Shown in pieces: positions 1 to 61,817 of a stretch of 61,817 bases of DNA. Each line of letters starts with the position of its first letter. Positions within the stretch are counted from its first letter, which is position 1. A program made the translations under genes and the position numbers. This DNA is from a virus: positions 1-61,817 of the IMG/VR virus record IMGVR_UViG_3300046001_005867; one strand, given 5' to 3'. The notes under the pieces were generated by a model that saw nothing but the letters and a program-made list of their open reading frames with translations, did not search any database and was not told the origin of the DNA.

Positions 1-962
1 TCTAAATTGTGGAAATACTCCTGATTAAATGTTAAGAATGTTACAAGTTCAGGCAGAATTTTTTCGTTCTTATCTGCCCATGAAGCATATCCTTCAATTG
101 TAGGAACATAGTTCTTAATAGTGAAACGGTCAGCAAGTGCAAAGTCAAAATCTGCTACGCCTTCCGCTTCTTCTGGTCTGTTACCCGCTGCAACAATAAC
201 CCATTTGTCTGGTAATTTGTAAGGCCCAACTTCTCCTTTTTGTACGAATTGCATGATAGAGTTTAGAACTGCTTTATTAGCTCTGTTCATCTCATCCATA
301 AATATGATACCACCTCTATTATCTTTACCATTATCTGGTGGTAATAATGCAGGGGGATTTGCTCTAGTGAATCCTTTACCAAAATTAGTAACTTTACCGT
401 CTTCGACCTCAACAGGAGTTATATCATGTCTACTAGGTATTCCTAAGAAATCTTCCGGATTCATAAATTGAAGATCCAACTTCATAACAGGTACACCAAG
501 CTCATCTGCTGCTTGTCCGACTATTTCAGTCTTACCAATACCAGGTGCTCCATAAATAAAGATGGGTTTAGCTCTTCCCCCTCTGTCTTTACTCCTATAT
601 AATTTAACTACGTCATTCTTTAATTGCTCAGCTGAAATGTTTCTAACACTCTGGTCTTCACCTGTGTATTCTAAAGGTATTCTTGCTTCCATTATAGGAT
701 TAATCCCTTGCTGATATTTCAACATTTGCTGATAGATAGGCCCATTTTCAGGTAAGAATAACATTGCTACAGGCATACCTTTCATTGGTCCAGAAGGTAT
801 TGGTTTAATTAAACCCTGTCCTATTGCTTTGATCATTTCTCCTGCCCAGCCACCAACTTTTTTTATAAGATTAGCTATACTGGAAAAGAAACCTTCGTTA
901 AGCTCCGGATTGTAAGATTCATTAACAAAATCATTGAAGTTTTTTATTCTACTATTTTTCAT
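1..962 (-). CDS. MoxR-like AAA+ ATPase, paralogue 1 (3' end outside window)
   Basis: The reading frame starts at the ATG at 962 and runs off the window edge with no stop, giving 320 residues. Walker A GAPGIGKT is at residues 138-145, Walker B GIIFMDE at 218-224, a sensor-1 Asn at about 261 (VAAGNR) and a likely arginine finger at 279. This is the MoxR/dynein-related AAA+ type, whose members usually remodel proteins together with VWA-domain partners. The N-terminus carries the shared leader (FNDFVNE, residues 9-15) followed by a second shared stretch, NEGFFSSIA. Its closest relative in the window is the ATPase at 25547-27136, similar from leader to core. It lies just downstream of the polymerase C-half, with a GGATATATA box 20 bases before its start. 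Inference: a capsid-packaged remodelling ATPase. Confidence 0.88.
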   Translation of the reverse strand, partial: MKNSRIKNFNDFVNESYNPELNEGFFSSIANLIKKVGGWAGEMIKAIGQGLIKPIPSGPMKGMPVAMLFLPENGPIYQQMLKYQQGINPIMEARIPLEYTGEDQSVRNISAEQLKNDVVKLYRSKDRGGRAKPIFIYGAPGIGKTEIVGQAADELGVPVMKLDLQFMNPEDFLGIPSRHDITPVEVEDGKVTNFGKGFTRANPPALLPPDNGKDNRGGIIFMDEMNRANKAVLNSIMQFVQKGEVGPYKLPDKWVIVAAGNRPEEAEGVADFDFALADRFTIKNYVPTIEGYASWADKNEKILPELVTFLTFNQEYFHNL

Positions 963-981
963 TTAATTTTTTTAGATCCTT

Positions 982-991
982 TTATATATCC
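982..991 (-). promoter_or_regulatory. GGATATATAA box upstream of ATPase 1
   Basis: Read on the minus strand, the box lies 20 bases before the ATG at 962, in the short gap after the polymerase C-half. It is one of the cleanest copies of the box repeated before many genes here. Promoter function is inferred from position and recurrence only. Confidence 0.4.
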
Positions 992-1002
992 AAAAAAATA
1001 AA

Positions 1003-2178
1003 TTAAAACAAAGCTCTTACAAGAAGTAGGTTGGGTGATAAAGGAGAGTATCCCATAGCTTCAATGAATCTATTTATTGGATCTAAAATTACTCGATTGA
1101 ATTGTTCGTCAAAATCTACGGGGGGAGCTAGCTCATAGGGATAAGCTCCGTTAAGATATCCAAATACATTATTCTCTCTCTCGTTGTTTACCTTAACATA
1201 ATAGTACTTAATCTTCTCAGATGATCTGATTAAGCTGTATTTAACTTTATGCTTGGAATTATTAAGAAGATAGTTGTGATATCCTGCTGCTCTTACGTGC
1301 ATTGGACATCCTTTTGCAACTTCGAATTTTGTTGTGTCGTTTACAATGAATTTCTCTATATTATTAACAGAAGTTCCTACAGATATTTGATCTGGGCTTT
1401 GTACCTTAAATTCCGATTTTATATTCTTAAGGATCTTTACAAATTCTCTAATATCAAAAGCTTTACCTTTCTCGAAAATATGCTGTAATAAGAACGTAAG
1501 TTTCTCTCTAGCGAAAGGAGCAGTACCACCTTGAGCTAATTCGATACCAGTCGATTTAACTTTAGAAAGCCTAGGAAATAAATCCTTATTAGGATCCTGC
1601 CAAGCTATATGTAATACATATTTCTTTTTACCCAAGAATATACCAGCATATGATAAACTCTCTAGCTCAAAATCCTGATAGTTATCTGTGCCCCATTTTT
1701 CAGAATAGATGTCATAGCATTTCTTAATGTATTCTTTAAGTCTAAATTCATTAAGTCTTTTTACAAATTCAAATGGTTCTAGATCTGAATCAAATTCACA
1801 AGAATCCATAACAGCTCCTAGATTGATATAATTGGAATCTGTATCTCCGTATATAATAAAGTCTAATGTTATTTTTCTGACATTACGAACTCCCATTTTT
1901 TCGTGAAGCTCCGTATCAAGATGCCACATATCATTGAAATACCTGTTTATTATCTTCTCAGCAAATTTCCAAATGTCCTGGCCTTGTAATGTAACACTCT
2001 CTGCAACATCTGTATTGAACAAAGCAAAATACTGATTCCCAGTCGCTCCGTATATACTGTTAAGTGTTAGCTTAATACCTTGTTCAGTATTATAGAAATC
2101 CGAAGATTTTTTTTGATACTCCGAAAGTTTTTGATTGAGCTCTTCTAAGCTCATTGACATGTAATCTATTTCTTCCAT
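1003..2178 (-). CDS. 43: DNA polymerase family B, C-terminal half (fingers end, palm, thumb)
   Basis: This 391-residue protein holds the second half of a T4 gp43-type replicative polymerase. Motif B is KLTLNSIYG at residues 36-44, and motif C YGDTDS at 110-115 carries the catalytic aspartates. There is no exonuclease domain and no motif A; both are in the protein at 20553-21959. The first 35 residues (MEEIDY, then SLEELNQKL) resemble the helix leading into motif B in T4 gp43, so the break falls near the tip of the fingers. The two halves total 859 residues against 898 for T4 gp43. The start lies one base after the clamp stop, so the two are translated as neighbours. No intein-type Cys or His-Asn junction residues are visible. 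Confidence 0.93.
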   Translation of the reverse strand: MEEIDYMSMSLEELNQKLSEYQKKSSDFYNTEQGIKLTLNSIYGATGNQYFALFNTDVAESVTLQGQDIWKFAEKIINRYFNDMWHLDTELHEKMGVRNVRKITLDFIIYGDTDSNYINLGAVMDSCEFDSDLEPFEFVKRLNEFRLKEYIKKCYDIYSEKWGTDNYQDFELESLSYAGIFLGKKKYVLHIAWQDPNKDLFPRLSKVKSTGIELAQGGTAPFAREKLTFLLQHIFEKGKAFDIREFVKILKNIKSEFKVQSPDQISVGTSVNNIEKFIVNDTTKFEVAKGCPMHVRAAGYHNYLLNNSKHKVKYSLIRSSEKIKYYYVKVNNERENNVFGYLNGAYPYELAPPVDFDEQFNRVILDPINRFIEAMGYSPLSPNLLLVRALF

Positions 2179-2179
2179 A

Positions 2180-2947
2180 TTATACCTCTACTAAACCTAT
2201 TGCAATTATTGAATCTGACTCAATTGACTTTACTAAGATTCTATTTTCGTGAAAGTGAATCTCTGATGCTTCTTGGTCGATATAAGAGAATTGATTTTTA
2301 TAGATTGTATATACGCTAGGACTTTCAAATCCGTTTGCAGTTCTACCTTTAATTAAATTATATTGGAATGAATTTCCTCTAATGATAACCCCATTTTCTT
2401 CAATATCAAAATTAAGAAGTTCTTCAGAGTTCGTTTCTATTCCAGTTAAAGAAGCTACCTTTTGGAAGTTCTCTCTTGTGATTTCAAAATTAACTTCCGA
2501 TCCTTCGGTGGAATGAATCTGTCTTTGTATATTATCATCAATATATGCAAGTAAACTAATATCTGCACATTTAATAAAAATGTTTAATGAAGAAGACGAG
2601 AATTTAAGACCAGTAGCTATTAATCCGCCTTCATATTCTTGTGAATCTATTATAAGATTTAGTTCTTCCTCTGGTCCAAAGTATTTAAAAACATCAATCA
2701 ATTTACCTATTTCCAGAATTCCGATCTTTAATCTTGTGGAAGGAAAATCGCCTTCAAGAATATCGTTAACATCTACACTTACAAATTTAATTACTGATTT
2801 ATCAGGTGTTCTAACTTTTGCAAATAAATTACTTCCCTCAATTTCTAAAGGTACACTCTTGTCTACAAGTTTTAGCTTCTTAAGGAAAGCAATAAAATTA
2901 TTAGGGTTAGAGATTCTAAAATTCCAAATTTGATTTTTCTTAGTCAT
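2180..2947 (-). CDS. 45: Sliding clamp (T4 gp45-like)
   Basis: At 255 residues it is close to T4 gp45 (228). It shows the beta-rich clamp pattern, for example VPLEIEGSNLFAKVRTPDKS near the N-terminus and VNFEITRENFQKVASL in the middle. In T4 the trimeric clamp tethers the polymerase and also activates late transcription. The start overlaps the end of the gp52 gene by 8 bases, and the stop sits one base before the polymerase C-half, so topoisomerase subunit, clamp and polymerase half form one translational chain. Clamp identity rests on both pattern and context. The loader genes (44/62) are not in the window. Confidence 0.8.
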   Translation of the reverse strand: MTKKNQIWNFRISNPNNFIAFLKKLKLVDKSVPLEIEGSNLFAKVRTPDKSVIKFVSVDVNDILEGDFPSTRLKIGILEIGKLIDVFKYFGPEEELNLIIDSQEYEGGLIATGLKFSSSSLNIFIKCADISLLAYIDDNIQRQIHSTEGSEVNFEITRENFQKVASLTGIETNSEELLNFDIEENGVIIRGNSFQYNLIKGRTANGFESPSVYTIYKNQFSYIDQEASEIHFHENRILVKSIESDSIIAIGLVEV

Positions 2948-4349
2948 TTTCTATATTTAATTTTGTTTCTTCTTCTTGTTCTTCTATATCATCTTCAGGA
3001 TCAAAAAATCTTATACCTTCGTGAAATTCCTCCTTAACTTCTCCTAGTAATGAAGTTGCTTTAGAACTCTTTTTAGATAAAGTCGAATTTAATTTTTCAG
3101 CTAATTTAAGTTTAATTTTCTGATCTTTAATCTCTTGATTCTTATTCTTTATATCATCCTTTATTGAATTAATTTCCACAGAAGTCTTAATAATTTCCTC
3201 CTTATTCAATTTAATCAATGATATTGATTCTAATCTCCTTGATATTTCTCTTCTATACTTAGATAAAAATCCCATAACTTCGTCAGATGCCCTTTTCTTA
3301 TCAGACATGAACAATAGGAATTTTAATTTTGCTTCAAGATATTCTAGTTCATCATTAAGATACACAAGATCTCTTTCATATCTTTTAAGTATTGTTTTTT
3401 CTTTCTGTAAAATAAATTCATCTAAGTAATCCTCTATAAAATCATACTCTAAAACATTTCCATCTCTAACAAATACAATATTTTCTGTGACAATTTGCTT
3501 AGTTTCTTTTGCTAAAAGGACTGACATATCTTTAAATTCCTGATCTGTACATCTGAATTTGATACTTATCTTAACATTATCAGTGGAAAAATTATCCATT
3601 TTATAATTTAGGCCTTTTCTTTCTAATAAAGAATTGAGTCTTATAAAAAATGATTCATATCTTTGTAATGGAGATATTGAATTGATTTTAAAAGTCCTTG
3701 TAGCTAAGTCGATCTCAACGTCTCCTTCAATAAGCCATGAGGATTTAAGTCCATCCATTTTAGATACATTTCCTTTAAATCCTTTAAAATAAGGCTTTAG
3801 CTTCTTTGTTCTGTTGCCTTCTAAATATGCAACAACATCATCAGGTTTTCTTGGTAATATATTAGATTTATATCCTACTGCAATACCTACAATGTGAGTT
3901 GATAAACCAATAGGGTAATCAACATGTATCCAATCATACCCGCCTTCTTCATTAGGTACATTTAGATCTTTATACTTTTCAATTATTTCTTTGTACTTAC
4001 TAGAAATTTTTACTTGCGTATATCTTGGAGCAGATGGTGAAGGATTAACAGGGGTTCCGAAGAATCCATCACCTAATAGTATCTGTTCTGCACACGAAAA
4101 TGGTCTAGCTAATTTTGATATGGCCTGAGCCATTGAAGAATCCCCATGATGATAAAGGCCAGTACTAAAAACCTCACCAATTACACCAACAGTCTTCTTA
4201 AAAATACTGGGAGAATTCTGTAGAATTAGTCTCTGAACAGGAGTTAAAGCATCATAAAAATTAGGTATACCTCTACTCTGTATAACATACAAGGCATACT
4301 TTCTATAGTCAACATTGATTTGATCCGAGATCGTTATTCTATTCTCCAC
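2940..4349 (-). CDS. 52: Type II DNA topoisomerase, gp52-like (GyrA/ParC-type) subunit
   Basis: 469 residues, against 442 in T4 gp52. It contains the DNA cleavage module: HHGDSSM at 67-73, FGTPVNPSPSAPRYT with the likely catalytic tyrosine at 110, then the tower region and a coiled coil (roughly 300-440). It would pair with the ATPase subunit at 9261-11048 to form the phage topoisomerase needed for origin use and supercoil relief. The start is GTG at 4349; no in-frame ATG gives the conserved N-terminus. The C-terminus is acidic (EDDIEEQEEE). The two subunit genes are separated by about 5 kb of unrelated genes. Confidence 0.92.
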   Translation of the reverse strand: MENRITISDQINVDYRKYALYVIQSRGIPNFYDALTPVQRLILQNSPSIFKKTVGVIGEVFSTGLYHHGDSSMAQAISKLARPFSCAEQILLGDGFFGTPVNPSPSAPRYTQVKISSKYKEIIEKYKDLNVPNEEGGYDWIHVDYPIGLSTHIVGIAVGYKSNILPRKPDDVVAYLEGNRTKKLKPYFKGFKGNVSKMDGLKSSWLIEGDVEIDLATRTFKINSISPLQRYESFFIRLNSLLERKGLNYKMDNFSTDNVKISIKFRCTDQEFKDMSVLLAKETKQIVTENIVFVRDGNVLEYDFIEDYLDEFILQKEKTILKRYERDLVYLNDELEYLEAKLKFLLFMSDKKRASDEVMGFLSKYRREISRRLESISLIKLNKEEIIKTSVEINSIKDDIKNKNQEIKDQKIKLKLAEKLNSTLSKKSSKATSLLGEVKEEFHEGIRFFDPEDDIEEQEEETKLNIEND

Positions 4350-4398
4350 TAAATAAATTATTTTATTATTTTATCAGTGGAATAGAATAAAGTTTCTA

Positions 4399-5892
4399 TT
4401 AAGAGATATTATCGAAGTTAGTAAGTACTCTTGCTTTTTTATTAGCTCCTGTAGTTCCCGTAGATCCGGTAGTTCCAGTACTTCCAGTACTTCCAGTAGG
4501 GTTTGTTGAAGCAAGATCTACAGATCCTTGATAAACAAGGCCTTTCATTGCATCGTCCATAACCTCTTTTGGAATATCATCTAATTGTATTAATGCGTAA
4601 TAAAATTTAGTAGCATTCATCTGTTCTTTCTCAGCTTTAGATATGAAATCCTGCCATTCTTGATTGTCAGCAAATACTTGACATCCTGCTGACCAAGGTC
4701 CCACACAAATACCAACACCTTTCGTAGACGACCTGTGTATTTGCATTCCACAAGATTCAGTGTAAACCTCAGCTGGTTTGTAACTTTCAAATTTAGTTAC
4801 TCCGATAGGGTATCTTCCAACTTTAATTGGTTCACCCTCTACCATCATTTTATATTTATTGCCACTACCTAAGGAGCTTTCTTTAAGAATGTATAGGGTA
4901 TCTCCTGGAAGTTTAACACCAACACCTTTAGGATTCATTGGTTTCTTTCCGTAGTATGCTAAACTAGGTACAGTTGTTATTTGATATGGAGTTATTTTAT
5001 CTCCAAGACTTGCTGGTGGTATTGGTCCAGTTGGTCCAGTTGGTCCAGTTGGTACAATTGGTCCCGTAGGATTATTTTTGTTTTTAGCATCCTCTGCATC
5101 TTTTTTAGCCTTTTCAATTCTTCTTTTAAAAGCACCAGGGGCAAACCAACTACTTGGATTGTCGTCATCGTCCTCGTTTAGAATTGATAATATTTGATTC
5201 TTTTCTTCGTTCAATGAATAATATTCTTCGAAAGTAAAAACACCAGATTCAATCACGTAGTTAATAGAATTTAATCTATCTTCCATAGATTCATTCTTTT
5301 TGTCCTTTATTCTATCAAATACAGATTTATCTTTAACAGGTGTTTCTTTAACTGGTGCAGGTCCAGTAGATCCAGTAGGTCCGGTAGGTCCAGTGGCACT
5401 CACAACATCAGATCCATCTTTAGCATTACCAGGAATAAAATAAAGAGCATCCGTGAATCTATCCTGATTTGATGTCTCCTTCTTTATTTCAAGCTTATTT
5501 CTTATTCCTATTATTACTGCTCTTTTCTCATTCAATTCTGTTATAATTCTACTATAATCTCCCACTTTTTTTTCCTGAAGATAATTAAGAAGTATTTTAA
5601 TAGTCATTACAGAAAGAGGATTTTTCTCTAATTTATAAGGCTCGCTAGCACCACATCCTCTATACGGTAAAGATTCTTTAACTTCCTTGGTTTGGTCTAT
5701 AAAAGAATCCACACCTCCAGTAAGTCCAACATTTTCACCAAATAGACCTTTGATTATACCCGTTGCAATTCTGGATTTTGCTTCTCTTTCAGTCTCAGGT
5801 TTTCCTGTATCTGGTGATCCAGTTGCACTCGATGGTATTGCATCGTCTTGCTCGTTTATAAATTGTTTAAACGTAAATAATTTTTTGTCCAT
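4399..5892 (-). CDS. Leader-bearing L,D-transpeptidase-like (YkuD-type) protein with collagen-like linkers
   Basis: 497 residues with a mosaic build. Residues 1-14 are the shared leader (FTFKQFINE, then Q). A helical N-terminal region follows, then Gly-x-Thr linkers ([10 protein letters not shown] near 170, GPTGPTGP near 290, and a GSTGSTGTTG tail near 465). Between the last two is a beta-rich domain with His386 (IHRSS) and Cys404 (WSAGC), spaced like the His...SxGC pair of YkuD L,D-transpeptidases. Those enzymes act on peptidoglycan cross-links through a catalytic cysteine. The fit is motif-level only, so another cysteine hydrolase is possible. A GGATATATAG box sits 3 bases before the ATG. 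Confidence 0.6.
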   Translation of the reverse strand: MDKKLFTFKQFINEQDDAIPSSATGSPDTGKPETEREAKSRIATGIIKGLFGENVGLTGGVDSFIDQTKEVKESLPYRGCGASEPYKLEKNPLSVMTIKILLNYLQEKKVGDYSRIITELNEKRAVIIGIRNKLEIKKETSNQDRFTDALYFIPGNAKDGSDVVSATGPTGPTGSTGPAPVKETPVKDKSVFDRIKDKKNESMEDRLNSINYVIESGVFTFEEYYSLNEEKNQILSILNEDDDDNPSSWFAPGAFKRRIEKAKKDAEDAKNKNNPTGPIVPTGPTGPTGPIPPASLGDKITPYQITTVPSLAYYGKKPMNPKGVGVKLPGDTLYILKESSLGSGNKYKMMVEGEPIKVGRYPIGVTKFESYKPAEVYTESCGMQIHRSSTKGVGICVGPWSAGCQVFADNQEWQDFISKAEKEQMNATKFYYALIQLDDIPKEVMDDAMKGLVYQGSVDLASTNPTGSTGSTGTTGSTGTTGANKKARVLTNFDNIS

Positions 5893-5895
5893 AAT

Positions 5896-5905
5896 CTATA
5901 TATCC
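5896..5905 (-). promoter_or_regulatory. GGATATATAG box immediately before the transpeptidase-like gene
   Basis: The box ends 3 bases before the ATG at 5892. If it were a -10 element, transcription would begin at or inside the start codon, giving a leaderless message. It could instead be a translation-related element. Confidence 0.35.
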
Positions 5906-5907
5906 AA

Positions 5908-6228
5908 TTATTTGGATCTTTTTATCAATAGAGATAATATGACAGCAATAAAAGAAACTATACCAGACCCAATAAAAGAATACAATAAAAAATCGGGGCT
6001 TATTCTATAACCTTTTATAATAAAATCTATAGTTTCTAGCCTTAAATTATCAAAAAAGAAGTATAAAATCATTGATGCCCAGAATGAAGTACATTGATAG
6101 CAATTAAGCATATCGCCAAAGAAAGGGGAGTTTATTAATAACCAATTTCTAAATCCCTCAAGAATTTTAGAAGCTACTAGAATATGTGTAAGTCCCCAAA
6201 CACCAAGTATATAAAATATAAAAGTCAT
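5908..6228 (-). CDS. Small membrane protein, DUF1360-like
   Basis: About 106 residues with a hydrophobic first helix (FIFYILGVWGLTHIL), a Cys pair in a CYQCTSFW motif, and a last membrane segment (GSGIVSFIAVILSLLI). The CxxC-x-x-F-W pattern after an N-terminal helix matches small DUF1360 membrane proteins, whose function is unknown. A TTG at 6234 would add two residues, but the ATG at 6228, two bases after the DnaJ stop, is the more natural start. The gene lies between DnaJ and the transpeptidase-like gene, so a role at the cell envelope is conceivable but unproven. Confidence 0.6.
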   Translation of the reverse strand: MTFIFYILGVWGLTHILVASKILEGFRNWLLINSPFFGDMLNCYQCTSFWASMILYFFFDNLRLETIDFIIKGYRISPDFLLYSFIGSGIVSFIAVILSLLIKRSK

Positions 6229-6230
6229 AA

Positions 6231-7289
6231 TCAATTAAATATTTCGTTTTGTCTTAATTCTTCTAAGAATTTTTTCTGATCGTCCGTAAGATTTTCTGGG
6301 ATTTTTATATTTAATTCAACAAGAAAATTACCAATACCACCATATCCTAAAACAGGAATTCCTTTCTGAGCAAAACTTAGAACTGTACCAGGTACAGTTC
6401 CTGGAGATACTACTGTTTTAACACTCTCTCCATCAGGCATTTCCACATCTATATTAGTTCCTAATATTGCTTCTATAAAAGTTATTTGTTTACTAGTGAT
6501 AAGATCAACTCCTTTTCTAATAAATTCAGTATTAGGTATTTCTTTAATCTTAACATAAAGATCCCCGCTTTTACCGTTACCTTTACCCTCGTTACCTTTA
6601 CCAGAAACAACAAATTGCATACCATCTGATGCTCCAGCAGGTATGTTGACATCTATAATATCTTCCTCTGATTTTAGTCCATTACCTAAACAATATAAAC
6701 AAACTTCAAGTACTACCTTACCTACACCTCCACATGAACCGCAAGTGCTAACTGAATTCATCTGAACAAATCCATTTATTCTATTTACTGTTATAAATCC
6801 CGATCCTTTACATGTACCACATGTCTGGAAAGAAGCACCATTTTCCGAACCAGTTCCTGAACAGGGATTACATTTTTTATCTCTCTTGATTTTTATCCTC
6901 TTATCAACACCTTTAAGTATATCTTGTAAATCTAATTTAAGTGTTATATTTAATGAAGTACCTTTAGGAGCTTCCGGTGTAAATCCCCTACCATGAGAAT
7001 AATGGTCAGCAAAAGGATCTGTGTGATTCCAATTGGTGTTAAATCTACTAAAATCATCAAATCCGCTAGAGAAAGGATTCTGAAAGCTTCTTTTCCTATC
7101 GTATTCCTGTCTTTTAGCTGGATCACCAATATTTTCGTATGCCTCGGTTATTTTTTTAAATTTTTCTTCAGCGTTGGGTTCTTTGTTTTTATCCGGGTGA
7201 TATTTTTTAGCCATCTCACGATAAGCTTTTTTTATCGAGTTCTGATCAGAATTTTCTTGTACACCTAATATATTGTAATAATTCTCCAT
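6231..7289 (-). CDS. dnaJ: DnaJ (Hsp40) co-chaperone, full-length type I
   Basis: 352 residues with all type I DnaJ parts. The J domain has HPD at residues 31-33, followed by a short Phe/Gly/Ser-rich region. Four zinc-binding CxxCxGxG-type repeats follow (CNPCSGTG, CGTCKGSG, CGSCGGVG, CLYCLGNG), then the substrate-binding C-terminal domain with GDLYVKIKE. It would stimulate a DnaK-type Hsp70. No Hsp70 is in the window, so it probably works with the host chaperone. A complete zinc-finger DnaJ is not a standard T4-group gene and was probably acquired from a bacterium. The last repeat is slightly degenerate (CLGNG). Confidence 0.95.
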   Translation of the reverse strand: MENYYNILGVQENSDQNSIKKAYREMAKKYHPDKNKEPNAEEKFKKITEAYENIGDPAKRQEYDRKRSFQNPFSSGFDDFSRFNTNWNHTDPFADHYSHGRGFTPEAPKGTSLNITLKLDLQDILKGVDKRIKIKRDKKCNPCSGTGSENGASFQTCGTCKGSGFITVNRINGFVQMNSVSTCGSCGGVGKVVLEVCLYCLGNGLKSEEDIIDVNIPAGASDGMQFVVSGKGNEGKGNGKSGDLYVKIKEIPNTEFIRKGVDLITSKQITFIEAILGTNIDVEMPDGESVKTVVSPGTVPGTVLSFAQKGIPVLGYGGIGNFLVELNIKIPENLTDDQKKFLEELRQNEIFN

Positions 7290-7320
7290 CTCTATTTTTT
7301 AATCCCAATAATAAATACCA

Positions 7321-7527
7321 TTAATCTGGATATTTTTCCTGGAGTCTTTCCATGAAGATTTTAATTCTATCTGGCTGTATTAAATCTTCAATAATGTATC
7401 CTGCATCATTCAGTTCTTTTTCAAGATCTATATTAGGATAATTTTCTATTATCCCTTCAGATACACTTAATAAATAAAGCTCATTCTCTGGGATCCATTT
7501 TTTGTTTGTTAAATCTGATTCTTCCAT
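7321..7527 (-). CDS. Small acidic hypothetical protein
   Basis: 68 residues, acidic, not recognised. Its start overlaps the end of the UvsE gene by 19 bases, suggesting translational coupling, and DnaJ follows 32 bases later. No membrane segment, signal peptide or leader motif is visible. Confidence 0.6.
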   Translation of the reverse strand: MEESDLTNKKWIPENELYLLSVSEGIIENYPNIDLEKELNDAGYIIEDLIQPDRIKIFMERLQEKYPD

Positions 7528-8432
7528 TTATCTAAATATTTTAATAGAGCAAGATCTTTCATCTTTACTTCTAATTCTATATCAAAAACTTTCCCATAAG
7601 TTTCTATTTTACTCCATATCCAATCGGAGTGTGCTACATCTTTAACACTAGAATCTTCAAAAAGCTTTCTCGAATCCGAAAAGTGAGTTAGAGCTGGTAT
7701 ATTTTCTGGCCAAGTAGATATACAAAGTTCCAAAGCTTCCATTTCAGATAATTCGTCCGGATTACATTTATGATGTAAATAATCATAAGTAATAGGTACT
7801 CCTATTCTTTTATATATCAAGGTGTAAAGATCCGTTGGTGTGAATTGACTTTTTTTGTCATCATTCTCGAGTACTAATCTAGATTTAACAGTATCTGGTA
7901 ATTTATTATATTCTTTTATGAATCTTTCAGCAGATTCTTCTTTGGATGGCTTAGTTGTATTGATGTGTATATTTATAGGATATTTATAGCTTCTTTCTAA
8001 TCCCATTTTGTCCATAATTTCTGCATGCTGTCTAAGCTCTTTTACAGATTTTGTAACAACCTCAGGATTTAGTGAAGCAATCACACAAAAATGTGATGGA
8101 TGGAAGCTAAGTCTTTGTCCAGCTTCTTTTGCTATTCTACCAGCTTCCTCTAGGTTATTTAATATCTCTTTTATATCAGGAAGATCGTCTATTTCATATT
8201 CAGACATCCAAGGAAACATATCAGAACTTATTCTATACATTTTTATTGAATTATCAGAATTGAATTTGATTATACGAATTAAATCGCTAGTGTTTTTTAA
8301 AGCTAGCTCAGAAACATACTTTAATCCTTCTCTAAGAAATGTTTTTTTAACCATTCCTCTATTTGTAGTAACACCTTCCTTATCTAAAGAAAGGCATATA
8401 CAACAATATCCCATATTATTTTTGTATACCAT
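7509..8432 (-). CDS. uvsE: UV DNA damage endonuclease (UvsE/UVDE family)
   Basis: 307 residues, the usual size for the family. Family landmarks in order are GYCCICLSL at the N-terminus, FPWMSEYEID, FHPSHFCVIAS, IHINTTKPSKEES, LVLENDDKKSQFT, PITYDYLHHKCNPDE and LTHFSDSRK; these His/Glu/Asp motifs build the metal sites of the TIM barrel. UVDE nicks DNA 5' of cyclobutane dimers and other lesions to start repair. T4 itself uses the unrelated DenV. The ATG at 8432 is taken as start; an ATG at 8414 (MGYCC) is closer to the family's usual N-terminus. An AGATATATTT box precedes 8432. Confidence 0.93.
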   Translation of the reverse strand: MVYKNNMGYCCICLSLDKEGVTTNRGMVKKTFLREGLKYVSELALKNTSDLIRIIKFNSDNSIKMYRISSDMFPWMSEYEIDDLPDIKEILNNLEEAGRIAKEAGQRLSFHPSHFCVIASLNPEVVTKSVKELRQHAEIMDKMGLERSYKYPINIHINTTKPSKEESAERFIKEYNKLPDTVKSRLVLENDDKKSQFTPTDLYTLIYKRIGVPITYDYLHHKCNPDELSEMEALELCISTWPENIPALTHFSDSRKLFEDSSVKDVAHSDWIWSKIETYGKVFDIELEVKMKDLALLKYLDKWKNQI

Positions 8433-8437
8433 ACTAC

Positions 8438-8447
8438 AAATATATCT
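8438..8447 (-). promoter_or_regulatory. AGATATATTT box before uvsE
   Basis: A copy of the recurrent box, five bases before the ATG at 8432 and about 23 before the alternative ATG at 8414. The longer spacing to 8414 resembles that of the other clean copies. Confidence 0.33.
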
Positions 8448-8495
8448 AGAAATTAAATAGGGGCTCAGATGATTCCGGAGTTTTTTCTAAATGAA

Positions 8496-9248
8496 TTAGA
8501 AATCTTTAAGAGATTGTATAATTTTAAATCTTTCTCTAGCATTAAGATCGTCAAGAGTTTCTTTACCAGTTTCTCTTCTAAGAAGCTTTTTGAATTTAAC
8601 CGGATCTGTAGTAGCACCTGATTTTTGTGCAAATTCTCTAACGTCTCTTCTTGAAGGAACTAAATCTAATACTAAAGCTCTTAGTGGAATATTATATTGT
8701 AATGCTAAGTTAGCTATCCTATTACCAGAAAAAAGATAATAGCTGTATTCTGAAGATGTTCTTGTCTCTCCAAAATTTATAAATTTAATCACAATAGGAG
8801 CAGGCAATGATAAAGTGCCTTTTCTTTTAAGATCATCTGATATTTTTATTAGAACATCTCCGTAAGATCTACCATATGCTCCAGCAATGATGTTATCAAA
8901 CTCATAAGCCATTAAATTCTGAATACTATTAACATCAAATCCATCCTCAGAAACAATAGGAATTGTTTCCATGTGTCCTTTTTTAAATGGCTCATTAATA
9001 TATTTAAAAAACTTGGTGGATCTAGCAGCAACTTTACCTATATCTTTATTACCAATAGTAATATTATGCTGGTAGAATTCCAATTTAGCTTTATCGTCAT
9101 AATGAGATATTTCCTCAGCAAGGTCTGGCATATCCCAGTTTATTTTTAGTTTACCTGCATAGCTCTTAACGGGAGCTTGAGTTCCCTCGCTTCCATCAGG
9201 AATATTCGAATCCTGCTCATTAACAAAATCGCTTAATCTTAAAATCAT
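8496..9248 (-). CDS. Leader-bearing protein of unknown function
   Basis: 250 residues. Residues 1-11 are the shared leader (LSDFVNE, then QDS). A low-complexity stretch follows, and then a compact domain. The segment YYLFSGNRIANLALQYNIPL near residue 180 is faintly like the nucleotide-binding loop of ParB/sulfiredoxin-type domains, but this is not enough to assign a function. It sits between the gp39-like topoisomerase subunit, whose stop almost touches its start region, and UvsE. Inference from the leader: carried in the capsid. Confidence 0.72.
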   Translation of the reverse strand: MILRLSDFVNEQDSNIPDGSEGTQAPVKSYAGKLKINWDMPDLAEEISHYDDKAKLEFYQHNITIGNKDIGKVAARSTKFFKYINEPFKKGHMETIPIVSEDGFDVNSIQNLMAYEFDNIIAGAYGRSYGDVLIKISDDLKRKGTLSLPAPIVIKFINFGETRTSSEYSYYLFSGNRIANLALQYNIPLRALVLDLVPSRRDVREFAQKSGATTDPVKFKKLLRRETGKETLDDLNARERFKIIQSLKDF

Positions 9249-9252
9249 TAAA

Positions 9253-9262
9253 GTATATATCT
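9253..9262 (-). promoter_or_regulatory. AGATATATAC box before the 8496-9248 gene
   Basis: The box begins inside the stop region of the gp39-like gene and ends four bases before the ATG at 9248, another example with almost no leader between box and start codon. Confidence 0.35.
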
Positions 9263-11048
9263 ATTTAATATTAGATAACCATTTTTTCCGAGCCTCAGAA
9301 GAATCACCAAATGCCATTTCTAGTTTTTCCTTACTATCTGAATTTTCATCTATTCCAACAAAATCTTTTCTATTCATTACCCATTCCCAATCTTCTAAAG
9401 AAAGAGAACCTAATCCTTTTAAGTATCTAACATTACCAGTGGGCTTAGCAGTTTTAAAATCATCCATGTCCCAATAGTATTTTCTTTTCTTTCCATCACC
9501 TACAGAAACAAGAGGGATTTTTAATGAACTTAACCTTTTATTTTTAATAACAGTAGGAAACCATTTATAAAAAAGATTTATTAATAAAGATGTGATATGC
9601 GATCCATCCGGATCTGGGTCAGTAGCAATAACTATTCTTTTGTAACCTATAATTTCGTTGTTTCTAGAACTGGGATCTAATCCTAGAATGTGCATTAATT
9701 CAAGAATCTCTTTGTTATCTGAAAGATCCCCAATATTTTTACAATTCTTTATCTTGCCTTTTAGAGCATAAACTCCATCTTCCTTAGGATTTCTTTTTTG
9801 TAATATAGATCCCATAGCAGAAAGTCCTTCAACTATAAATAGATTTTCTGCAATAGCTTTTTGTGCAGGAAAGTACTTGTGTGAATGTTTAAGATTTACT
9901 TTTCTTTTCTCTGCTCTAAGTTTTTTTACGTATCCATCATTCTTTCTCTCTTCAACTTTCTTTGCTATTCTTTCAAATAGTTCGGTTTTAAAAAGTCCTT
10001 GTAACTTAGCTCCAAATTTATTCATCAGTAAATTATCAATCTCTTCCCTTGTTGTAACAAATCTAGTTTTATTCTGATCTCCGAATTTAACATACTTAGG
10101 TGGAAGATTTAGCACAATTAGACAATCGTAAAAGTGATGACCTAATGTGTCTTCTAATTTTGTGTTTACAAAGTCATTAAATATCTTCTGGTGTATTCCA
10201 GAACAAAGAGCGGAGTTAACAAAGCTTAATGATCCTGATCCTTCATACTTTTCCCATATTGTTATCTGACCTATCTCTGTATTAATCTTAAAAGAATCCT
10301 GTGGTAAAAATTCAGGAGATAGATCTATTGACTCCCCGTCCCAAGATAATTCTATTTCAAGTTTACCTATAATCGGGTCTCTTTTGATTAGATCGTATTT
10401 TAGAATAAGTATAGATGAAAGAACTTCTTTGTCCCATTTAGAATATCCAAATGTTTCAGAAAGAGGTGTGAATGTAACTGAAGTACCAGTTTTCATATCA
10501 GACGATCTCTTAGAGACCTTAGGATCTTTACCCTCGTAATTTTTCCATTCCTGAAAGTAATAGAATTTATCATTTACTGTTTCGATACTGAAATATTTAG
10601 AAAGTACATTAACTAAGCTGACACCCATACCATTAGTACCCACTAGTGATTCTTCAACATCATCATTCTCGAAATTTGATCCTGCTCTTAATTGTGATAC
10701 TGCAGTTTCGATATTAGATTTTTCACTTATCTTATTAATCTCCGTACCTTTATAAAATCCATTACCAGAATCTTTAACAGAAACGGAATTGCTTTTAGAA
10801 TCAATAGCTATAGTGATTTTCTTCATCTTGCCATTCATTCGTTTAGCTTCGTCTAATGAGTTAGAGAATACCTCATCAAATAACTTATACATTCCAACTG
10901 ATATGGTCTTAGACTCAACAAAAACACGGCTATCGCGAATCACTGGTACTTTCTCGTCTGTTGGTTTAACGCTCCCAACATAAACGGTTGGTCTTAATAG
11001 GATGTGCTCCCTCTCTGATAATACTTTAATTTCTTTGTTAGATGACAT
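9261..11048 (-). CDS. 39: Type II DNA topoisomerase, gp39-like (GyrB/ParE-type) ATPase subunit
   Basis: 595 residues covering the whole ATPase plus TOPRIM chain. The GHKL ATPase motifs are EVFSNSLDEAKR, DSGNGF and GTNGMGVSLVN. The TOPRIM domain has LFIVEGLSAMG and the metal-binding DPDPDG at about 477-482. In T4 the equivalent polypeptide is divided between gp39 and gp60; here it is one uninterrupted frame. Partner: the gp52-like subunit at 2940-4349. The short C-terminus after TOPRIM is consistent with a T4-type rather than a bacterial gyrase subunit. Confidence 0.93.
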   Translation of the reverse strand: MSSNKEIKVLSEREHILLRPTVYVGSVKPTDEKVPVIRDSRVFVESKTISVGMYKLFDEVFSNSLDEAKRMNGKMKKITIAIDSKSNSVSVKDSGNGFYKGTEINKISEKSNIETAVSQLRAGSNFENDDVEESLVGTNGMGVSLVNVLSKYFSIETVNDKFYYFQEWKNYEGKDPKVSKRSSDMKTGTSVTFTPLSETFGYSKWDKEVLSSILILKYDLIKRDPIIGKLEIELSWDGESIDLSPEFLPQDSFKINTEIGQITIWEKYEGSGSLSFVNSALCSGIHQKIFNDFVNTKLEDTLGHHFYDCLIVLNLPPKYVKFGDQNKTRFVTTREEIDNLLMNKFGAKLQGLFKTELFERIAKKVEERKNDGYVKKLRAEKRKVNLKHSHKYFPAQKAIAENLFIVEGLSAMGSILQKRNPKEDGVYALKGKIKNCKNIGDLSDNKEILELMHILGLDPSSRNNEIIGYKRIVIATDPDPDGSHITSLLINLFYKWFPTVIKNKRLSSLKIPLVSVGDGKKRKYYWDMDDFKTAKPTGNVRYLKGLGSLSLEDWEWVMNRKDFVGIDENSDSKEKLEMAFGDSSEARKKWLSNIK

Positions 11049-11122
11049 TCAAGATTTAATTTTTATAAAATACAATTTACCTTAGTAACATATATTTTAA
11101 CAGTAAAAGAGGGAAAAGTTTC

Positions 11123-11482
11123 CTACATCAGTCTGTAGATTAGTCCTTCGCTAATATTATTGCTCTCACATGTGCCTCCTAGGAGTTCAATAATAGTATC
11201 TGCGGAATCATGTTCAAATTTTTGACACTCATCAGTTTCGCATGGACTACAATTGTGATAAATTTTTTGGATTTTGCCTTCTTTTATGAATAGAATATCA
11301 AGAGGTAGATAACAATCTTTCATATGAAAGCTTTTAGGACCAGATTCTTTAAAATTAAAAAGCATCCCCTCATTTTCGAGAAGATGCTCTCTATTAGAAA
11401 GTCCCTTTGAAAAATCTTTACATTGTTCTAAAACAAAAGTATGGTCCCCGATTTTTACTAAATGAAAATCTTCGTATTCCAT
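11123..11482 (-). CDS. DUF192 family protein
   Basis: 119 residues matching the DUF192 pattern: GLSNREHLLENEGMLFNF, SFHMKDCYLPLDILFI, then a C-rich loop (CSPCETDEC) and ELLGGTCESNNISEGL. Bacterial and archaeal DUF192 proteins are small beta-barrels, often exported, of unclear function. This one has no signal peptide, so it would be cytoplasmic. It is followed by a 74-base gap before gp39 and preceded closely by a leader-bearing gene. Confidence 0.82.
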   Translation of the reverse strand: MEYEDFHLVKIGDHTFVLEQCKDFSKGLSNREHLLENEGMLFNFKESGPKSFHMKDCYLPLDILFIKEGKIQKIYHNCSPCETDECQKFEHDSADTIIELLGGTCESNNISEGLIYRLM

Positions 11483-11488
11483 AATTAA

Positions 11489-11974
11489 TTATTTAATGAA
11501 TGCTTCATCAATCATTTCTGGAGTAAGTTCAACTAAGATGTTTTTCTTTTTTAATGAATAAGGAATTGCTATAATAACATTTCTAGCTTCATCTACATCT
11601 TTAACTAAAAATTCAGAATCTACAAATATGTTTGTAGATGGTTCATCTCCAGTTCTGTCTCTGTTACCAAGATAAGTGTCGTTTTCTTCATCGTACTCAT
11701 CTTCCATATCTTTACCTGGATTGTATCCCATTTCAGAATAAATATCTTTCAAATATTGTGGAGCATTTTTACCTTGTGTAGGTATTTCTGCTACTAAAGA
11801 TATTTCGGAAAGAGTACCATTCATTACTTGAGTTAAAAGACTTCTTAATTCAGAAATTAATTGATTTCTTTTAATAGTTCTTTCTGGCTCAAAACTTGTG
11901 CCTCTGTATAAAGGGACTCCTGTATTATAAACTGATTGCTCATTAAGGAATTCGGAAAATTTTAAAATTCTCAT
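11489..11974 (-). CDS. Leader-bearing protein with a YRG motif
   Basis: 161 residues. Residues 1-12 are a textbook copy of the shared leader (LKFSEFLNE, then QS). Shortly after comes VPLYRGTSF; LYRG is the arginine motif found near the start of many ADP-ribosyltransferase domains, but the protein is short and no matching downstream STS or ExE motif is evident. The remainder is acidic with a final beta-rich piece. T4 packages ADP-ribosyltransferases such as Alt, so the resemblance is worth testing but is only suggestive. An AGATATATAA box lies 15 bases upstream. Confidence 0.7.
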   Translation of the reverse strand: MRILKFSEFLNEQSVYNTGVPLYRGTSFEPERTIKRNQLISELRSLLTQVMNGTLSEISLVAEIPTQGKNAPQYLKDIYSEMGYNPGKDMEDEYDEENDTYLGNRDRTGDEPSTNIFVDSEFLVKDVDEARNVIIAIPYSLKKKNILVELTPEMIDEAFIK

Positions 11975-11989
11975 GATATAACTTTTATG

Positions 11990-11999
11990 TTATATATCT
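11990..11999 (-). promoter_or_regulatory. AGATATATAA box before the 11489-11974 gene
   Basis: The box lies 15 bases before the ATG at 11974, in the gap after the glycosyltransferase gene. Confidence 0.4.
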
Positions 12000-12016
12000 T
12001 CCGTCCTCACTAATTC

Positions 12017-13264
12017 CTAGTTTTTAACTTCTTCTGTAGCTTCTACATCTTCTGTAGCTTCTATAAGTTCTGTAGGTTCTGTAGGTTCTGTAGCTTTTGT
12101 AATAGCTTTACTATAGAATTCCATATTCTTTCTGATTCTTTCTTGTTCGTTAGGAGAAATCTTATCAAATAGAGGGGAATTAATAATTATTGTGGTTACT
12201 TTGTGTGCTTCCTCTGCATTTCCATTATAATAAGCCAATACTGAATATTCATCAGGCATTCTCCATTTCCAGATCTCATCTTCAACGAAAAGAATATCTG
12301 AGCAAGATCCTGTTTTCATTCCAACAGCAGCTAGAGCAAAAGCCAAAGCATATCTTTTTTTACTTCCTAAGAATTTTATTAAATGATAAAGGGATTCAAG
12401 TCTATTAGGTCTATATTCCCAAGCTTTTAAATAAGCATCAATAATCTCCTCGTCTGATTTGTTTAATGAGTGTTTCTGTCTAGCAATCCAATATTTAGAG
12501 ACGTAAACCTCTTCTGCCCATCCACCTAGATCTACTCTTCTTTGATAAGCTTCTATAGATCTTTCGTGCATTCCAGCATCTCTATAACTTTGAGCCATAT
12601 AAAAAACATATCTTCTTTCTAAATCAATAGGAAGTTCCTCCTTAGGTGTAGTTATAATGGCCTTTTCAAATATTAAAGCATCATTGTAATACTTATCTTT
12701 CCCTTTGATATCTCTATTATGCCCGGATACTGCTGCGTGCATTTCAACACCTTCGGGTAAAAATTCTTCGGTTAGATCTATTCCTTCAGGTCCAGAAAGA
12801 TATTCATGAAGTACACCAATATATTTCCAATCTTGATCTCCTCTAATTACTTGTGTTCTATAATATGCCAGACTTCCCAATCTTAATTTAATCTTATAGA
12901 AGTCTTCAGTTAGGTTAATAAATGGATTTTCTCCGTTCTCTACGAATAACACATCATCAGCATCTATAATAAGTCTATAGTCAGATTTGTCTTTGGCAAG
13001 TTTAAGATTTTCTGTTCTATTATATCCAAAATCTACCCATGGTCTTTCGTGTAATTCTCCAGGAATACCATATTCGGCCATTATTTCTTTAATAAGATCT
13101 TGAGTTCCATCGGTTGATCCAGTATCAACAATAACCCAATAACTAATATAATCTCTAACTGAATCTATGCATTTCCTTATGACTTTAGATTCATTCTTAA
13201 CGATCATAGTAAGACATATAGTAGGAGTTGCCTTAACTATTTCTTCTGTTTTTGATTTTGACAT
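12017..13264 (-). CDS. Family 2 glycosyltransferase with TPR-like C-terminal region
   Basis: 415 residues. The GT-A domain is clear: TICLTMIVKNE at about 15-25, WVIVDTGSTDGTQ, and the metal/nucleotide-sugar site IIDADDVL near 120. The second half has paired helices (YVFYMAQSYRDAGMHERSIE and YHLIKFLGSKKRYALAFALA) resembling tetratricopeptide repeats, a common layout in the SunS-like branch. The C-terminus is a Thr/Glu repeat tail. Such an enzyme could glycosylate a virion protein, DNA or a host surface glycan; the sequence does not say which. A TATAAT-like element precedes the start instead of the usual box. Confidence 0.88.
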   Translation of the reverse strand: MSKSKTEEIVKATPTICLTMIVKNESKVIRKCIDSVRDYISYWVIVDTGSTDGTQDLIKEIMAEYGIPGELHERPWVDFGYNRTENLKLAKDKSDYRLIIDADDVLFVENGENPFINLTEDFYKIKLRLGSLAYYRTQVIRGDQDWKYIGVLHEYLSGPEGIDLTEEFLPEGVEMHAAVSGHNRDIKGKDKYYNDALIFEKAIITTPKEELPIDLERRYVFYMAQSYRDAGMHERSIEAYQRRVDLGGWAEEVYVSKYWIARQKHSLNKSDEEIIDAYLKAWEYRPNRLESLYHLIKFLGSKKRYALAFALAAVGMKTGSCSDILFVEDEIWKWRMPDEYSVLAYYNGNAEEAHKVTTIIINSPLFDKISPNEQERIRKNMEFYSKAITKATEPTEPTELIEATEDVEATEEVKN

Positions 13265-13301
13265 ATTTTTAAGATTTAACTATTATACAATAAAATTGCA
13301 A

Positions 13302-13949
13302 TTAAATTTCATTAATTTTATTAAATATCAGCTTAGTAATATCATCCAATTTATTTTCCCCTGATATTTCCAAAAATCCTCCTCCTTTTCTCATAGATTC
13401 TATCATAGGTAACGTCTGTTCATTATATTCATCCATTCTAATTTGGAATGCTTCCTCGTTTTTATCATCAGATCTTCCCGAAGATTTACTTCTTTCTTTT
13501 ATTCTTTCCCTTAATATCTTCTCTGCGACATTTAAAAAGAAAACATATTCTAATGAGATATTATTAATTCTACAAATCTCGTCAAATATAGCCTTCTGTT
13601 GAAGATTTCTAGGATATCCGTCAAAAATATATCCCTTAGGATCGCTATGTTTAGTTAATTTTTTAAGATAATCTATAAGCTCTTTACCTACAATCTCATC
13701 AGGAAGAAGATTACCAGTTTTCATTAACTTCTTGATCTCTTTATTATCAGAATCCCTTAATATATCCCCAGTTGAAATGTGTTTCCATCTCATACCTTTG
13801 GCTATAATTCTAGCTTGTGTTCCCTTACCACATCCCGGAGGTCCTGCTAAAATTATACATGGGGTTTTTTTGGTATCTTCTTTTCCATCTATATCTCCGT
13901 ATTCTTTTACGAATTCTTTAAAATTGCTAAGCTTCTTAGGTCTATTCAT
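13302..13949 (-). CDS. adk: Adenylate kinase-type nucleotide kinase with capsid-style leader
   Basis: 215 residues. The kinase core begins after residue 28: P-loop GPPGCGKGT at 36-44, then FDGYPRN, ERIKERSKSSGR and the DEYNEQTLPMI helix. The lid is short, so UMP/CMP kinase activity is a possible alternative. Residues 1-28 (LSNFKEFVKE, then YGDIDGKED) are extra compared with ordinary adenylate kinases, and the first part fits the shared leader. It would interconvert AMP, ADP and ATP, useful in the nucleotide-metabolism cluster with NrdA, which ends 12 bases upstream. The leader would make it a packaged enzyme active at injection. Confidence 0.9.
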   Translation of the reverse strand: MNRPKKLSNFKEFVKEYGDIDGKEDTKKTPCIILAGPPGCGKGTQARIIAKGMRWKHISTGDILRDSDNKEIKKLMKTGNLLPDEIVGKELIDYLKKLTKHSDPKGYIFDGYPRNLQQKAIFDEICRINNISLEYVFFLNVAEKILRERIKERSKSSGRSDDKNEEAFQIRMDEYNEQTLPMIESMRKGGGFLEISGENKLDDITKLIFNKINEI

Positions 13950-13961
13950 TTTTTTTATATC

Positions 13962-16331
13962 TTATGATCCACAAGCTTCACAATCTTCTGGGTTGTCTAT
14001 ACTACAAGATAAATCACTGTAGTTATCATCTTCAGATTTAGGAATGTCTTGGTTTCTACTAAGATCTATACCTAGACCTTTTATAGCTGTAGTAGCAGCT
14101 TTAGTTCTTATATAATAACTACCAGTCTTTAGTCCTTTATCCCACCCATAAAAATGAGCAGAAGAAAGTTTGGCAAAGTTGGCATCTTGAACAAACAAAT
14201 TCATACTTTGACTTTGACATATAAAAGGTGCTCGTGCTGCAGCATGATCTATAATGATCTTCTGACTCATTTCCCAAGCAGTTTTATAAATGATCTTAAT
14301 CTCATCAGGTATTTCTGCAATATCCTGAACTGATCCATTATTGATTATGATCTTATCTCTAAGATTGTCATCCCACATATTAAGTTTAACTAGATCTTTA
14401 ACAAGATGTTTATTAACTACTGGGAATTCACCAGATAATGTTTTTCTGATATAAATATTGGAAGTGAATGGTTCAAAGCATTCGTTGTTTCCTAAGATCT
14501 GACTTGTAGAAGCAGTAGGCATAGGTGCAAGCAATAAAGAGTTTCTAGCTCCGTGAGTTAAAACTCTTTCTCTTAATTCCTCCCAATCCCATCTTGTACT
14601 TGGTGATTCATTCCATAGATCAAATTGGAATAATCCTTTAGATAGTGGTGATCCTTTGAAGGTTTGATACGCTCCTTCTTTTTCTGCAAGATCAACTGAA
14701 GCACACATAGCTCCGTAATAAATTGCTTCAAAAATATCTCTATCTAAATTTTTAGCTTCATCAGATTCAAAAGGTATTTTTAGAATAGCAAAAGTATCAG
14801 CTAGACCTTGAACACCAATACCAATTGGCCTGTGCTTCATATTAGAAGTCTTAGTCTCTTTTGTAGGATAATAGTTAACATCAATTACCCTATTAAGATT
14901 GATTGTAGCGGTGTAAGCTATATCCTTAAGAGCAATAAGATCATATTTAGGTTTCTTACCAGGAATAATAAATTTAGGTAATGCAATAGAAGCTAAATTA
15001 CAAACTGCAGTTTCTTTAGAATCTGAATATTCCATAATCTCCGTACAAAGATTTGAAGATTTAATAGTCCCTAAATTTTTCTGGTTGGATTTGATATTAG
15101 CTGCATCCTTATAAAGCATATAAGGAGTTCCTGTTTCAATCTGTGCTTCAATTATTTTATACCAAAGCTCCTGTGCTTTGATCGTTTTTCTTCCTCTTCC
15201 TTCTTCTTCATATTTTGTATAAAGCTTAACAAAGTCATCACCATAAACATCATCTAATCCAGGAGCTTCGTCTGGAGAGAACAAAGTCCATTCGCCATCT
15301 TCTTTAACTCTCTGCATAAATAAATCAGGAGTCCATAAAGCTAAGAAAAGATCTCTAGCTCTCATTTCTTCTTTACCGTGATTTTTTCTAAGATTTAAGA
15401 AGTCTTCAACATCACAATGCCAAGGCTCTAAATAAATAGCAAAGGAACCTTTTCTTCTTCCTCCGCCTTGATCTACGTATCTTGCAGTCTCATTAAATAC
15501 TTTTAACATCGGGATAATTCCATTAGAAGTACCATTTGTTCCTCTAATATAAGCTCCTGTGCCTCTTACATTATGTATATGTAAACCAATACCTCCCGCA
15601 TTTTTAGAGATCTGAGCTACGTCTGCTAATGTTTTATAAATGCCTTGAATTGAATCCCCATCCATTGAAACTAAGAAACAAGAAGAAAGCTGAGGTCTTC
15701 TAGTACCTGCATTAAATAAAGTAGGTGTAGCATGTGTGAAGTAACCTTGACTCATTAAGTCATATGTTTTATAAGCAGAAGCTAAATCTTCTTTATGTAT
15801 ACCAATAGCAACTCTCATTAACATTTGTTGTGGTCTTTCTGCTGGTAAACCGTCAATCTTTAAAAGATATGATTTTTCTAAAGTCTTAAATCCAAAATAA
15901 TCATAATCTAAATCCCTATCAGCAATAATTTGAGAATCTATATCTTTAGAATTCTTCATAATAATATCATAGACATCATCAGCAATCATTGGGGCTTTTA
16001 ATCCAGTTTTAGGATCAACATAGTTATAAAGCTGATCGATCACACTTGAAAAACTTTTAGGAGTTCTTTTATGTAATGAAGTAACACATATTCTGGAAGC
16101 TAAAATAGAATAGTCAGGATGAGTAGGAGTTAAAGCAGCTGCTGTTTCTGCTGCTAAAGTATCAAGTTCTACTGAAGAAATACCATCATATAAACCATGT
16201 ATAACTTTCTTTGCAATTTCCATTGGCTCAATATAATCCATATTTAAACCATAAGATTGCTTCTTAACACGATTTAAAATTTTATCAAGCTTAACTCTTT
16301 CTTTAGCTCCGTCTCTTTTTGTTACTTCCAT
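13962..16331 (-). CDS. nrdA: Class I ribonucleotide reductase, large subunit (NrdA)
   Basis: 789 residues, full length. An N-terminal ATP-cone region ([18 protein letters not shown]) is followed by the catalytic barrel. The active-site cysteines correspond to E. coli positions: Cys218 (SSCFL), Asn427/Cys429/Glu431 (NLCTE) and Cys444 (CNLAS). Near the C-terminus are the radical-transfer tyrosines (YYIRTKAA) and the redox tail CEACGS. It reduces ribonucleotides to deoxyribonucleotides using NrdB (19075-20055), normally its direct neighbour but here separated by a collagen-like gene. All key residues are present. Confidence 0.97.
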
Positions 16332-16388
16332 TATTTTTATATTTTTATTTATTTTATTTGATGTAAAAAATTATAGAAAAATAAACCC

Positions 16389-16404
16389 ATTAGTTTCCAC
16401 TAAT
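16389..16404 (-). other. Stem-loop with GNRA-type loop upstream of nrdA
   Basis: On the minus strand a perfect 6-bp stem (ATTAGT/ACTAAT) encloses a GGAA loop, followed by GGG and a T-rich run. It lies between the 54-residue gene and nrdA. It could be a weak terminator or an RNA processing/stability element; the T-run does not directly abut the stem. Confidence 0.35.
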
Positions 16405-16426
16405 AATAATATTTATTTCGCTTTTT

Positions 16427-16591
16427 TTATTGAATTTGGGTGTATCCTGAACGTATTTCCCCCGGTGCTCCGTAATATTCCTCTATCAGATAATCTTCCT
16501 CGTTATTCCAATATTGAATTCTTTGACGGTTTTCCATTACGCCATCTACCTCTATTTGGTAATCAGTTATTCTGTATACGTGATCGTACAT
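16427..16591 (-). CDS. Small hypothetical protein (54 residues)
   Basis: Found by reading the gap between nrdA and the collagen-like gene. ATG at 16591, stop TAA at 16427-16429. The start comes one base after the collagen gene's stop, so it is likely co-translated with it. The protein is acidic and tyrosine-rich (EEDYLIEEYYGAP), with no recognised domain. A tail-fibre accessory or assembly role is a guess from position alone. Confidence 0.6.
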   Translation of the reverse strand: MYDHVYRITDYQIEVDGVMENRQRIQYWNNEEDYLIEEYYGAPGEIRSGYTQIQ

Positions 16592-16592
16592 A

Positions 16593-19052
<2,460 letters not shown>

Positions 19053-19074
19053 ATAATTACTATGTTATTGGAAA

Positions 19075-20055
19075 TTAAAAATCCGCATCCATTGTAAAAG
19101 CTTTTCCTGTATTTCCATTATCTTTGGTACTGTCCATAACTCCTGATTTCTGATATGAGCCAACTCTACCCTCGAAGAAATTTCCTTTGTTTTCTAAAGC
19201 AATATTTATCATAAAATCAAAAGGACATTTAGTATCATAGATTTTAGAACATCCCAGAGATGTTAAAAGCCTATCTGCTACAAATTCAATATACTCGCAC
19301 ATAAGATCAGCGTTCATACCAATTAATCTAACAGGTAAAGATGAAGTAACAAACTCCTTCTCGATCTCTACAGCTTCACTAATAATAGCTTTCACTGTTT
19401 CCTCTGGAAGTTTATTTTCGATGTGTTTAGTGTAAAGTAAACAAGCAAAATCACAATGTAGACCTTCGTCTCTAGAGATTAATTCATTGGCAAAGCAAAG
19501 ACCTGGCATAAGTCCTCTTTTCTTTAGCCAGTATATAGAACAGAAAGATCCAGAAAAGAAAATACCTTCAACAGCAGCAAATGCAATCATATTCTCAGTG
19601 AATGTTCCATTATCAATCCATTTCATTGCCCAATCTGCTTTTCTTTTAACAGCAGGAACAGTATCAATAGCATTAAATAGATGTTCTTTCTCTTCCTCAT
19701 CAGATATGTAAGAATCTATAAGAAGTGAATAAACCTCCCCGTGTATATTCTCAATAGCTAATTGAAATCCATAAAAGCATCTAGCTTCTGGATACTGAAC
19801 TTGATTGAAAAAGTTAGCTGCAAGATTTTCATTAACTATCCCATCAGAGTTATTAAAGAAAGCAATTACGTTCTTAATAAAATATCTTTCGTTATCATTA
19901 AGCTTATCTCTCCAATGAGAAATATCTTGTGCTAAATCAATCTCTTCTGCTGTCCAGAAAGAAGCTTCTGCAGTTTTGTACATCATCCAGATATCTGGTT
20001 CTTGTACTGGGAATAATGAGAATCTTCTAGGATTCGGCGTAAGTAACTTTTCCAT
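19075..20055 (-). CDS. nrdB: Class I ribonucleotide reductase, small subunit (NrdB)
   Basis: 326 residues. The di-iron and radical residues match class Ia spacing: Asp71, Glu102, His105 and radical Tyr109 ([11 protein letters not shown]), with the second ligand set in AVEGIFF and [10 protein letters not shown]. The C-terminal tail FTMDADF is the usual docking end for NrdA. It generates the tyrosyl radical used by NrdA (13962-16331). An AATATATAAA box stands 15 bases before the ATG. Confidence 0.96.
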
Positions 20056-20070
20056 TTATGTTTTTTGTCT

Positions 20071-20080
20071 TTTATATATT
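20071..20080 (-). promoter_or_regulatory. AATATATAAA box before nrdB
   Basis: A one-base variant of the recurrent box, 15 bases before the ATG at 20055, overlapping the end of the dUTPase gene. Confidence 0.32.
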
Positions 20081-20543
20081 AATAACCTCTTTGCTGTCTG
20101 TCGTGATTTTCTGAATTTTTTGCCATATAAAGATTAATAATATCCTTACTTGTCATACCCATAGAAATTGCAAAATTCATAAAGAAATGTAAACCATCAA
20201 TCCACTCATAAAATAATTCCAATTTGTCGGATTCTGTTAAATCTGAGATTTTCATCTCTGCTGCTTTCTTATTGTCTCCTTTCCAGTATTTCCAAGCTGC
20301 AGATCCAATACCATCTTTAACGCCTCCTAATGAGTCAAACATTTCATTTAGTTCGTCACTCATTGCGTGTTTATTTACCATCCAGAAATCTGCAATTTGT
20401 TTTAGCGTCCAATCGCTAAAATCAAACCCGTATCTAGTTTGTAATTCTTTTTGTTTGTCGTAGATCAAACCGAATGTATCGTTTGCTCCTGTGTGAAAAT
20501 CTTCTACTGGAAGATCTGCGCATGTGTTGTCTGAATTTGCCAT
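20079..20543 (-). CDS. All-alpha dUTPase/dCTPase-type pyrophosphatase (dUTPase_2, gp56-like)
   Basis: 154 residues, predicted all-helical. DELNEMFDSLGG and LFYEWIDGLHFFMNFA supply the acidic metal-binding pairs. The C-terminal YMAKNSENHDRQQRGY is the characteristic KN..N..RQ..GY tail of dimeric dUTPases, the family that also contains T4 gp56. It would hydrolyse dUTP (and possibly dCTP) to monophosphates, protecting the DNA from uracil and feeding dTMP synthesis. It sits between the polymerase N-half and nrdB, a fitting nucleotide-metabolism place. Confidence 0.85.
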   Translation of the reverse strand: MANSDNTCADLPVEDFHTGANDTFGLIYDKQKELQTRYGFDFSDWTLKQIADFWMVNKHAMSDELNEMFDSLGGVKDGIGSAAWKYWKGDNKKAAEMKISDLTESDKLELFYEWIDGLHFFMNFAISMGMTSKDIINLYMAKNSENHDRQQRGY

Positions 20544-20552
20544 AATTTATTT

Positions 20553-21959
20553 TTATTGTTTTGTTTTTATTACTTTTTTAATTTTTTCTATTTCTTTTTC
20601 ACATTCAAAATATTTCTTCTTAGTTGCTTTCCTTTGCGAGTATAATCCTTGTAATATTTCTCTAAGTATAGGTTCCTTTCCTTCTTTGCTGTAAAATACT
20701 GCTCCTGATGATGTCTTAATTGCTCCTTCTGGTATTTCTTTTAGATTCTTTCCTATATAAACCTCTGGTGAAATTCCCCATTGCATCATAGTATTAGGAT
20801 ACAGTGAAGCAAAGTCAAAGCAAGCGATCCATTCATAAATTCCTCTCTCTGGTTTCTTTACATAGGCTCCTTCAAATTTTACGTGGTTCTCTTCTTTTCT
20901 TTCACTTAGTATAACTCTTTTTCTTTCTAAGAATTTTCTTAACATAAGTACTTCTGTAGTCCATACAGGAGAAAGTGCTCTATTAATCTCCACTCTACTA
21001 ACTTCTGCTATTTTAAAGAATGTAGAAAGAGTATCGAGTCTTCTATCAATATAATGAACAAGACCACAGTCAATAGCATTATAGAATATGAATGTATCAA
21101 AATCAGATTCATATAAATCTTTTAATGTTCCATTATAAGCAATTTTTTTAATACCAATTGCTTGAGTTGCCACATAGTCTAAAGAATTAGATTCTCTGAT
21201 CTTAACTACCCTATCCCATTTTTTGTAAATGTCCAGATAGTCAACCATTAGTACATGCATAGGTATTTGATTCTTTCCTAGAAGAACTCCACTCGGTGAA
21301 GCAATTTTAGGATCTATACCTAATCTCCTAGCTCTGTTTATCAAATAAGGCCAGTCATACCCAAACCAGTTCCATCCAGTAATTAAAGGCATTTTTGGAA
21401 CTAACTTAGAAAGAAATGTGTACATCATATCAAATTCACTTTCAAACTTCCTATAATTAAATGTCCAATCTCCTTCCTGGTCTTTAAAATGCTCTTTAAT
21501 TCTTTTTTCAATTTTAAGAATCCTTTCGGGTGTCATATCTTGTAGACCAATCACTAGTACCTTTCCGTGAGAAGAAGCCATTCCTATTGAAAGCACTCTA
21601 TTCTTAGCATTCTCAGTGTCTAATGAATCTGCACGATTATCTGTGATCTCTACCTCTATATCGACAAAGTATTTTTTCGGAGTCTGATAATCCCATAAAG
21701 GTTTAGTTATCTCCGGATCTATAGCTTCTAATATTTCTACTACTCTATACTTATCAAATTTTGTGGAAGAAACTTTCTTAATAGGTTTTGCGTCCCAAGA
21801 AAGCCATTCTTTATCTTTGGCTTTATCGTAATCCTGTGTCTTTTGCCAAACAAATTGTAATGCCTTTGGTACTGGGATTTTTAACATATTAACTTCACCT
21901 TCTTCGGTGTAATGTGAGACCGTTAAACCGCCTCCTGTATTTTCTATATCGATTATCAT
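20553..21959 (-). CDS. 43: DNA polymerase family B, N-terminal half (exonuclease and palm motif A)
   Basis: 468 residues containing the N-terminal and 3'-5' exonuclease domains: exo I FVDIEVE with Asp100/Glu102, exo II NWFGYD at 198-202 and exo III YNAIDC at 293-298. Polymerase motif A follows as DFASLYP at 382-388. The protein ends 27 residues after the fingers-helix start SQRKATKKK, with a basic tail (KKVIKTKQ). Motifs B and C are missing and are encoded separately at 1003-2178. The basic end here and the acidic start of the other half would suit re-association across the fingers helices. Complete exonuclease residues indicate that proofreading is retained. Confidence 0.95.
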   Translation of the reverse strand: MIIDIENTGGGLTVSHYTEEGEVNMLKIPVPKALQFVWQKTQDYDKAKDKEWLSWDAKPIKKVSSTKFDKYRVVEILEAIDPEITKPLWDYQTPKKYFVDIEVEITDNRADSLDTENAKNRVLSIGMASSHGKVLVIGLQDMTPERILKIEKRIKEHFKDQEGDWTFNYRKFESEFDMMYTFLSKLVPKMPLITGWNWFGYDWPYLINRARRLGIDPKIASPSGVLLGKNQIPMHVLMVDYLDIYKKWDRVVKIRESNSLDYVATQAIGIKKIAYNGTLKDLYESDFDTFIFYNAIDCGLVHYIDRRLDTLSTFFKIAEVSRVEINRALSPVWTTEVLMLRKFLERKRVILSERKEENHVKFEGAYVKKPERGIYEWIACFDFASLYPNTMMQWGISPEVYIGKNLKEIPEGAIKTSSGAVFYSKEGKEPILREILQGLYSQRKATKKKYFECEKEIEKIKKVIKTKQ

Positions 21960-22013
21960 ACTCTTATCTTATAATAATAATTGAAAGAGGTTTCATTTTA
22001 GAATATATAATAA
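21960..22013. promoter_or_regulatory. Divergent promoter region between polymerase N-half and the plus-strand leader gene
   Basis: This 54-base AT-rich gap separates the minus-strand polymerase gene from the plus-strand gene starting at 22014. A GAATATATAA sequence at 22001-22010 lies 3 bases before the plus-strand GTG. No equally clear box is seen for the polymerase gene. Confidence 0.4.
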
Positions 22014-22319
22014 GTGAAAAAAATTCTAACCTTCAAATTATTCGAACAGATTTATCTAAATGATATTAAACCTTTCGACTCAGGACAAAGCTATCCTAAA
22101 GGATTAAGATTTGCAAATAGGGACGAAGCTCTAAAATCAATAAGAAGATTACAAGAAATGTTGGATAAAAAAGAAATAGAATTAAAAGATGCTATTATAG
22201 CATCGTATATAATGTCACAAAGAGCTAAGTTACACAAGAGCGCTAAACCTGGTATAAAAGAAGGAGGATCAATCTGGGAAAATTATCTTATCCAATTGAG
22301 ACAGAAAGAAAAATTATGA
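22014..22319 (+). CDS. Small leader-bearing protein
   Basis: 101 residues, GTG start. Residues 1-12 resemble the shared leader (ILTFKLFEQ). The rest is basic and helical (EALKSIRRLQEMLDKKEIEL) with no recognised domain. It is one of only four plus-strand genes, placed between two minus-strand blocks. Its end overlaps the end of the convergent gene at 22314-22895 by six bases, so the two transcripts would be antisense at their 3' ends. Packaging is inferred from the leader only. Confidence 0.7.
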   Translation: MKKILTFKLFEQIYLNDIKPFDSGQSYPKGLRFANRDEALKSIRRLQEMLDKKEIELKDAIIASYIMSQRAKLHKSAKPGIKEGGSIWENYLIQLRQKEKL

Positions 22320-22895
22320 TTTTTTAAAGAAAGCAATAAATTCTTTAATCATCTCTCGGAAATCGTAATTATCTTCATTCTTATCTAAAGAAACACCCTC
22401 TATAGATTTCTTTGCCCATTCTTTCATATAATTCAAATATGTTTTAAATGATCCGGGTATTCTTTCTGTATCACCTTTAAAGATATCCTTTATTGTCTTA
22501 GAATATCCCATCATGAATTTATCTCTAATTGATTTTTCAGACTTCTCTAAATCACAATAATCAAAAAACGTAGCTGTTATGTCCCAAACATTATCTGTAG
22601 TTACATCATCAAAATTTTTAGAGCTCCTAACTTTACCGTCATTAGCTATTATCTTACAAACACAAATGCTTTTCTTATCTGGTGATTTTGCTTTATCAAA
22701 ATAAAAATCCAATCTAGCTTCTTCCTCTACTTTAGGTTTAACATAAACGATAGTCATTATGCCTACCTGGCTAAAAAGCATATATCCATTACCTTTTATC
22801 TTATCAAAAGAAGCTTCGTTATCTACAATATACCAATTAGTTGTTACTGCACTTACTCCTTCAAAAAGACTTCTAAATGATCGTATATGATTCAT
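22314..22895 (-). CDS. Leader-bearing protein of unknown function
   Basis: 193 residues. The N-terminus IRSFRSLFEG is a variant of the shared leader with LFE as the candidate cleavage site. The body is a mixed alpha/beta domain with an aromatic-rich core (NWYIVDNEASF, then YMLFSQVGIMTIVYV). No family is recognised. It is the last gene of the long minus-strand block that begins upstream with UvsW; its stop overlaps the convergent plus-strand gene. Confidence 0.72.
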   Translation of the reverse strand: MNHIRSFRSLFEGVSAVTTNWYIVDNEASFDKIKGNGYMLFSQVGIMTIVYVKPKVEEEARLDFYFDKAKSPDKKSICVCKIIANDGKVRSSKNFDDVTTDNVWDITATFFDYCDLEKSEKSIRDKFMMGYSKTIKDIFKGDTERIPGSFKTYLNYMKEWAKKSIEGVSLDKNEDNYDFREMIKEFIAFFKKS

Positions 22896-22896
22896 C

Positions 22897-23370
22897 TTAT
22901 TGATTCTTTTTTGAATTAGTAAGAAAGCTTTTATAATCCATCACAGATGAATCAAGAGGATTCTTATTAGAATCTTTCTTTTTCTTTTTCTTTCCAGCTG
23001 CAGGTGTTCCCACAGTTAATGAAGGGAATTGATCACCAGATCCTGTTCTTCCTGGTCCAGGGGGAATCACATCTCCCATTCCTGGTGTACTAGATAAAGA
23101 TGCCATTGCACCTCCACTTTCTTCCATTGGACCAACTATTTTATCTTTAAAGACTCTGTAGTTACCTCTATCGCCTTCAATTACATATCCTATTACTTCT
23201 CCTGTATTGTTTCTAATCGAATCATCAACTAATCCACTTCTACCGTCTCTTAGACTAACTCTTCTACCAACTAAAGGATCTTGAGAGTATCTAGGTGTAC
23301 TATTAGTATTAAAACTTCTGATGTTGTCAGTTGTACCACCACATCCACAATCTTCGTTTACTTCTTCCAT
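22897..23370 (-). CDS. Hypothetical protein with Cys-rich start and C-terminal leader-like motif
   Basis: 157 residues. It starts MEEVNEDCGCGG, has a small beta domain (LVGRRVSLRDGRSGLVDDSI, SH3/KOW-like in feel), a Gly/Pro-rich linker and a lysine run (KKKKKK). It ends in MDYKSFLTNSKKNQ, whose Y-x-x-F-(I/L)-x-N pattern copies the core of the N-terminal leaders but at the C-terminus. The neighbouring DUF3008-like protein ends the same way. The function is unknown; a scaffold- or capsid-binding tail is one explanation. Confidence 0.7.
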   Translation of the reverse strand: MEEVNEDCGCGGTTDNIRSFNTNSTPRYSQDPLVGRRVSLRDGRSGLVDDSIRNNTGEVIGYVIEGDRGNYRVFKDKIVGPMEESGGAMASLSSTPGMGDVIPPGPGRTGSGDQFPSLTVGTPAAGKKKKKKDSNKNPLDSSVMDYKSFLTNSKKNQ

Positions 23371-23373
23371 ATT

Positions 23374-23712
23374 TTATTTTTTATTAGATATAAATTCTCT
23401 ATAATCTGCAAGATTTGACATCTTGGAAGATTTAGATTTTTTGCCTGGTTTATTAGATTCAGGTTTAAGATAATTATATATTGCAGGAATTTCTCCCTCT
23501 TCAACTTCCTCTGGTAATTTATTATGTTTGGTTGAAGCAAAATCCTTTAAAGATTTCTTCTTCATATTACTTGCTAGCTCAACAATAGTTTGTCTATAAG
23601 CAGATTTTATACTATCGGGATCAATACCATCTTTACCGTTAGTATCCATAAATTTTCTGACTCCGTAAGCCTGTCCCATTAATCTTTGCTGTGTCTTAGA
23701 AACTGCTGGCAT
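23374..23712 (-). CDS. DUF3008-like protein with C-terminal leader-like motif
   Basis: 112 residues. The opening PAVSKTQQRLMGQAYGVRKF is the signature of the small DUF3008-type proteins common in T4-like phages and some bacteria, function unknown. The middle is basic and helical. The last residues (LADYREFISNKK) repeat the core of the N-terminal leaders seen in other proteins here. The start follows the stop of the 57-residue gene by two bases. A head-core or packaged-protein role is inferred only from these tails and the neighbourhood. Confidence 0.75.
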   Translation of the reverse strand: MPAVSKTQQRLMGQAYGVRKFMDTNGKDGIDPDSIKSAYRQTIVELASNMKKKSLKDFASTKHNKLPEEVEEGEIPAIYNYLKPESNKPGKKSKSSKMSNLADYREFISNKK

Positions 23713-23714
23713 AA

Positions 23715-23888
23715 TTAACTTTTTGTAATTTTAGGTTTCTTGTCTATATATTCATTCCAAGTCCATATAAACCTATTGTAGTTTTTCTTAACCATATTAA
23801 AACCCGTATCTCCTACCGGTATCTTCACTGGTGAATCTGGTGGTAGATATGAGCTAGTTTCTGCTGATGTAGTTTTTCTCTTCTTCAT
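23715..23888 (-). CDS. Small basic hypothetical protein (57 residues)
   Basis: Found by hand in the gap before the DUF3008-like gene: ATG at 23888, TAA at 23715-23717. It is basic with a tryptophan-rich C-terminal half (YNRFIWTWNEYI) and is not recognised. The short distance to the next gene suggests one operon. It lies downstream of the strong terminator at 23913-23949 and so probably starts a new transcript. Confidence 0.6.
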   Translation of the reverse strand: MKKRKTTSAETSSYLPPDSPVKIPVGDTGFNMVKKNYNRFIWTWNEYIDKKPKITKS

Positions 23889-23912
23889 ATAATTATTGAA
23901 ACCAGAGGATAC

Positions 23913-23949
23913 AAAAAACCCCTGATAGATTATATATCCATCAGGAGTT
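23913..23949 (-). terminator. Rho-independent terminator after the DUF4494 gene
   Basis: On the minus strand a 14-bp stem (two G-T wobbles), with arms around CTCCTGATGGAT and ATCTATCAGGGG, encloses an ATATA loop and runs into six T residues. It begins about 12 bases after the stop of the DUF4494 gene and would end the transcript carrying the histone-like and DUF4494 genes. It is by far the strongest terminator seen in the window. The stem-loop contains GGATATATAATC, a copy of the recurrent promoter-like box. Confidence 0.9.
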
Positions 23950-23960
23950 AAAAGTGTTTT

Positions 23961-24191
23961 TTAGCCTTTAAGATGTACCACTGACTCAATCTTAGATTGA
24001 GCAACAGAAGTAACTTCAAAGTCTAAATGAGCAGTAGAATTGTCTCCAGCTAAATGTTCATGAAGTCTAGTTTCGGCATGTGTTACTGTTTCTGCTTCGA
24101 CTAAAATTTCAGACCTAGAAGCTTTCGCTTTTCCTGTACTTTTAGAAACTTCCCCACTAAAAAAGCTAACTTTACAAATGTAGTATCCCAT
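23961..24191 (-). CDS. DUF4494-like protein
   Basis: 76 residues. The start MGYYICKVSFFSGE, then ILVEAETVTHAETRLHEHL, matches the small DUF4494 proteins widespread in Bacteroidota and their phages. Function unknown; the fold is a compact alpha/beta domain. It follows the histone-like gene by five bases and is followed by the strong terminator. It is the best single pointer in the window to a Bacteroidota host. Confidence 0.75.
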   Translation of the reverse strand: MGYYICKVSFFSGEVSKSTGKAKASRSEILVEAETVTHAETRLHEHLAGDNSTAHLDFEVTSVAQSKIESVVHLKG

Positions 24192-24196
24192 TTTAA

Positions 24197-24376
24197 TTAA
24201 GCTTTAGTGTTCTTAGTTTCTTGTACATTTACTCTTAGATCTTGAGCCAATTTTTTAAGGTCTTGGCAAGCAGTACGAACTCGTGTTCCTGCTGATTTGT
24301 TACCTTTTACATAGAAAGCTTCCATGTCTTTTTGCATGCTTTCTACTAATTCTTTAATTTTTTCGTAATTTTCCAT
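24197..24376 (-). CDS. Histone H1-like protein (Hc1 family)
   Basis: 59 residues, ATG at 24376, TAA at 24197-24199. An N-terminal helix (ENYEKIKELVESMQKDMEAF) leads into the basic motif KGNKSAGTRVRTACQDLKKL. The GNK-x-AG-x-R-x-R core followed by L-x-K-L is the hallmark of short Hc1-type histone-like proteins found in chlamydiae and many Bacteroidota. These bind DNA and can compact it. In a phage it could condense DNA in the head, coat injected DNA, or bind host chromatin. It shows no leader, so any head location would have to come from DNA binding. Confidence 0.8.
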   Translation of the reverse strand: MENYEKIKELVESMQKDMEAFYVKGNKSAGTRVRTACQDLKKLAQDLRVNVQETKNTKA

Positions 24377-24410
24377 AATTGTTTATTTTAATAATTGTAT
24401 CCTAATTATT

Positions 24411-24728
24411 TCATTTTGTTTCATTAATCCTGAAAGATTTTAAAACTCTCTTGCCTAAAGCGGTCAATTCAAAGTGGTTAGCATCTTCTTCTTGTATTTT
24501 ATACTTGATATATTTCTTCTGATTTCTAACCCAAGACATACTGGGTTTCTTACCTGAAGCATCTTCTGGTATACTATCTAAGAATTCTAATAGTTCTTTC
24601 TTGGTTACTTTTTCTTTCTCTCCTATGAATGAAAGTACCTTAGTAGTTGTTACTGAAGGCTTAGCCCAAGCTATAGGTATCCTAGATTCTAATATAAATT
24701 CATCATATGAAAGAATATTATTAATCAT
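24411..24728 (-). CDS. Leader-bearing small protein with winged-helix-like features
   Basis: 105 residues. The leader is LSYDEFILE followed by S. The rest (VTTTKVLSFIGEKEKVTKKELLEFL, then FELTALGKRVLKSF) reads like a winged-helix DNA-binding domain: two helices, a turn, and a closing 'LTALGKRVL' strand typical of that fold. No family is assigned. The start overlaps the upstream gene's stop by 8 bases, showing tight coupling. Confidence 0.72.
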   Translation of the reverse strand: MINNILSYDEFILESRIPIAWAKPSVTTTKVLSFIGEKEKVTKKELLEFLDSIPEDASGKKPSMSWVRNQKKYIKYKIQEEDANHFELTALGKRVLKSFRINETK

Positions 24729-25254
24729 GGTCTCTTCTAGAATAAATTAATGTTTTCTTTGTTGCTCCCTCTTGTGAGCTCCATTTACCGTAGCTCCATT
24801 CATCCATAAGAGATTTAACTTTATCTGAATACTCTTCAAAATCCATATCAAGATTTAAAGGTACCTCATCATAAATAATAGAAACCTTAGGATTAGATTG
24901 TAAGTAATCTTTTATACATTCACCAACAATCTTATAGAATCTCATATATTCAGATTTAGTCAATGTGAATTGATCATCTTCTCTTGATTTAAAATCCGAA
25001 TCTTTCACTAAAAAATCATCCATCACAGATTCTCTGATAGGCTCTACGGAAAGAACAGCATAACTATTCTCTGCAGATTCTATGGTGATATTTCTAGATA
25101 GTTTACCAAGATTTATTACAAATCCTAGATCCTCCTCTTCTCCCTCAATCTTAAAAAAATATTGAGAAAGTTTACCGTCTTTCTTTTTTACAAAGAAGTC
25201 TCTTCCGTATCCATCTTCATTTAAGAAATTTTCAAATAATTTAATGTGTTTCAT
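24721..25254 (-). CDS. Leader-bearing protein of unknown function
   Basis: 177 residues. The leader is IKLFENFLNE followed by DGY. The body is an alpha/beta domain with two-fold hints (VINLGKLSRNITIESAENSY; VSIIYDEVPLNLDMDFEEYS). It is not recognised. An AGATATATAG box ends three bases before the ATG, making it a likely transcription start within the cargo gene block. Confidence 0.72.
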   Translation of the reverse strand: MKHIKLFENFLNEDGYGRDFFVKKKDGKLSQYFFKIEGEEEDLGFVINLGKLSRNITIESAENSYAVLSVEPIRESVMDDFLVKDSDFKSREDDQFTLTKSEYMRFYKIVGECIKDYLQSNPKVSIIYDEVPLNLDMDFEEYSDKVKSLMDEWSYGKWSSQEGATKKTLIYSRRDHD

Positions 25255-25257
25255 ATT

Positions 25258-25267
25258 CTATATATCT
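25258..25267 (-). promoter_or_regulatory. AGATATATAG box before the 24721-25254 gene
   Basis: The box ends three bases before the ATG at 25254, in the 16-base gap after the 25271-25543 gene, again almost touching the start codon. Confidence 0.36.
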
Positions 25268-25270
25268 TAA

Positions 25271-25543
25271 TTAAAAACCTCTCTCCGGAATTTTAGCGGA
25301 TGTATTAGGTATGTATTGATCTTTCTTTCTTCTTTTGAATATTTGTCCCTTGGTTAAATTACCGTAGTATCTATCTATTAGATTCCATCCCTCTTCTAAC
25401 TCAGTCACATCAGCATCTTCTAATTTAGAAAACTCCTCTCTAACCATGTTTATTTTTTCCATGGCTTCTTCTAATAATCTCTTACTATTAGAAAGGTCAT
25501 ACTTTGATGTATGACCTTCCATTATTTCACTGAATTTTTTCAT
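25271..25543 (-). CDS. Small helical leader-bearing protein
   Basis: 90 residues. The N-terminus MKKFSEIMEG is a short version of the shared leader with IME as the candidate cleavage site. The body is a single long helix pair (SKRLLEEAMEKINMVREEFSKLE), then a basic tail. No family is recognised. It sits four bases after the ATPase at 25547-27136 and is probably translated with it. Confidence 0.68.
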   Translation of the reverse strand: MKKFSEIMEGHTSKYDLSNSKRLLEEAMEKINMVREEFSKLEDADVTELEEGWNLIDRYYGNLTKGQIFKRRKKDQYIPNTSAKIPERGF

Positions 25544-25546
25544 CTA

Positions 25547-27136
25547 TTAAAATTGAACTCCAATTTCTGCTCCCCATTGATCAGCTAATGGTCCTAAACA
25601 TTCCATAGTTGCATAATCTTCTAATAAATGAGGATGTTTTTGGAAGAATGATGTGATTGCCATTGCTCCCATCTCTGGTGCATTAACTCTTCTTAACCAT
25701 TTTGAAAAGTTACAAGACTCAGTGCTTGTTAATTTTGGTAATTCCGTGCTTTTTCTAATTACAGCAGTGAATAAAGCGTGCTCATAATCAGTTCTATTAG
25801 TAGTACCTGATTTTTTAGTTTTTCCTTGGTATTCACTAGGAATAGGAGCTCTATCAGGATCAGTAAAAGGAAGCGATAATTCTTTAACTGGGATCTGCTG
25901 AGCTATCTTATAGAAATCTAAGAACATTACAGCAGCATCTCTACCTACGTTCTTCTGAAATTCTCTTGCTAATACGCTATGAGGCACTTCTGATATTCCT
26001 TTTTGTTCATACTCTTGAAGAACCCTTCTAACTGCTCTAGAAGCATCTTCCCAAGCTCTAGGAGTAGGGTATTTTAATTTCTTAGCAGTTGGATCATTCA
26101 TGTGGAACCAACTAGCATCAAAATCTAAGAAATCAAGAAGTTCTGGTAGGAATATATCAGATAATCCAGGAGTAGTCTCTACATATTTTCTCATTGATGC
26201 TGGATTAGTAATAAGATTGACAATCTCAAATCTATCCTGTAATGCAGATCCCATTTCAACAATACCACCCTTAGGGTCATCAACTTTTCTATTTCCTGCT
26301 GCTACGATATACCATCTATTAGGCATGTCATAATTAACACCAAGTCTTCTTTGCTGAGCTAATAATAAGAATATCTTTTGTACTTCAACAGGCATACGGT
26401 TGAATTCATCAATAAATAAGATACCCCCTTTTCCACCTTTTCCGTTATCATATGGTAAAATATCCGCACTTACGTTAGATCTTGTAACCCCCCTACCTAA
26501 TGGATTTTCTGCTGATGGAGCTTCAATATCTACCACTTTAGGTACACCAGCAAAGTCTACTGGTTCTGCACTTAATCCATCGCAATTCAATAGGTTTAAC
26601 CCAAGCTCATCGCATATTTTAGCTATGATTTGTGTTTTACCAATACCAGGTGCTCCATAAATAAAATATGGTTTAACTTTTCTTAATTCCCTTTGTAATC
26701 TTGCTTTTTCGTCCATATCAGTTGTGGCATCCATTTGATCTGCAATGGATAAACAAGCTTTAAGACTTCTTCTAATATCTGATTCTATTTCTTCGGGAAG
26801 TGAATTAGGTACATCATCCTCTCTATCCCATTCCAAAGGAATCACTGCCTCGTTTGCTACGGAAGGATTATTGATATTGTTCATATCATAATAAGGTGTT
26901 CCGCGATAGAATTTTTCAACTTGATCTGAGATAGATCCTTCATCTGAATTAAATAACACATAAGCAGGTAATCCCTTTTTAGGACCAGATGAGATCATTC
27001 TAATAATGCCATTTCTTACTGCGGTCATAAGCTGTTTAGCCCATTGTGAAATCTTGCTACCGATATTAGATAATACCCCTTCGTCTACATTGTAAGATTC
27101 ATTTACGAATTCTTTAAAGTTATAGATTTTTTTCAT
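25547..27136 (-). CDS. MoxR-like AAA+ ATPase, paralogue 2
   Basis: 529 residues, complete. Leader IYNFKEFVNE (residues 4-13), the shared second stretch DEGVLSNIGSKIS, a helical linker, then the ATPase: Walker A GAPGIGKT at 161-168, Walker B ILFIDE at 239-244, sensor-1 Asn282 and an arginine finger in LQDRFEI. It is directly followed by a small leader protein and directly preceded by the VWA and HExxH genes, the layout seen in bacterial MoxR/VWA systems where the ATPase remodels targets presented by the VWA protein. It resembles the ATPase at 1-962 along its whole length. It is predicted to be capsid cargo. Confidence 0.92.
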   Translation of the reverse strand: MKKIYNFKEFVNESYNVDEGVLSNIGSKISQWAKQLMTAVRNGIIRMISSGPKKGLPAYVLFNSDEGSISDQVEKFYRGTPYYDMNNINNPSVANEAVIPLEWDREDDVPNSLPEEIESDIRRSLKACLSIADQMDATTDMDEKARLQRELRKVKPYFIYGAPGIGKTQIIAKICDELGLNLLNCDGLSAEPVDFAGVPKVVDIEAPSAENPLGRGVTRSNVSADILPYDNGKGGKGGILFIDEFNRMPVEVQKIFLLLAQQRRLGVNYDMPNRWYIVAAGNRKVDDPKGGIVEMGSALQDRFEIVNLITNPASMRKYVETTPGLSDIFLPELLDFLDFDASWFHMNDPTAKKLKYPTPRAWEDASRAVRRVLQEYEQKGISEVPHSVLAREFQKNVGRDAAVMFLDFYKIAQQIPVKELSLPFTDPDRAPIPSEYQGKTKKSGTTNRTDYEHALFTAVIRKSTELPKLTSTESCNFSKWLRRVNAPEMGAMAITSFFQKHPHLLEDYATMECLGPLADQWGAEIGVQF

Positions 27137-27160
27137 CCTTAATATTTCTTATTTTATTTC

Positions 27161-27170
27161 TTATATATCT
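27161..27170 (-). promoter_or_regulatory. AGATATATAA box before ATPase paralogue 2
   Basis: The box lies 24 bases before the ATG at 27136, next to the end of the VWA gene. It would allow the ATPase to be made separately from the VWA/HExxH pair. Confidence 0.4.
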
Positions 27171-27174
27171 ATTT

Positions 27175-28158
27175 TTATATAGTTTCCACTTCTTTATTTG
27201 CCAGTGTGATATCTATTCTTTCACCAAAAGGTTGATCGTTTCCAAAAGGCTCTCCATTAAAAGATAAGAATACCCAAATACATCTATCATCATAACCATC
27301 TATTCCGTATTCGGATGATTTAGGAAATTCTGCAAATCCATCAGTGAAGTATATAAATACCGTTGGGGTTTCACCCACGTCAAGTATGTTTTTTTCCACC
27401 CATTTAAAAGGAGGCCAAAAATTAGTTCCCCCACCTCCAGCAATCTTATTAAAATCTGGAGTATCTCCTGGTTCTAAAATATCTGGGGCATAAACTTGGG
27501 TATCACAATAAAGTATTACTGTTTTTTGTGGAGCGTAATCCTCTGTAATTTTCATTGTCTCTGAAAGAAATTGCTCAATCATAGGTCTAGTTATAGATCC
27601 TGATGTGTCTATAGCAATCACTAAGTTCTCAAAGTCCTCTTTATATCTTTTATATCCGTATTGAGCATCACCGCCTCCAATAAATCTTCTAGCAGGTAAT
27701 TTATATTTAGTTTTTGATACTGCATCATCAATATATTTCTCAAGTTCAGATTTCCAATCAATAACAGGTCTTTTTAATTTATCTAATGCTCTTTTAACAG
27801 AAGCAGGTACGTTTCCAGCATTTTCTGATCTTTTTAATGATGTCTCCCATTCTTCTCCTAATGTTTCACCATTTAATCCAGAATCTCCACCAAGATCTCC
27901 TAGAGATCCTGTTGGTAATACTCCCCCAACATTAGAAGTTCCTCCACCTCCAGTTAAGCCTCTTTCGAAAGTATCCTCATCATCTTCTTCTTCTGGTTTT
28001 CCATCTTGATCCCTTTTTTTCTCATCCTCATCTTCTTTCCATTTATCAACGTTTTCAGGATCTCCAATAGGTGGTGGTGGCGGAGTTGGTCCTGTTCCTC
28101 CCGTTCCTGCAGGTGGATCCATTTCTTGGATTCTTATTCCGGTTATTGTTGTTTTCAT
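27175..28158 (-). CDS. VWA-domain protein with intact MIDAS (DUF2201 VWA-like)
   Basis: 327 residues. The N-terminal 130 residues are low complexity (Pro-rich, then acidic, then Gly/Ser-rich). The VWA domain starts near 178 with the metal-ion-dependent adhesion site complete: DTSGS at 184-188, Thr245 in the GGGGTNF loop and Asp273 in YFTDG. The pairing with a downstream MoxR ATPase and an upstream HExxH protein matches the bacterial DUF2201 arrangement. The first residues (GIRIQE, then M) only loosely fit the packaging leader. Expected role: metal-dependent binding of a target protein for the ATPase. The gene starts 10 bases after the HExxH gene. Confidence 0.9.
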   Translation of the reverse strand: MKTTITGIRIQEMDPPAGTGGTGPTPPPPPIGDPENVDKWKEDEDEKKRDQDGKPEEEDDEDTFERGLTGGGGTSNVGGVLPTGSLGDLGGDSGLNGETLGEEWETSLKRSENAGNVPASVKRALDKLKRPVIDWKSELEKYIDDAVSKTKYKLPARRFIGGGDAQYGYKRYKEDFENLVIAIDTSGSITRPMIEQFLSETMKITEDYAPQKTVILYCDTQVYAPDILEPGDTPDFNKIAGGGGTNFWPPFKWVEKNILDVGETPTVFIYFTDGFAEFPKSSEYGIDGYDDRCIWVFLSFNGEPFGNDQPFGERIDITLANKEVETI

Positions 28159-28167
28159 ATTACGATT

Positions 28168-29004
28168 TTATAAATTGTCTTGCTCGTATTTTTTTCTAAT
28201 ATATTCAGGAACCTTAGATTTTGGTATAGGATCATAATCCACTGAATCATTATCTTCATCTACGCTATTTACCACACCGTAGTTACCACTAGCTGGGTCG
28301 AATATAATATCTCCGACTACAGGTATCTGTGGAGGAGCTGGTGGTGGTGGAGGTGGTGGAGGATTAACAGCTTGCGAATCTTCCGGATCTGGTTGAAATC
28401 CATTTTTAATTAAAATACCATAAATGCTATCAGCAGATAATCCAACAAATTCTTTATCGTAAGAAACTCTTCCACATCCAGGATATAATGCTCCCTTTGG
28501 CATTTTACCTATAGAGTCTCCTCTCTTTTCGCTAGGCTTAGGATTACCTGGATTTGATTCATCGACTGGTGTAAGCATCTGATTTAAAGCATAATCTGTA
28601 GCATAATTCCATATACTTACTGTTTTAGAATCCTTTCCTGGCATTCTTAGGAAATGTAATAAAGCACAATGTAAAACCTCATGGGCTATTACCCACATTA
28701 TTTCATCATCAGTATGTTCATGTACAAATCCTGGGCTGTAGTGAATACTTACTCCATCAGTACACATTGTTTTTATACCTCTATTTTCTCTAATGATTAA
28801 TCTAGACAAAAGACCTCCAAAGAAAGGATATTGTGCGTTTAGAAAGAAAACTGCAGCCCTCATTTTTTTGAAAGCTACCGGATCATATTTTCTTTTCTCC
28901 ACCTCGTCCGTAAATGTAGCTTCGTTAATTTTATTGTATAGTGAGTTGTCAAATTTTTGATATTCGTATAGTGAAAAATCTTTAAAGCTTAATATCTTCT
29001 TCAT
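28168..29004 (-). CDS. Putative zinc metallopeptidase-like protein (HExxH, DUF2201_N-type) with leader
   Basis: 278 residues. Leader ILSFKDFSLYE, then a domain with SRLIIRE, GVSIHYSPGFV and the zinc motif HEVLH at 108-112, followed by IWNYATDYALNQML, the N..A.D...N element typical of the DUF2201 N-terminal domain. The zinc ligands are intact, so peptidase activity is possible, but for this family it is predicted rather than proven. A polyproline linker (PPPPPPPAPP) leads to a small C-terminal beta domain (VVGDIIFDPASGNYGVV). It is the first gene of the HExxH-VWA-ATPase triad. Confidence 0.88.
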   Translation of the reverse strand: MKKILSFKDFSLYEYQKFDNSLYNKINEATFTDEVEKRKYDPVAFKKMRAAVFFLNAQYPFFGGLLSRLIIRENRGIKTMCTDGVSIHYSPGFVHEHTDDEIMWVIAHEVLHCALLHFLRMPGKDSKTVSIWNYATDYALNQMLTPVDESNPGNPKPSEKRGDSIGKMPKGALYPGCGRVSYDKEFVGLSADSIYGILIKNGFQPDPEDSQAVNPPPPPPPPAPPQIPVVGDIIFDPASGNYGVVNSVDEDNDSVDYDPIPKSKVPEYIRKKYEQDNL

Positions 29005-29013
29005 TTTTTTTAA

Positions 29014-31047
29014 TTATATATTATCTTCATTAGAAGATTCTTGAATTTCCTTTACAAACTCATTAAAAAGAACAGCAATAGATTTAGGTACTTTATTTTT
29101 GAATTTCTGGAAATCTGTATTTTGTATATACGATCTTATCTCTTCATTATTAGACCAATATGGAGTTTTAAATATTTCAATATCATTTCCATTAAGATCG
29201 TATTTATTTCTAACCCAGTCTCTTTGTAAAACCATATTCTCGAAGTCTTTCTCTCCTATACAAACTGATATAGGATTTACATTCTCTGCAATAGATTTAA
29301 TAGCATCTTCTAAAAGATCAGTAGGAACTATTTTATAACCAGCAAATAATTTATCATTTTCTGCTGTTAAAGATCCTATAGACTTCTTAATAGCCTCTTC
29401 GGAAAAAGGGTATTTTTTAGATGAAGTTTCTCCTCCTGGATGAACTACACAAAGAAAAACGGGGAGGTCATTTTCTTTTTTAAGTCTTGTACACATTTTA
29501 AGGTGTCCGTTATTAAATGGCTGGAATTTACCAATTATTAAATTAACTTTTTGGTTTTCCTCATTTAATATTTTTGTTTTCTTTTTCTCTTTATGAGTTG
29601 ATACCACTTTTTTAAAATCTTTAAATGAAAAGAACTCAGATGCGTCATCTTCGGATTTTTTTAATTCTTCAATAGATTCGTCATCTTTTTCATTGATATC
29701 ATTTAATGATTCGGATAATAGATCAGACTCATTAAATACTGTATTTTCTATAATAGAATCTAAATCTATTTCATCTTCTAAAGATTCATCGTCAGTGATT
29801 TTAAATCTACTTCCTGTTTTTTTAAACCAAACAAATGTGGGAACTCCTAAAGATTCTTCTATCCTATCTTTTCTTTTAGCATTTATATAATCAGCTATCT
29901 CTTCAACAAGAAGATTGAATTGTTCTATTAGACCCTCAGTGAAAAACCCATGAGGTTTTCTTTTGAATTTTCTAAATGAATTTAATACCATTTGGAGGAT
30001 ATCACAATAAACTTCATCTTTATCTAAATACTCAACAACATCTTTATCGACTATTAGTTCCTTATTAATGTCAAAGTTTTCAGATTTAAGATACTCAGGT
30101 TTATCAAAGTCTGCACCAATATATCTTTCTCCCTCTTCGTACGAAAAAGTTTTAAAAACGGAGAATACAAAATTAATATACCTCTCCTCAGGCTCAGTTC
30201 CTTCTGCGCTAAAGCTCTCTACACCTCTTTCTAATATGAAATTCATAATATCTATTAGACAAAGAGAATAAATGTCGCTAGGGAAGTAAGAAGACCTTGT
30301 AACTTTTCTATCTCTTGTTATTTCATAAAAAACTGGATCAACCATTTTAGCTAAAACAACATCTTCCTTACCATCTTCCTCGAATCTAAAAACCAAGGAG
30401 TCTATCTCTCCTTGTAAATCCTTACCTAAAGTGGTCTTAATTATTTCTGGATTTAATAAAGATATTAGATACTTAGAAAAACTTTCAGTCTTGAAACGTG
30501 TTTTTAAATCCATTAATGGAGTTGATAAAAAATCCATAATAGACATTTTCTGATCGTCGTTTAATTTTCCTTGGAAAATAATAGGTGCTTTTTCTACTCC
30601 GAGCTTATCTGCCCATTCATCTAGTTCGTCTTTCTCCTGTATAGTTCTTGTGGTTTCGCCAAATTCGTCCCTTACAAGAATATGTGTTAGAATTAAATGA
30701 TTTTTTGGAAGTCTTTCATATTCAATTCTTACTGGCTTTGTATTAGGAAAATAAGCCATACCAAATCTCCATCCTTTTGGTATCTCAGCTTTTACTGACT
30801 CCGGAAGGGAATCTATATAATTTATAGGCTTATCGTAGTATCTCATTAATATCCTATCAACTTTAGTTATAGGATTTTCCTGATCTTTTTTATAAAAAGA
30901 AATATTGTCACCAGTAAAATCTTTTTCGAAAGAAAAAGATGATCCATCAAGATTCTCAGTAACACTAAGTTCCTGGCTGAAAAGTTTTTCTATAAAATCC
31001 TTTCCTTTTTTTTCGTAGATATCGGCTAAATATTTTATTCCAGACAT
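29014..31047 (-). CDS. Fusion: RNA ligase-like domain plus NMN adenylyltransferase-like domain
   Basis: 677 residues. The N-terminal part resembles the ligase/capping nucleotidyltransferase fold: a motif I-like TENLDGSS at 30-37, a motif IV-like GEIDSLVFRF and a motif V-like LAKMVDP. The adenylated lysine of motif I (K-x-D-G) is replaced by Asn32, so classical ligase chemistry looks lost. The C-terminal part from about 503 is a nucleotidylyltransferase with GKFQPFNNGH at 506-515 and a WSNNEEIRS motif, as in NadM-type NMN adenylyltransferases. A leader-like stretch (FFSFKDFKK) sits just before it. The gene leads directly into the HExxH/VWA/ATPase triad. Possible roles are NAD synthesis or RNA 5'-end chemistry. 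Confidence 0.8.
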   Translation of the reverse strand: MSGIKYLADIYEKKGKDFIEKLFSQELSVTENLDGSSFSFEKDFTGDNISFYKKDQENPITKVDRILMRYYDKPINYIDSLPESVKAEIPKGWRFGMAYFPNTKPVRIEYERLPKNHLILTHILVRDEFGETTRTIQEKDELDEWADKLGVEKAPIIFQGKLNDDQKMSIMDFLSTPLMDLKTRFKTESFSKYLISLLNPEIIKTTLGKDLQGEIDSLVFRFEEDGKEDVVLAKMVDPVFYEITRDRKVTRSSYFPSDIYSLCLIDIMNFILERGVESFSAEGTEPEERYINFVFSVFKTFSYEEGERYIGADFDKPEYLKSENFDINKELIVDKDVVEYLDKDEVYCDILQMVLNSFRKFKRKPHGFFTEGLIEQFNLLVEEIADYINAKRKDRIEESLGVPTFVWFKKTGSRFKITDDESLEDEIDLDSIIENTVFNESDLLSESLNDINEKDDESIEELKKSEDDASEFFSFKDFKKVVSTHKEKKKTKILNEENQKVNLIIGKFQPFNNGHLKMCTRLKKENDLPVFLCVVHPGGETSSKKYPFSEEAIKKSIGSLTAENDKLFAGYKIVPTDLLEDAIKSIAENVNPISVCIGEKDFENMVLQRDWVRNKYDLNGNDIEIFKTPYWSNNEEIRSYIQNTDFQKFKNKVPKSIAVLFNEFVKEIQESSNEDNI

Positions 31048-31050
31048 TTT

Positions 31051-31497
31051 TTAATTTAAACAGTAAACAAATTTATTCCCCTTGTAATTAAAAATACTAA
31101 AAGGACCAACTCTTAAATTCTTCTTTGGAAGAAAGTCTGAGTTTATTATATATTCTTCTAGAAATAGGAGGATATTAAAAACCAATATCCTTGATCTATT
31201 GCTTATTTTTTTATCATTAAAAAGATCATTAAGAATACCAACGTAATTCTCTAATGAACTTTTTCTACTTGGTTTTACAAGAACCTCAAAAACATCCTTC
31301 TCTATTGTATAGACAATTTTGTTTTCTATTATTATTTCCCAATCTCCATCTGTGTTCTGATTAACAAAACCATCATCACCAATGAAAGTATTAAAAATAA
31401 GATTATGATCATCAAGAACAGATATTGAAGTTATCTTTTCACCAGTATAGTGTTGCAGTACTGGATATAGAGCTTGACTTTGTAATTGATTCATCAT
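31051..31497 (-). CDS. Hypothetical protein
   Basis: 148 residues, beta-rich N-terminal half (ITSISVLDDHNLIFNTFIGDD) and a helical second half. No family is recognised and no leader is seen. It lies three bases from its neighbours on either side, so it is part of the same transcript as the ligase/NMNAT-like gene. Confidence 0.65.
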   Translation of the reverse strand: MMNQLQSQALYPVLQHYTGEKITSISVLDDHNLIFNTFIGDDGFVNQNTDGDWEIIIENKIVYTIEKDVFEVLVKPSRKSSLENYVGILNDLFNDKKISNRSRILVFNILLFLEEYIINSDFLPKKNLRVGPFSIFNYKGNKFVYCLN

Positions 31498-31499
31498 TT

Positions 31500-32252
31500 T
31501 TATTCCTCCTCATCCTCATCGTAAACTACATCGTCAGTACCTTCATCTTCATCACCATAAGTGTATTCCATGTTAGGATCTTCTTCCTCTTCTTCGTCTT
31601 CTTCATCTTCCATGCTTCCTACATGCTCTTCAATATGCTCGTCCCAAACTGGTTGCATTTTACATGATAAGAATTTAGAGAATACTTCACCATTTTTTCT
31701 GTCTTGTATAGTTACCATTCTTGGTCCGTTGATCTCATCTAATTCGATGCTTTCAGCAAACATTTTTGATTCTTCTATATTCATAAAAGGACCGAATGTA
31801 TAGATTCCAAAATCCGGTGTGGTTTTGATCTTTAAAGGAGCAGACATTGGCTCTTTACTATAATTCATCATAGCATCTTCTTTCTCAAACATGTAATCGT
31901 CACACATAGTAACAAAATGATAGTTAGGATCTCCGCCATCACCGATCATCTGCTTAGCCATATCAGAAGATTTAGACTCATTCATTTTCTTTTTGAAAGC
32001 AAAGTCTTTGCTATTAGATTTAAGTTTAATACCTTTCTTTTTCTTGTACTCGTCCCAAGCCATTGAAAGACCTTGCATGTACTCTTCCTGTGATTTTTCA
32101 TCACCTTTGAATTTTTTATCAAAAGGTCCAGAAACACCATGTTCTTTATTGTACTTCTTAGAGAAATCTAAATACTGATTTCTTTCAGTTACAAGTTCTG
32201 CTTCTTTTAAGTCTTGTCTTTTCTTTTCTATTACTAAAGAGAATTTTTTCAT
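31500..32252 (-). CDS. Leader-bearing acidic-tailed protein
   Basis: 250 residues. The start MKKFSLVIEKK fits the shorter leader form with VIE as the cleavage candidate. A lysine-rich helical part is followed by a beta-rich domain (YHFVTMCDDYMFEKEDAMM; GIYTFGPFMNIEESKMF). The last 40 residues are almost entirely Asp/Glu. Acidic tails of this kind occur in DNA mimics and in head-core proteins, but nothing here singles out either. The upstream leader gene ends four bases before it. Confidence 0.7.
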   Translation of the reverse strand: MKKFSLVIEKKRQDLKEAELVTERNQYLDFSKKYNKEHGVSGPFDKKFKGDEKSQEEYMQGLSMAWDEYKKKKGIKLKSNSKDFAFKKKMNESKSSDMAKQMIGDGGDPNYHFVTMCDDYMFEKEDAMMNYSKEPMSAPLKIKTTPDFGIYTFGPFMNIEESKMFAESIELDEINGPRMVTIQDRKNGEVFSKFLSCKMQPVWDEHIEEHVGSMEDEEDEEEEEDPNMEYTYGDEDEGTDDVVYDEDEEE

Positions 32253-32256
32253 TTTT

Positions 32257-32856
32257 TTATGCGTTATTTGGTTGGAATATAGGTTGATTAGGATTTTTTT
32301 GTTTTGTATAATAAAGGTAAGCTCTATTCATTCCTATATCATCTAGAGCAGGTACCTGTCCTTTATTAACCTGAGCTTTTTGATAAAGCTCGGTGATATT
32401 ATCTTCTAATTGTTGCTCAGTTTTAATGTTCGGTAGTTCATTTTTAGCAAAATCCTCATTTGTGTGTCTCATGAACTCAACATCTACATCTTCATCCTTA
32501 GCTGGTACTCTTTTAGAAATCTCATATTTAGTAGGTCCGAATACTCTTTTAAGTACTCCTGGTACAATAGCCGGAAGACCGAATAACATTTCATATCCAG
32601 TATTTAAACCCCCGCCTCTAACAGCTCTATTTTGTCTTGTTATATCTTGTCCTGCTTGTGCAATATTGTTTAGCTTGTCTTCGATGTACCCAAAGAACCT
32701 TTGAGTTTTTTGTAATATACTAGCATCTTCAGGTAGGTTATAATGATTTTTAGCCCTATCACCATATGTCTTAGCATCATTTCCTAAGTGTCTGCTAAAG
32801 AATAATTCTTCAGATTCATTAATACAGAAATCTCTATATTCTTTGATGTTTCTCAT
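32257..32856 (-). CDS. Leader-bearing protein of unknown function
   Basis: 199 residues. The leader is IKEYRDFCINE followed by SEE, the only one with a cysteine. The body is helical with a glycine-rich turn (RAVRGGGLNTGYEMLFGLPAIVPGVL) that could form a short amphipathic or membrane-touching segment. Not recognised. It opens the cargo block: a GGATATATAA box stands 19 bases before the ATG, after UvsW. Confidence 0.7.
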   Translation of the reverse strand: MRNIKEYRDFCINESEELFFSRHLGNDAKTYGDRAKNHYNLPEDASILQKTQRFFGYIEDKLNNIAQAGQDITRQNRAVRGGGLNTGYEMLFGLPAIVPGVLKRVFGPTKYEISKRVPAKDEDVDVEFMRHTNEDFAKNELPNIKTEQQLEDNITELYQKAQVNKGQVPALDDIGMNRAYLYYTKQKNPNQPIFQPNNA

Positions 32857-32875
32857 TGAGATTTAATTATTTCTT

Positions 32876-32885
32876 TTATATATCC
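32876..32885 (-). promoter_or_regulatory. GGATATATAA box at the head of the cargo gene block
   Basis: The box lies 19 bases before the ATG at 32856, in the 34-base gap after uvsW. It would drive the run of leader-bearing genes towards 23950, where the strong terminator lies. Confidence 0.42.
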
Positions 32886-32890
32886 GAATT

Positions 32891-34432
32891 CTAAATTTTG
32901 ATCTCATATATCTTGTATTCAAATTGCTCTTTTTTATAAATTTCAATTCTTTCCTTAGAATGTTTAAGCAAATAGTTGTCTTTTCCACCAAAAGAGAAGT
33001 CATCAACAAAGTCTATAATATTAACTTTCTCTTTACCATCAAATAGTCTCATCCCCCTACCTAAACTCTGCTTAATCAGTACTTCAGATTTATATGATTC
33101 AATAAGAAATATATTGTGTATATTTTTAACAGATATACCAGTAGACATAGTGCCAAAAGAAGCAACCATTACTTTATTAATACCTTCTTCCATTCTTTTA
33201 GTGAAAATATCTCTTTTATCAGGAGCAGTGTCACCGTCTATATAATAAACCTCTCTATCATTAGACCCTTCTCTTATTCCGTCATATATTCTTTTACCAT
33301 ATCCCTCGCCAACAGATTGAAAAAGTAAAAGAGAATTCTTTGATGTTTTAAGAACAAAATTTATAATATAATTAAGTCTCTTGTCAGAATTAACAACAAG
33401 CTTTCTTTCTAGATTAAAAAGCTCGTTACCCTCCATCTCATTTTTAGTTTCTTTTAATGTAGCAAGCTTCTCTTTAACTTCCTCGTCCATCCAATCCATT
33501 TTAACTATCTTAATAGAAACAGGAGTAGCATATTTGTTATCAAATAAAAACTTTGGAGAAATCTCCATAATTAAAGGTCCAAGAAATTGTTGTATAGTTA
33601 AATACTCTGCAGTATTTTTATTAGCTAATGTTCCAGATAGCCCAAATCTCCATTTAGAGTCTTTACATAATGCAACTACCTTTTTAATAGATGCACTTTG
33701 AGCTTGGTGACATTCATCTACAAATACAGCTTCCACATCATCAAAAAATTCAGGATCCATTTTAACTAAAGATTGATATGTACCTATCATTAATCCACCA
33801 GAGATCTTTTTCTTATTAGATCCATGAATTTGTTGTATCTCGCAGTCTTCTAATTTCTCTAGACCATATTCTTCAAAATCTTCAGATCCTTGTATAACTA
33901 GATTGGTGTTAGGAACTACCATAAGGAATTTTTTCACCTTTAAAACCTCCTTAAGATAAGCCATTACCATAAAAGCGATTAGGGTCTTACCAGAACTTGT
34001 TGCTACCTCGGAAACAGAAAGTTTAAATTTTATAATCTTCCATGCTGTTTCTATTTGGTAATCCCTAGGCATTTTTTCAGGATCCCCTCCGACACCCCCC
34101 TTAAAGAATTTATTACACCATTCAGTGTATTTTTCTAAGGTAAAAGAATTATCGATGATTCTTTCTAGTCCGTTTATTTCTACCTCTATTTTATATTTTT
34201 CGCATATCTGGTATACCTCAGACCAAAGTCCAGAAGGCACTCTCCAAATAGGTAACCTTTTATCAACAAAGCATATTGCTCCGTCCCAATGTTTTTTCTT
34301 AACTAATGGATGAAAATAATGATTATGTATTTTTCTAGTTAAAGATATATCAATCTGTTTTCTTTCAAATTCCTCTTCGTAATCTATAAGACTTAACCAA
34401 TTTCTATCTTCACTTACTACAAATTTTAACAT
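32891..34432 (-). CDS. uvsW: UvsW-like superfamily 2 DNA helicase
   Basis: 513 residues, close to T4 UvsW (about 500). The N-terminal region before residue 120 is the UvsW-type accessory domain. The helicase core follows: PRDYQIETAW (Q-motif-like), SSGKTLIA at 146-153 (Walker A), VFVDECHQA (DExH) near 236, FGLSGTLANK (motif III), and GRGMRLFDGKEK (motif VI). UvsW unwinds branched DNA and R-loops and drives the switch from origin- to recombination-dependent replication. The next gene upstream is UvsY-like, the same adjacency as in T4. Confidence 0.93.
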   Translation of the reverse strand: MLKFVVSEDRNWLSLIDYEEEFERKQIDISLTRKIHNHYFHPLVKKKHWDGAICFVDKRLPIWRVPSGLWSEVYQICEKYKIEVEINGLERIIDNSFTLEKYTEWCNKFFKGGVGGDPEKMPRDYQIETAWKIIKFKLSVSEVATSSGKTLIAFMVMAYLKEVLKVKKFLMVVPNTNLVIQGSEDFEEYGLEKLEDCEIQQIHGSNKKKISGGLMIGTYQSLVKMDPEFFDDVEAVFVDECHQAQSASIKKVVALCKDSKWRFGLSGTLANKNTAEYLTIQQFLGPLIMEISPKFLFDNKYATPVSIKIVKMDWMDEEVKEKLATLKETKNEMEGNELFNLERKLVVNSDKRLNYIINFVLKTSKNSLLLFQSVGEGYGKRIYDGIREGSNDREVYYIDGDTAPDKRDIFTKRMEEGINKVMVASFGTMSTGISVKNIHNIFLIESYKSEVLIKQSLGRGMRLFDGKEKVNIIDFVDDFSFGGKDNYLLKHSKERIEIYKKEQFEYKIYEIKI

Positions 34433-34434
34433 TA

Positions 34435-34902
34435 TTAATAGTTATTTTTAACCGCTCCTGATCTTAAATATTCCTCTAAAGATATTCTTGATTTCACACC
34501 ATAAAGCATGTGATCGACAGTTTTCATAGTCTCGTTAAGGAAAGATATTTGTCCATCAACAAGATCCATTCTTTCTTTTAATTCAGAAAGATCCCCTTCT
34601 ATTAAAGGGGTTTTTTCATTAGCCCCATATTTTACTTGAGACATTTCAGAATAGTATTTTAATCTATTAGACTTATCTTTTCTAAATTTAGCATTAAGCT
34701 TGCTCATTACCTGACCCAACTTAGCAGAGTATTCTAATAATATCTGTCTATTATAATAAAGATCTACCTGCACATCTGCAAGTTCTCTAATATTTTTCAT
34801 TCTAATAGAAAGTTCTCTAATTTTTTCTGTCCATTCTTCTCTTTCTATTTGAAATCCTTTATCGAAATCTTTCTTCTCTACATTAGGTTGTTGCTCTGAC
34901 AT
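34435..34902 (-). CDS. uvsY: UvsY-like recombination mediator
   Basis: 155 residues, against 137 in T4 UvsY. It is helical and basic, with the LLEYSAKLGQVMSKLNAKF / SNRLKYYSEM helices and a closing VDHMLYGVKSRISLEEYLRSG helix that lines up with the T4 protein by pattern. UvsY loads the UvsX recombinase on gp32-coated single-stranded DNA. The identification leans on this pattern plus position directly beside uvsW, as in T4. The gene overlaps the small upstream gene by 25 bases. UvsX itself is not in the window. Confidence 0.68.
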   Translation of the reverse strand: MSEQQPNVEKKDFDKGFQIEREEWTEKIRELSIRMKNIRELADVQVDLYYNRQILLEYSAKLGQVMSKLNAKFRKDKSNRLKYYSEMSQVKYGANEKTPLIEGDLSELKERMDLVDGQISFLNETMKTVDHMLYGVKSRISLEEYLRSGAVKNNY

Positions 34903-35063
34903 TTCTTTTTCTTATTTTTTGATATCTCTTTAACTTCCGAGTCTATCTTATTCTTTACTATCTCTGTGGAAAAATTATCAGATATATCAAAATCGGGAAC
35001 ATCTAAATCACCTTTTATATCTACAGGGAACTTAAATTTGTTGTTGTTCTTTTTATATTTCAT
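34878..35063 (-). CDS. Small hypothetical protein between primase and UvsY-like gene
   Basis: 61 residues if started at the ATG at 35063, which overlaps the primase stop as ATGA; an upstream ATG at 35081 would add six residues inside the primase. The protein is short and charged (MKYKKNNNKFKFPVDIKGDLDVPDFDI) with a lysine-rich end. Its stop lies within the UvsY-like gene. Not recognised; the tight overlaps at both ends support real translation. Confidence 0.6.
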   Translation of the reverse strand: MKYKKNNNKFKFPVDIKGDLDVPDFDISDNFSTEIVKNKIDSEVKEISKNKKKKCQSNNLM

Positions 35064-36133
35064 ATATCTATAATATCCCATTTATCAACAGAAAAGTAAT
35101 TATCTAATCTTTTGATCTTCTTTCCTGTGGATCTTACATAATTAACCACATCGTTTAAATCCCATTTATCCCTTTCTGGTAATTCACATTCTTTTATAAA
35201 TTTTCCCCATAGAAAAACTTCCTCGCCCGCTTCCAAAAATTCTCTGGCTTTTTGTCTCCCAACCTCATCGCTATCTAATAACCATCTTTTGTTTGTTACA
35301 TCAAAAGGAAAAGGATTATTTATAGAACATAATGCTATTGCATTAGGACAAAGCCAAGCATCTAAAGGACCTTCAAAAGTTGTTATCATTGAATCTAGAT
35401 CCACAGTAGAGAATCCAAAAACGCTAGATATTGGATCAACTTCTTCGGCTTTTAATATAATTTCGGGGTTTGTTTCTTTTAGGAGATTTTTGTAAATACC
35501 ACTAAGCTTGTAAGTGTAGTATTTACTTCCACTATTCTTTTTTACTATAGGCCTAATCTGTAGACCAAGTATCTTTGTTTCATCTCCGGATAGATTCAGG
35601 AGATATAAGTTCCTTCTTTTAGGATCCCATAGGAATTTATTATCGGGTACATGATTTCTTTCGATTAACCATTTCTCTCCGTATGTTCCTTTCACTTCTA
35701 GAAGATTTAATGCATGTTTAAATTCCTCTCTACCAACAAGTATATCTTTGTAATTTTCAGAAAAAAAGTAATCTAAAGAATTTCTTATTTTTTTCCTTAT
35801 AGTCGAATTTCTAGATATCTCTGCTATCTCTGCAATTTCATCAGTGGAAAGCATTCCGTTGATTTCAAAATCTCTAGTAAATTGATTTAGATTTTTGAAG
35901 ACCGCACATCCACCATTATAACATTTATATGTTAATGTATCGACATAAAGATTTCCTCTTTTTTTCTTAGCGTCTTTGGAGTCTCCACAATAAGGGCAAC
36001 AGAAGTTTAGTCTGTTGCCCCCTTGATAGATTTTTAATCTTTGAGGATCATTACCAAAGAACTTAAGTAAAGCAGAATTAACTATTCCTTTAACCCTATC
36101 TACTGATAGGACACTTATATCCTTTGTTTCCAT
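35060..36133 (-). CDS. 61: DNA primase (T4 gp61-like)
   Basis: 357 residues, close to T4 gp61 (342). The N-terminal zinc-binding part has CPYCGDSKD near 47 and CYNGGC near 72. The TOPRIM core has FEGPLDAWLCPNAIALC and WLLDSDEVGRQKAREFL (the DxD-type acidic pair). It makes RNA primers for the lagging strand together with the gp41-type helicase, which is not in the window. It precedes UvsY/UvsW and follows gp32. Confidence 0.93.
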   Translation of the reverse strand: METKDISVLSVDRVKGIVNSALLKFFGNDPQRLKIYQGGNRLNFCCPYCGDSKDAKKKRGNLYVDTLTYKCYNGGCAVFKNLNQFTRDFEINGMLSTDEIAEIAEISRNSTIRKKIRNSLDYFFSENYKDILVGREEFKHALNLLEVKGTYGEKWLIERNHVPDNKFLWDPKRRNLYLLNLSGDETKILGLQIRPIVKKNSGSKYYTYKLSGIYKNLLKETNPEIILKAEEVDPISSVFGFSTVDLDSMITTFEGPLDAWLCPNAIALCSINNPFPFDVTNKRWLLDSDEVGRQKAREFLEAGEEVFLWGKFIKECELPERDKWDLNDVVNYVRSTGKKIKRLDNYFSVDKWDIIDI

Positions 36134-36146
36134 AACAATCCATTAT

Positions 36147-37112
36147 TTATAGATCGTTATAAAGATCATCCAAAGATGGTGCAGATTTTTTAGCTGGTGC
36201 TTTAGCAGGTTTAGCAGGAGCTTCATCCTCTGTATCATTAGATTCTTGGGTTGATGTTCTGCTATTAGCATCTTCGTAGAATGAATCTACAGAAGCAGTT
36301 GTACTTACTGGTTTAGAATCTGAACTAGTTCCGATAATCTCAGAAACCATTCTTCCGTCAGGAATTGTGTTTCTAATAATTCTCATGATTTTTTCATTCT
36401 CTTCATCGTCCCAATCAGAATAATCATATTTTTCTATATCTAAAGGACCAGTCTTAAGAAAGTTTGTAACCATCTCTCTACCTTCTTCAGATCTTTCTAC
36501 TGATACTCCATCAATAATTAAAGCCATTTTATCTCCTACAAATTGACAAAGATCATAGTTGTTCCATTCTCCAACTTTTCTCACTTGAAGACCGAAGTTT
36601 TTACCTTCGAATAAGTCATAAGGATTTGAAGGATTTCCGAATTCTGGTTTGATTTGTTGCTCGATCATATCGTTAACCTTTCTACCGAATTTGAATATCA
36701 TAATTTTACCTTCCAAGTCTGGTCGATTTGCATCTTTAACTACTTGAATTAAAGAATAAAAATCTTCTTTTCTAGAGAATGATTTAGATAAATCCTGATC
36801 CTTAGCAGAAGCAGAATTTTTAAGCTTCCAAAAAAGATCTTTAAGTATTGATTTTTTTCCTACCGTAGATGGACAAATAGCTTTGTGATTTGCTCCGTCT
36901 ACTGGATCTTTCAACCAAACATAATATTGGTGAATTTTAGATTTTTTAGGATTTGTGATGTTAGGTAAGAATCTAATTAAAGATTTATACACTCCGTCTT
37001 TTCCTAATTCGGGATAAGGTTTATAAATAAACTCATCATCGTCCTTTGTTTTAATTTCCTGCTTAACAAACGATTCATTGTCAAGATTAAAGATGTCAAA
37101 ATTTTCTTCCAT
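36147..37112 (-). CDS. 32: Single-stranded DNA-binding protein (gp32-like)
   Basis: 321 residues, slightly longer than T4 gp32 (301). The core shows KSLIRFLPNITNPKKSKIH followed by the aromatic-rich OB-fold region and GREMVTNFLKTGP. The C-terminus is an Ala/Pro/Lys linker ending in SLDDLYNDL, an acidic tail like the partner-binding end of gp32. T4 gp32 holds zinc with one His and three Cys. Here HKAICPS is visible but the other two cysteines are not, so zinc binding seems lost. Confidence 0.9.
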   Translation of the reverse strand: MEENFDIFNLDNESFVKQEIKTKDDDEFIYKPYPELGKDGVYKSLIRFLPNITNPKKSKIHQYYVWLKDPVDGANHKAICPSTVGKKSILKDLFWKLKNSASAKDQDLSKSFSRKEDFYSLIQVVKDANRPDLEGKIMIFKFGRKVNDMIEQQIKPEFGNPSNPYDLFEGKNFGLQVRKVGEWNNYDLCQFVGDKMALIIDGVSVERSEEGREMVTNFLKTGPLDIEKYDYSDWDDEENEKIMRIIRNTIPDGRMVSEIIGTSSDSKPVSTTASVDSFYEDANSRTSTQESNDTEDEAPAKPAKAPAKKSAPSLDDLYNDL

Positions 37113-37150
37113 AATAATTCAAGTTTTTTTTAATTTATATTATTTAGTAT

Positions 37151-37849
37151 TTATATCTTACTACCAGATAAAAGTTTCTCTAAATTATCCTCAATAAACA
37201 AACAGATCCATGTTGCATCAATTATATCAGAACAAGGGTTCTCAACTTTACCCGCTCCTTTGATCCATAAATCTTTATATTCCTTCAAAACATTCAAAAG
37301 TGGTTTTAATCTGTCCTCAGATATTCTGTCTTCTATAAGCTTACAGTAAAGCTCATCTTTCTTAGCATTTCCTTTTACTGCAAATTTCTTAAGTGTGGTC
37401 GGAGAGATCACATAGAAATTATCAGGATTTATTTTCTTAACTACACCAGCTCTAATTAGAGCGGTTGTCATAGAAATATCTATAAGTGAATTACCATTAG
37501 ATCCAAAAGATAAACCTTCCATACCCACTATAGTGTTCTCGTCGAGATATGGGGATAAAAGATCCAAAGCAACTTCAGAAAAATAAACAGCGTTTAAAAT
37601 CTTCTGTCTTTCCTTCTCGTGATATTCTCCAGTAAATTCTTTCTTGGAAATAATATTTATTGAGACACTCCCATTATCATTGAGAACTTTAAAAGGAGAT
37701 CCCTCTTTTTTAAGCATCTTATCTATGATGTTAGTTGTTCTATGAAGACTTATCCATTTACAGCTATCATTTGTTAGTATACAAAACCCAGGAGAGTTCA
37801 ACGAAAAATCGACACCGACTATTCTCTTATCCGATTTCAAGTTTAACAT
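37151..37849 (-). CDS. RuvC-like Holliday junction resolvase
   Basis: 232 residues with an RNase H-type core. Asp14 sits in RIVGVDFSLNSPGF, Glu111 in VGMEGLSFGSNG, and Asp208/Asp211 in CSDIIDATW, the acidic set of RuvC-type resolvases. T4 resolves junctions with the unrelated endonuclease VII, so this is a non-T4 solution. The first 23 bases lie inside the end of the upstream tube-like gene, so the replication block and structural block are translationally joined here. Confidence 0.8.
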   Translation of the reverse strand: MLNLKSDKRIVGVDFSLNSPGFCILTNDSCKWISLHRTTNIIDKMLKKEGSPFKVLNDNGSVSINIISKKEFTGEYHEKERQKILNAVYFSEVALDLLSPYLDENTIVGMEGLSFGSNGNSLIDISMTTALIRAGVVKKINPDNFYVISPTTLKKFAVKGNAKKDELYCKLIEDRISEDRLKPLLNVLKEYKDLWIKGAGKVENPCSDIIDATWICLFIEDNLEKLLSGSKI

Positions 37850-38378
37850 CCACGTAATTACATTTAAATCCTATTGAGAAAGTAGAAAATTGAGGTGTAC
37901 TTGAAGCGTAGTTCAATTGTATTTCAGATAATGAAGTGAAGACCGGCTGTTGTAGAAGCACGCTAGCCATAACAACTCCCTCATTATCAAGTAATAATAA
38001 TCTAAAGTCCTGTAGATATTGTTCCGGATTTTGGAAATCCAAGAACTTTATTATGTTCTCATACAAAATCCAATAGTTTATAAATCCTTCGCCCAACTTA
38101 AAAGTGACAGTGAAATCTCTTTGTATTAAATTTTGTAGAGTTGTAGCACTCTTATAAGTTTGTTTAAAACCACCAGGTCTAATTTGTTCCACAGTATCTA
38201 TAGTTCTGAGTGTGGGAAAATTAACTTGCTGAATAGTTGAATTTATAAAGTCATTTACTGTGTCATAAGGAATGGGCATTCTCTTAACATATTTAGAATA
38301 CTTATCAATTACACTATCAACTACAAATCCCTTAGGAAAATTAAAGATGAAACCATTCTGTCTAGCATTTAAAATCAT
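37827..38378 (-). CDS. Tail tube- or tube-initiator-like structural protein
   Basis: 183 residues, beta-rich: RDFTVTFKLGEGFINYWILY, FRLLLLDNEGVVMASVLLQQPVFTSLSEIQLNYASS and a closing FSTFSIGFKCNYVDVKLE strand. This succession is typical of T4 gp19-type tube proteins or of the gp54/gp48-type tube initiators. Size (gp19 is 163 residues) and place at the end of the structural block agree. I cannot decide between tube and initiator from sequence alone. Confidence 0.5.
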   Translation of the reverse strand: MILNARQNGFIFNFPKGFVVDSVIDKYSKYVKRMPIPYDTVNDFINSTIQQVNFPTLRTIDTVEQIRPGGFKQTYKSATTLQNLIQRDFTVTFKLGEGFINYWILYENIIKFLDFQNPEQYLQDFRLLLLDNEGVVMASVLLQQPVFTSLSEIQLNYASSTPQFSTFSIGFKCNYVDVKLEIG

Positions 38379-38385
38379 TTGTTAA

Positions 38386-40731
38386 TTATTTCTTTGTCTT
38401 ACCTTTATTTGCAGCTGCTTCAGGATCATTAGTAACAGGAAATACTAAAGCATTACAATATTTGACATATGTGGGATCAAAAGTTCCATTTGCTAATTTA
38501 GGGTGAATCTGTAAAGCTGCAGTTAAGAATTGACTAGGTTTTATACCTTTAAATAATGTTGCTCCAGGGGATCCTGGTGTAAAATAATAATTAACTACTT
38601 TTTGTACATCAGACACAATCACTGTTGCTCCAAATATTAGTGATTCTTTACCTGCTATTGAATCAGCTAAAGCTGGTATATTTATATTAACCGATTGTAA
38701 AGAACTTTGTATGGATAATGATGATTTTCCAACAGAAACTCCAGATCCTGTAGAATTTAATTGTGTAGCGGGTTTAACACTTAGTATAGAGCTACTTCCC
38801 AAAACATAATCTTTTATAGCTTTGTTAACTTTAGTAATTGGTACTTTAGAATTAATTTGATTTCCTGTAGTTGTTGAAGTTCCCGTTGTTCCTGTTGTTC
38901 CTGTTGAAGAAACAGTTGTAGTTGTGGTTGTAGTAGCTCCAGTAACTCCAGTTGTAGTAGCAACTTGAATTGTATTAGTACTTGCTAAAAACTCAGACTG
39001 ATTTTGCCAAGATCCAGAATATAGCTTAGTTTCTATGCCATCTGGGGTCTTAGAAACTATATAAAATTCTTTACTAATAAATCCAAGAATTTTTTTAGAA
39101 TTAGATCCAACAACCTTAAATGAAACCTGTCCCTGTGAAGGATTAGATATTGATGTTTTATTCTTTATATTTTCCACCCTAACACTCTGACCACTAGAAT
39201 CTAAAAATACCATATAATAAGTTAAAGAATTACCAAGATCTATTATCTCTGGAGTTGTTGCATCTTTTAAATTATACACTGTGAATTTATAGAAGTTATC
39301 AAAAGGATCTATTAAAATCTTGGCTTTACCTTGACCGTATAATTGTGTTACGTCTGGACCTGATGTTTCTGATATCACATTACCGTCTTTATCTATAATT
39401 ATAGTTTCCTGTGTTACTGAAATATTATTATCTTTATAAAATACTGGTATTTTCTTTTCTAATGGAGTGACATTAGGAGCAACTCCCACACCAGAAATAA
39501 GATTAGGTGCTTGTATTATTTTATTATAAACTTTCTGAGCATATGCACCAGTAGTAAGATTTATTACATTATTTTCTTTTCCGTATTTGTTTATATCAAA
39601 GGAAGAAAATGTAGATCTTCTTATGATCTGATTCTGATTTCCTTTATTAACCAATCTCATAGTGTAATTCACAACAAAAGATGTGGATAAAGGATTAGTT
39701 AAAACTGGCCTAAATATAGAAGGAGAGTTAAAATCGTCTATTTGTGTGCTAGAAAAATTGTATGTAGTTATATAAGAAAGACCCACTTGCTCTTTTACCT
39801 CTAGCTCATTAACAACATAATAGGTATTTCCCACCTTTCCTTCTGCTGTTAAGAAATCTTCTAAAAAATTACCATCCCATGTGGGATAGAATTCTAAATA
39901 ATTATAAAATTGATTCTCCTGAATAACCCCAGCTAAAGAACTAAAATTATCTTTGGGAAATATACTGAGCTGTGATCTAGTTTGACCTATATAATTCTGA
40001 TATCCATTTTTAAGAACAGTCTGTGTGACTTCAAATATTGTAAACTCTACAGGAGCATCTTTTAAGAATCCTTTTCCATCTGAAGATATCTTTGCAGCTA
40101 ATGTGCTTGACTGTGTGGAATTTCCATTCAGTACTTCAAACTCATAAACCATATTAGCATAGGCAGGAATCTTAACCTCTACATATCTGTCATATAAAGC
40201 ACCCCCTAAATAAATAGGATTAGGATTTAAAACTGATAATAATACATCAGATTTTTGTAACAAAATCTGCATTACCGTGGCTTTTTTCCCAGTTCTTTCT
40301 TGATATTTAGCTTGCAAAATTACACCATCAAGATTATCAAAATTGTATCCTGATACAATATGGAATTTTACAGAGTCATAATAAACTCCTATGTTAGAAG
40401 GAAACACTACAGGAAGATTACTTACTGAAGTTAATTTAGGATCTGTATCTAAATAAGGAACTAAGTAATCTTTATCTAATGTAACAAATCTATTTTTGTC
40501 AATCTGGACTACACTTAAATCCCTAACATTGTTTGTTGTGGCTTCTGCATTAGGATCATTTAATATCTGTACAGTGTTATCAAAATACCCATTTACTATT
40601 TTTTCAAATCCTATTGCAGGGAATCCAGTATTAACATAATATATTTCAGGAGTTGGTGCAGTTGTGTAATTATACTCTAATAATAAGTAATCAGTGATTT
40701 TAACAAACCTTTGTGTTGATGTATAAGCCAT
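38386..40731 (-). CDS. Large virion structural protein
   Basis: 781 residues of mostly beta structure, probably several Ig-like domains (for example YVVNELEVKEQVGLSYITTYNF and VSFKVVGSNSKKILGFISKEFY). A Thr-rich linker (TTTTTTTVSSTGTTGTTG) near 610 divides it from a C-terminal part. No signal peptide. It stands among baseplate/fibre genes and is probably a tail or baseplate component. The exact T4 counterpart cannot be named. A GGAATATATAC sequence ends 3 bases before the ATG. Confidence 0.62.
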   Translation of the reverse strand: MAYTSTQRFVKITDYLLLEYNYTTAPTPEIYYVNTGFPAIGFEKIVNGYFDNTVQILNDPNAEATTNNVRDLSVVQIDKNRFVTLDKDYLVPYLDTDPKLTSVSNLPVVFPSNIGVYYDSVKFHIVSGYNFDNLDGVILQAKYQERTGKKATVMQILLQKSDVLLSVLNPNPIYLGGALYDRYVEVKIPAYANMVYEFEVLNGNSTQSSTLAAKISSDGKGFLKDAPVEFTIFEVTQTVLKNGYQNYIGQTRSQLSIFPKDNFSSLAGVIQENQFYNYLEFYPTWDGNFLEDFLTAEGKVGNTYYVVNELEVKEQVGLSYITTYNFSSTQIDDFNSPSIFRPVLTNPLSTSFVVNYTMRLVNKGNQNQIIRRSTFSSFDINKYGKENNVINLTTGAYAQKVYNKIIQAPNLISGVGVAPNVTPLEKKIPVFYKDNNISVTQETIIIDKDGNVISETSGPDVTQLYGQGKAKILIDPFDNFYKFTVYNLKDATTPEIIDLGNSLTYYMVFLDSSGQSVRVENIKNKTSISNPSQGQVSFKVVGSNSKKILGFISKEFYIVSKTPDGIETKLYSGSWQNQSEFLASTNTIQVATTTGVTGATTTTTTTVSSTGTTGTTGTSTTTGNQINSKVPITKVNKAIKDYVLGSSSILSVKPATQLNSTGSGVSVGKSSLSIQSSLQSVNINIPALADSIAGKESLIFGATVIVSDVQKVVNYYFTPGSPGATLFKGIKPSQFLTAALQIHPKLANGTFDPTYVKYCNALVFPVTNDPEAAANKGKTKK

Positions 40732-40745
40732 GTCGTATATATTCC

Positions 40746-41543
40746 TTAAAATTTAAACCAAGAATACTGAACACCTAATCCTATATTGAATACAGGTCCA
40801 GCAATAGGTTTGCCATTAAGTCCATATCCTGCTCCCACACCAATTCCAACATAAGGTCCAACTGACCATTTTTTGTTGGGAAACATTGACTTAAGCACAT
40901 CCGACTTATAAGGATCTATAACAGCACCTTCGATATCTGTGATTTTCATTCCTGGATATTTAGGGGTTACAAATATTTCAAGAGCTTTATCTTTCTCTCT
41001 AAGACCAGTGATAAATGAGAATCCCATTTCGTCTTGGTCTATTCTGGTTTTTCCTGGAATAACACTATTATTAATTGTGTCTACAATAAAGAAACTCTTA
41101 CCTGAAAATTTTCTGTAATTGTTTACAGAAAATAAAGAATCATATTTCCAATCTAAACTATAATTACCGTTTTGATAACTAGTGAGATAATTATTTACAT
41201 AATGTGTATCAACTTTAGTCTCAGTTATTACCTTCTCAATCACTATGACTTTTCCCTTCTGTTTATCTAATTCTTCAGCTAATCCTTTATTGAGTTTTTC
41301 TAAATCTTCCTTGGAAGACAATAGGGTCTTTCTCACATATGTTGCTTCACCAGCTTTATTTTCTTGAATGCGTACAGTGTCTTTTAACGCATCTAAATTC
41401 ATATTCTGTATCTTGATCTGTGACTTAAGTGATAAGTTGCTGTCGCACTGTCTAAATAGCAATAAACAAAGTGCAGCAACTATTGCTAGTAGCACAATGT
41501 CCTTTCTTTTAAGCATTTTAGTAATTAAAGATTCTTCTTTCAT
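40746..41543 (-). CDS. Membrane-anchored coiled-coil protein with beta-barrel-like C-terminus; candidate one-piece spanin
   Basis: 265 residues. Residues 1-14 are charged, followed by a membrane segment (DIVLLAIVAALCLLLF, about 15-30), a coiled coil (about 36-105), then beta strands. The end is WSVGPYVGIGVGAGYG... GLGVQYSWFKF, closing with Phe as outer-membrane beta-strands do. An inner-membrane anchor plus a periplasmic coil plus an outer-membrane-style end is what a fused spanin would look like. Similar proteins are common in Bacteroidota phages. No holin or endolysin was found next to it, so lysis function is inference. Confidence 0.6.
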   Translation of the reverse strand: MKEESLITKMLKRKDIVLLAIVAALCLLLFRQCDSNLSLKSQIKIQNMNLDALKDTVRIQENKAGEATYVRKTLLSSKEDLEKLNKGLAEELDKQKGKVIVIEKVITETKVDTHYVNNYLTSYQNGNYSLDWKYDSLFSVNNYRKFSGKSFFIVDTINNSVIPGKTRIDQDEMGFSFITGLREKDKALEIFVTPKYPGMKITDIEGAVIDPYKSDVLKSMFPNKKWSVGPYVGIGVGAGYGLNGKPIAGPVFNIGLGVQYSWFKF

Positions 41544-41721
41544 CTTCTCTTGTTTTATTTAATCGCTCAATCTCTAATTGAGCTTTGGTTTTAAGAGACT
41601 CGATAATCTCTTCGCGACCGATAAGATTCTCTTTGTTCTCTAAATGATATCCAATCTCTTTCTCTATTGCGGAAAGATTATCATGTATATCATTATATTG
41701 TTCAATAAACCATTTCTTCAT
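41518..41721 (-). CDS. Small helical protein before the spanin candidate
   Basis: 67 residues, charged and helical throughout (NDIHDNLSAIEKEIGYHLENK; LKTKAQLEIERLNKTR). The last 26 bases overlap the start of the membrane protein gene, so translation is coupled. No membrane segment and no recognised family. Confidence 0.6.
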   Translation of the reverse strand: MKKWFIEQYNDIHDNLSAIEKEIGYHLENKENLIGREEIIESLKTKAQLEIERLNKTREDERRIFNY

Positions 41722-41722
41722 A

Positions 41723-44497
41723 TTAATAGTATTCTATAATAGTAAAATTAAATCCTAGCTTAACGTTATTACCATCATTCCAATTAATCATTCTCCGGAT
41801 ATAGATATTTGTAGTAGTTACTTGGGGTGATGATGTAAAGAAACAAAATAAAGAATCGGTAAAACCGGAACCTGCATATCTACCAGTTACGTGTACAGTG
41901 GTTTTTAAAGGATCTATAGTAGGATGTGTTAAAACAATTGTTGCACTATTCGCATTCGATGCACCTCCAGCTTGATTATAACCAAATCCAGTAGGCAATG
42001 CTCCTGTAGTATAAGGATCACCAAAGTCATAAGCTATTATTGGATCGGCTGGTTCATTAAAGTAGAAAAATGCGTATCCTGTCCACGTTTTCTTTATCTT
42101 ACTACTTGCATTTAATGTTAAAGATCCTGTACTTGGTCCAATAATTACATCATTTGTAACAGTAAGATCACCCGTTGCTGATGTATCACCTACAATACCA
42201 ACATTTCCTGTTACTCCAACATTTCCCGTCACACCAACATTTCCTGTTACCTCAACATTTCCTCCCGTTACTCCAACACTTCCTTTTGCCTTAATAGCAT
42301 AATCTGTACCGGCTCCGGAAACTCCTATAGCAGCAGTATAATCTATAGCCTGTCCAACAGCTATATTTTCCCCAGAATCGCTTACAAAGAATCCAGTAGT
42401 ATTAGCAATGGCTGTACCACTAATTAATGTTTTTGCGCCAACTGCAATAGCTACTGATTTATTGGCATTCAGGCTTGTGCTTGATGTTAAAGGTATAAAA
42501 GATGTTATCTCTAATCCGTTAGGATAATTATTAACGGAGTATCCAGCTGCAGAAGGCGATCCTTTTGATAATGTTGTTGTTGAATATAGCTCTCTTGAAA
42601 TCTTAAGTAAAGAATTACCACCAACTAGTTGGTTTTGTCCTTTTGCACTATTATTAAACATTGATATAGGACTATCAGTACCTATAGTCTGTACTCCTGT
42701 TACAAGTAAACTGTGATTATTAGCATTACCTCCAATAAAAGTTGATCCAGTTAAGGGTAATAATATAGTAGAATAAGTATTAGAAGAAGATCCTATAGAA
42801 ACTCCTCCTGCAGTTGCTCCAGAACCACTATTTACACTTAGTAATGGATACGTACCAGCTACTAGATTAAGCTTATTTCCTCCTCCTGTACCGTTCGCCA
42901 TTATTTCTAATAACCTATTAGAATTTTTAGTTTGAATTAAAGTCCTTGATGCAACATTATTAGCACTATAAACACCTGAATTAGTATACGTAGTAATACT
43001 AAATACAGGAGCAAAACCTGTGGTATTTGTTGGTGTTGATATCTTATGCTGATAACTTATTAATGGACCAGCGCCAAATAAGTGGCTACTATTAGCGTAA
43101 AACTCTTGTGTGATGTCAGGACCAGTACCTGCAGATGATGTTGCACCACCAGCAGAAGTGAAATCAAATACACCGTCACCTATTATAGTTCTTGGTGCAT
43201 ATGTAGAAGCTCCCTTTGTTCTTACTTGTACTCCTGGTCCGTAGTTAGGAGATGTGACAAATAATTGAGGAAATCTATTACTCGCCTCTGCCATACCTGT
43301 TGTTTGTATTCCTCCTGAATTATCCCCGGTAGGATTTGTGTGCCCGAACATACTGTGTCCCTCTACAAATAATACACCTTTATTGTTATTTAGAGGAGAT
43401 AAAGCATTACCAGTAAATAAAACTCCAGTATGTAGTGAAAGAGTTTTAGATATACTAGTATTTCCAAATACCCCTAATCTTCTTGAATCGTCTCCTGATT
43501 GTCTAAATTGACCTGTACCTAAACCAATACCTAATCCTGTTGCATTAGCAAATAAAGGAGCATTGGTATTATTGCTAGGATTTCCTGATGATTGATTTGA
43601 TAATTCTAGAAATCCACCATTAGAAGCTGCACTAATAAATGTACCTTTATTTGGTATTGGGGTTCTTAGCATTATGTTATCCTCACTACTAGTTGCTGTT
43701 ATTTCACCCTTAGCAAGAATATTTACTCCTCCCGAAGCTGCAGTAGCTGAAGATATTATACCTATAGATCCCCCTGGGTTTCTTAAAGAGATATCATAAA
43801 AATTAGGAGCTACTGGGCTTGATGTATCCCATTCTAGTGAAGGGTTATTTAGGTATCCAGTAGCACCTGCCCCTGTTGTAATATCAAGATCAGCTCTGCC
43901 AAAACTTAATATCTTAAGTCTATCATTTCTAGTGGCTATTTTTAATTTAGCTCCTTCGTAATTAACATTATATATTGCTGATCCTCCTGGTGTATAATCA
44001 CTAATTGAAGCATCTGAAAGTACCAATGTGGCAGCAGTAGCACCACTAGTTCCAGTTCCTGATATTAATATACCAGAGCCAGTAGCACCTCCAACTATAT
44101 CAATTGGTGTAACTTTTTGAAATAACTCTCCGGCATTTAATCCATATCCTGTATCAACCCATCCAGTAGCAGAGAGTACATAAACTTCTTGATTTGCAGA
44201 ATCTGGGTCTAACCAATAATCTCCTAATGTGGGAAATGTCCATGGATTAGATCCTGTTATATTACTAATAGCTGGGGCGCTATCTTGAACAAACCATTTA
44301 GTCCCTGAAGGACCTTGTACTCCTTGAACACCTTGTGGTCCTTGTGGACCAACAGATCCTGTAGGACCTATCAGTCCTTGTTGTCCTTGCGGACCACCAC
44401 CAGCACTAAGTATTTGGTCATAGTTATAATTAATCTTGTCAACTATTGTTGATTGATTGTCTCCCTGTAAAATGTTTAATATGTTAATCTGCGGCAT
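41723..44497 (-). CDS. Tail fibre-type protein with collagen-like N-terminal segment
   Basis: 924 residues. The N-terminus (INILNILQGDNQSTIVDKIN, then NYDQI) is followed by a short Gly-x-y run (GPQGQQGLIGPTGSVGPQGP) and a KWFVQDSAPA domain, a layout common in Bacteroidota phage fibres. The rest is a long series of Gly/Thr-rich beta repeats and, near 750, a small repeat of VTGNVGVTGNV units. The C-terminus (YFYFNEPADPIIAYDF) is a separate small beta domain. It probably forms a trimeric receptor-binding or neck fibre. No chaperone domain is visible at the end. Confidence 0.75.
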   Translation of the reverse strand: MPQINILNILQGDNQSTIVDKINYNYDQILSAGGGPQGQQGLIGPTGSVGPQGPQGVQGVQGPSGTKWFVQDSAPAISNITGSNPWTFPTLGDYWLDPDSANQEVYVLSATGWVDTGYGLNAGELFQKVTPIDIVGGATGSGILISGTGTSGATAATLVLSDASISDYTPGGSAIYNVNYEGAKLKIATRNDRLKILSFGRADLDITTGAGATGYLNNPSLEWDTSSPVAPNFYDISLRNPGGSIGIISSATAASGGVNILAKGEITATSSEDNIMLRTPIPNKGTFISAASNGGFLELSNQSSGNPSNNTNAPLFANATGLGIGLGTGQFRQSGDDSRRLGVFGNTSISKTLSLHTGVLFTGNALSPLNNNKGVLFVEGHSMFGHTNPTGDNSGGIQTTGMAEASNRFPQLFVTSPNYGPGVQVRTKGASTYAPRTIIGDGVFDFTSAGGATSSAGTGPDITQEFYANSSHLFGAGPLISYQHKISTPTNTTGFAPVFSITTYTNSGVYSANNVASRTLIQTKNSNRLLEIMANGTGGGNKLNLVAGTYPLLSVNSGSGATAGGVSIGSSSNTYSTILLPLTGSTFIGGNANNHSLLVTGVQTIGTDSPISMFNNSAKGQNQLVGGNSLLKISRELYSTTTLSKGSPSAAGYSVNNYPNGLEITSFIPLTSSTSLNANKSVAIAVGAKTLISGTAIANTTGFFVSDSGENIAVGQAIDYTAAIGVSGAGTDYAIKAKGSVGVTGGNVEVTGNVGVTGNVGVTGNVGIVGDTSATGDLTVTNDVIIGPSTGSLTLNASSKIKKTWTGYAFFYFNEPADPIIAYDFGDPYTTGALPTGFGYNQAGGASNANSATIVLTHPTIDPLKTTVHVTGRYAGSGFTDSLFCFFTSSPQVTTTNIYIRRMINWNDGNNVKLGFNFTIIEYY

Positions 44498-44513
44498 CTC
44501 TATTTATAGTTAC

Positions 44514-44524
44514 AATATATATCA
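44514..44524 (-). promoter_or_regulatory. TGATATATATT box before the fibre gene
   Basis: The box lies 16 bases before the ATG at 44497, in the 42-base gap after the 1871-residue gene. A TATAAATA sequence, the T4 late promoter consensus, lies even closer to the ATG but leaves too little room for a transcript start. Confidence 0.36.
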
Positions 44525-44539
44525 AAAATTCGATCCTCA

Positions 44540-47500
44540 TTAAATTTTCCCTATCTGTATAGAAAATGCTAGAGAATAATTAAATGAAGGATCCTTTGGT
44601 ATTCTAAATTCGTATTTTAATTCATTAACTTTAGTGTATCTAATCTCTTGTGAAGGGTAATAGCCATTTATTAATTTTTGATAATCTGCAAGATCACCAG
44701 TAACGGGAATTAATGTCTGCGTGTCTGCAACTGGTGTTTTTTTCAAATAAGATCCATTATCTTTAGATTGGAAAATAGGCAATACATTTAATTTTATGTA
44801 TTCTATAAAATCATCATCCACATCAGACAAACTACCAAATCCAAATTCAGGAATTATAAATTTATTAAAAGATTCTTTACCTCCATTTTCTAAGAAGAAT
44901 CTTGTTAACATTCTATCAACTAATAGAACACCTCTTAGTTCTGTTGGTGTGTTTTCCCAAAGTATTTCGTAATTAGCATAATTGTTATAATTAAGATCTA
45001 ATACGCCTTTAAGTGAATTAGGATAAACAATCTGTTTTTGTGAATTAATTGTGTCAGGGGTTTGCATTACTTTGCTACCAAAGAAAGATTTTTCTTCTTT
45101 CATATTTTTAGTTCCCGGCAAACTCACATATCCAGTAGGACCCGAGTATTGTCTATAAAATCCTGCGTCCCAAGAGCTCTCAAAAAGAGAAAGATCTCTT
45201 TTATCTATTGGTGTTTCACCTATTAAATTATAAGTGGGATTATATGGAGAATTCTGTCCTATTCTGAATATCCAATCGGTTGCATATTTATAATAGTTAA
45301 CGTTTTTAACGTTTCCAAAATTATCCTTACTTGGACCAAAAGAACAATATGAATATTCTATAGAATCTATTACATTTATTTTATGTCCCATATATTTTCC
45401 CCCCTCTGCAACATAATAAACTTCAGAAGAAAAGTCATAAGGAACCTTAAACATTATATAAGATCCCGAAGTTCCTGGTGTTCCAATTAAGCTATATCCT
45501 TGAGTTAAAGCATCAGTGGAATAAGAATTGCCAATATTATTTCGAGAAAAATATATATGATATCCAGTATTACTAGAATCGCTAAGATTAAAGAAATAAG
45601 TGACACCTTTGATTAATGATATTTCCCCTTGTGTGTTCCCGTTTATTTCGTAACATAAATTAGCACCTAAATCATATAGTTCTGTCCCCTCTATTTTATC
45701 GGTAACTTTAACAGTAAATGTATAAGCAGAAGGCGTAGTCCATAAAGGTATGTCATACTTTACATTCTCAAATTTTAGAATCTCTCTAAAGCTAGGAATA
45801 TAACCTCCGCCATATCTGTATAATTCTGTTTCTCCCTCTAATTCTGTTATATTATATCCCACGTTAAATAAAGAAAGCTCTTGAGGTTTATCTTCTATTT
45901 CTTCAGGGAATAGAATAGAATTTTGAACAAATGTAGAAGGTTTAATGAATTCTAAAACAAACTGATTATCTAAAATATCCGTGGTATTAGTCGTTTCGTT
46001 CCACACATAAGTCTTATATTCTATATATGGATATTCAGTATTAACCCAAAGTGATAAATTAGCAAATGATATTTTTTCTAATATATTACCCCAGTATGAT
46101 TTGCCTCCTTCTCTTTGATAAATTGGTATATTCGAAATAGCAGTGTAATTAGCGGTTGATGGTATATCTAAAGGACCTGCTAAACCAATTTCACTGAAAT
46201 CAAATCCATAATTAGAATCAATAGCTGTGAATTTAACAGCATCTTCTGAAACTCCCGTAGGGAAAGGTAAAGTATAACCACCTCCTACTCCTGAATTTCC
46301 TACTATTCCGTAGAAAGATCCAGGACTAGTAGAATTTGGGCCAGCTACAGAAGGTACCACACTAGGTAAATATGTAAAATTAATTTCCTCTCTTAGATCT
46401 GATTCATAATTAGGATTTGGTACAACATATATAGTTCCAGAATCTCCTGTTGTAAAACTATTAACTATGGAGAAAAATCCTTGTGAATTGGGATTGGTTG
46501 AGACATTCAAAGAAGAAGAAAGTTTAACATCTCCTATTTTTGGTAATTCAATATCATTATTAGGTAACCAACTAGGTGGTGAGCTTACTGGATAATATTG
46601 GCTATCTAGTTTATCTTTTAGAGAATAAAGTAAGAAATAGTCAAGATTCAAATATTGAAGTTCCGGGCTAATATTTTCAAAATCTAATGCTCTAGCATCT
46701 TCAATAAGAACCTCAACAACAAAAGTGATATTTTTAAAAGTTCTATTTTCAATAATTTTAACTTTTACCGGTGTCTGTATCTCGTCACTTATATTTTTTA
46801 TAGGAACTATTACACAAGAGAATTTGTAATCATCATAAAATGTATCATCATCTACATATTTTATAGATTCCCCCTGTGCATAATCAGTAAATGTTCTCTT
46901 GATCCTTACCTTAGCTCCTCTATATAATGTTTCAGAAAATCCATTTCCTGAATTGAAATTGAACAGTGAGAATCTTTCCGTTAAATCTATTTTATCAATT
47001 GTTGAACTTGTAGGGTAATAAGGATTAAGATCCTCACCTTCAATTGAGAAATAATCTAAGAAATAATCTCTTAAAGAGGGATTGGTATCAGTCAATAAAG
47101 TCTCATCTATTTCTTCTGCTAAATAATTTTTATCAATATGAAGATTTGATTCTGGTATAGAATAAGGGGGTTTCTGTAGATGATACCATTCGTGGGTAAA
47201 GTATTGTGGATCTTGCGATCTTTTAAAAAAGCTTGGTGAGAAATTTAGAGGACTAAAAGCAATATTTGAATTTAGTCTGTATCCATTTCCTCTAATATCT
47301 GTTCCTCCGTTATAAACCCATTTTGTTATATAAGGACTTACCCTACTTTTTAAAGCAAATTCAGGATTATAATTATCTTGAGTGTAATCATATTCAGAGT
47401 CTAATTTACCAAAATTTAATACATCATATTTAGTATCAATACCATTAGTATTATTAATAAATTGTAGAGATTGTATCCCATAAAATCCAGGGAAAGCATC

Positions 47501-50155
47501 TAGGTCTGGATAGAAAGTATAATCAAAATTACTTCCCGTTATTCCTGATGTTATAAGACCTCTTGATGATAATGTAGGAAAAACATTAGACTCTGCTCCT
47601 GTAGAGGAAGTAACCAGAGTATATTCTTCATTTCCTGCAATACCTTCAAAGAAATCAGGACCATTTATAGATGAAGCCCCGTATGTTATTTCTGCTCCAT
47701 TAGATACAAAATATGTTTTACCTGGAATTATTTTAGTAACTCCAGAAGGCTGAACATCTAAGTATTTATAATATTCCTCAGTGGGTGTATAGCCATATTG
47801 ACTTGACCAAAAATCCATATCAATCTCTCTTAGACCGTAGAATGAGAATACTCCTAAAGGTATATCGTATGTATTAAATGCAGAGATATCTCCAGATGAG
47901 CCAATGGCTACAGTTTCTGTGAAATTCTTAATCTCTAAAGTTGCATGAGTTTCAAAGTCTTTAATTCCTATAATCTCTCCTTTTTCATCTTTAGAATATT
48001 GATCAATGAACCTATACTTACCTATAACTACAGATGAAGACTTATTAGAATATGTTGATAATCCGCTAAAAGAATCGGTTGATGTATTTTTTACTGTGTC
48101 AATAAAAGTTTTACCAACTTCTATTTTATTTGCATCTTCTATTTTAACTTTTATTCTAGTATTAGAATAATTAGATCCTCCAACAAAAGATTGCTTTTGG
48201 TTTATATCACAGGCATCTTTCTCGTTTATAAAAACGATACCTCTTTGTGAATCTGGCATTCTTTGATTAGTTGACAGATTTAAAAAGAAGTCAAGATAAT
48301 ATTTATTATTTTCCTGTGTACCTGTTGCTTTAGTTCTTATTACTAATTCATCACCAGATTCAAATGCTTCAAATGAATTATAATTAAAACTGTTTAATAA
48401 TCCCGATAATGCTTTTGCTATATCTTCTTTTGTTCCTCCTGCATGATAATAGTATGTGCTATCTTGAGAATAAAAACTTCCAGGACCCCATTCATCTACA
48501 ATCGATGACATATCAGAAGCTCTAAGTATATCATATTTAGAACCAGGAACTCCATAAGCTCCTAATGGATTATAAAATAAGAAACAATTTTCATTGTTGT
48601 TTGTTAACGTTCCGCCAATTCTTATTACTGAATATCCTCTTCCTTTTTCCCCCGTGCTTACTGCTTTATATTGTTTCTTTGTTGAATCATCTTTACCAGT
48701 AAGTAAACTAAGATCTAAAGAAACATCTTGTATAACTAATTCATTCTCTGTTGGACCTAATCCATAAGTTGTATAAGAAGAAGTCGGAGAAGTTATTCCA
48801 TAATCTATTTCTCTCTTTAATGAATGAAAATTTCCATTCTTATCTTTTATCCAAAATAATTTGGTTTGCTCTAAAATGTTTACATCATCAGAATTTGGAA
48901 GAACACCAGTGATATAATTGGGATCTATATAAATTCTAACACCATTGTCGTTGTATTGGAAATAACTATTTTCTTGGCTATAATATCCCTTATCATTTCT
49001 ATCTGGGATTGGTGTATTTCCTGAAGATCCAAGACTTTTAAATAGTGAATCCCCATCAAGTTTAAATTTAGCTAACTCTGGAGCATTAACATAAAGACCA
49101 AAATATCTATTTATGGTGTAATTTTCCGAGTCTGTATCATTAAATAGGAATTCCATATTTAATAGTTTATAACTAAGAATTCCATTATTTCTAAATCCAT
49201 TAGTTATAAAATCCTCAAATCCTATTTGTGTTTCTGCATTTTCATAATAATCAAAAAGATAATCACCTTTTTTATCGAATATACCAACATTATAATTAAC
49301 CCCATTAAATGTAGTTAATTGATTATCTTCAAATCTTGCGTCTATTAAATTCTCCGTATATCCTGGAGTTGTTTTTATTTTTCTTAAATATTTACCAATA
49401 TCAGAATCTTCAGTGAGATCGAACGTAGACACTATTGTAGCCTTAGGTAAGATCTTATCATAGAAATGGTTTTCTGTGTCCTCTACGGAGCTTATATTAT
49501 AAGAAGAATCTAATAATATCACTGTTCCGCTTCCTTGTGTAACATTAAATAATGTAGATGCAGCAGTAAAAACATTTCCGTCCGTATATGTAACAGTATT
49601 ACTTGATATTTTATAAGGTAAGTAACCAGGAGCAGTAGCATCTACTGTTGTGTCTTGTAATACTTTATATAATTTTCCCACTACTAAAGATGTAACTGGT
49701 ATCTTATAAGAATAATCTATAGGATCATTCACTTTGAATATAACAAAATGATCAGGAATATCCTCACCTATCCATAAAGGTGCAAGATAAGTGAAATCTT
49801 CCGAATATCTATCAGAAGCTAAAGGTGATACACCTGAGCTATAAAAGAAATTGTATACACTTGATAGATCATTTGTTTGATTTTGTACAGGTTCTTCTTC
49901 TCCAATAAGTCCAAAAACAAATTGCGGTGGAGTCTTCCCCTCGTCAAAAAATCTATATAAATCCTTATCAAATGATGAATCCGGTGATATACTAAATCCT
50001 TTATAAGCACTATTAGACATTTCCGAATTAGAATCTATCGAATTAAGCCAGATCCCTTTACTAGAATCCACGGTTATTTTAACATTACCAGATATTCTAG
50101 GATTTGCTCTAAGTACCCCAAAAGATGAGGTCTGTTTTATTATTTTTCTAGCCAC
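44540..50155 (-). CDS. Very large virion protein (1871 residues)
   Basis: The largest gene in the window. The N-terminal segment (SFGVLRANPRISGNVKITVD, then APLWIGEDIPDHFVIFKVND near 130) has the look of a structural protein family that recurs in Bacteroidota phages. It continues as a chain of beta-rich domains with many Tyr/Asn/Ser residues. No enzyme motifs, no transmembrane segment. Its place between fibre and baseplate-type proteins suggests a baseplate or tail-periphery scaffold. No T4 protein of this size exists in the equivalent position, so it is probably a lineage-specific fusion. Confidence 0.66.
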   Translation of the reverse strand: MARKIIKQTSSFGVLRANPRISGNVKITVDSSKGIWLNSIDSNSEMSNSAYKGFSISPDSSFDKDLYRFFDEGKTPPQFVFGLIGEEEPVQNQTNDLSSVYNFFYSSGVSPLASDRYSEDFTYLAPLWIGEDIPDHFVIFKVNDPIDYSYKIPVTSLVVGKLYKVLQDTTVDATAPGYLPYKISSNTVTYTDGNVFTAASTLFNVTQGSGTVILLDSSYNISSVEDTENHFYDKILPKATIVSTFDLTEDSDIGKYLRKIKTTPGYTENLIDARFEDNQLTTFNGVNYNVGIFDKKGDYLFDYYENAETQIGFEDFITNGFRNNGILSYKLLNMEFLFNDTDSENYTINRYFGLYVNAPELAKFKLDGDSLFKSLGSSGNTPIPDRNDKGYYSQENSYFQYNDNGVRIYIDPNYITGVLPNSDDVNILEQTKLFWIKDKNGNFHSLKREIDYGITSPTSSYTTYGLGPTENELVIQDVSLDLSLLTGKDDSTKKQYKAVSTGEKGRGYSVIRIGGTLTNNNENCFLFYNPLGAYGVPGSKYDILRASDMSSIVDEWGPGSFYSQDSTYYYHAGGTKEDIAKALSGLLNSFNYNSFEAFESGDELVIRTKATGTQENNKYYLDFFLNLSTNQRMPDSQRGIVFINEKDACDINQKQSFVGGSNYSNTRIKVKIEDANKIEVGKTFIDTVKNTSTDSFSGLSTYSNKSSSVVIGKYRFIDQYSKDEKGEIIGIKDFETHATLEIKNFTETVAIGSSGDISAFNTYDIPLGVFSFYGLREIDMDFWSSQYGYTPTEEYYKYLDVQPSGVTKIIPGKTYFVSNGAEITYGASSINGPDFFEGIAGNEEYTLVTSSTGAESNVFPTLSSRGLITSGITGSNFDYTFYPDLDAFPGFYGIQSLQFINNTNGIDTKYDVLNFGKLDSEYDYTQDNYNPEFALKSRVSPYITKWVYNGGTDIRGNGYRLNSNIAFSPLNFSPSFFKRSQDPQYFTHEWYHLQKPPYSIPESNLHIDKNYLAEEIDETLLTDTNPSLRDYFLDYFSIEGEDLNPYYPTSSTIDKIDLTERFSLFNFNSGNGFSETLYRGAKVRIKRTFTDYAQGESIKYVDDDTFYDDYKFSCVIVPIKNISDEIQTPVKVKIIENRTFKNITFVVEVLIEDARALDFENISPELQYLNLDYFLLYSLKDKLDSQYYPVSSPPSWLPNNDIELPKIGDVKLSSSLNVSTNPNSQGFFSIVNSFTTGDSGTIYVVPNPNYESDLREEINFTYLPSVVPSVAGPNSTSPGSFYGIVGNSGVGGGYTLPFPTGVSEDAVKFTAIDSNYGFDFSEIGLAGPLDIPSTANYTAISNIPIYQREGGKSYWGNILEKISFANLSLWVNTEYPYIEYKTYVWNETTNTTDILDNQFVLEFIKPSTFVQNSILFPEEIEDKPQELSLFNVGYNITELEGETELYRYGGGYIPSFREILKFENVKYDIPLWTTPSAYTFTVKVTDKIEGTELYDLGANLCYEINGNTQGEISLIKGVTYFFNLSDSSNTGYHIYFSRNNIGNSYSTDALTQGYSLIGTPGTSGSYIMFKVPYDFSSEVYYVAEGGKYMGHKINVIDSIEYSYCSFGPSKDNFGNVKNVNYYKYATDWIFRIGQNSPYNPTYNLIGETPIDKRDLSLFESSWDAGFYRQYSGPTGYVSLPGTKNMKEEKSFFGSKVMQTPDTINSQKQIVYPNSLKGVLDLNYNNYANYEILWENTPTELRGVLLVDRMLTRFFLENGGKESFNKFIIPEFGFGSLSDVDDDFIEYIKLNVLPIFQSKDNGSYLKKTPVADTQTLIPVTGDLADYQKLINGYYPSQEIRYTKVNELKYEFRIPKDPSFNYSLAFSIQIGKI

Positions 50156-50158
50156 TTA

Positions 50159-53100
50159 TTAAATAGTTTGATTACTTTGTGAATAAGCTGGAGAAACTAA
50201 CGAAGTTTTAGTATAGCTTCCGGTTACAAGAACGTCAAGAGAAAATAAATCCTCGTTTCTTACTTGTATATCTATTCCTATTTTTTTACTGTATGTGATA
50301 TTTTTAAGGTTACCAGCATTTCTCCATCCTCCAATAAATCCTAATTTATCTTGAGCTCTCATTTGAAAAATTAAAGGAACTGTTATTGCGTTTTCTTGTC
50401 CAAACTCTAATGTCTTTTTAGCTAACTGTGTTGATCCTTCTATTTGTATTGCAGTGTGTGAGGTTGGTGCTATAAATAAATAAGATCCGCAAGAGTACTT
50501 ACCACATAAGAACTCATCAGAATCTATAAATCCTAATTTATTAGGATAAGCATTATCGTCAATACCAAATGCTGATGCCGAATTAGCTGGATAGTATTCT
50601 AATTGTTGAGTAGAAAGTGTTTGTAAACTTGTTGATAAAGAAGATGTTATATTAGTGTCAGTCTCAAATCCTAAAGCATGTCTGAATGCAGGATAAGCCA
50701 TAGTTCCAGATCCAATTACTAATGGTCTTTCTAAATTAGAAAAAGAACTGGAAGATGCATCATTGATATCTGGATGCGATATATGTACACAGAATTCATT
50801 TAGACTACCATTTCCATCAGGTAAAGCTGAAGTATAAGTTCCGCTCCAAATATTAGCATTAGCACCAGCTCCTGTAGGAGCTCCTGGTTGCTCAAAAGGC
50901 ATAAGTATACCATCATTATTTATAGGTAATTGTGATGCGCCATCAGCAGTACCTTGAGTACTATTCCATATTAAACCCGTAGGTGGAATAAAATAAAGAT
51001 TCTCGCCTAATCCCACACTCTTATACCTAGTGTAAACAAATTGTGAATAGGCATTACCACTTTGATATCCTGATGCTTGTATAAATGCTCCCGGTGTATT
51101 AACATCAACATTAGCAGAGTTAATACCCGATAATTGAATTGGCGTTTCTCCGTATTTTCTGTTATTGTTATAATCGTTCTGTCCGCTTATTGTGATAGGT
51201 GCTTTAACTCCTTGTCCTCCAGGTATTAAAGAAGAAAGTTCTAAAGGCGTAGCAGCTTCATTTCTTAATTCTAAGTAATAAATCACAGATGCTATTTTAC
51301 CTTTATTACCTGGATTTGAAAGATCTATTAATTGATCATAATATCCAGCAAATAAATTAACTGTACTACCAGGATTAATCTTATTAGAGGTACCACCGCT
51401 TCTTATATAAACACCTAAAGTGCCTTTTGCTTTAGCTACTAATGCTCTTAATGATTGTAATTCATTATCAATTTGAGTTAACTTCTGAAATAAATCTAAT
51501 GCTTTTCCTGCTCCATCAAAGAATCCTGATGCAATAGCAGATGAATTATGAGCATAAAATTTATCACCAGATGTAAACTGTGTAGATAAATGTTGGTCTA
51601 ATCCTTTAGCTTGTAAATCCTCCTGTACTTTAACTACAGCCTGATCCATACTATTTTGTGCTATAAAAGCACCGTTGTCTATTGACACAACCAAATTAGC
51701 AGGGAATTCTACTATAGCAGAAGTTGACCAATCAGAAGTCAAAGGATTAGTGGGCCAACCAGCTTCAGATATAGATTGAACTTGTATTTCAACCTTTTCT
51801 CCTTTGGTTATAGCAATATCTAATTGATTTATATTTACCGTATTAGCATCACTAACATCTTCAATTTGCCAAACATATGTTCCAGTATTAGAATCATATA
51901 CTTTCTTTCTTAAATCGCTTGTAAACTGTGTCCAATTTGTAAATTGTCCAGTCTTTTGTACCCCATTATTGTCTACATAATCAATCTGAGTTGTACCATT
52001 AGAATTTCCTGTTAATGAAAGGTATCTGTATCTCACATTAAATTGAACAATATTCTGTTCTCCCGTTTTAGAATCAATAATTGGCTCAGGTATAGGCCAA
52101 AATCCTCTGACTCTATATTTAGGAGCCTCCGTTAATTCAGGTGCTGCAATAGTTAGATTATTAACTTCGGTAATTGTAGTAGCTAATAAATCTGTTCTGA
52201 TTTGTTTATCTTTGCCTAATGAAGTGATCTTATCGTTTAATTTCTTGTATTCAGCAGTAGGTGTTTTCCCTTTAGAAGTTGTAGTTAGTTCAGAAAGTTG
52301 TTTTCTTGTCTGATCTATTGCTCTGTCTATTGAACCTATTTCATTTTTTAAAGATGTTTTAATTTTAATCTTATCTTTAAAATCTACATTTTCTTTAGAA
52401 TCTGTTATCTGTGAATTCACTTTAACTACCTTAAAGTTTCCAGGAGAAACTACAGGAGCAGAAGGGGTTTGTCCATAAACTGCAGGAATAACATTCTCTT
52501 TAGCAGAAGAAATAAAGATCTTACTAAAATCCGAAACTTGTGAAGAATAGAATTCGGATAATGTCTTAACACCATCGGATGTGTTTATTTGTAATTCATT
52601 AGACAAGAAACAAACACCAGGACTATATTTACTAGATGCAACATTAAAATCGCCATCAATAGATTTAATAAAAATAGCTTGTCTTTCATCAAATCCCACA
52701 TTAACATCTACCATTCTATCAGATAAAACATTAGAATAAATTGTAAGAGCATTATCTCCTATTTTTATTGCTTCAAATCCAAATAATCTTTTTAGAGATA
52801 ATGTTTGATTAGTAGTGTCAATTGATGTTATTTCATATTTAGTTCCCCCAGATGTCATTAAAGTGTCACCTTTTGTTAGGGTTCTAGAATCTGTTGATGT
52901 TGCTAAAGTATCTGTATATCTTAATGTGGTTAACTTATATTTTCTAACAGTATTAGTTGATGTGATACCATTTTCTGTTACCTGAGTTTCTTCATCATAA
53001 ATTCTAAGTACTCCAAAAGATCCAATATATCTTATTGTTCTTAATTCTAATTCATTTATTTGCTCATCAGTAAAATATTGAATTCCCTGGCTTTTTAATG

Positions 53101-53656
53101 AATCAATAAAATCAGAATCAGTAATATCATTTCTTCCTTTTAAATTAGCATCGAAATATGCTTTTTGCACATCAGTTTGAGTGTTAGCTATAATTCTTTT
53201 TACGTAAACATTTTCAGAATTTACTGGGATCTGATTCTCTACATCAATAGAAACATAAAGAAGCGGATTTAAAAATGATTCAAAAAACCAATTATTTCTA
53301 GCTTGAAATGTACCAGGTACTTGAAGACTTCCTGGTGATAAAGGATCCTTTAATATATTAGCCTGATATATCTTAGAAACAGTGCCATCAGATTTTCTAA
53401 TATTTGCTGTAGTGTCTTCTAACCCAGAAAGTGCTAATACATTTTTATCAATTCTATTAATCTCAGATTTTAAAAATCCATAAGAAGGTATTTGAATATT
53501 CTCTGAAGTGTTATCGTCCATTAAAAATTCAATTTGAACAGAATCTTTAGATGATGTCGCAACATCATTCAATTTATTTATGATTTCTAAAGAATTCTTT
53601 TGAAGCCTTAAAAATTGAGCTATTAAAGAAGAGAATGAATTTTTTGTGTTTGACAT
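50159..53656 (-). CDS. Large virion protein with FN3-like domain and coiled coil
   Basis: 1165 residues. An N-terminal helix (SSLIAQFLRLQKNSLEIINKL), beta domains (SFGVLRIYDEETQVTENGIT), a coiled coil near 410-480 (RAIDQTRKQLSELTTTSKGK), then a fibronectin type III-like unit near 540 (FNVRYRYLS; VEIQVQSISEAGWPTNP). After another helix comes a Gly/Asn-rich C-terminal domain (VYTRYKSVGLGENLYFIPP). A baseplate-associated role is likely from neighbours and size. It ends three bases before the next structural gene. Confidence 0.62.
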   Translation of the reverse strand: MSNTKNSFSSLIAQFLRLQKNSLEIINKLNDVATSSKDSVQIEFLMDDNTSENIQIPSYGFLKSEINRIDKNVLALSGLEDTTANIRKSDGTVSKIYQANILKDPLSPGSLQVPGTFQARNNWFFESFLNPLLYVSIDVENQIPVNSENVYVKRIIANTQTDVQKAYFDANLKGRNDITDSDFIDSLKSQGIQYFTDEQINELELRTIRYIGSFGVLRIYDEETQVTENGITSTNTVRKYKLTTLRYTDTLATSTDSRTLTKGDTLMTSGGTKYEITSIDTTNQTLSLKRLFGFEAIKIGDNALTIYSNVLSDRMVDVNVGFDERQAIFIKSIDGDFNVASSKYSPGVCFLSNELQINTSDGVKTLSEFYSSQVSDFSKIFISSAKENVIPAVYGQTPSAPVVSPGNFKVVKVNSQITDSKENVDFKDKIKIKTSLKNEIGSIDRAIDQTRKQLSELTTTSKGKTPTAEYKKLNDKITSLGKDKQIRTDLLATTITEVNNLTIAAPELTEAPKYRVRGFWPIPEPIIDSKTGEQNIVQFNVRYRYLSLTGNSNGTTQIDYVDNNGVQKTGQFTNWTQFTSDLRKKVYDSNTGTYVWQIEDVSDANTVNINQLDIAITKGEKVEIQVQSISEAGWPTNPLTSDWSTSAIVEFPANLVVSIDNGAFIAQNSMDQAVVKVQEDLQAKGLDQHLSTQFTSGDKFYAHNSSAIASGFFDGAGKALDLFQKLTQIDNELQSLRALVAKAKGTLGVYIRSGGTSNKINPGSTVNLFAGYYDQLIDLSNPGNKGKIASVIYYLELRNEAATPLELSSLIPGGQGVKAPITISGQNDYNNNRKYGETPIQLSGINSANVDVNTPGAFIQASGYQSGNAYSQFVYTRYKSVGLGENLYFIPPTGLIWNSTQGTADGASQLPINNDGILMPFEQPGAPTGAGANANIWSGTYTSALPDGNGSLNEFCVHISHPDINDASSSSFSNLERPLVIGSGTMAYPAFRHALGFETDTNITSSLSTSLQTLSTQQLEYYPANSASAFGIDDNAYPNKLGFIDSDEFLCGKYSCGSYLFIAPTSHTAIQIEGSTQLAKKTLEFGQENAITVPLIFQMRAQDKLGFIGGWRNAGNLKNITYSKKIGIDIQVRNEDLFSLDVLVTGSYTKTSLVSPAYSQSNQTI

Positions 53657-53662
53657 TTTATC

Positions 53663-55843
53663 TTATTTTATTTGGTCCACTTCAAATATTAGATTTTTAT
53701 CATCTACACAAACAATATCAAAGATAGGTTTGTAAGAAGCATTTTGAAATTGAATATTTATAAATCCTGCAACTACACTAGAATAAGGTACTCCTGAAGG
53801 AGTTCCTTTTGGATATTCCCCTAAAGCATCAGTTAAAATAACCAATGAATAAACACCCAAATCTATATCATCACCTATTACTAATCTTAGAACTTGTCCC
53901 TTTTGCCATTTGTTTGTGGTATCATCTATCTTAATAACAATATCATTATTTGCTGTTATAGATAATCCATTATTTTTATGCTTAAGGTAATTAGTGTAAA
54001 GTTGAAGTGATACTGTGTTACCAGCAACAGGATTAATAGTAAATAAAGAATTAGTTCCTATATTATAATCTTGCTGTGTAACATCAACTTTTAATATATT
54101 AGGAGTTGATCTATCAACAAAAGTACCATCACCATCTTTTAGAAGGTCAAGGTTATAAGTCATATTTATAGATGTCTGATTCTGTAATATATTTTGTATA
54201 GTATCGCTATTTCTTTCAATTAAACTTAAGATATCTTGAGTGTTATCAAAAAGAGCTTGATTTGCTTGTAATGATTTTTCAACTGTATCTAATCTTAATT
54301 TTATATCTGTGCTATCGTCTGTATTAATAATAAGATCTGTCAATGCAGTAATTTGATCCTGCATTCCCATTATCTCTAATGTTCTATCATTAAGATTCTT
54401 AGCTGCATCCTGTAAAACAGTAGCTGCATCCATAAAGATAGAAAGCGAGAATGAAGAATAATCGTTTATTGCTTGCTCTACTCCTGTGCTTTCCACATCA
54501 GTATCAAACTTAAGATTTATTTTGAATCCGTAAGAATTACCATTTAATTTAGTAATAGGATCCGGCTTAAATTTCTTGAAATTGGGGAATTTAGCTGCAT
54601 TAATAGAAACAGGCTCAGGATCATTTAAGAATAAAATACCATAAAGATTTGTTTCTGAATCTGTTGGGTTATTAGGATCGTAAACATCATAATAAACAAG
54701 AACTGCATTAAATTCAAAAGAAGTTGTAGTGGGAGTTCCGTTCCATTCTTCTATTGTAGAAATCCCTACATAATTTTGAATGGCTTTATAAGACGATGGT
54801 TCAAAATCAATTTGTACTCCATCTAGGTTACTTCTTTTATAATTTACACTATATCCAGCAGGTGCAGTAGATACATATTTTTCCAATGTATAATTGCTAT
54901 TGTCAAAGAAACTAGGATCAGTAAAATAAGAATTAGCCTCATCTCTAGGTGAATACCAATTACTTAAAAATGTACCAGTTGCAGATATTCCAGTGACACC
55001 AGGTTCTCCTAAAACGTCTTGATCGAATATAGCCAATTTAGGTAATCCGTTAGGGCCATATAAACCTGAAGCCGAATCTCTTCCTTGAAGATATTCAGTG
55101 TCTAAAGGATCTGGAGGTAAATGTGTAAATGTTCTATCGGGATAATAATTCTCATCAGCAACAGTTTTAAATAGAACATATGGTGTTCCTCCGTCTCCTG
55201 TTGGCACATGAATATAAACCTCCGAATAAGCATTATCCGTATTTTGTACAGAGTTTACCACATCAATATCACCAATATATTGTACTATTCTTTCATATCT
55301 AGGAGTTGGTGTACCATTGCCAGTTAATAATGTGTCTTCTTCTACCCATCTTTTATCTGAGTAAGGAAACCCATTAACCGTTGTGGTTGTAGTCTGGTTT
55401 AAAGAAGCTACTACCTCATTTGTATTTGCTGATCTGTATCTAACACCCCCTAATTCTTTTATCCATTTCCAAAAAATTCTTTCAGAAACGTTTCTTTTTA
55501 ATTCTGCATTGTAATTAGGATCCGAGATAACAGTAGATTCTAAATTTAAACAATAATTCTGAAATGAAATTTCAGGAGAAGGACTAAGATTATTAGGGTT
55601 TGTTAACACGAAATTACCAGAAGCTGCATCAAGAAAAGTTGTATCAATGGCATTAAATTGCAAAGTGTTTTCTTTATATGTCGGAGATCCCATTTCAGGA
55701 ATCTTCAAAAGAGCATACTTAGAAAAACTAAATTTCTTTAATGAATTATTAAATGTTAATGTGAGATCTTCTGCAGCAGAAGAGAAGGTATAAAATGTAC
55801 CCCCCTGAACTGCTATCGGTCTTATATAAGGTGTTTTTGCCAT
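53663..55843 (-). CDS. Virion structural protein with central coiled coil
   Basis: 726 residues. The first 450 are beta-rich (VQGGTFYTFSSAAEDLTLTF). A coiled coil of about 70 residues around 470-545 (EIMGMQDQITALTDLIINTD; LIERNSDTIQNILQNQTSIN) is followed by a beta-rich C-terminal domain (NKWQKGQVLRLVIGDDIDLG). The layout of globular head, coil and tip suits a short fibre or baseplate spike. It is closely spaced with the next structural gene. Confidence 0.6.
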   Translation of the reverse strand: MAKTPYIRPIAVQGGTFYTFSSAAEDLTLTFNNSLKKFSFSKYALLKIPEMGSPTYKENTLQFNAIDTTFLDAASGNFVLTNPNNLSPSPEISFQNYCLNLESTVISDPNYNAELKRNVSERIFWKWIKELGGVRYRSANTNEVVASLNQTTTTTVNGFPYSDKRWVEEDTLLTGNGTPTPRYERIVQYIGDIDVVNSVQNTDNAYSEVYIHVPTGDGGTPYVLFKTVADENYYPDRTFTHLPPDPLDTEYLQGRDSASGLYGPNGLPKLAIFDQDVLGEPGVTGISATGTFLSNWYSPRDEANSYFTDPSFFDNSNYTLEKYVSTAPAGYSVNYKRSNLDGVQIDFEPSSYKAIQNYVGISTIEEWNGTPTTTSFEFNAVLVYYDVYDPNNPTDSETNLYGILFLNDPEPVSINAAKFPNFKKFKPDPITKLNGNSYGFKINLKFDTDVESTGVEQAINDYSSFSLSIFMDAATVLQDAAKNLNDRTLEIMGMQDQITALTDLIINTDDSTDIKLRLDTVEKSLQANQALFDNTQDILSLIERNSDTIQNILQNQTSINMTYNLDLLKDGDGTFVDRSTPNILKVDVTQQDYNIGTNSLFTINPVAGNTVSLQLYTNYLKHKNNGLSITANNDIVIKIDDTTNKWQKGQVLRLVIGDDIDLGVYSLVILTDALGEYPKGTPSGVPYSSVVAGFINIQFQNASYKPIFDIVCVDDKNLIFEVDQIK

Positions 55844-55859
55844 TGATTATTTTTCTTAA

Positions 55860-56783
55860 TTAGAATGTAAATCCAGATGTAGAGTTAACAACCACCCAAG
55901 ATCCTTTTTGTGAAGCTCCTGATTGACCTATTCTTGGCTCCCACATAATAGTTAATGATGTTTTATAAGGATTTCCCGATGTTTGTATAAAAGGATCCGT
56001 GTAATCACCTTCACTTCCACCAGTTGAAAATCCAGTATAATAAGGAGAAGTACCCCCAGTAACTCCAGTAGCAATTTTTCCTGCGGAAGTTGCTGTGTCG
56101 ACTAATGTTACAGTATAACCTGCAGGAATATCAGAAGCAGTTGCTCCAGCGCCTGTTGTAGCGTAAAAGAAAAAACCTGTAGTAAATCCAGCATCAGCTG
56201 ACGCACTCGAAACATAATTTGATTGTATATAAATAACATTTTCCGTTAAAGTTAATTGGTAAGGGGTTGAGTAAGTTCCAGTAACACCTGCTCCTGGTGT
56301 ATTAGGAAAAGCAGTAGAAGAACCCACGGTGGCTTTTCTGTTAGTGTTAACAAAATTACCGGACGCTCCGATACTCATTCTTCCTTCCACATTTAGCACA
56401 CTATTAAATGTTGCAGTAGCTCCAAATGTAGCTGTTCCTGAAGCAGATAAAGTGTTTGATTGTAGAACATTAGAGAATATACCAGTAGCTCCTACAACTG
56501 TGCTAGAAGCTATAATGTAACCTCCACTAGCTCCTGTTCCATATAGTTGTATAGTAGGTGAACCAGAAGCAGGCATAACTAAGCTGTTAGCCAGTAATGA
56601 TTTTGCTTTAATTTGCCCATTTGTTGCGCTAGATACGTCAAGTGATCCAGTCAACACGTTTATATTAAATGTGTTTTCTAAATCATTATAAGCATTCTCA
56701 AGCAACAAAAAGTTAGCATTGATAGTTAATCTAGAACCTGAAATTGAATCGGTTCCAAGAATTTCAGTAATTGTGATTGCCAT
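55860..56783 (-). CDS. Small fibre-like virion protein
   Basis: 307 residues. The start (TITEILGTDSISGSRLTINA, then NFLLLENAY) resembles the attachment end of the 924-residue fibre. Gly/Ala/Thr-rich beta repeats follow (SASGTATFGATATFNSVLN). The C-terminal 100 residues form a distinct domain with aromatic patches (ASADAGFTTGFFFYATTG). It is the first gene of the minus-strand structural run after the divergent promoter region at 56784-56867. Confidence 0.66.
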   Translation of the reverse strand: MAITITEILGTDSISGSRLTINANFLLLENAYNDLENTFNINVLTGSLDVSSATNGQIKAKSLLANSLVMPASGSPTIQLYGTGASGGYIIASSTVVGATGIFSNVLQSNTLSASGTATFGATATFNSVLNVEGRMSIGASGNFVNTNRKATVGSSTAFPNTPGAGVTGTYSTPYQLTLTENVIYIQSNYVSSASADAGFTTGFFFYATTGAGATASDIPAGYTVTLVDTATSAGKIATGVTGGTSPYYTGFSTGGSEGDYTDPFIQTSGNPYKTSLTIMWEPRIGQSGASQKGSWVVVNSTSGFTF

Positions 56784-56867
56784 TTGATTTTCCTTTTTTT
56801 GATATATATCCTGTATTACTTACAATAGAAAAAGACAGGACAATCATTAAAGAAAGAAACATAGAAT
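56784..56867. promoter_or_regulatory. Divergent promoter region: structural genes and phoH
   Basis: 84 bases separate the minus-strand structural genes (start 56783) from phoH (start 56868). A perfect palindrome GATATATATC at 56801-56810 lies 17 bases before the minus-strand ATG and reads the same in both directions. No second clear box precedes phoH. Confidence 0.5.
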
Positions 56868-57569
56868 ATGTTTCTTAAAAAAAATAAAAAATCTATGACT
56901 ACAGGAAGCAATTGGACTCAAAAAAGGAAACCTAAAAATCCTATTAAATTTAAAATTAATCTAAACGAAGAGCAAAAAGAAGCTAAAGCTATTATTTTGG
57001 CCAATCCAGTTAGTGTTCTTAAAGGAGCAGCTGGATCAGGTAAAACGCTTCTAGCAGTGCAAATAGCTCTAGATATGCTATTTAATAGGGAGATTGAAAA
57101 GCTAGTTATTACTAGACCCACAGTAGCAAAAGAGGATATAGGATTTCTTCCAGGGGATTTAAAAGAAAAAATGGATCCATGGTTAGCTCCTATCTACGCT
57201 AATTTAGAAATGGTCTATGACAAAACTAAAATTGAAAAATTACTTAGTGAAGGAATTATAGAAATTTTACCTTTCCCCTTCATGAGAGGTAGAACTCTAG
57301 TTAATTCTTGTGTGATTGTAGATGAAGCTCAAAACGTAACAATGAGCCAAATGGAAATGGTACTAGGAAGACTTGGAATTGGTTCTAAAATGATAATATG
57401 TGGAGACACATCTCAAATAGATTTAAAAAATAAAAAAGACTCCGGGCTTGACTTTATGAATACCCTTGCTGCAAGAGTTGAAGGGGTTAATGTGATAACT
57501 CTTAAGAAAAACCATAGACACCCTATTGTACCCGCAATGCTAGAGGTTTATAGGGAATACACTTTATAA
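56868..57569 (+). CDS. phoH: PhoH-like ATPase
   Basis: 233 residues, nearly all PhoH domain. Walker A is GAAGSGKT at 53-60, followed by KLVITRPTVAKEDIGFLPGD, the PWLAPIYANLE segment, the Walker B CVIVDEAQN and the GDTSQID motif. PhoH proteins are RNA-linked ATPases related to the SF1 helicase core. They are common in phages, with unsettled function, often tied to phosphate stress or RNA turnover. It opens the plus-strand cluster and ends nine bases before the next gene. Confidence 0.94.
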   Translation: MFLKKNKKSMTTGSNWTQKRKPKNPIKFKINLNEEQKEAKAIILANPVSVLKGAAGSGKTLLAVQIALDMLFNREIEKLVITRPTVAKEDIGFLPGDLKEKMDPWLAPIYANLEMVYDKTKIEKLLSEGIIEILPFPFMRGRTLVNSCVIVDEAQNVTMSQMEMVLGRLGIGSKMIICGDTSQIDLKNKKDSGLDFMNTLAARVEGVNVITLKKNHRHPIVPAMLEVYREYTL

Positions 57570-57578
57570 TTATTTTAG

Positions 57579-59099
57579 ATGAAAAGAATAAAAAGTTTTA
57601 ATGATTTTATCGATAGTAATGTTAATGAAGGCATTTTTAGTAAAATAGCTAGGAGCTTTACCGGAGCCGATAGAAAAGAAATAAATGCTCAGGTAAAGCT
57701 ATTAAGAGACATTTACGAGGGATTAAATGACGAAGAAAAGAAAGAATTTTCCGATAGACTACAGCAAAAAATAGATAAAAATAATCAAGGAGGCTCGAAC
57801 ATAGCTATTAGGTTACGTGAGAAATTTAAAACCATACTCGATTCAGGTGATTGGTATTCAGAACTAGGAGAAATATCATCAGATGATGCCGAATATCTAA
57901 TTATGTATATTAGCTCACTCTATCAATACATAATTAGAGAATATGATAATATAAAAGAAGTAGTTCAAAAAAATAAACTAACTAAAGAGTTAGAAAAATA
58001 TAATGAAGATGTCGCTAAATATAACAAAATTTCTTCATTTATAAAAAATGATTTTGAATCAAAAAAAGAAGAGTTTAATAAATTCTTTAGCTGTATCGAC
58101 GGGAGTCCTAATTTTAAGAACAGAGACACATATGCTTTTATAGATAAATTTAATGCTTCTGATGGAAACAAAAAAATATTAGAAACAGACATATTTAAGA
58201 GATTCAAGGCTTATACTATTGAGTTAAATCATAAATTAAAAAGCTTTGAATGGAACTCGGGCGAATTTGTAAATACAGTTGAACTCTATGATAAAGTCCA
58301 AAGTAGATACGAAGAACTCTTCAATAAGTCACGGGGTATGTCTATAATACCAGATAAACCCAACTTTCAAATTTCGGGATGGGGTATGGACTTATTAACA
58401 TGGGCTGAGGAAAATCTGAAAGATAAAACAATATCAGAGATGGCATTGGATATGACAATGAATAATTTGGATTATGTGAATGGAATGGAATATGTTGAAA
58501 TAGGAACTGAAGATACTAAAGTGGCCATAAAAAGTGAAGATGGATTAATTGGTGGAAATATTGTTTATTCTGGGCAAAACTTTAATAATCTTAATTTAGA
58601 AAATGTATCATACCTTATCAATAAAGAAGGAGGATATAGGGAAAGGGTTTCAGGAAAAGTTATGTATGTAACTAATAATATACCATATGCTTTCTATTAT
58701 TGCTATTTGAGATTCGGATTAGATGCTGATAGGCCTATCCCGAATTTATCTCAAAATTTATTTCCAACAGTTTATAAAATAACACTAAAAAAAGGAACTA
58801 AGTTTTTCCATAAAAGCGATAGCGATATAGACCAAAGAGAATACAAATTAGCTAGTATTTGCGGAATGTCTGGTTATCACTCAGGAAATGAAACAGTGAA
58901 CGGTCAGAGCGTTGAAATAACATTAATTAACAGCGATTGTATTGATAAAATAGAGGCAATTAAACCAGGAGAGTTAATTTCATATTTTGAAAGTCCCGAA
59001 TTTACTAAAGATAACCAACTTATAAAGGGAGAAAACTATAAAATAGATCAAGGCGAAATAAACTGGTATAAAGGATTAGTTTCACGGTATGTTATATAA
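57579..59099 (+). CDS. Large leader-bearing protein with coiled-coil N-terminal half
   Basis: 506 residues. The start (IKSFNDFIDSNVNEGIFSKIA) combines the shared leader with the NEG-F-S-x-I stretch otherwise found only in the two MoxR-like ATPases. Residues about 50-270 are helical and charged. The C-terminal part (about 310-490) is alpha/beta with FPTVYKITLKKGTKFFHKSD and YVTNNIPYAFYYCYLRF. The 'x-T-x-x-P-x-A-x-x-Y' pattern is reminiscent of ADP-ribosyltransferases, but I could not line up a full catalytic set. It is the plus-strand candidate for capsid cargo, in the way T4 packages Alt. Confidence 0.75.
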   Translation: MKRIKSFNDFIDSNVNEGIFSKIARSFTGADRKEINAQVKLLRDIYEGLNDEEKKEFSDRLQQKIDKNNQGGSNIAIRLREKFKTILDSGDWYSELGEISSDDAEYLIMYISSLYQYIIREYDNIKEVVQKNKLTKELEKYNEDVAKYNKISSFIKNDFESKKEEFNKFFSCIDGSPNFKNRDTYAFIDKFNASDGNKKILETDIFKRFKAYTIELNHKLKSFEWNSGEFVNTVELYDKVQSRYEELFNKSRGMSIIPDKPNFQISGWGMDLLTWAEENLKDKTISEMALDMTMNNLDYVNGMEYVEIGTEDTKVAIKSEDGLIGGNIVYSGQNFNNLNLENVSYLINKEGGYRERVSGKVMYVTNNIPYAFYYCYLRFGLDADRPIPNLSQNLFPTVYKITLKKGTKFFHKSDSDIDQREYKLASICGMSGYHSGNETVNGQSVEITLINSDCIDKIEAIKPGELISYFESPEFTKDNQLIKGENYKIDQGEINWYKGLVSRYVI

Positions 59100-59109
59100 T
59101 TTTAATAAT

Positions 59110-59382
59110 ATGATAAATCTAAAGACATATAAAAAATTCCAATCAAATTCCGATTGGACAGAAGTTTATAATAAACTGGAAAGAAATTTTAATTTTCAGG
59201 ATTTTAAACAGGCTTTAAAATTTATAAATGAGATTTCAATAATATGTGAAGAGGAAAAACATCATCCCGAAATTAATTGGATTTATAACAAAATATCTCT
59301 CAAGTTATCAACTCATGATGCAGGAGATATAATAACTGAAAAGGATATAAAATTGGCTAAATTAATAGATGAATGTTATTGA
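59110..59382 (+). CDS. Pterin-4a-carbinolamine dehydratase (PCD/DCoH family)
   Basis: 90 residues from the ATG at 59110, 10 bases after the preceding stop; an ATG at 59089 would overlap that gene and add an atypical heptapeptide. The catalytic signature is intact: HHPE at 51-54, NWIYNKISLKLSTHD with THD at 68-70, and ITEKDIKLAKLID. The family dehydrates 4a-hydroxytetrahydrobiopterin, regenerating the cofactor of aromatic hydroxylases. Some bacterial members have other roles. No hydroxylase is in the window. The first residues (LKTYKKF) recall the leader, but without a clear cleavage Glu. It is a likely host-derived gene. Confidence 0.88.
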   Translation: MINLKTYKKFQSNSDWTEVYNKLERNFNFQDFKQALKFINEISIICEEEKHHPEINWIYNKISLKLSTHDAGDIITEKDIKLAKLIDECY

Positions 59383-59401
59383 AATAATTATTAAATTTCA
59401 A
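59379..59401. terminator. Symmetric AT-rich hairpin between convergent genes
   Basis: TTGAAAT and ATTTCAA form a 7-bp stem across the shared stop region of the plus-strand dehydratase and the minus-strand propeller gene. Being symmetric, it could act weakly on both strands. No GC-rich stem or strong T-run supports it, so it is tentative. Confidence 0.33.
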
Positions 59402-61817
59402 ATTTAGACAAAGGCGGAAACCCCATTTCTTTTCTATCATAATATATTGATCTCAGAAGATAATCTTCAGGATTAACTATCTCGGGAATTAAATCACCAG
59501 CAGTAGGATTTTTATGATCTATCACTCTAATTTTTCCTTTGTGCTCAGTTTGATAAAGATTACCATTAGCATCCTGTAATTCACAAGAGATTGTATAAAA
59601 TCCGGAATTTACAAATGTCCATATAAAATATGGTGTCTTTCTAATCTTAGCTATGACTTCCCCTGTTTCAGTATCAGTTAAAGTCCATATATGATCTTTC
59701 TTACCAGGTACTAAAGAATCAATAGGATTTATAAATATAGTGGTAGCTAAAGGTATTTCAAATTCTTCTTGGAAGAATTTTTCTTCCTTCCATGCCCATG
59801 AATGAGACCCTAACCAAGATTGAACTGCTCCTATCTTATAGCCTGAATTAAATCTTTCCTTTGGTATTTTACCCAAGAAAGCATCAAGACTACCTCCGGG
59901 AGGAGATGTAACTACATAAGGTGAAAATTCAGCTTCGCCTTCAAAGTAACCTGTTATATAAATATTCTCCTCTGAATCAAGTACAAGATCTGCACCCGAA
60001 TCATTATTAATTCCGCCAGCAGTAACTATATCTACTAAAGTTCCGTCTTTATTAAATTTAGTTAAGTATATGTCTGTGCCTCCTCTTGAATCAATCTCCT
60101 CTGGTGAAAAATAAGAACCAGATGTATAAGATCCTGTTATATAAACATTCTCTTCTGAATCGCTTTCTATATCATGGGAAGTGTCTCCTGATGCTCCTCC
60201 GCACATTTTAAGCCATATTAATTTCCCAGTTGAAAGAATTTTAACAACAAATATATCATCGTATCCAGGGAATGATGTGATTTTGCTATTCTGTATTGTC
60301 ATAGTTCCTTGGAAAGATCCTGTAATTAATATATGTCCCTTAGGATCTAAACAAATAGAAGGAGAAACGAAAGATGTTGAAGCATCATAAGCAAATGATT
60401 CTGCCCATATACAAGCACCATCCCCTGAGTAAAATTTACCAACAAACATATCAGGAATACCGACTCCTGTTAAAGAAATAGCTCCTAGATCTATATCATT
60501 TTGGAATAATCCAGTAATATAAATATCAGACTCATTCATAATAGTTAATTCATAAGCTCTTGAATAGGTAGTAGAGTCTAGTTCTTTTGCCCATACAAAA
60601 TTTAGGGTTGAATCCATTTTAGCAATAAATCCTACATCCTGTGACGATGACAAGGTGTGAATTCCTAGATTTAATGTGCCTTGGAATCCTCCACAGATAT
60701 AAATGTTCTCGTACTTATCAACTTTAATATCACCTAAGAATTGATCGGGAGATATTGGTATATTAACAGTGTTTAAAAGAAGCCCAGAACTATTATACTT
60801 ATCAATTTCTATGAATCCAGTAAGATTGTTATCACTTGCTACATAAACATTAGAATTTACATCGGTCGTAACCGATCTAGCATATATCGGTCCTTGTGGT
60901 GAAGTTGTAGAGATGGATCTTGCCCACTGTAAAACCCCTCCTTTATTATACTTACTAATATAAACACCAGAATCTGCACTAGTTAAATAAACGTCCTGTG
61001 TACCTATGTTATTAACCTCTCCCATGAATATTGTTCCTTGAAAGTCTCCTATTGCAATCACATCGCCTTCTTTATCAACGGTGACTTTAACACCTTGATC
61101 TGGTTGGCTATTCCCCAATGTGATTATCCATTCAAAATTCTCAAAAAGATTTCTAGACTTCTTCTGTGCTATTCTTTCTATTTGTGAATTTCTCCAGTAA
61201 CTTTCTTTGGTTGCTTTTCCCTCTATAATATCTCGTAGCGGAGCGTATAAGAAGACATCGTTAAGGTTTAAAGATGGAAACTGGTCTTTCAGTTTATGTA
61301 TGTTATAACGCTGCCAAATAGGCTTATACCAAGAGTATTTATCTACGTTAGGCATGACAGGTCTAGTGTAATCAGAGTTTAGTGTGAGATTGTCTCCTCC
61401 GTTACCTATAATAAAGTTAAATCCTAATTGAGAGAATCCAATGCCTCCATTATAAATGTATTGAACCGCAGGTAAAGGTGTAGAAGTATCATGATAAACG
61501 AAATCCCATCCTTGTGTGCCCGGAAATTTTGAAGTGGCATGTATATGTGGTATCACATAATCAATCTTAGCAAGTTCTCCAAGATCTGTAACAAGTAGTA
61601 AATTTTTAGGGTAAGTGGTTTCACCATTTTTAATAGTTTTCCAAGGAGCAGAAAGAAGAGTTTTTCCATGAAATATATTGCAAGGATTTATTAATGTTGT
61701 TCCGTCATTTCTATATAGTACTTTAGTGAAAAAGTATCCGTCAAAGAAATATAATTCTGTGTCTCCAGGAGAAGTTGAAGGATCTATAGTAAACCATATA
61801 TTAGCATTTCCAGTTCC
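59391..61817 (-). CDS. Beta-propeller (SBBP-repeat) virion protein, 5' end outside window
   Basis: The frame is open from the stop at 59391 to the last base of the window, so the true start lies beyond 61817. The GTG at 61556 is internal; the upstream part reads YFFDGYFFTKVLYRNDGTTL and continues in frame. Residues after about 230 of the visible part contain at least seven propeller-type repeats (GDVIAIGDFQGTI, ENIYICGGFQGTL, GHILITGSFQGTM, ENVYITGSY). A PKD/Ig-like domain follows (FINPIDSLVPGKKDHIWTL), then a short tail. SBBP-type repeats are common in surface proteins of Bacteroidota. It is likely a tail or receptor-recognition protein. Confidence 0.78.
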   Translation of the reverse strand, partial: GTGNANIWFTIDPSTSPGDTELYFFDGYFFTKVLYRNDGTTLINPCNIFHGKTLLSAPWKTIKNGETTYPKNLLLVTDLGELAKIDYVIPHIHATSKFPGTQGWDFVYHDTSTPLPAVQYIYNGGIGFSQLGFNFIIGNGGDNLTLNSDYTRPVMPNVDKYSWYKPIWQRYNIHKLKDQFPSLNLNDVFLYAPLRDIIEGKATKESYWRNSQIERIAQKKSRNLFENFEWIITLGNSQPDQGVKVTVDKEGDVIAIGDFQGTIFMGEVNNIGTQDVYLTSADSGVYISKYNKGGVLQWARSISTTSPQGPIYARSVTTDVNSNVYVASDNNLTGFIEIDKYNSSGLLLNTVNIPISPDQFLGDIKVDKYENIYICGGFQGTLNLGIHTLSSSQDVGFIAKMDSTLNFVWAKELDSTTYSRAYELTIMNESDIYITGLFQNDIDLGAISLTGVGIPDMFVGKFYSGDGACIWAESFAYDASTSFVSPSICLDPKGHILITGSFQGTMTIQNSKITSFPGYDDIFVVKILSTGKLIWLKMCGGASGDTSHDIESDSEENVYITGSYTSGSYFSPEEIDSRGGTDIYLTKFNKDGTLVDIVTAGGINNDSGADLVLDSEENIYITGYFEGEAEFSPYVVTSPPGGSLDAFLGKIPKERFNSGYKIGAVQSWLGSHSWAWKEEKFFQEEFEIPLATTIFINPIDSLVPGKKDHIWTLTDTETGEVIAKIRKTPYFIWTFVNSGFYTISCELQDANGNLYQTEHKGKIRVIDHKNPTAGDLIPEIVNPEDYLLRSIYYDRKEMGFPPLSKFEI

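Follow-up and report, generated by a model that had tools for sequence, protein, structure and literature searches.

Unrelated proteins of a metagenomic phage share N-terminal leaders resembling the capsid-targeting sequences of T4 internal proteins

Introduction

Why should proteins of very different kinds, encoded on one stretch of viral DNA, begin alike? In the stretch analyzed here (61,817 nt in full, referred to as the window), some 15 gene products had been proposed, from the sequence, to open with a T4-type capsid-targeting leader, and hence to be packed into the phage head and injected. We asked whether these leaders are real, what they are attached to, and whether the phage has the means to use them.

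Results

Leaders in the window

When the ORF starts were checked in the window, all 11 leaders originally called clear were present (Table 1). The four weaker ones divided evenly. The leader at 22895 (FRSLFE) keeps its anchors in relatives down to 30% identity, one of which (at 30%) has FNDFCLFE, and that at 22014 (FKLFE) is supported in the related contig G009 at 69% identity. No second aromatic residue is present at 25543 (MKKFSEIMEG) or 32252 (MKKFSLVIEK); these two are unsupported, which leaves 13 of the 15. The shared leader itself stands, but its form is looser than first described insofar that 0 to 6 residues separate the second anchor from the Glu, and Y or L is also possible as the first anchor.

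Table 1. Leaders, upstream boxes and the untagged VWA-like gene in the window; a slash marks the predicted cleavage site.
Feature	Position	Gene	Strand	Original prediction	Remark
Leader MKNSRIKNFNDFVNE/S	918-962	3..962	-	clear	MoxR-type AAA ATPase; truncated by window end, complete in same-species contig G001
Box GATATATA	983..990	starting 962	-		28 nt upstream
Leader MDKKLFTFKQFINE/Q	5851-5892	4399..5892	-	clear	497-aa protein, collagen-like repeats
Box GATATATA	5897..5904	starting 5892	-		upstream
Leader MILRLSDFVNE/Q	9216-9248	8496..9248	-	clear
Box GATATATA	9254..9261	starting 9248	-		upstream
Leader MRILKFSEFLNE/Q	11939-11974	11489..11974	-	clear	small protein
Box GATATATA	11991..11998	starting 11974	-		upstream
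Leader MNRPKKLSNFKEFVKE/Y	13902-13949	13302..13949	-	clear	precedes adenylate kinase
Leader MKKILTFKLFE/Q	22014-22046	22014..22319	+	weaker	short form; GTG start
Leader MNHIRSFRSLFE/G	22860-22895	22314..22895	-	weaker	short form
Leader MINNILSYDEFILE/S	24687-24728	24411..24728	-	clear
Leader MKHIKLFENFLNE/D	25216-25254	24721..25254	-	clear
Box GATATATA	25259..25266	starting 25254	-		upstream
Leader MKKIYNFKEFVNE/S	27098-27136	25547..27136	-	clear	second MoxR-type AAA ATPase
Box GATATATA	27162..27169	starting 27136	-		upstream
VWA-like half of DUF2201		27175..28158	-		leader absent
Leader MKKILSFKDFSLYE/Y	28963-29004	28168..29004	-	clear	metallopeptidase half of DUF2201
Leader MRNIKEYRDFCINE/S	32815-32856	32257..32856	-	clear
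Box GATATATA	32877..32884	starting 32856	-		upstream
Leader MKRIKSFNDFIDSNVNE/G	57579-57629	57579..59099	+	clear	long-spaced form, then GIFSKIARSF

The motif is concentrated at protein starts. A tight core, [FY]xxF[ILVFM][NLASKF]E, occurs seven times in the first residues of the 54 window proteins (972 start positions), each time in a claimed leader, and once in the 19,004 later residues (p = 4.8e-9). The strict pattern M-x(1-10)-F-x-x-F-x(1-6)-E matches 10 of 54 gene starts (counting genes of 60 aa or more) and none of 271 internal methionines (p = 7.6e-9); eight of these matches are claimed leaders and two are unclaimed, unrelated genes starting at 20055 and 37112. Shuffled starts gave a mean of 0.74 and a maximum of 6 matches in 2000 shuffles. 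Independently of any motif, non-homologous pairs among 51 window proteins yielded 15 similar N-terminal pairs, as compared with none among internal windows and none among shuffles.

In the species set, where the motif is likewise far above chance, the strict pattern had 20 matches, of which 15 were counted as leaders and those at 10597, 41616, 50092, 86672 and 103729 were not. The loose pattern [FYL]xx[FYL], with an internal-Met background of about 6%, is too permissive alone and was applied only together with orthologues, where it marked 25 of 116 reciprocal pairs versus 12 of 287 conserved internal methionines, in a list that keeps likely false positives. An RNA ligase gene in G001 (135723, LNKYVNE), probably with a natural RNA-ligase start, was left out of the count.

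Cargo behind the leaders

Of the cargo named in the original prediction, family matches bear out the ATPases, the kinase (an adenylate kinase) and the metalloprotein (a metallopeptidase domain), but family and relative searches found no matching family for a peptidoglycan enzyme within the window. Outside it, two proteins with leaders match CHAP (weakly) and OmpA, respectively. A DUF2201 metallopeptidase with HExxH and a VWA domain is present, split over two adjacent genes; the metallopeptidase half has HEVLH at residue 108, and the VWA-like product is a probable partner of the AAA ATPase. In LR756500 the VWA domain is fused behind the metallopeptidase in one chain, the start of which carries a tag in LR756500's own dialect. 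The same-species contig G001 holds a second MoxR-DUF2201 set. The leader of the adenylate kinase is a removable extension; the 58% identical relative L012 lacks a leader of this kind. In arrays on other contigs, leaders precede GNAT-, cREC- and zeta-toxin-like domains.

Other tagged proteins were harder to name. The 8496..9248 product continues after its leader with a variable Pro/Ser linker and then a conserved domain, and its structure model (pLDDT 39) is too low for use. The relatives of 11489..11974 have NE/SVYN at the leader end, and its LYRG, which we took to be a motif of T4 Alt-like ADP-ribosyltransferases, suggested an activity that may apply but was dropped when no significant match was obtained in PDB or BFVD (best E 0.041); its AlphaFold2 model from 5 sequences reached pLDDT 66.6, with the leader part below 50. 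Similarly, H..SAGC in the 4399..5892 product was presumed to be an L,D-transpeptidase motif, which we do not claim in view of no Pfam family and no solved relative; its profile matches are only PHROG 3000 (function unassigned) and weak tail matches.

It could be argued that the tag sends proteins to the prohead for work or degradation in assembly, as core, scaffold or MoxR-metallopeptidase maturation helpers, with little or no injection. The head-core genes of this species do have similar starts (PVFE/S, LLE/S), core proteins of T4 are broken into fragments by gp21 (PMC5694885), and virion assembly has been proposed for the MoxR-vWA-peptidase pair of jumbo phages (PMC7824862). However, adenylate kinase and the GNAT-, cREC- and zeta-toxin-like cargo of the arrays are implausible as scaffold, and we regard a role confined to the prohead as unlikely.

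Protease, promoter box and related phages

Lack of a prohead protease gene in the genome had been named as grounds for rejecting the original prediction, and these do not apply here: the window itself has no such gene, but a gp21-type Peptidase_S77 gene (S77 domain at 14643-16679) was found in the same-species contig G002, beside a gp23-type capsid gene; G009 also carries both, and a gp23-type major capsid protein is found in G001 as well. In each of the nine proteases compared, His and Ser occupy the positions of T4 H85 and S140 in the alignment. The same-species protease, the gene of which runs on into a long repeat region, scores 42.8 bits for S77 versus 35.5 bits for S80, the latter also above cut-off; T4, the positive control, was detected by the same search. 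Cleavage by gp21 follows the rule (L/I)xE. All 13 window leaders end in [VLI]-x-E (V at P3 in five), so that P3 V/L/I and P1 E come close to that rule. The gp23 propeptide of T4 has 65 residues (PMC5694885), and the sequence around E65 is FGSFLTE/AEI. Of 22 IMG/VR contigs with leaders (at least 90 kb), 17 had a peptidase S77, versus 2 of 17 random contigs (at least 50 kb; p = 5e-5).

An 8-mer, GATATATA, lies within 60 nt upstream of 12/26 leader genes and 12/142 others in this species (p = 1.3e-5), and of 10/24 and 14/135, respectively, in G009 (p = 5e-4). It precedes the protease gene in both, is the top 8-mer upstream of virion-block genes, and is also found at -41 of the G009 topoisomerase gene. 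We take it as a putative promoter box common to leader and head genes.

Self-consistent tag dialects were seen in Sphingomonas phage PAU, Lak-B6, LR756500 and Chryseobacterium phage MA9V-2, and in metagenomic arrays 13-14 of 15 consecutive genes are tagged. PAU, MA9V-2 and a further Chryseobacterium phage, MA9V-1, are cultured relatives with leaders. The PAU pattern, written after reading the PAU head block and checked by the motif-free test with homologous pairs excluded, matches 18/292 gene starts versus 0/1163 internal positions. Nine of these 18 leader genes are among the 16 head-block genes (p = 1.2e-8, with block limits set after seeing them), including PAU_154, annotated as "internal capsid protein". 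Clear leader enrichment was not found in MaF61, nor in PTm1, which nevertheless has an S77 protease. We also considered whether the leaders are copies of the capsid propeptide of the same phage. The observed sum was reached by 9 of 720 label permutations, but the signal comes from MA9V-2, Lak and T4; for this species and LR756500 the own capsid gave no better score, and the idea is retained only as a lead.

Should the tag instead be an address for elsewhere, such as the membrane, the tail or the replication site, its ending in E would be incidental. We consider this improbable given the S77 co-occurrence, the clustering in the PAU head block, the box in common with the protease gene, and the likeness of the leaders to the T4 IPII/IPIII start MKTYQEFIAEA, whose role in targeting is established (PMC3012670, PMC7411985).

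Conservation of peptide and DNA

The leaders are conserved as peptide, not as DNA. At 4399..5892 only M, F, F and E are invariant in 5 sequences, and 11 supported leaders are identical to G009 at 87 of 125 residues (0.70), versus 0.615 for the rest of the proteins. A functionless start region, recently copied by recombination or due to chance or composition, might draw on the partly paralogue-like genes of the L205 array and on PAU, where identical leader residues share codons above expectation (0.702 versus 0.522), but is very hard to believe against the rate in the window, no higher than predicted from usage (0.521 versus 0.537), the rate in LR756500, below that predicted (0.694 versus 0.775), the excess identity to G009, the exclusion of homologous pairs from the motif-free tests, and the window shuffle tests.

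Discussion

The original prediction is borne out in part. Four lines of sequence evidence strongly favor its capsid-targeting reading: the cleavage consensus, the S77 protease of the same species, the box shared with head genes, and a matching design in related phages. It is highly likely that the shared N-termini are leaders of the T4 internal-protein type, and that the proteins behind them would be packed in the head and cut by S77. According to this reading, the tagged proteins would be made late, together with the head proteins; the leader, with aromatic x-x-aromatic within 11-17 residues, would dock each of them to the prohead core, where the phage's own protease would cut after [VLI]-x-E. 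The freed proteins would remain in the head during DNA packaging and pass into the next host along with the DNA. We strongly infer packaging and cleavage, whereas it is only by analogy with T4 that the proteins may be injected and act early in the host. Some observations point the other way, namely the window without a protease gene, the lack of clear leader enrichment in PTm1 (despite its S77 protease) and MaF61, a leader-propeptide similarity that is not specific in this species or LR756500, the untagged VWA half (27175), the two of 15 claimed copies that fail, the strict-pattern matches in two unrelated genes, and the box at 12 of 142 other genes and at the G009 topoisomerase gene.

Many giant-phage proteins have functions that are not known, and the first to act in infection are likely to be counter-defence and takeover proteins. 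We find it fairly probable that Bacteroidota T4-like phages and related megaphages, Lak included, possess an expandable delivery platform in which any tagged protein could reach the host ahead of gene expression, with a lineage dialect matched to the own protease, arrays of at least 12 tagged effectors, and a tag that would predict hundreds of injected effectors. If true, a simple sequence rule would mark out the injected proteome across large groups of phages, including gut megaphages. MoxR-metallopeptidase sets, adenylate kinase and many orphans would then gain a testable role, and phage-head protein delivery would gain new address tags.

The kind of system is already known from T4 internal proteins, and what is new is the scale. 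In T4, the unrelated proteins IPI, IPII, IPIII and Alt likewise begin with a short leader that contains aromatic x-x-F and ends in E, alongside an S77 protease (gp21) and a gp23-type capsid; the long-spaced form found here resembles IPI (MKTFKEF...ITE). This species differs from T4 in its dialect (FVNE/S), in tags on ATPases, a metallopeptidase and adenylate kinase, and in a protease gene with a long repeat region. By our reading it has some 25-30 tagged proteins, as compared with four ejected in T4 (PMC7411985). The predicted excess far beyond the T4 set therefore holds against T4, but phiKZ-type giants also package many proteins (PMC13282480). In the full-text literature covered, with most subscription journals and bioRxiv outside that coverage, we found no description of such tagging in these phages.

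In phiKZ and SPN3US, many head proteins are present and several are cut by the prohead protease and ejected (PMC5694885, PMC13282480). Their protease is of the S80 type and several propeptides exceed 100 residues, whereas here S77 is the better match, with S80 also above its cut-off, and the window leaders have 11-17 residues. The closest counterpart of the ATPase-metallopeptidase cargo is the MoxR AAA-vWA-metallopeptidase pair of group 2.2 jumbo phages (PMC7824862), which likewise combines AAA_5/MoxR with a DUF2201 metallopeptidase and VWA. In the present species, by contrast, DUF2201 is split in two genes, a second set occurs in G001, and capsid leaders are present on the AAA and metallopeptidase products, a point in favor of packaging over a role in intracellular assembly alone.

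Results

The leader shared by unrelated proteins of the window, a short N-terminal segment with an aromatic-x-x-aromatic core followed by Glu, is real. Gene calls put the claimed leader proteins' starts where the original prediction had placed them, and of its four weaker copies those at 22014 and 22895 hold, while those at 25543 and 32252 fail. Of 54 window genes, 10 begin with the strict pattern M-x(1-10)-F-x-x-F-x(1-6)-E, which is found at none of 271 internal Met. Eight of the 10 are claimed leaders; the remaining two belong to the single-strand binding protein and to a presumed ribonucleotide reductase. In the pooled species set the pattern opens 20/168 starts versus 3/745 internal Met (15 of the 20 judged leaders by reading), and in G009, a diverged relative, 16/159 versus 6/625. 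For a tighter core motif the window gives 7 hits in first residues versus one in the 19,004 residues further in, and the species 12 hits versus 3 in 50,572. Since tests of a motif noticed beforehand can be biased in its favour, we also compared, motif-free, the first 20 residues of proteins non-homologous elsewhere, counting pairs scoring at least 32. N-terminal, internal and shuffled segments gave 15, 0 and 0 pairs in the window (n = 51), 54, 5 and 8 in the species (n = 162) and 38, 2 and 4 in G009 (n = 155). A second common element, [NDE]E(G/N)(I/V/F)(F/L)(S/A), occurs five times within the first 60 residues of 168 species proteins and never in 43,516 later residues; it may be another cut site with an amphipathic helix behind it.

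The window, an IMG/VR virus record (61,817 bases, 33% G+C), encodes T4-type topoisomerase subunits, primase, helicase, single-strand binding protein and family B polymerase, mainly on one strand. Two contigs are of the same species, G001 (3300042863_002243, 148,938 bases) and G002 (3300042446_002147, 123,769 bases); G009 (3300044953_000377, 148,217 bases) has an adenylate kinase 70% identical to that of the window. Against G009, the leaders of 11 supported proteins (gene 962, 57579 and both unsupported copies omitted) are 70% identical (87/125) and the remainders 61.5%, compared with 67% for residues 2-14 and 71.5% for the remainder in 40 other proteins. Residues shared between window leaders use the same codon at a rate of 0.521, no higher than the 0.537 that codon usage predicts, and the leaders are therefore not recent DNA copies. 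In the adenylate kinase about 20-29 residues precede the point where solved kinases begin; NFKEFVKE or NFKEFVRE is kept at seven other loci, one of the same species, and a further kinase (L012, 58% identical) lacks such a leader.

In the 13 supported window leaders P1 is always E and P3 always V, L or I, with N at P2 in eight. The gp21-type protease implied by the original prediction was located, as a family S77 gene beside a gp23-type capsid gene, in G002 and G009, two of the 10 related contigs covered, the rest being fragments; the window gave no S77 match in a family search in which T4 was positive. The protein matches Peptidase_S77 (42.8 bits) and PHROG 207, head maturation protease (1.4e-38). 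In 9/9 proteases compared, among them MaF61 ORF140, missed by the family search, His and Ser align with T4 H85 and S140, which we take to be catalytic. The species capsid protein carries HSLNE↓SAGAYN (arrow, candidate cut) at a possible maturation site; because it failed to align with T4 E65, this reading is only a guess.

Clear Pfam families in four of the 13 supported proteins bear out the claimed ATPases, kinase and metalloprotein: two MoxR AAA ATPases, a DUF2201 metallopeptidase half (HEVLH) and adenylate kinase. Elsewhere in the species are a second metallopeptidase half (HEILH), adjoining the first AAA gene in its complete form, a tagged OmpA-like protein, and tagged nucleotidyltransferase and CHAP matches, both below cut-off. 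In arrays of other contigs five of 10 tested proteins have a family (cREC, zeta-toxin-like, two cytidylyltransferase-like and GNAT-like). Related ATPases outside the clade (PA5oct, OLIVR1) start close to the P-loop, without a leader; the PA5oct record bears the note 'ESI-MS/MS', whose source a full-text literature search did not find.

Features and their coordinates
Sequence	Position	Observation
Window	3-962	Leader gene; second element
Window	1003-2178; 20553-21959	Split family B DNA polymerase, its two genes separated by ~18 kb; PHROG 262 matches at 494-840 and 109-499
Window	4399-5892	Five-sequence alignment: only M1, F8, F11 and E14 are invariant before residue 32
Window	8496-9248	Conserved leader, variable Pro/Ser linker, conserved domain
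Window	19075-20055	Strict-pattern gene (presumed reductase)
Window	25547	AAA protein; 100% identical in G001 and G002; second element
Window	27175	VWA half, untagged
Window	57579	Leader gene; second element
Window	59089-59382	Pterin-4a-carbinolamine dehydratase gene (PF01329, 88 bits), directly behind a leader gene
G001	1831; 10005	Second element
G001 (L041)	122798-126179	Second MoxR-DUF2201 set: AAA with leader (the same gene as window 3-962); tagged metallopeptidase half (leader FINE↓SYS); following untagged gene may be the VWA half
G002 (L021-L022)	~30-54 kb	Between head and tail genes, apparent sugar-nucleotide/glycosyltransferase island, by reading
G009 (L031-L033)		Helicase, topoisomerase and polymerase genes apparently broken by intein/homing-endonuclease frames, compared with window
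L020	14643-16679	Prohead protease gene extended by a long stretch of short repeats (YSEYLAENLDKNIS); the extension is probably a core or scaffold protein fused to the protease
L164	1-9502	14/15 consecutive frames with leader, by reading
L205	6258-13537	13/15 consecutive frames with leader, by reading
PAU	106051-113735	Several leaders with two tandem candidate sites, LYE↓(A/S)KLNE↓(A/S)
Lak-B6	231551-233625	Four adjoining frames opening MK(I/V)Q(V/I)R..VFETNSSSTH

GATATATA ranks first among 8-mers for enrichment both upstream of virion-block genes (blocks delimited by position, leader set excluded) and upstream of leader genes. It lies within 60 nt ahead of 12/26 leader genes, three of them head-core starts read as leaders, versus 12/142 others in the species (p 1.3e-5), and of 10/24 versus 14/135 in G009 (p 5e-4), where the leader set was pattern-chosen and contains at least one likely false positive. 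It precedes the protease gene in both genomes. Eleven replication-type genes of the species, a DnaJ-like one included, lack both the box and a shifted form of it; the G009 topoisomerase gene has a box at -41. The window's minus strand holds 12 boxes, seven of them 12-33 nt ahead of leader genes, and window-wide the box is only modestly frequent (13 versus 7.6 expected; 3/100 shuffles reach 13). We read it as a putative late promoter.

One back-translated leader pattern matched at least 120 IMG/VR stretches. Among the matches listed, the motif starts an open frame in 108/120 stretches, and the 154 frames have 137 different continuations over residues 13-24. With pattern-matching frames removed, a looser leader opens 140/1702 frames at loci among the matches listed versus 2/968 in 71 random loci, the sets being unmatched for taxon or G+C. 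Of 22 leader contigs of at least 90 kb, 17 carry S77 (16 above the curated cut-off); the 22 are all of that length among the 80 matches listed minus two of this species, and three of them (G022, G024, G027) look like one virus. By comparison, S77 occurs in 2/17 random contigs of at least 50 kb (p 5e-5) and 1/6 of at least 90 kb (p 0.013).

The capsid protein matches 31 GenBank records, which comprise metagenomic sequences (LR756500 first), Prevotella Lak megaphages, and phages infecting Tenacibaculum, Sphingomonas (PAU), Chryseobacterium and Flavobacterium. Several have a dialect, or phage-specific leader form, of their own. MKTLxxLYE opens 18/292 PAU starts versus 0/1163 internal Met, nine of the 18 inside a 16-gene head block (p 1.2e-8) whose limits were drawn after seeing the leaders. 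In LR756500 (MKYIxxYxxF(I/L)xE; n = 604) 183 pairs score at least 40 versus 1 and 2 in controls, and MKxFxxFxNE opens four MA9V-2 proteins. Lak-B6, translated with TAG as Gln (571 frames called), gave 57 N-terminal pairs scoring at least 40 versus 3 for internal windows; about 15 proteins have the form KxLYES...K(L/I)NE or (L/M)xESLFDD, the capsid protein contains AKLNE↓DAF, and some common Lak N-termini are apparent signal peptides or paralogues, not leaders. Clear enrichment was not found by the motif-free test in PTm1 or MaF61, and T4 internal proteins are too few to register in it.

Discussion

The leaders very probably serve capsid targeting with cleavage, and the tagged proteins are likely to be injected. 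The MoxR-vWA-peptidase set has been interpreted as assembly factors (PMC7824862); the leaders on ATPase and peptidase argue that at least these parts enter the head. LR756500 has DUF2201 metallopeptidase and VWA parts in one protein opening MKYIKSYENFIFE, its own dialect, adjoining an AAA ATPase with a less typical start: to judge by sequence, the same cargo under a different tag. The window VWA half is possibly untagged because it was split from a tagged chain, as this fusion hints.

In phiKZ-type phages many head proteins are ejected too, but with long propeptides. In T4, internal proteins of otherwise diverse content are packaged via a conserved capsid-targeting sequence (PMC3012670), which gp21 removes (PMC5694885). 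Of these proteins, IPI acts against a restriction system by blocking it, while one E. coli strain can be infected only with IPIII (PMC9391042). The leader set is most likely an internal-protein system of the T4 type on a much larger scale: it would work in that way, shows the defining features that sequence can address, and differs in cargo number, cargo kind and dialects.
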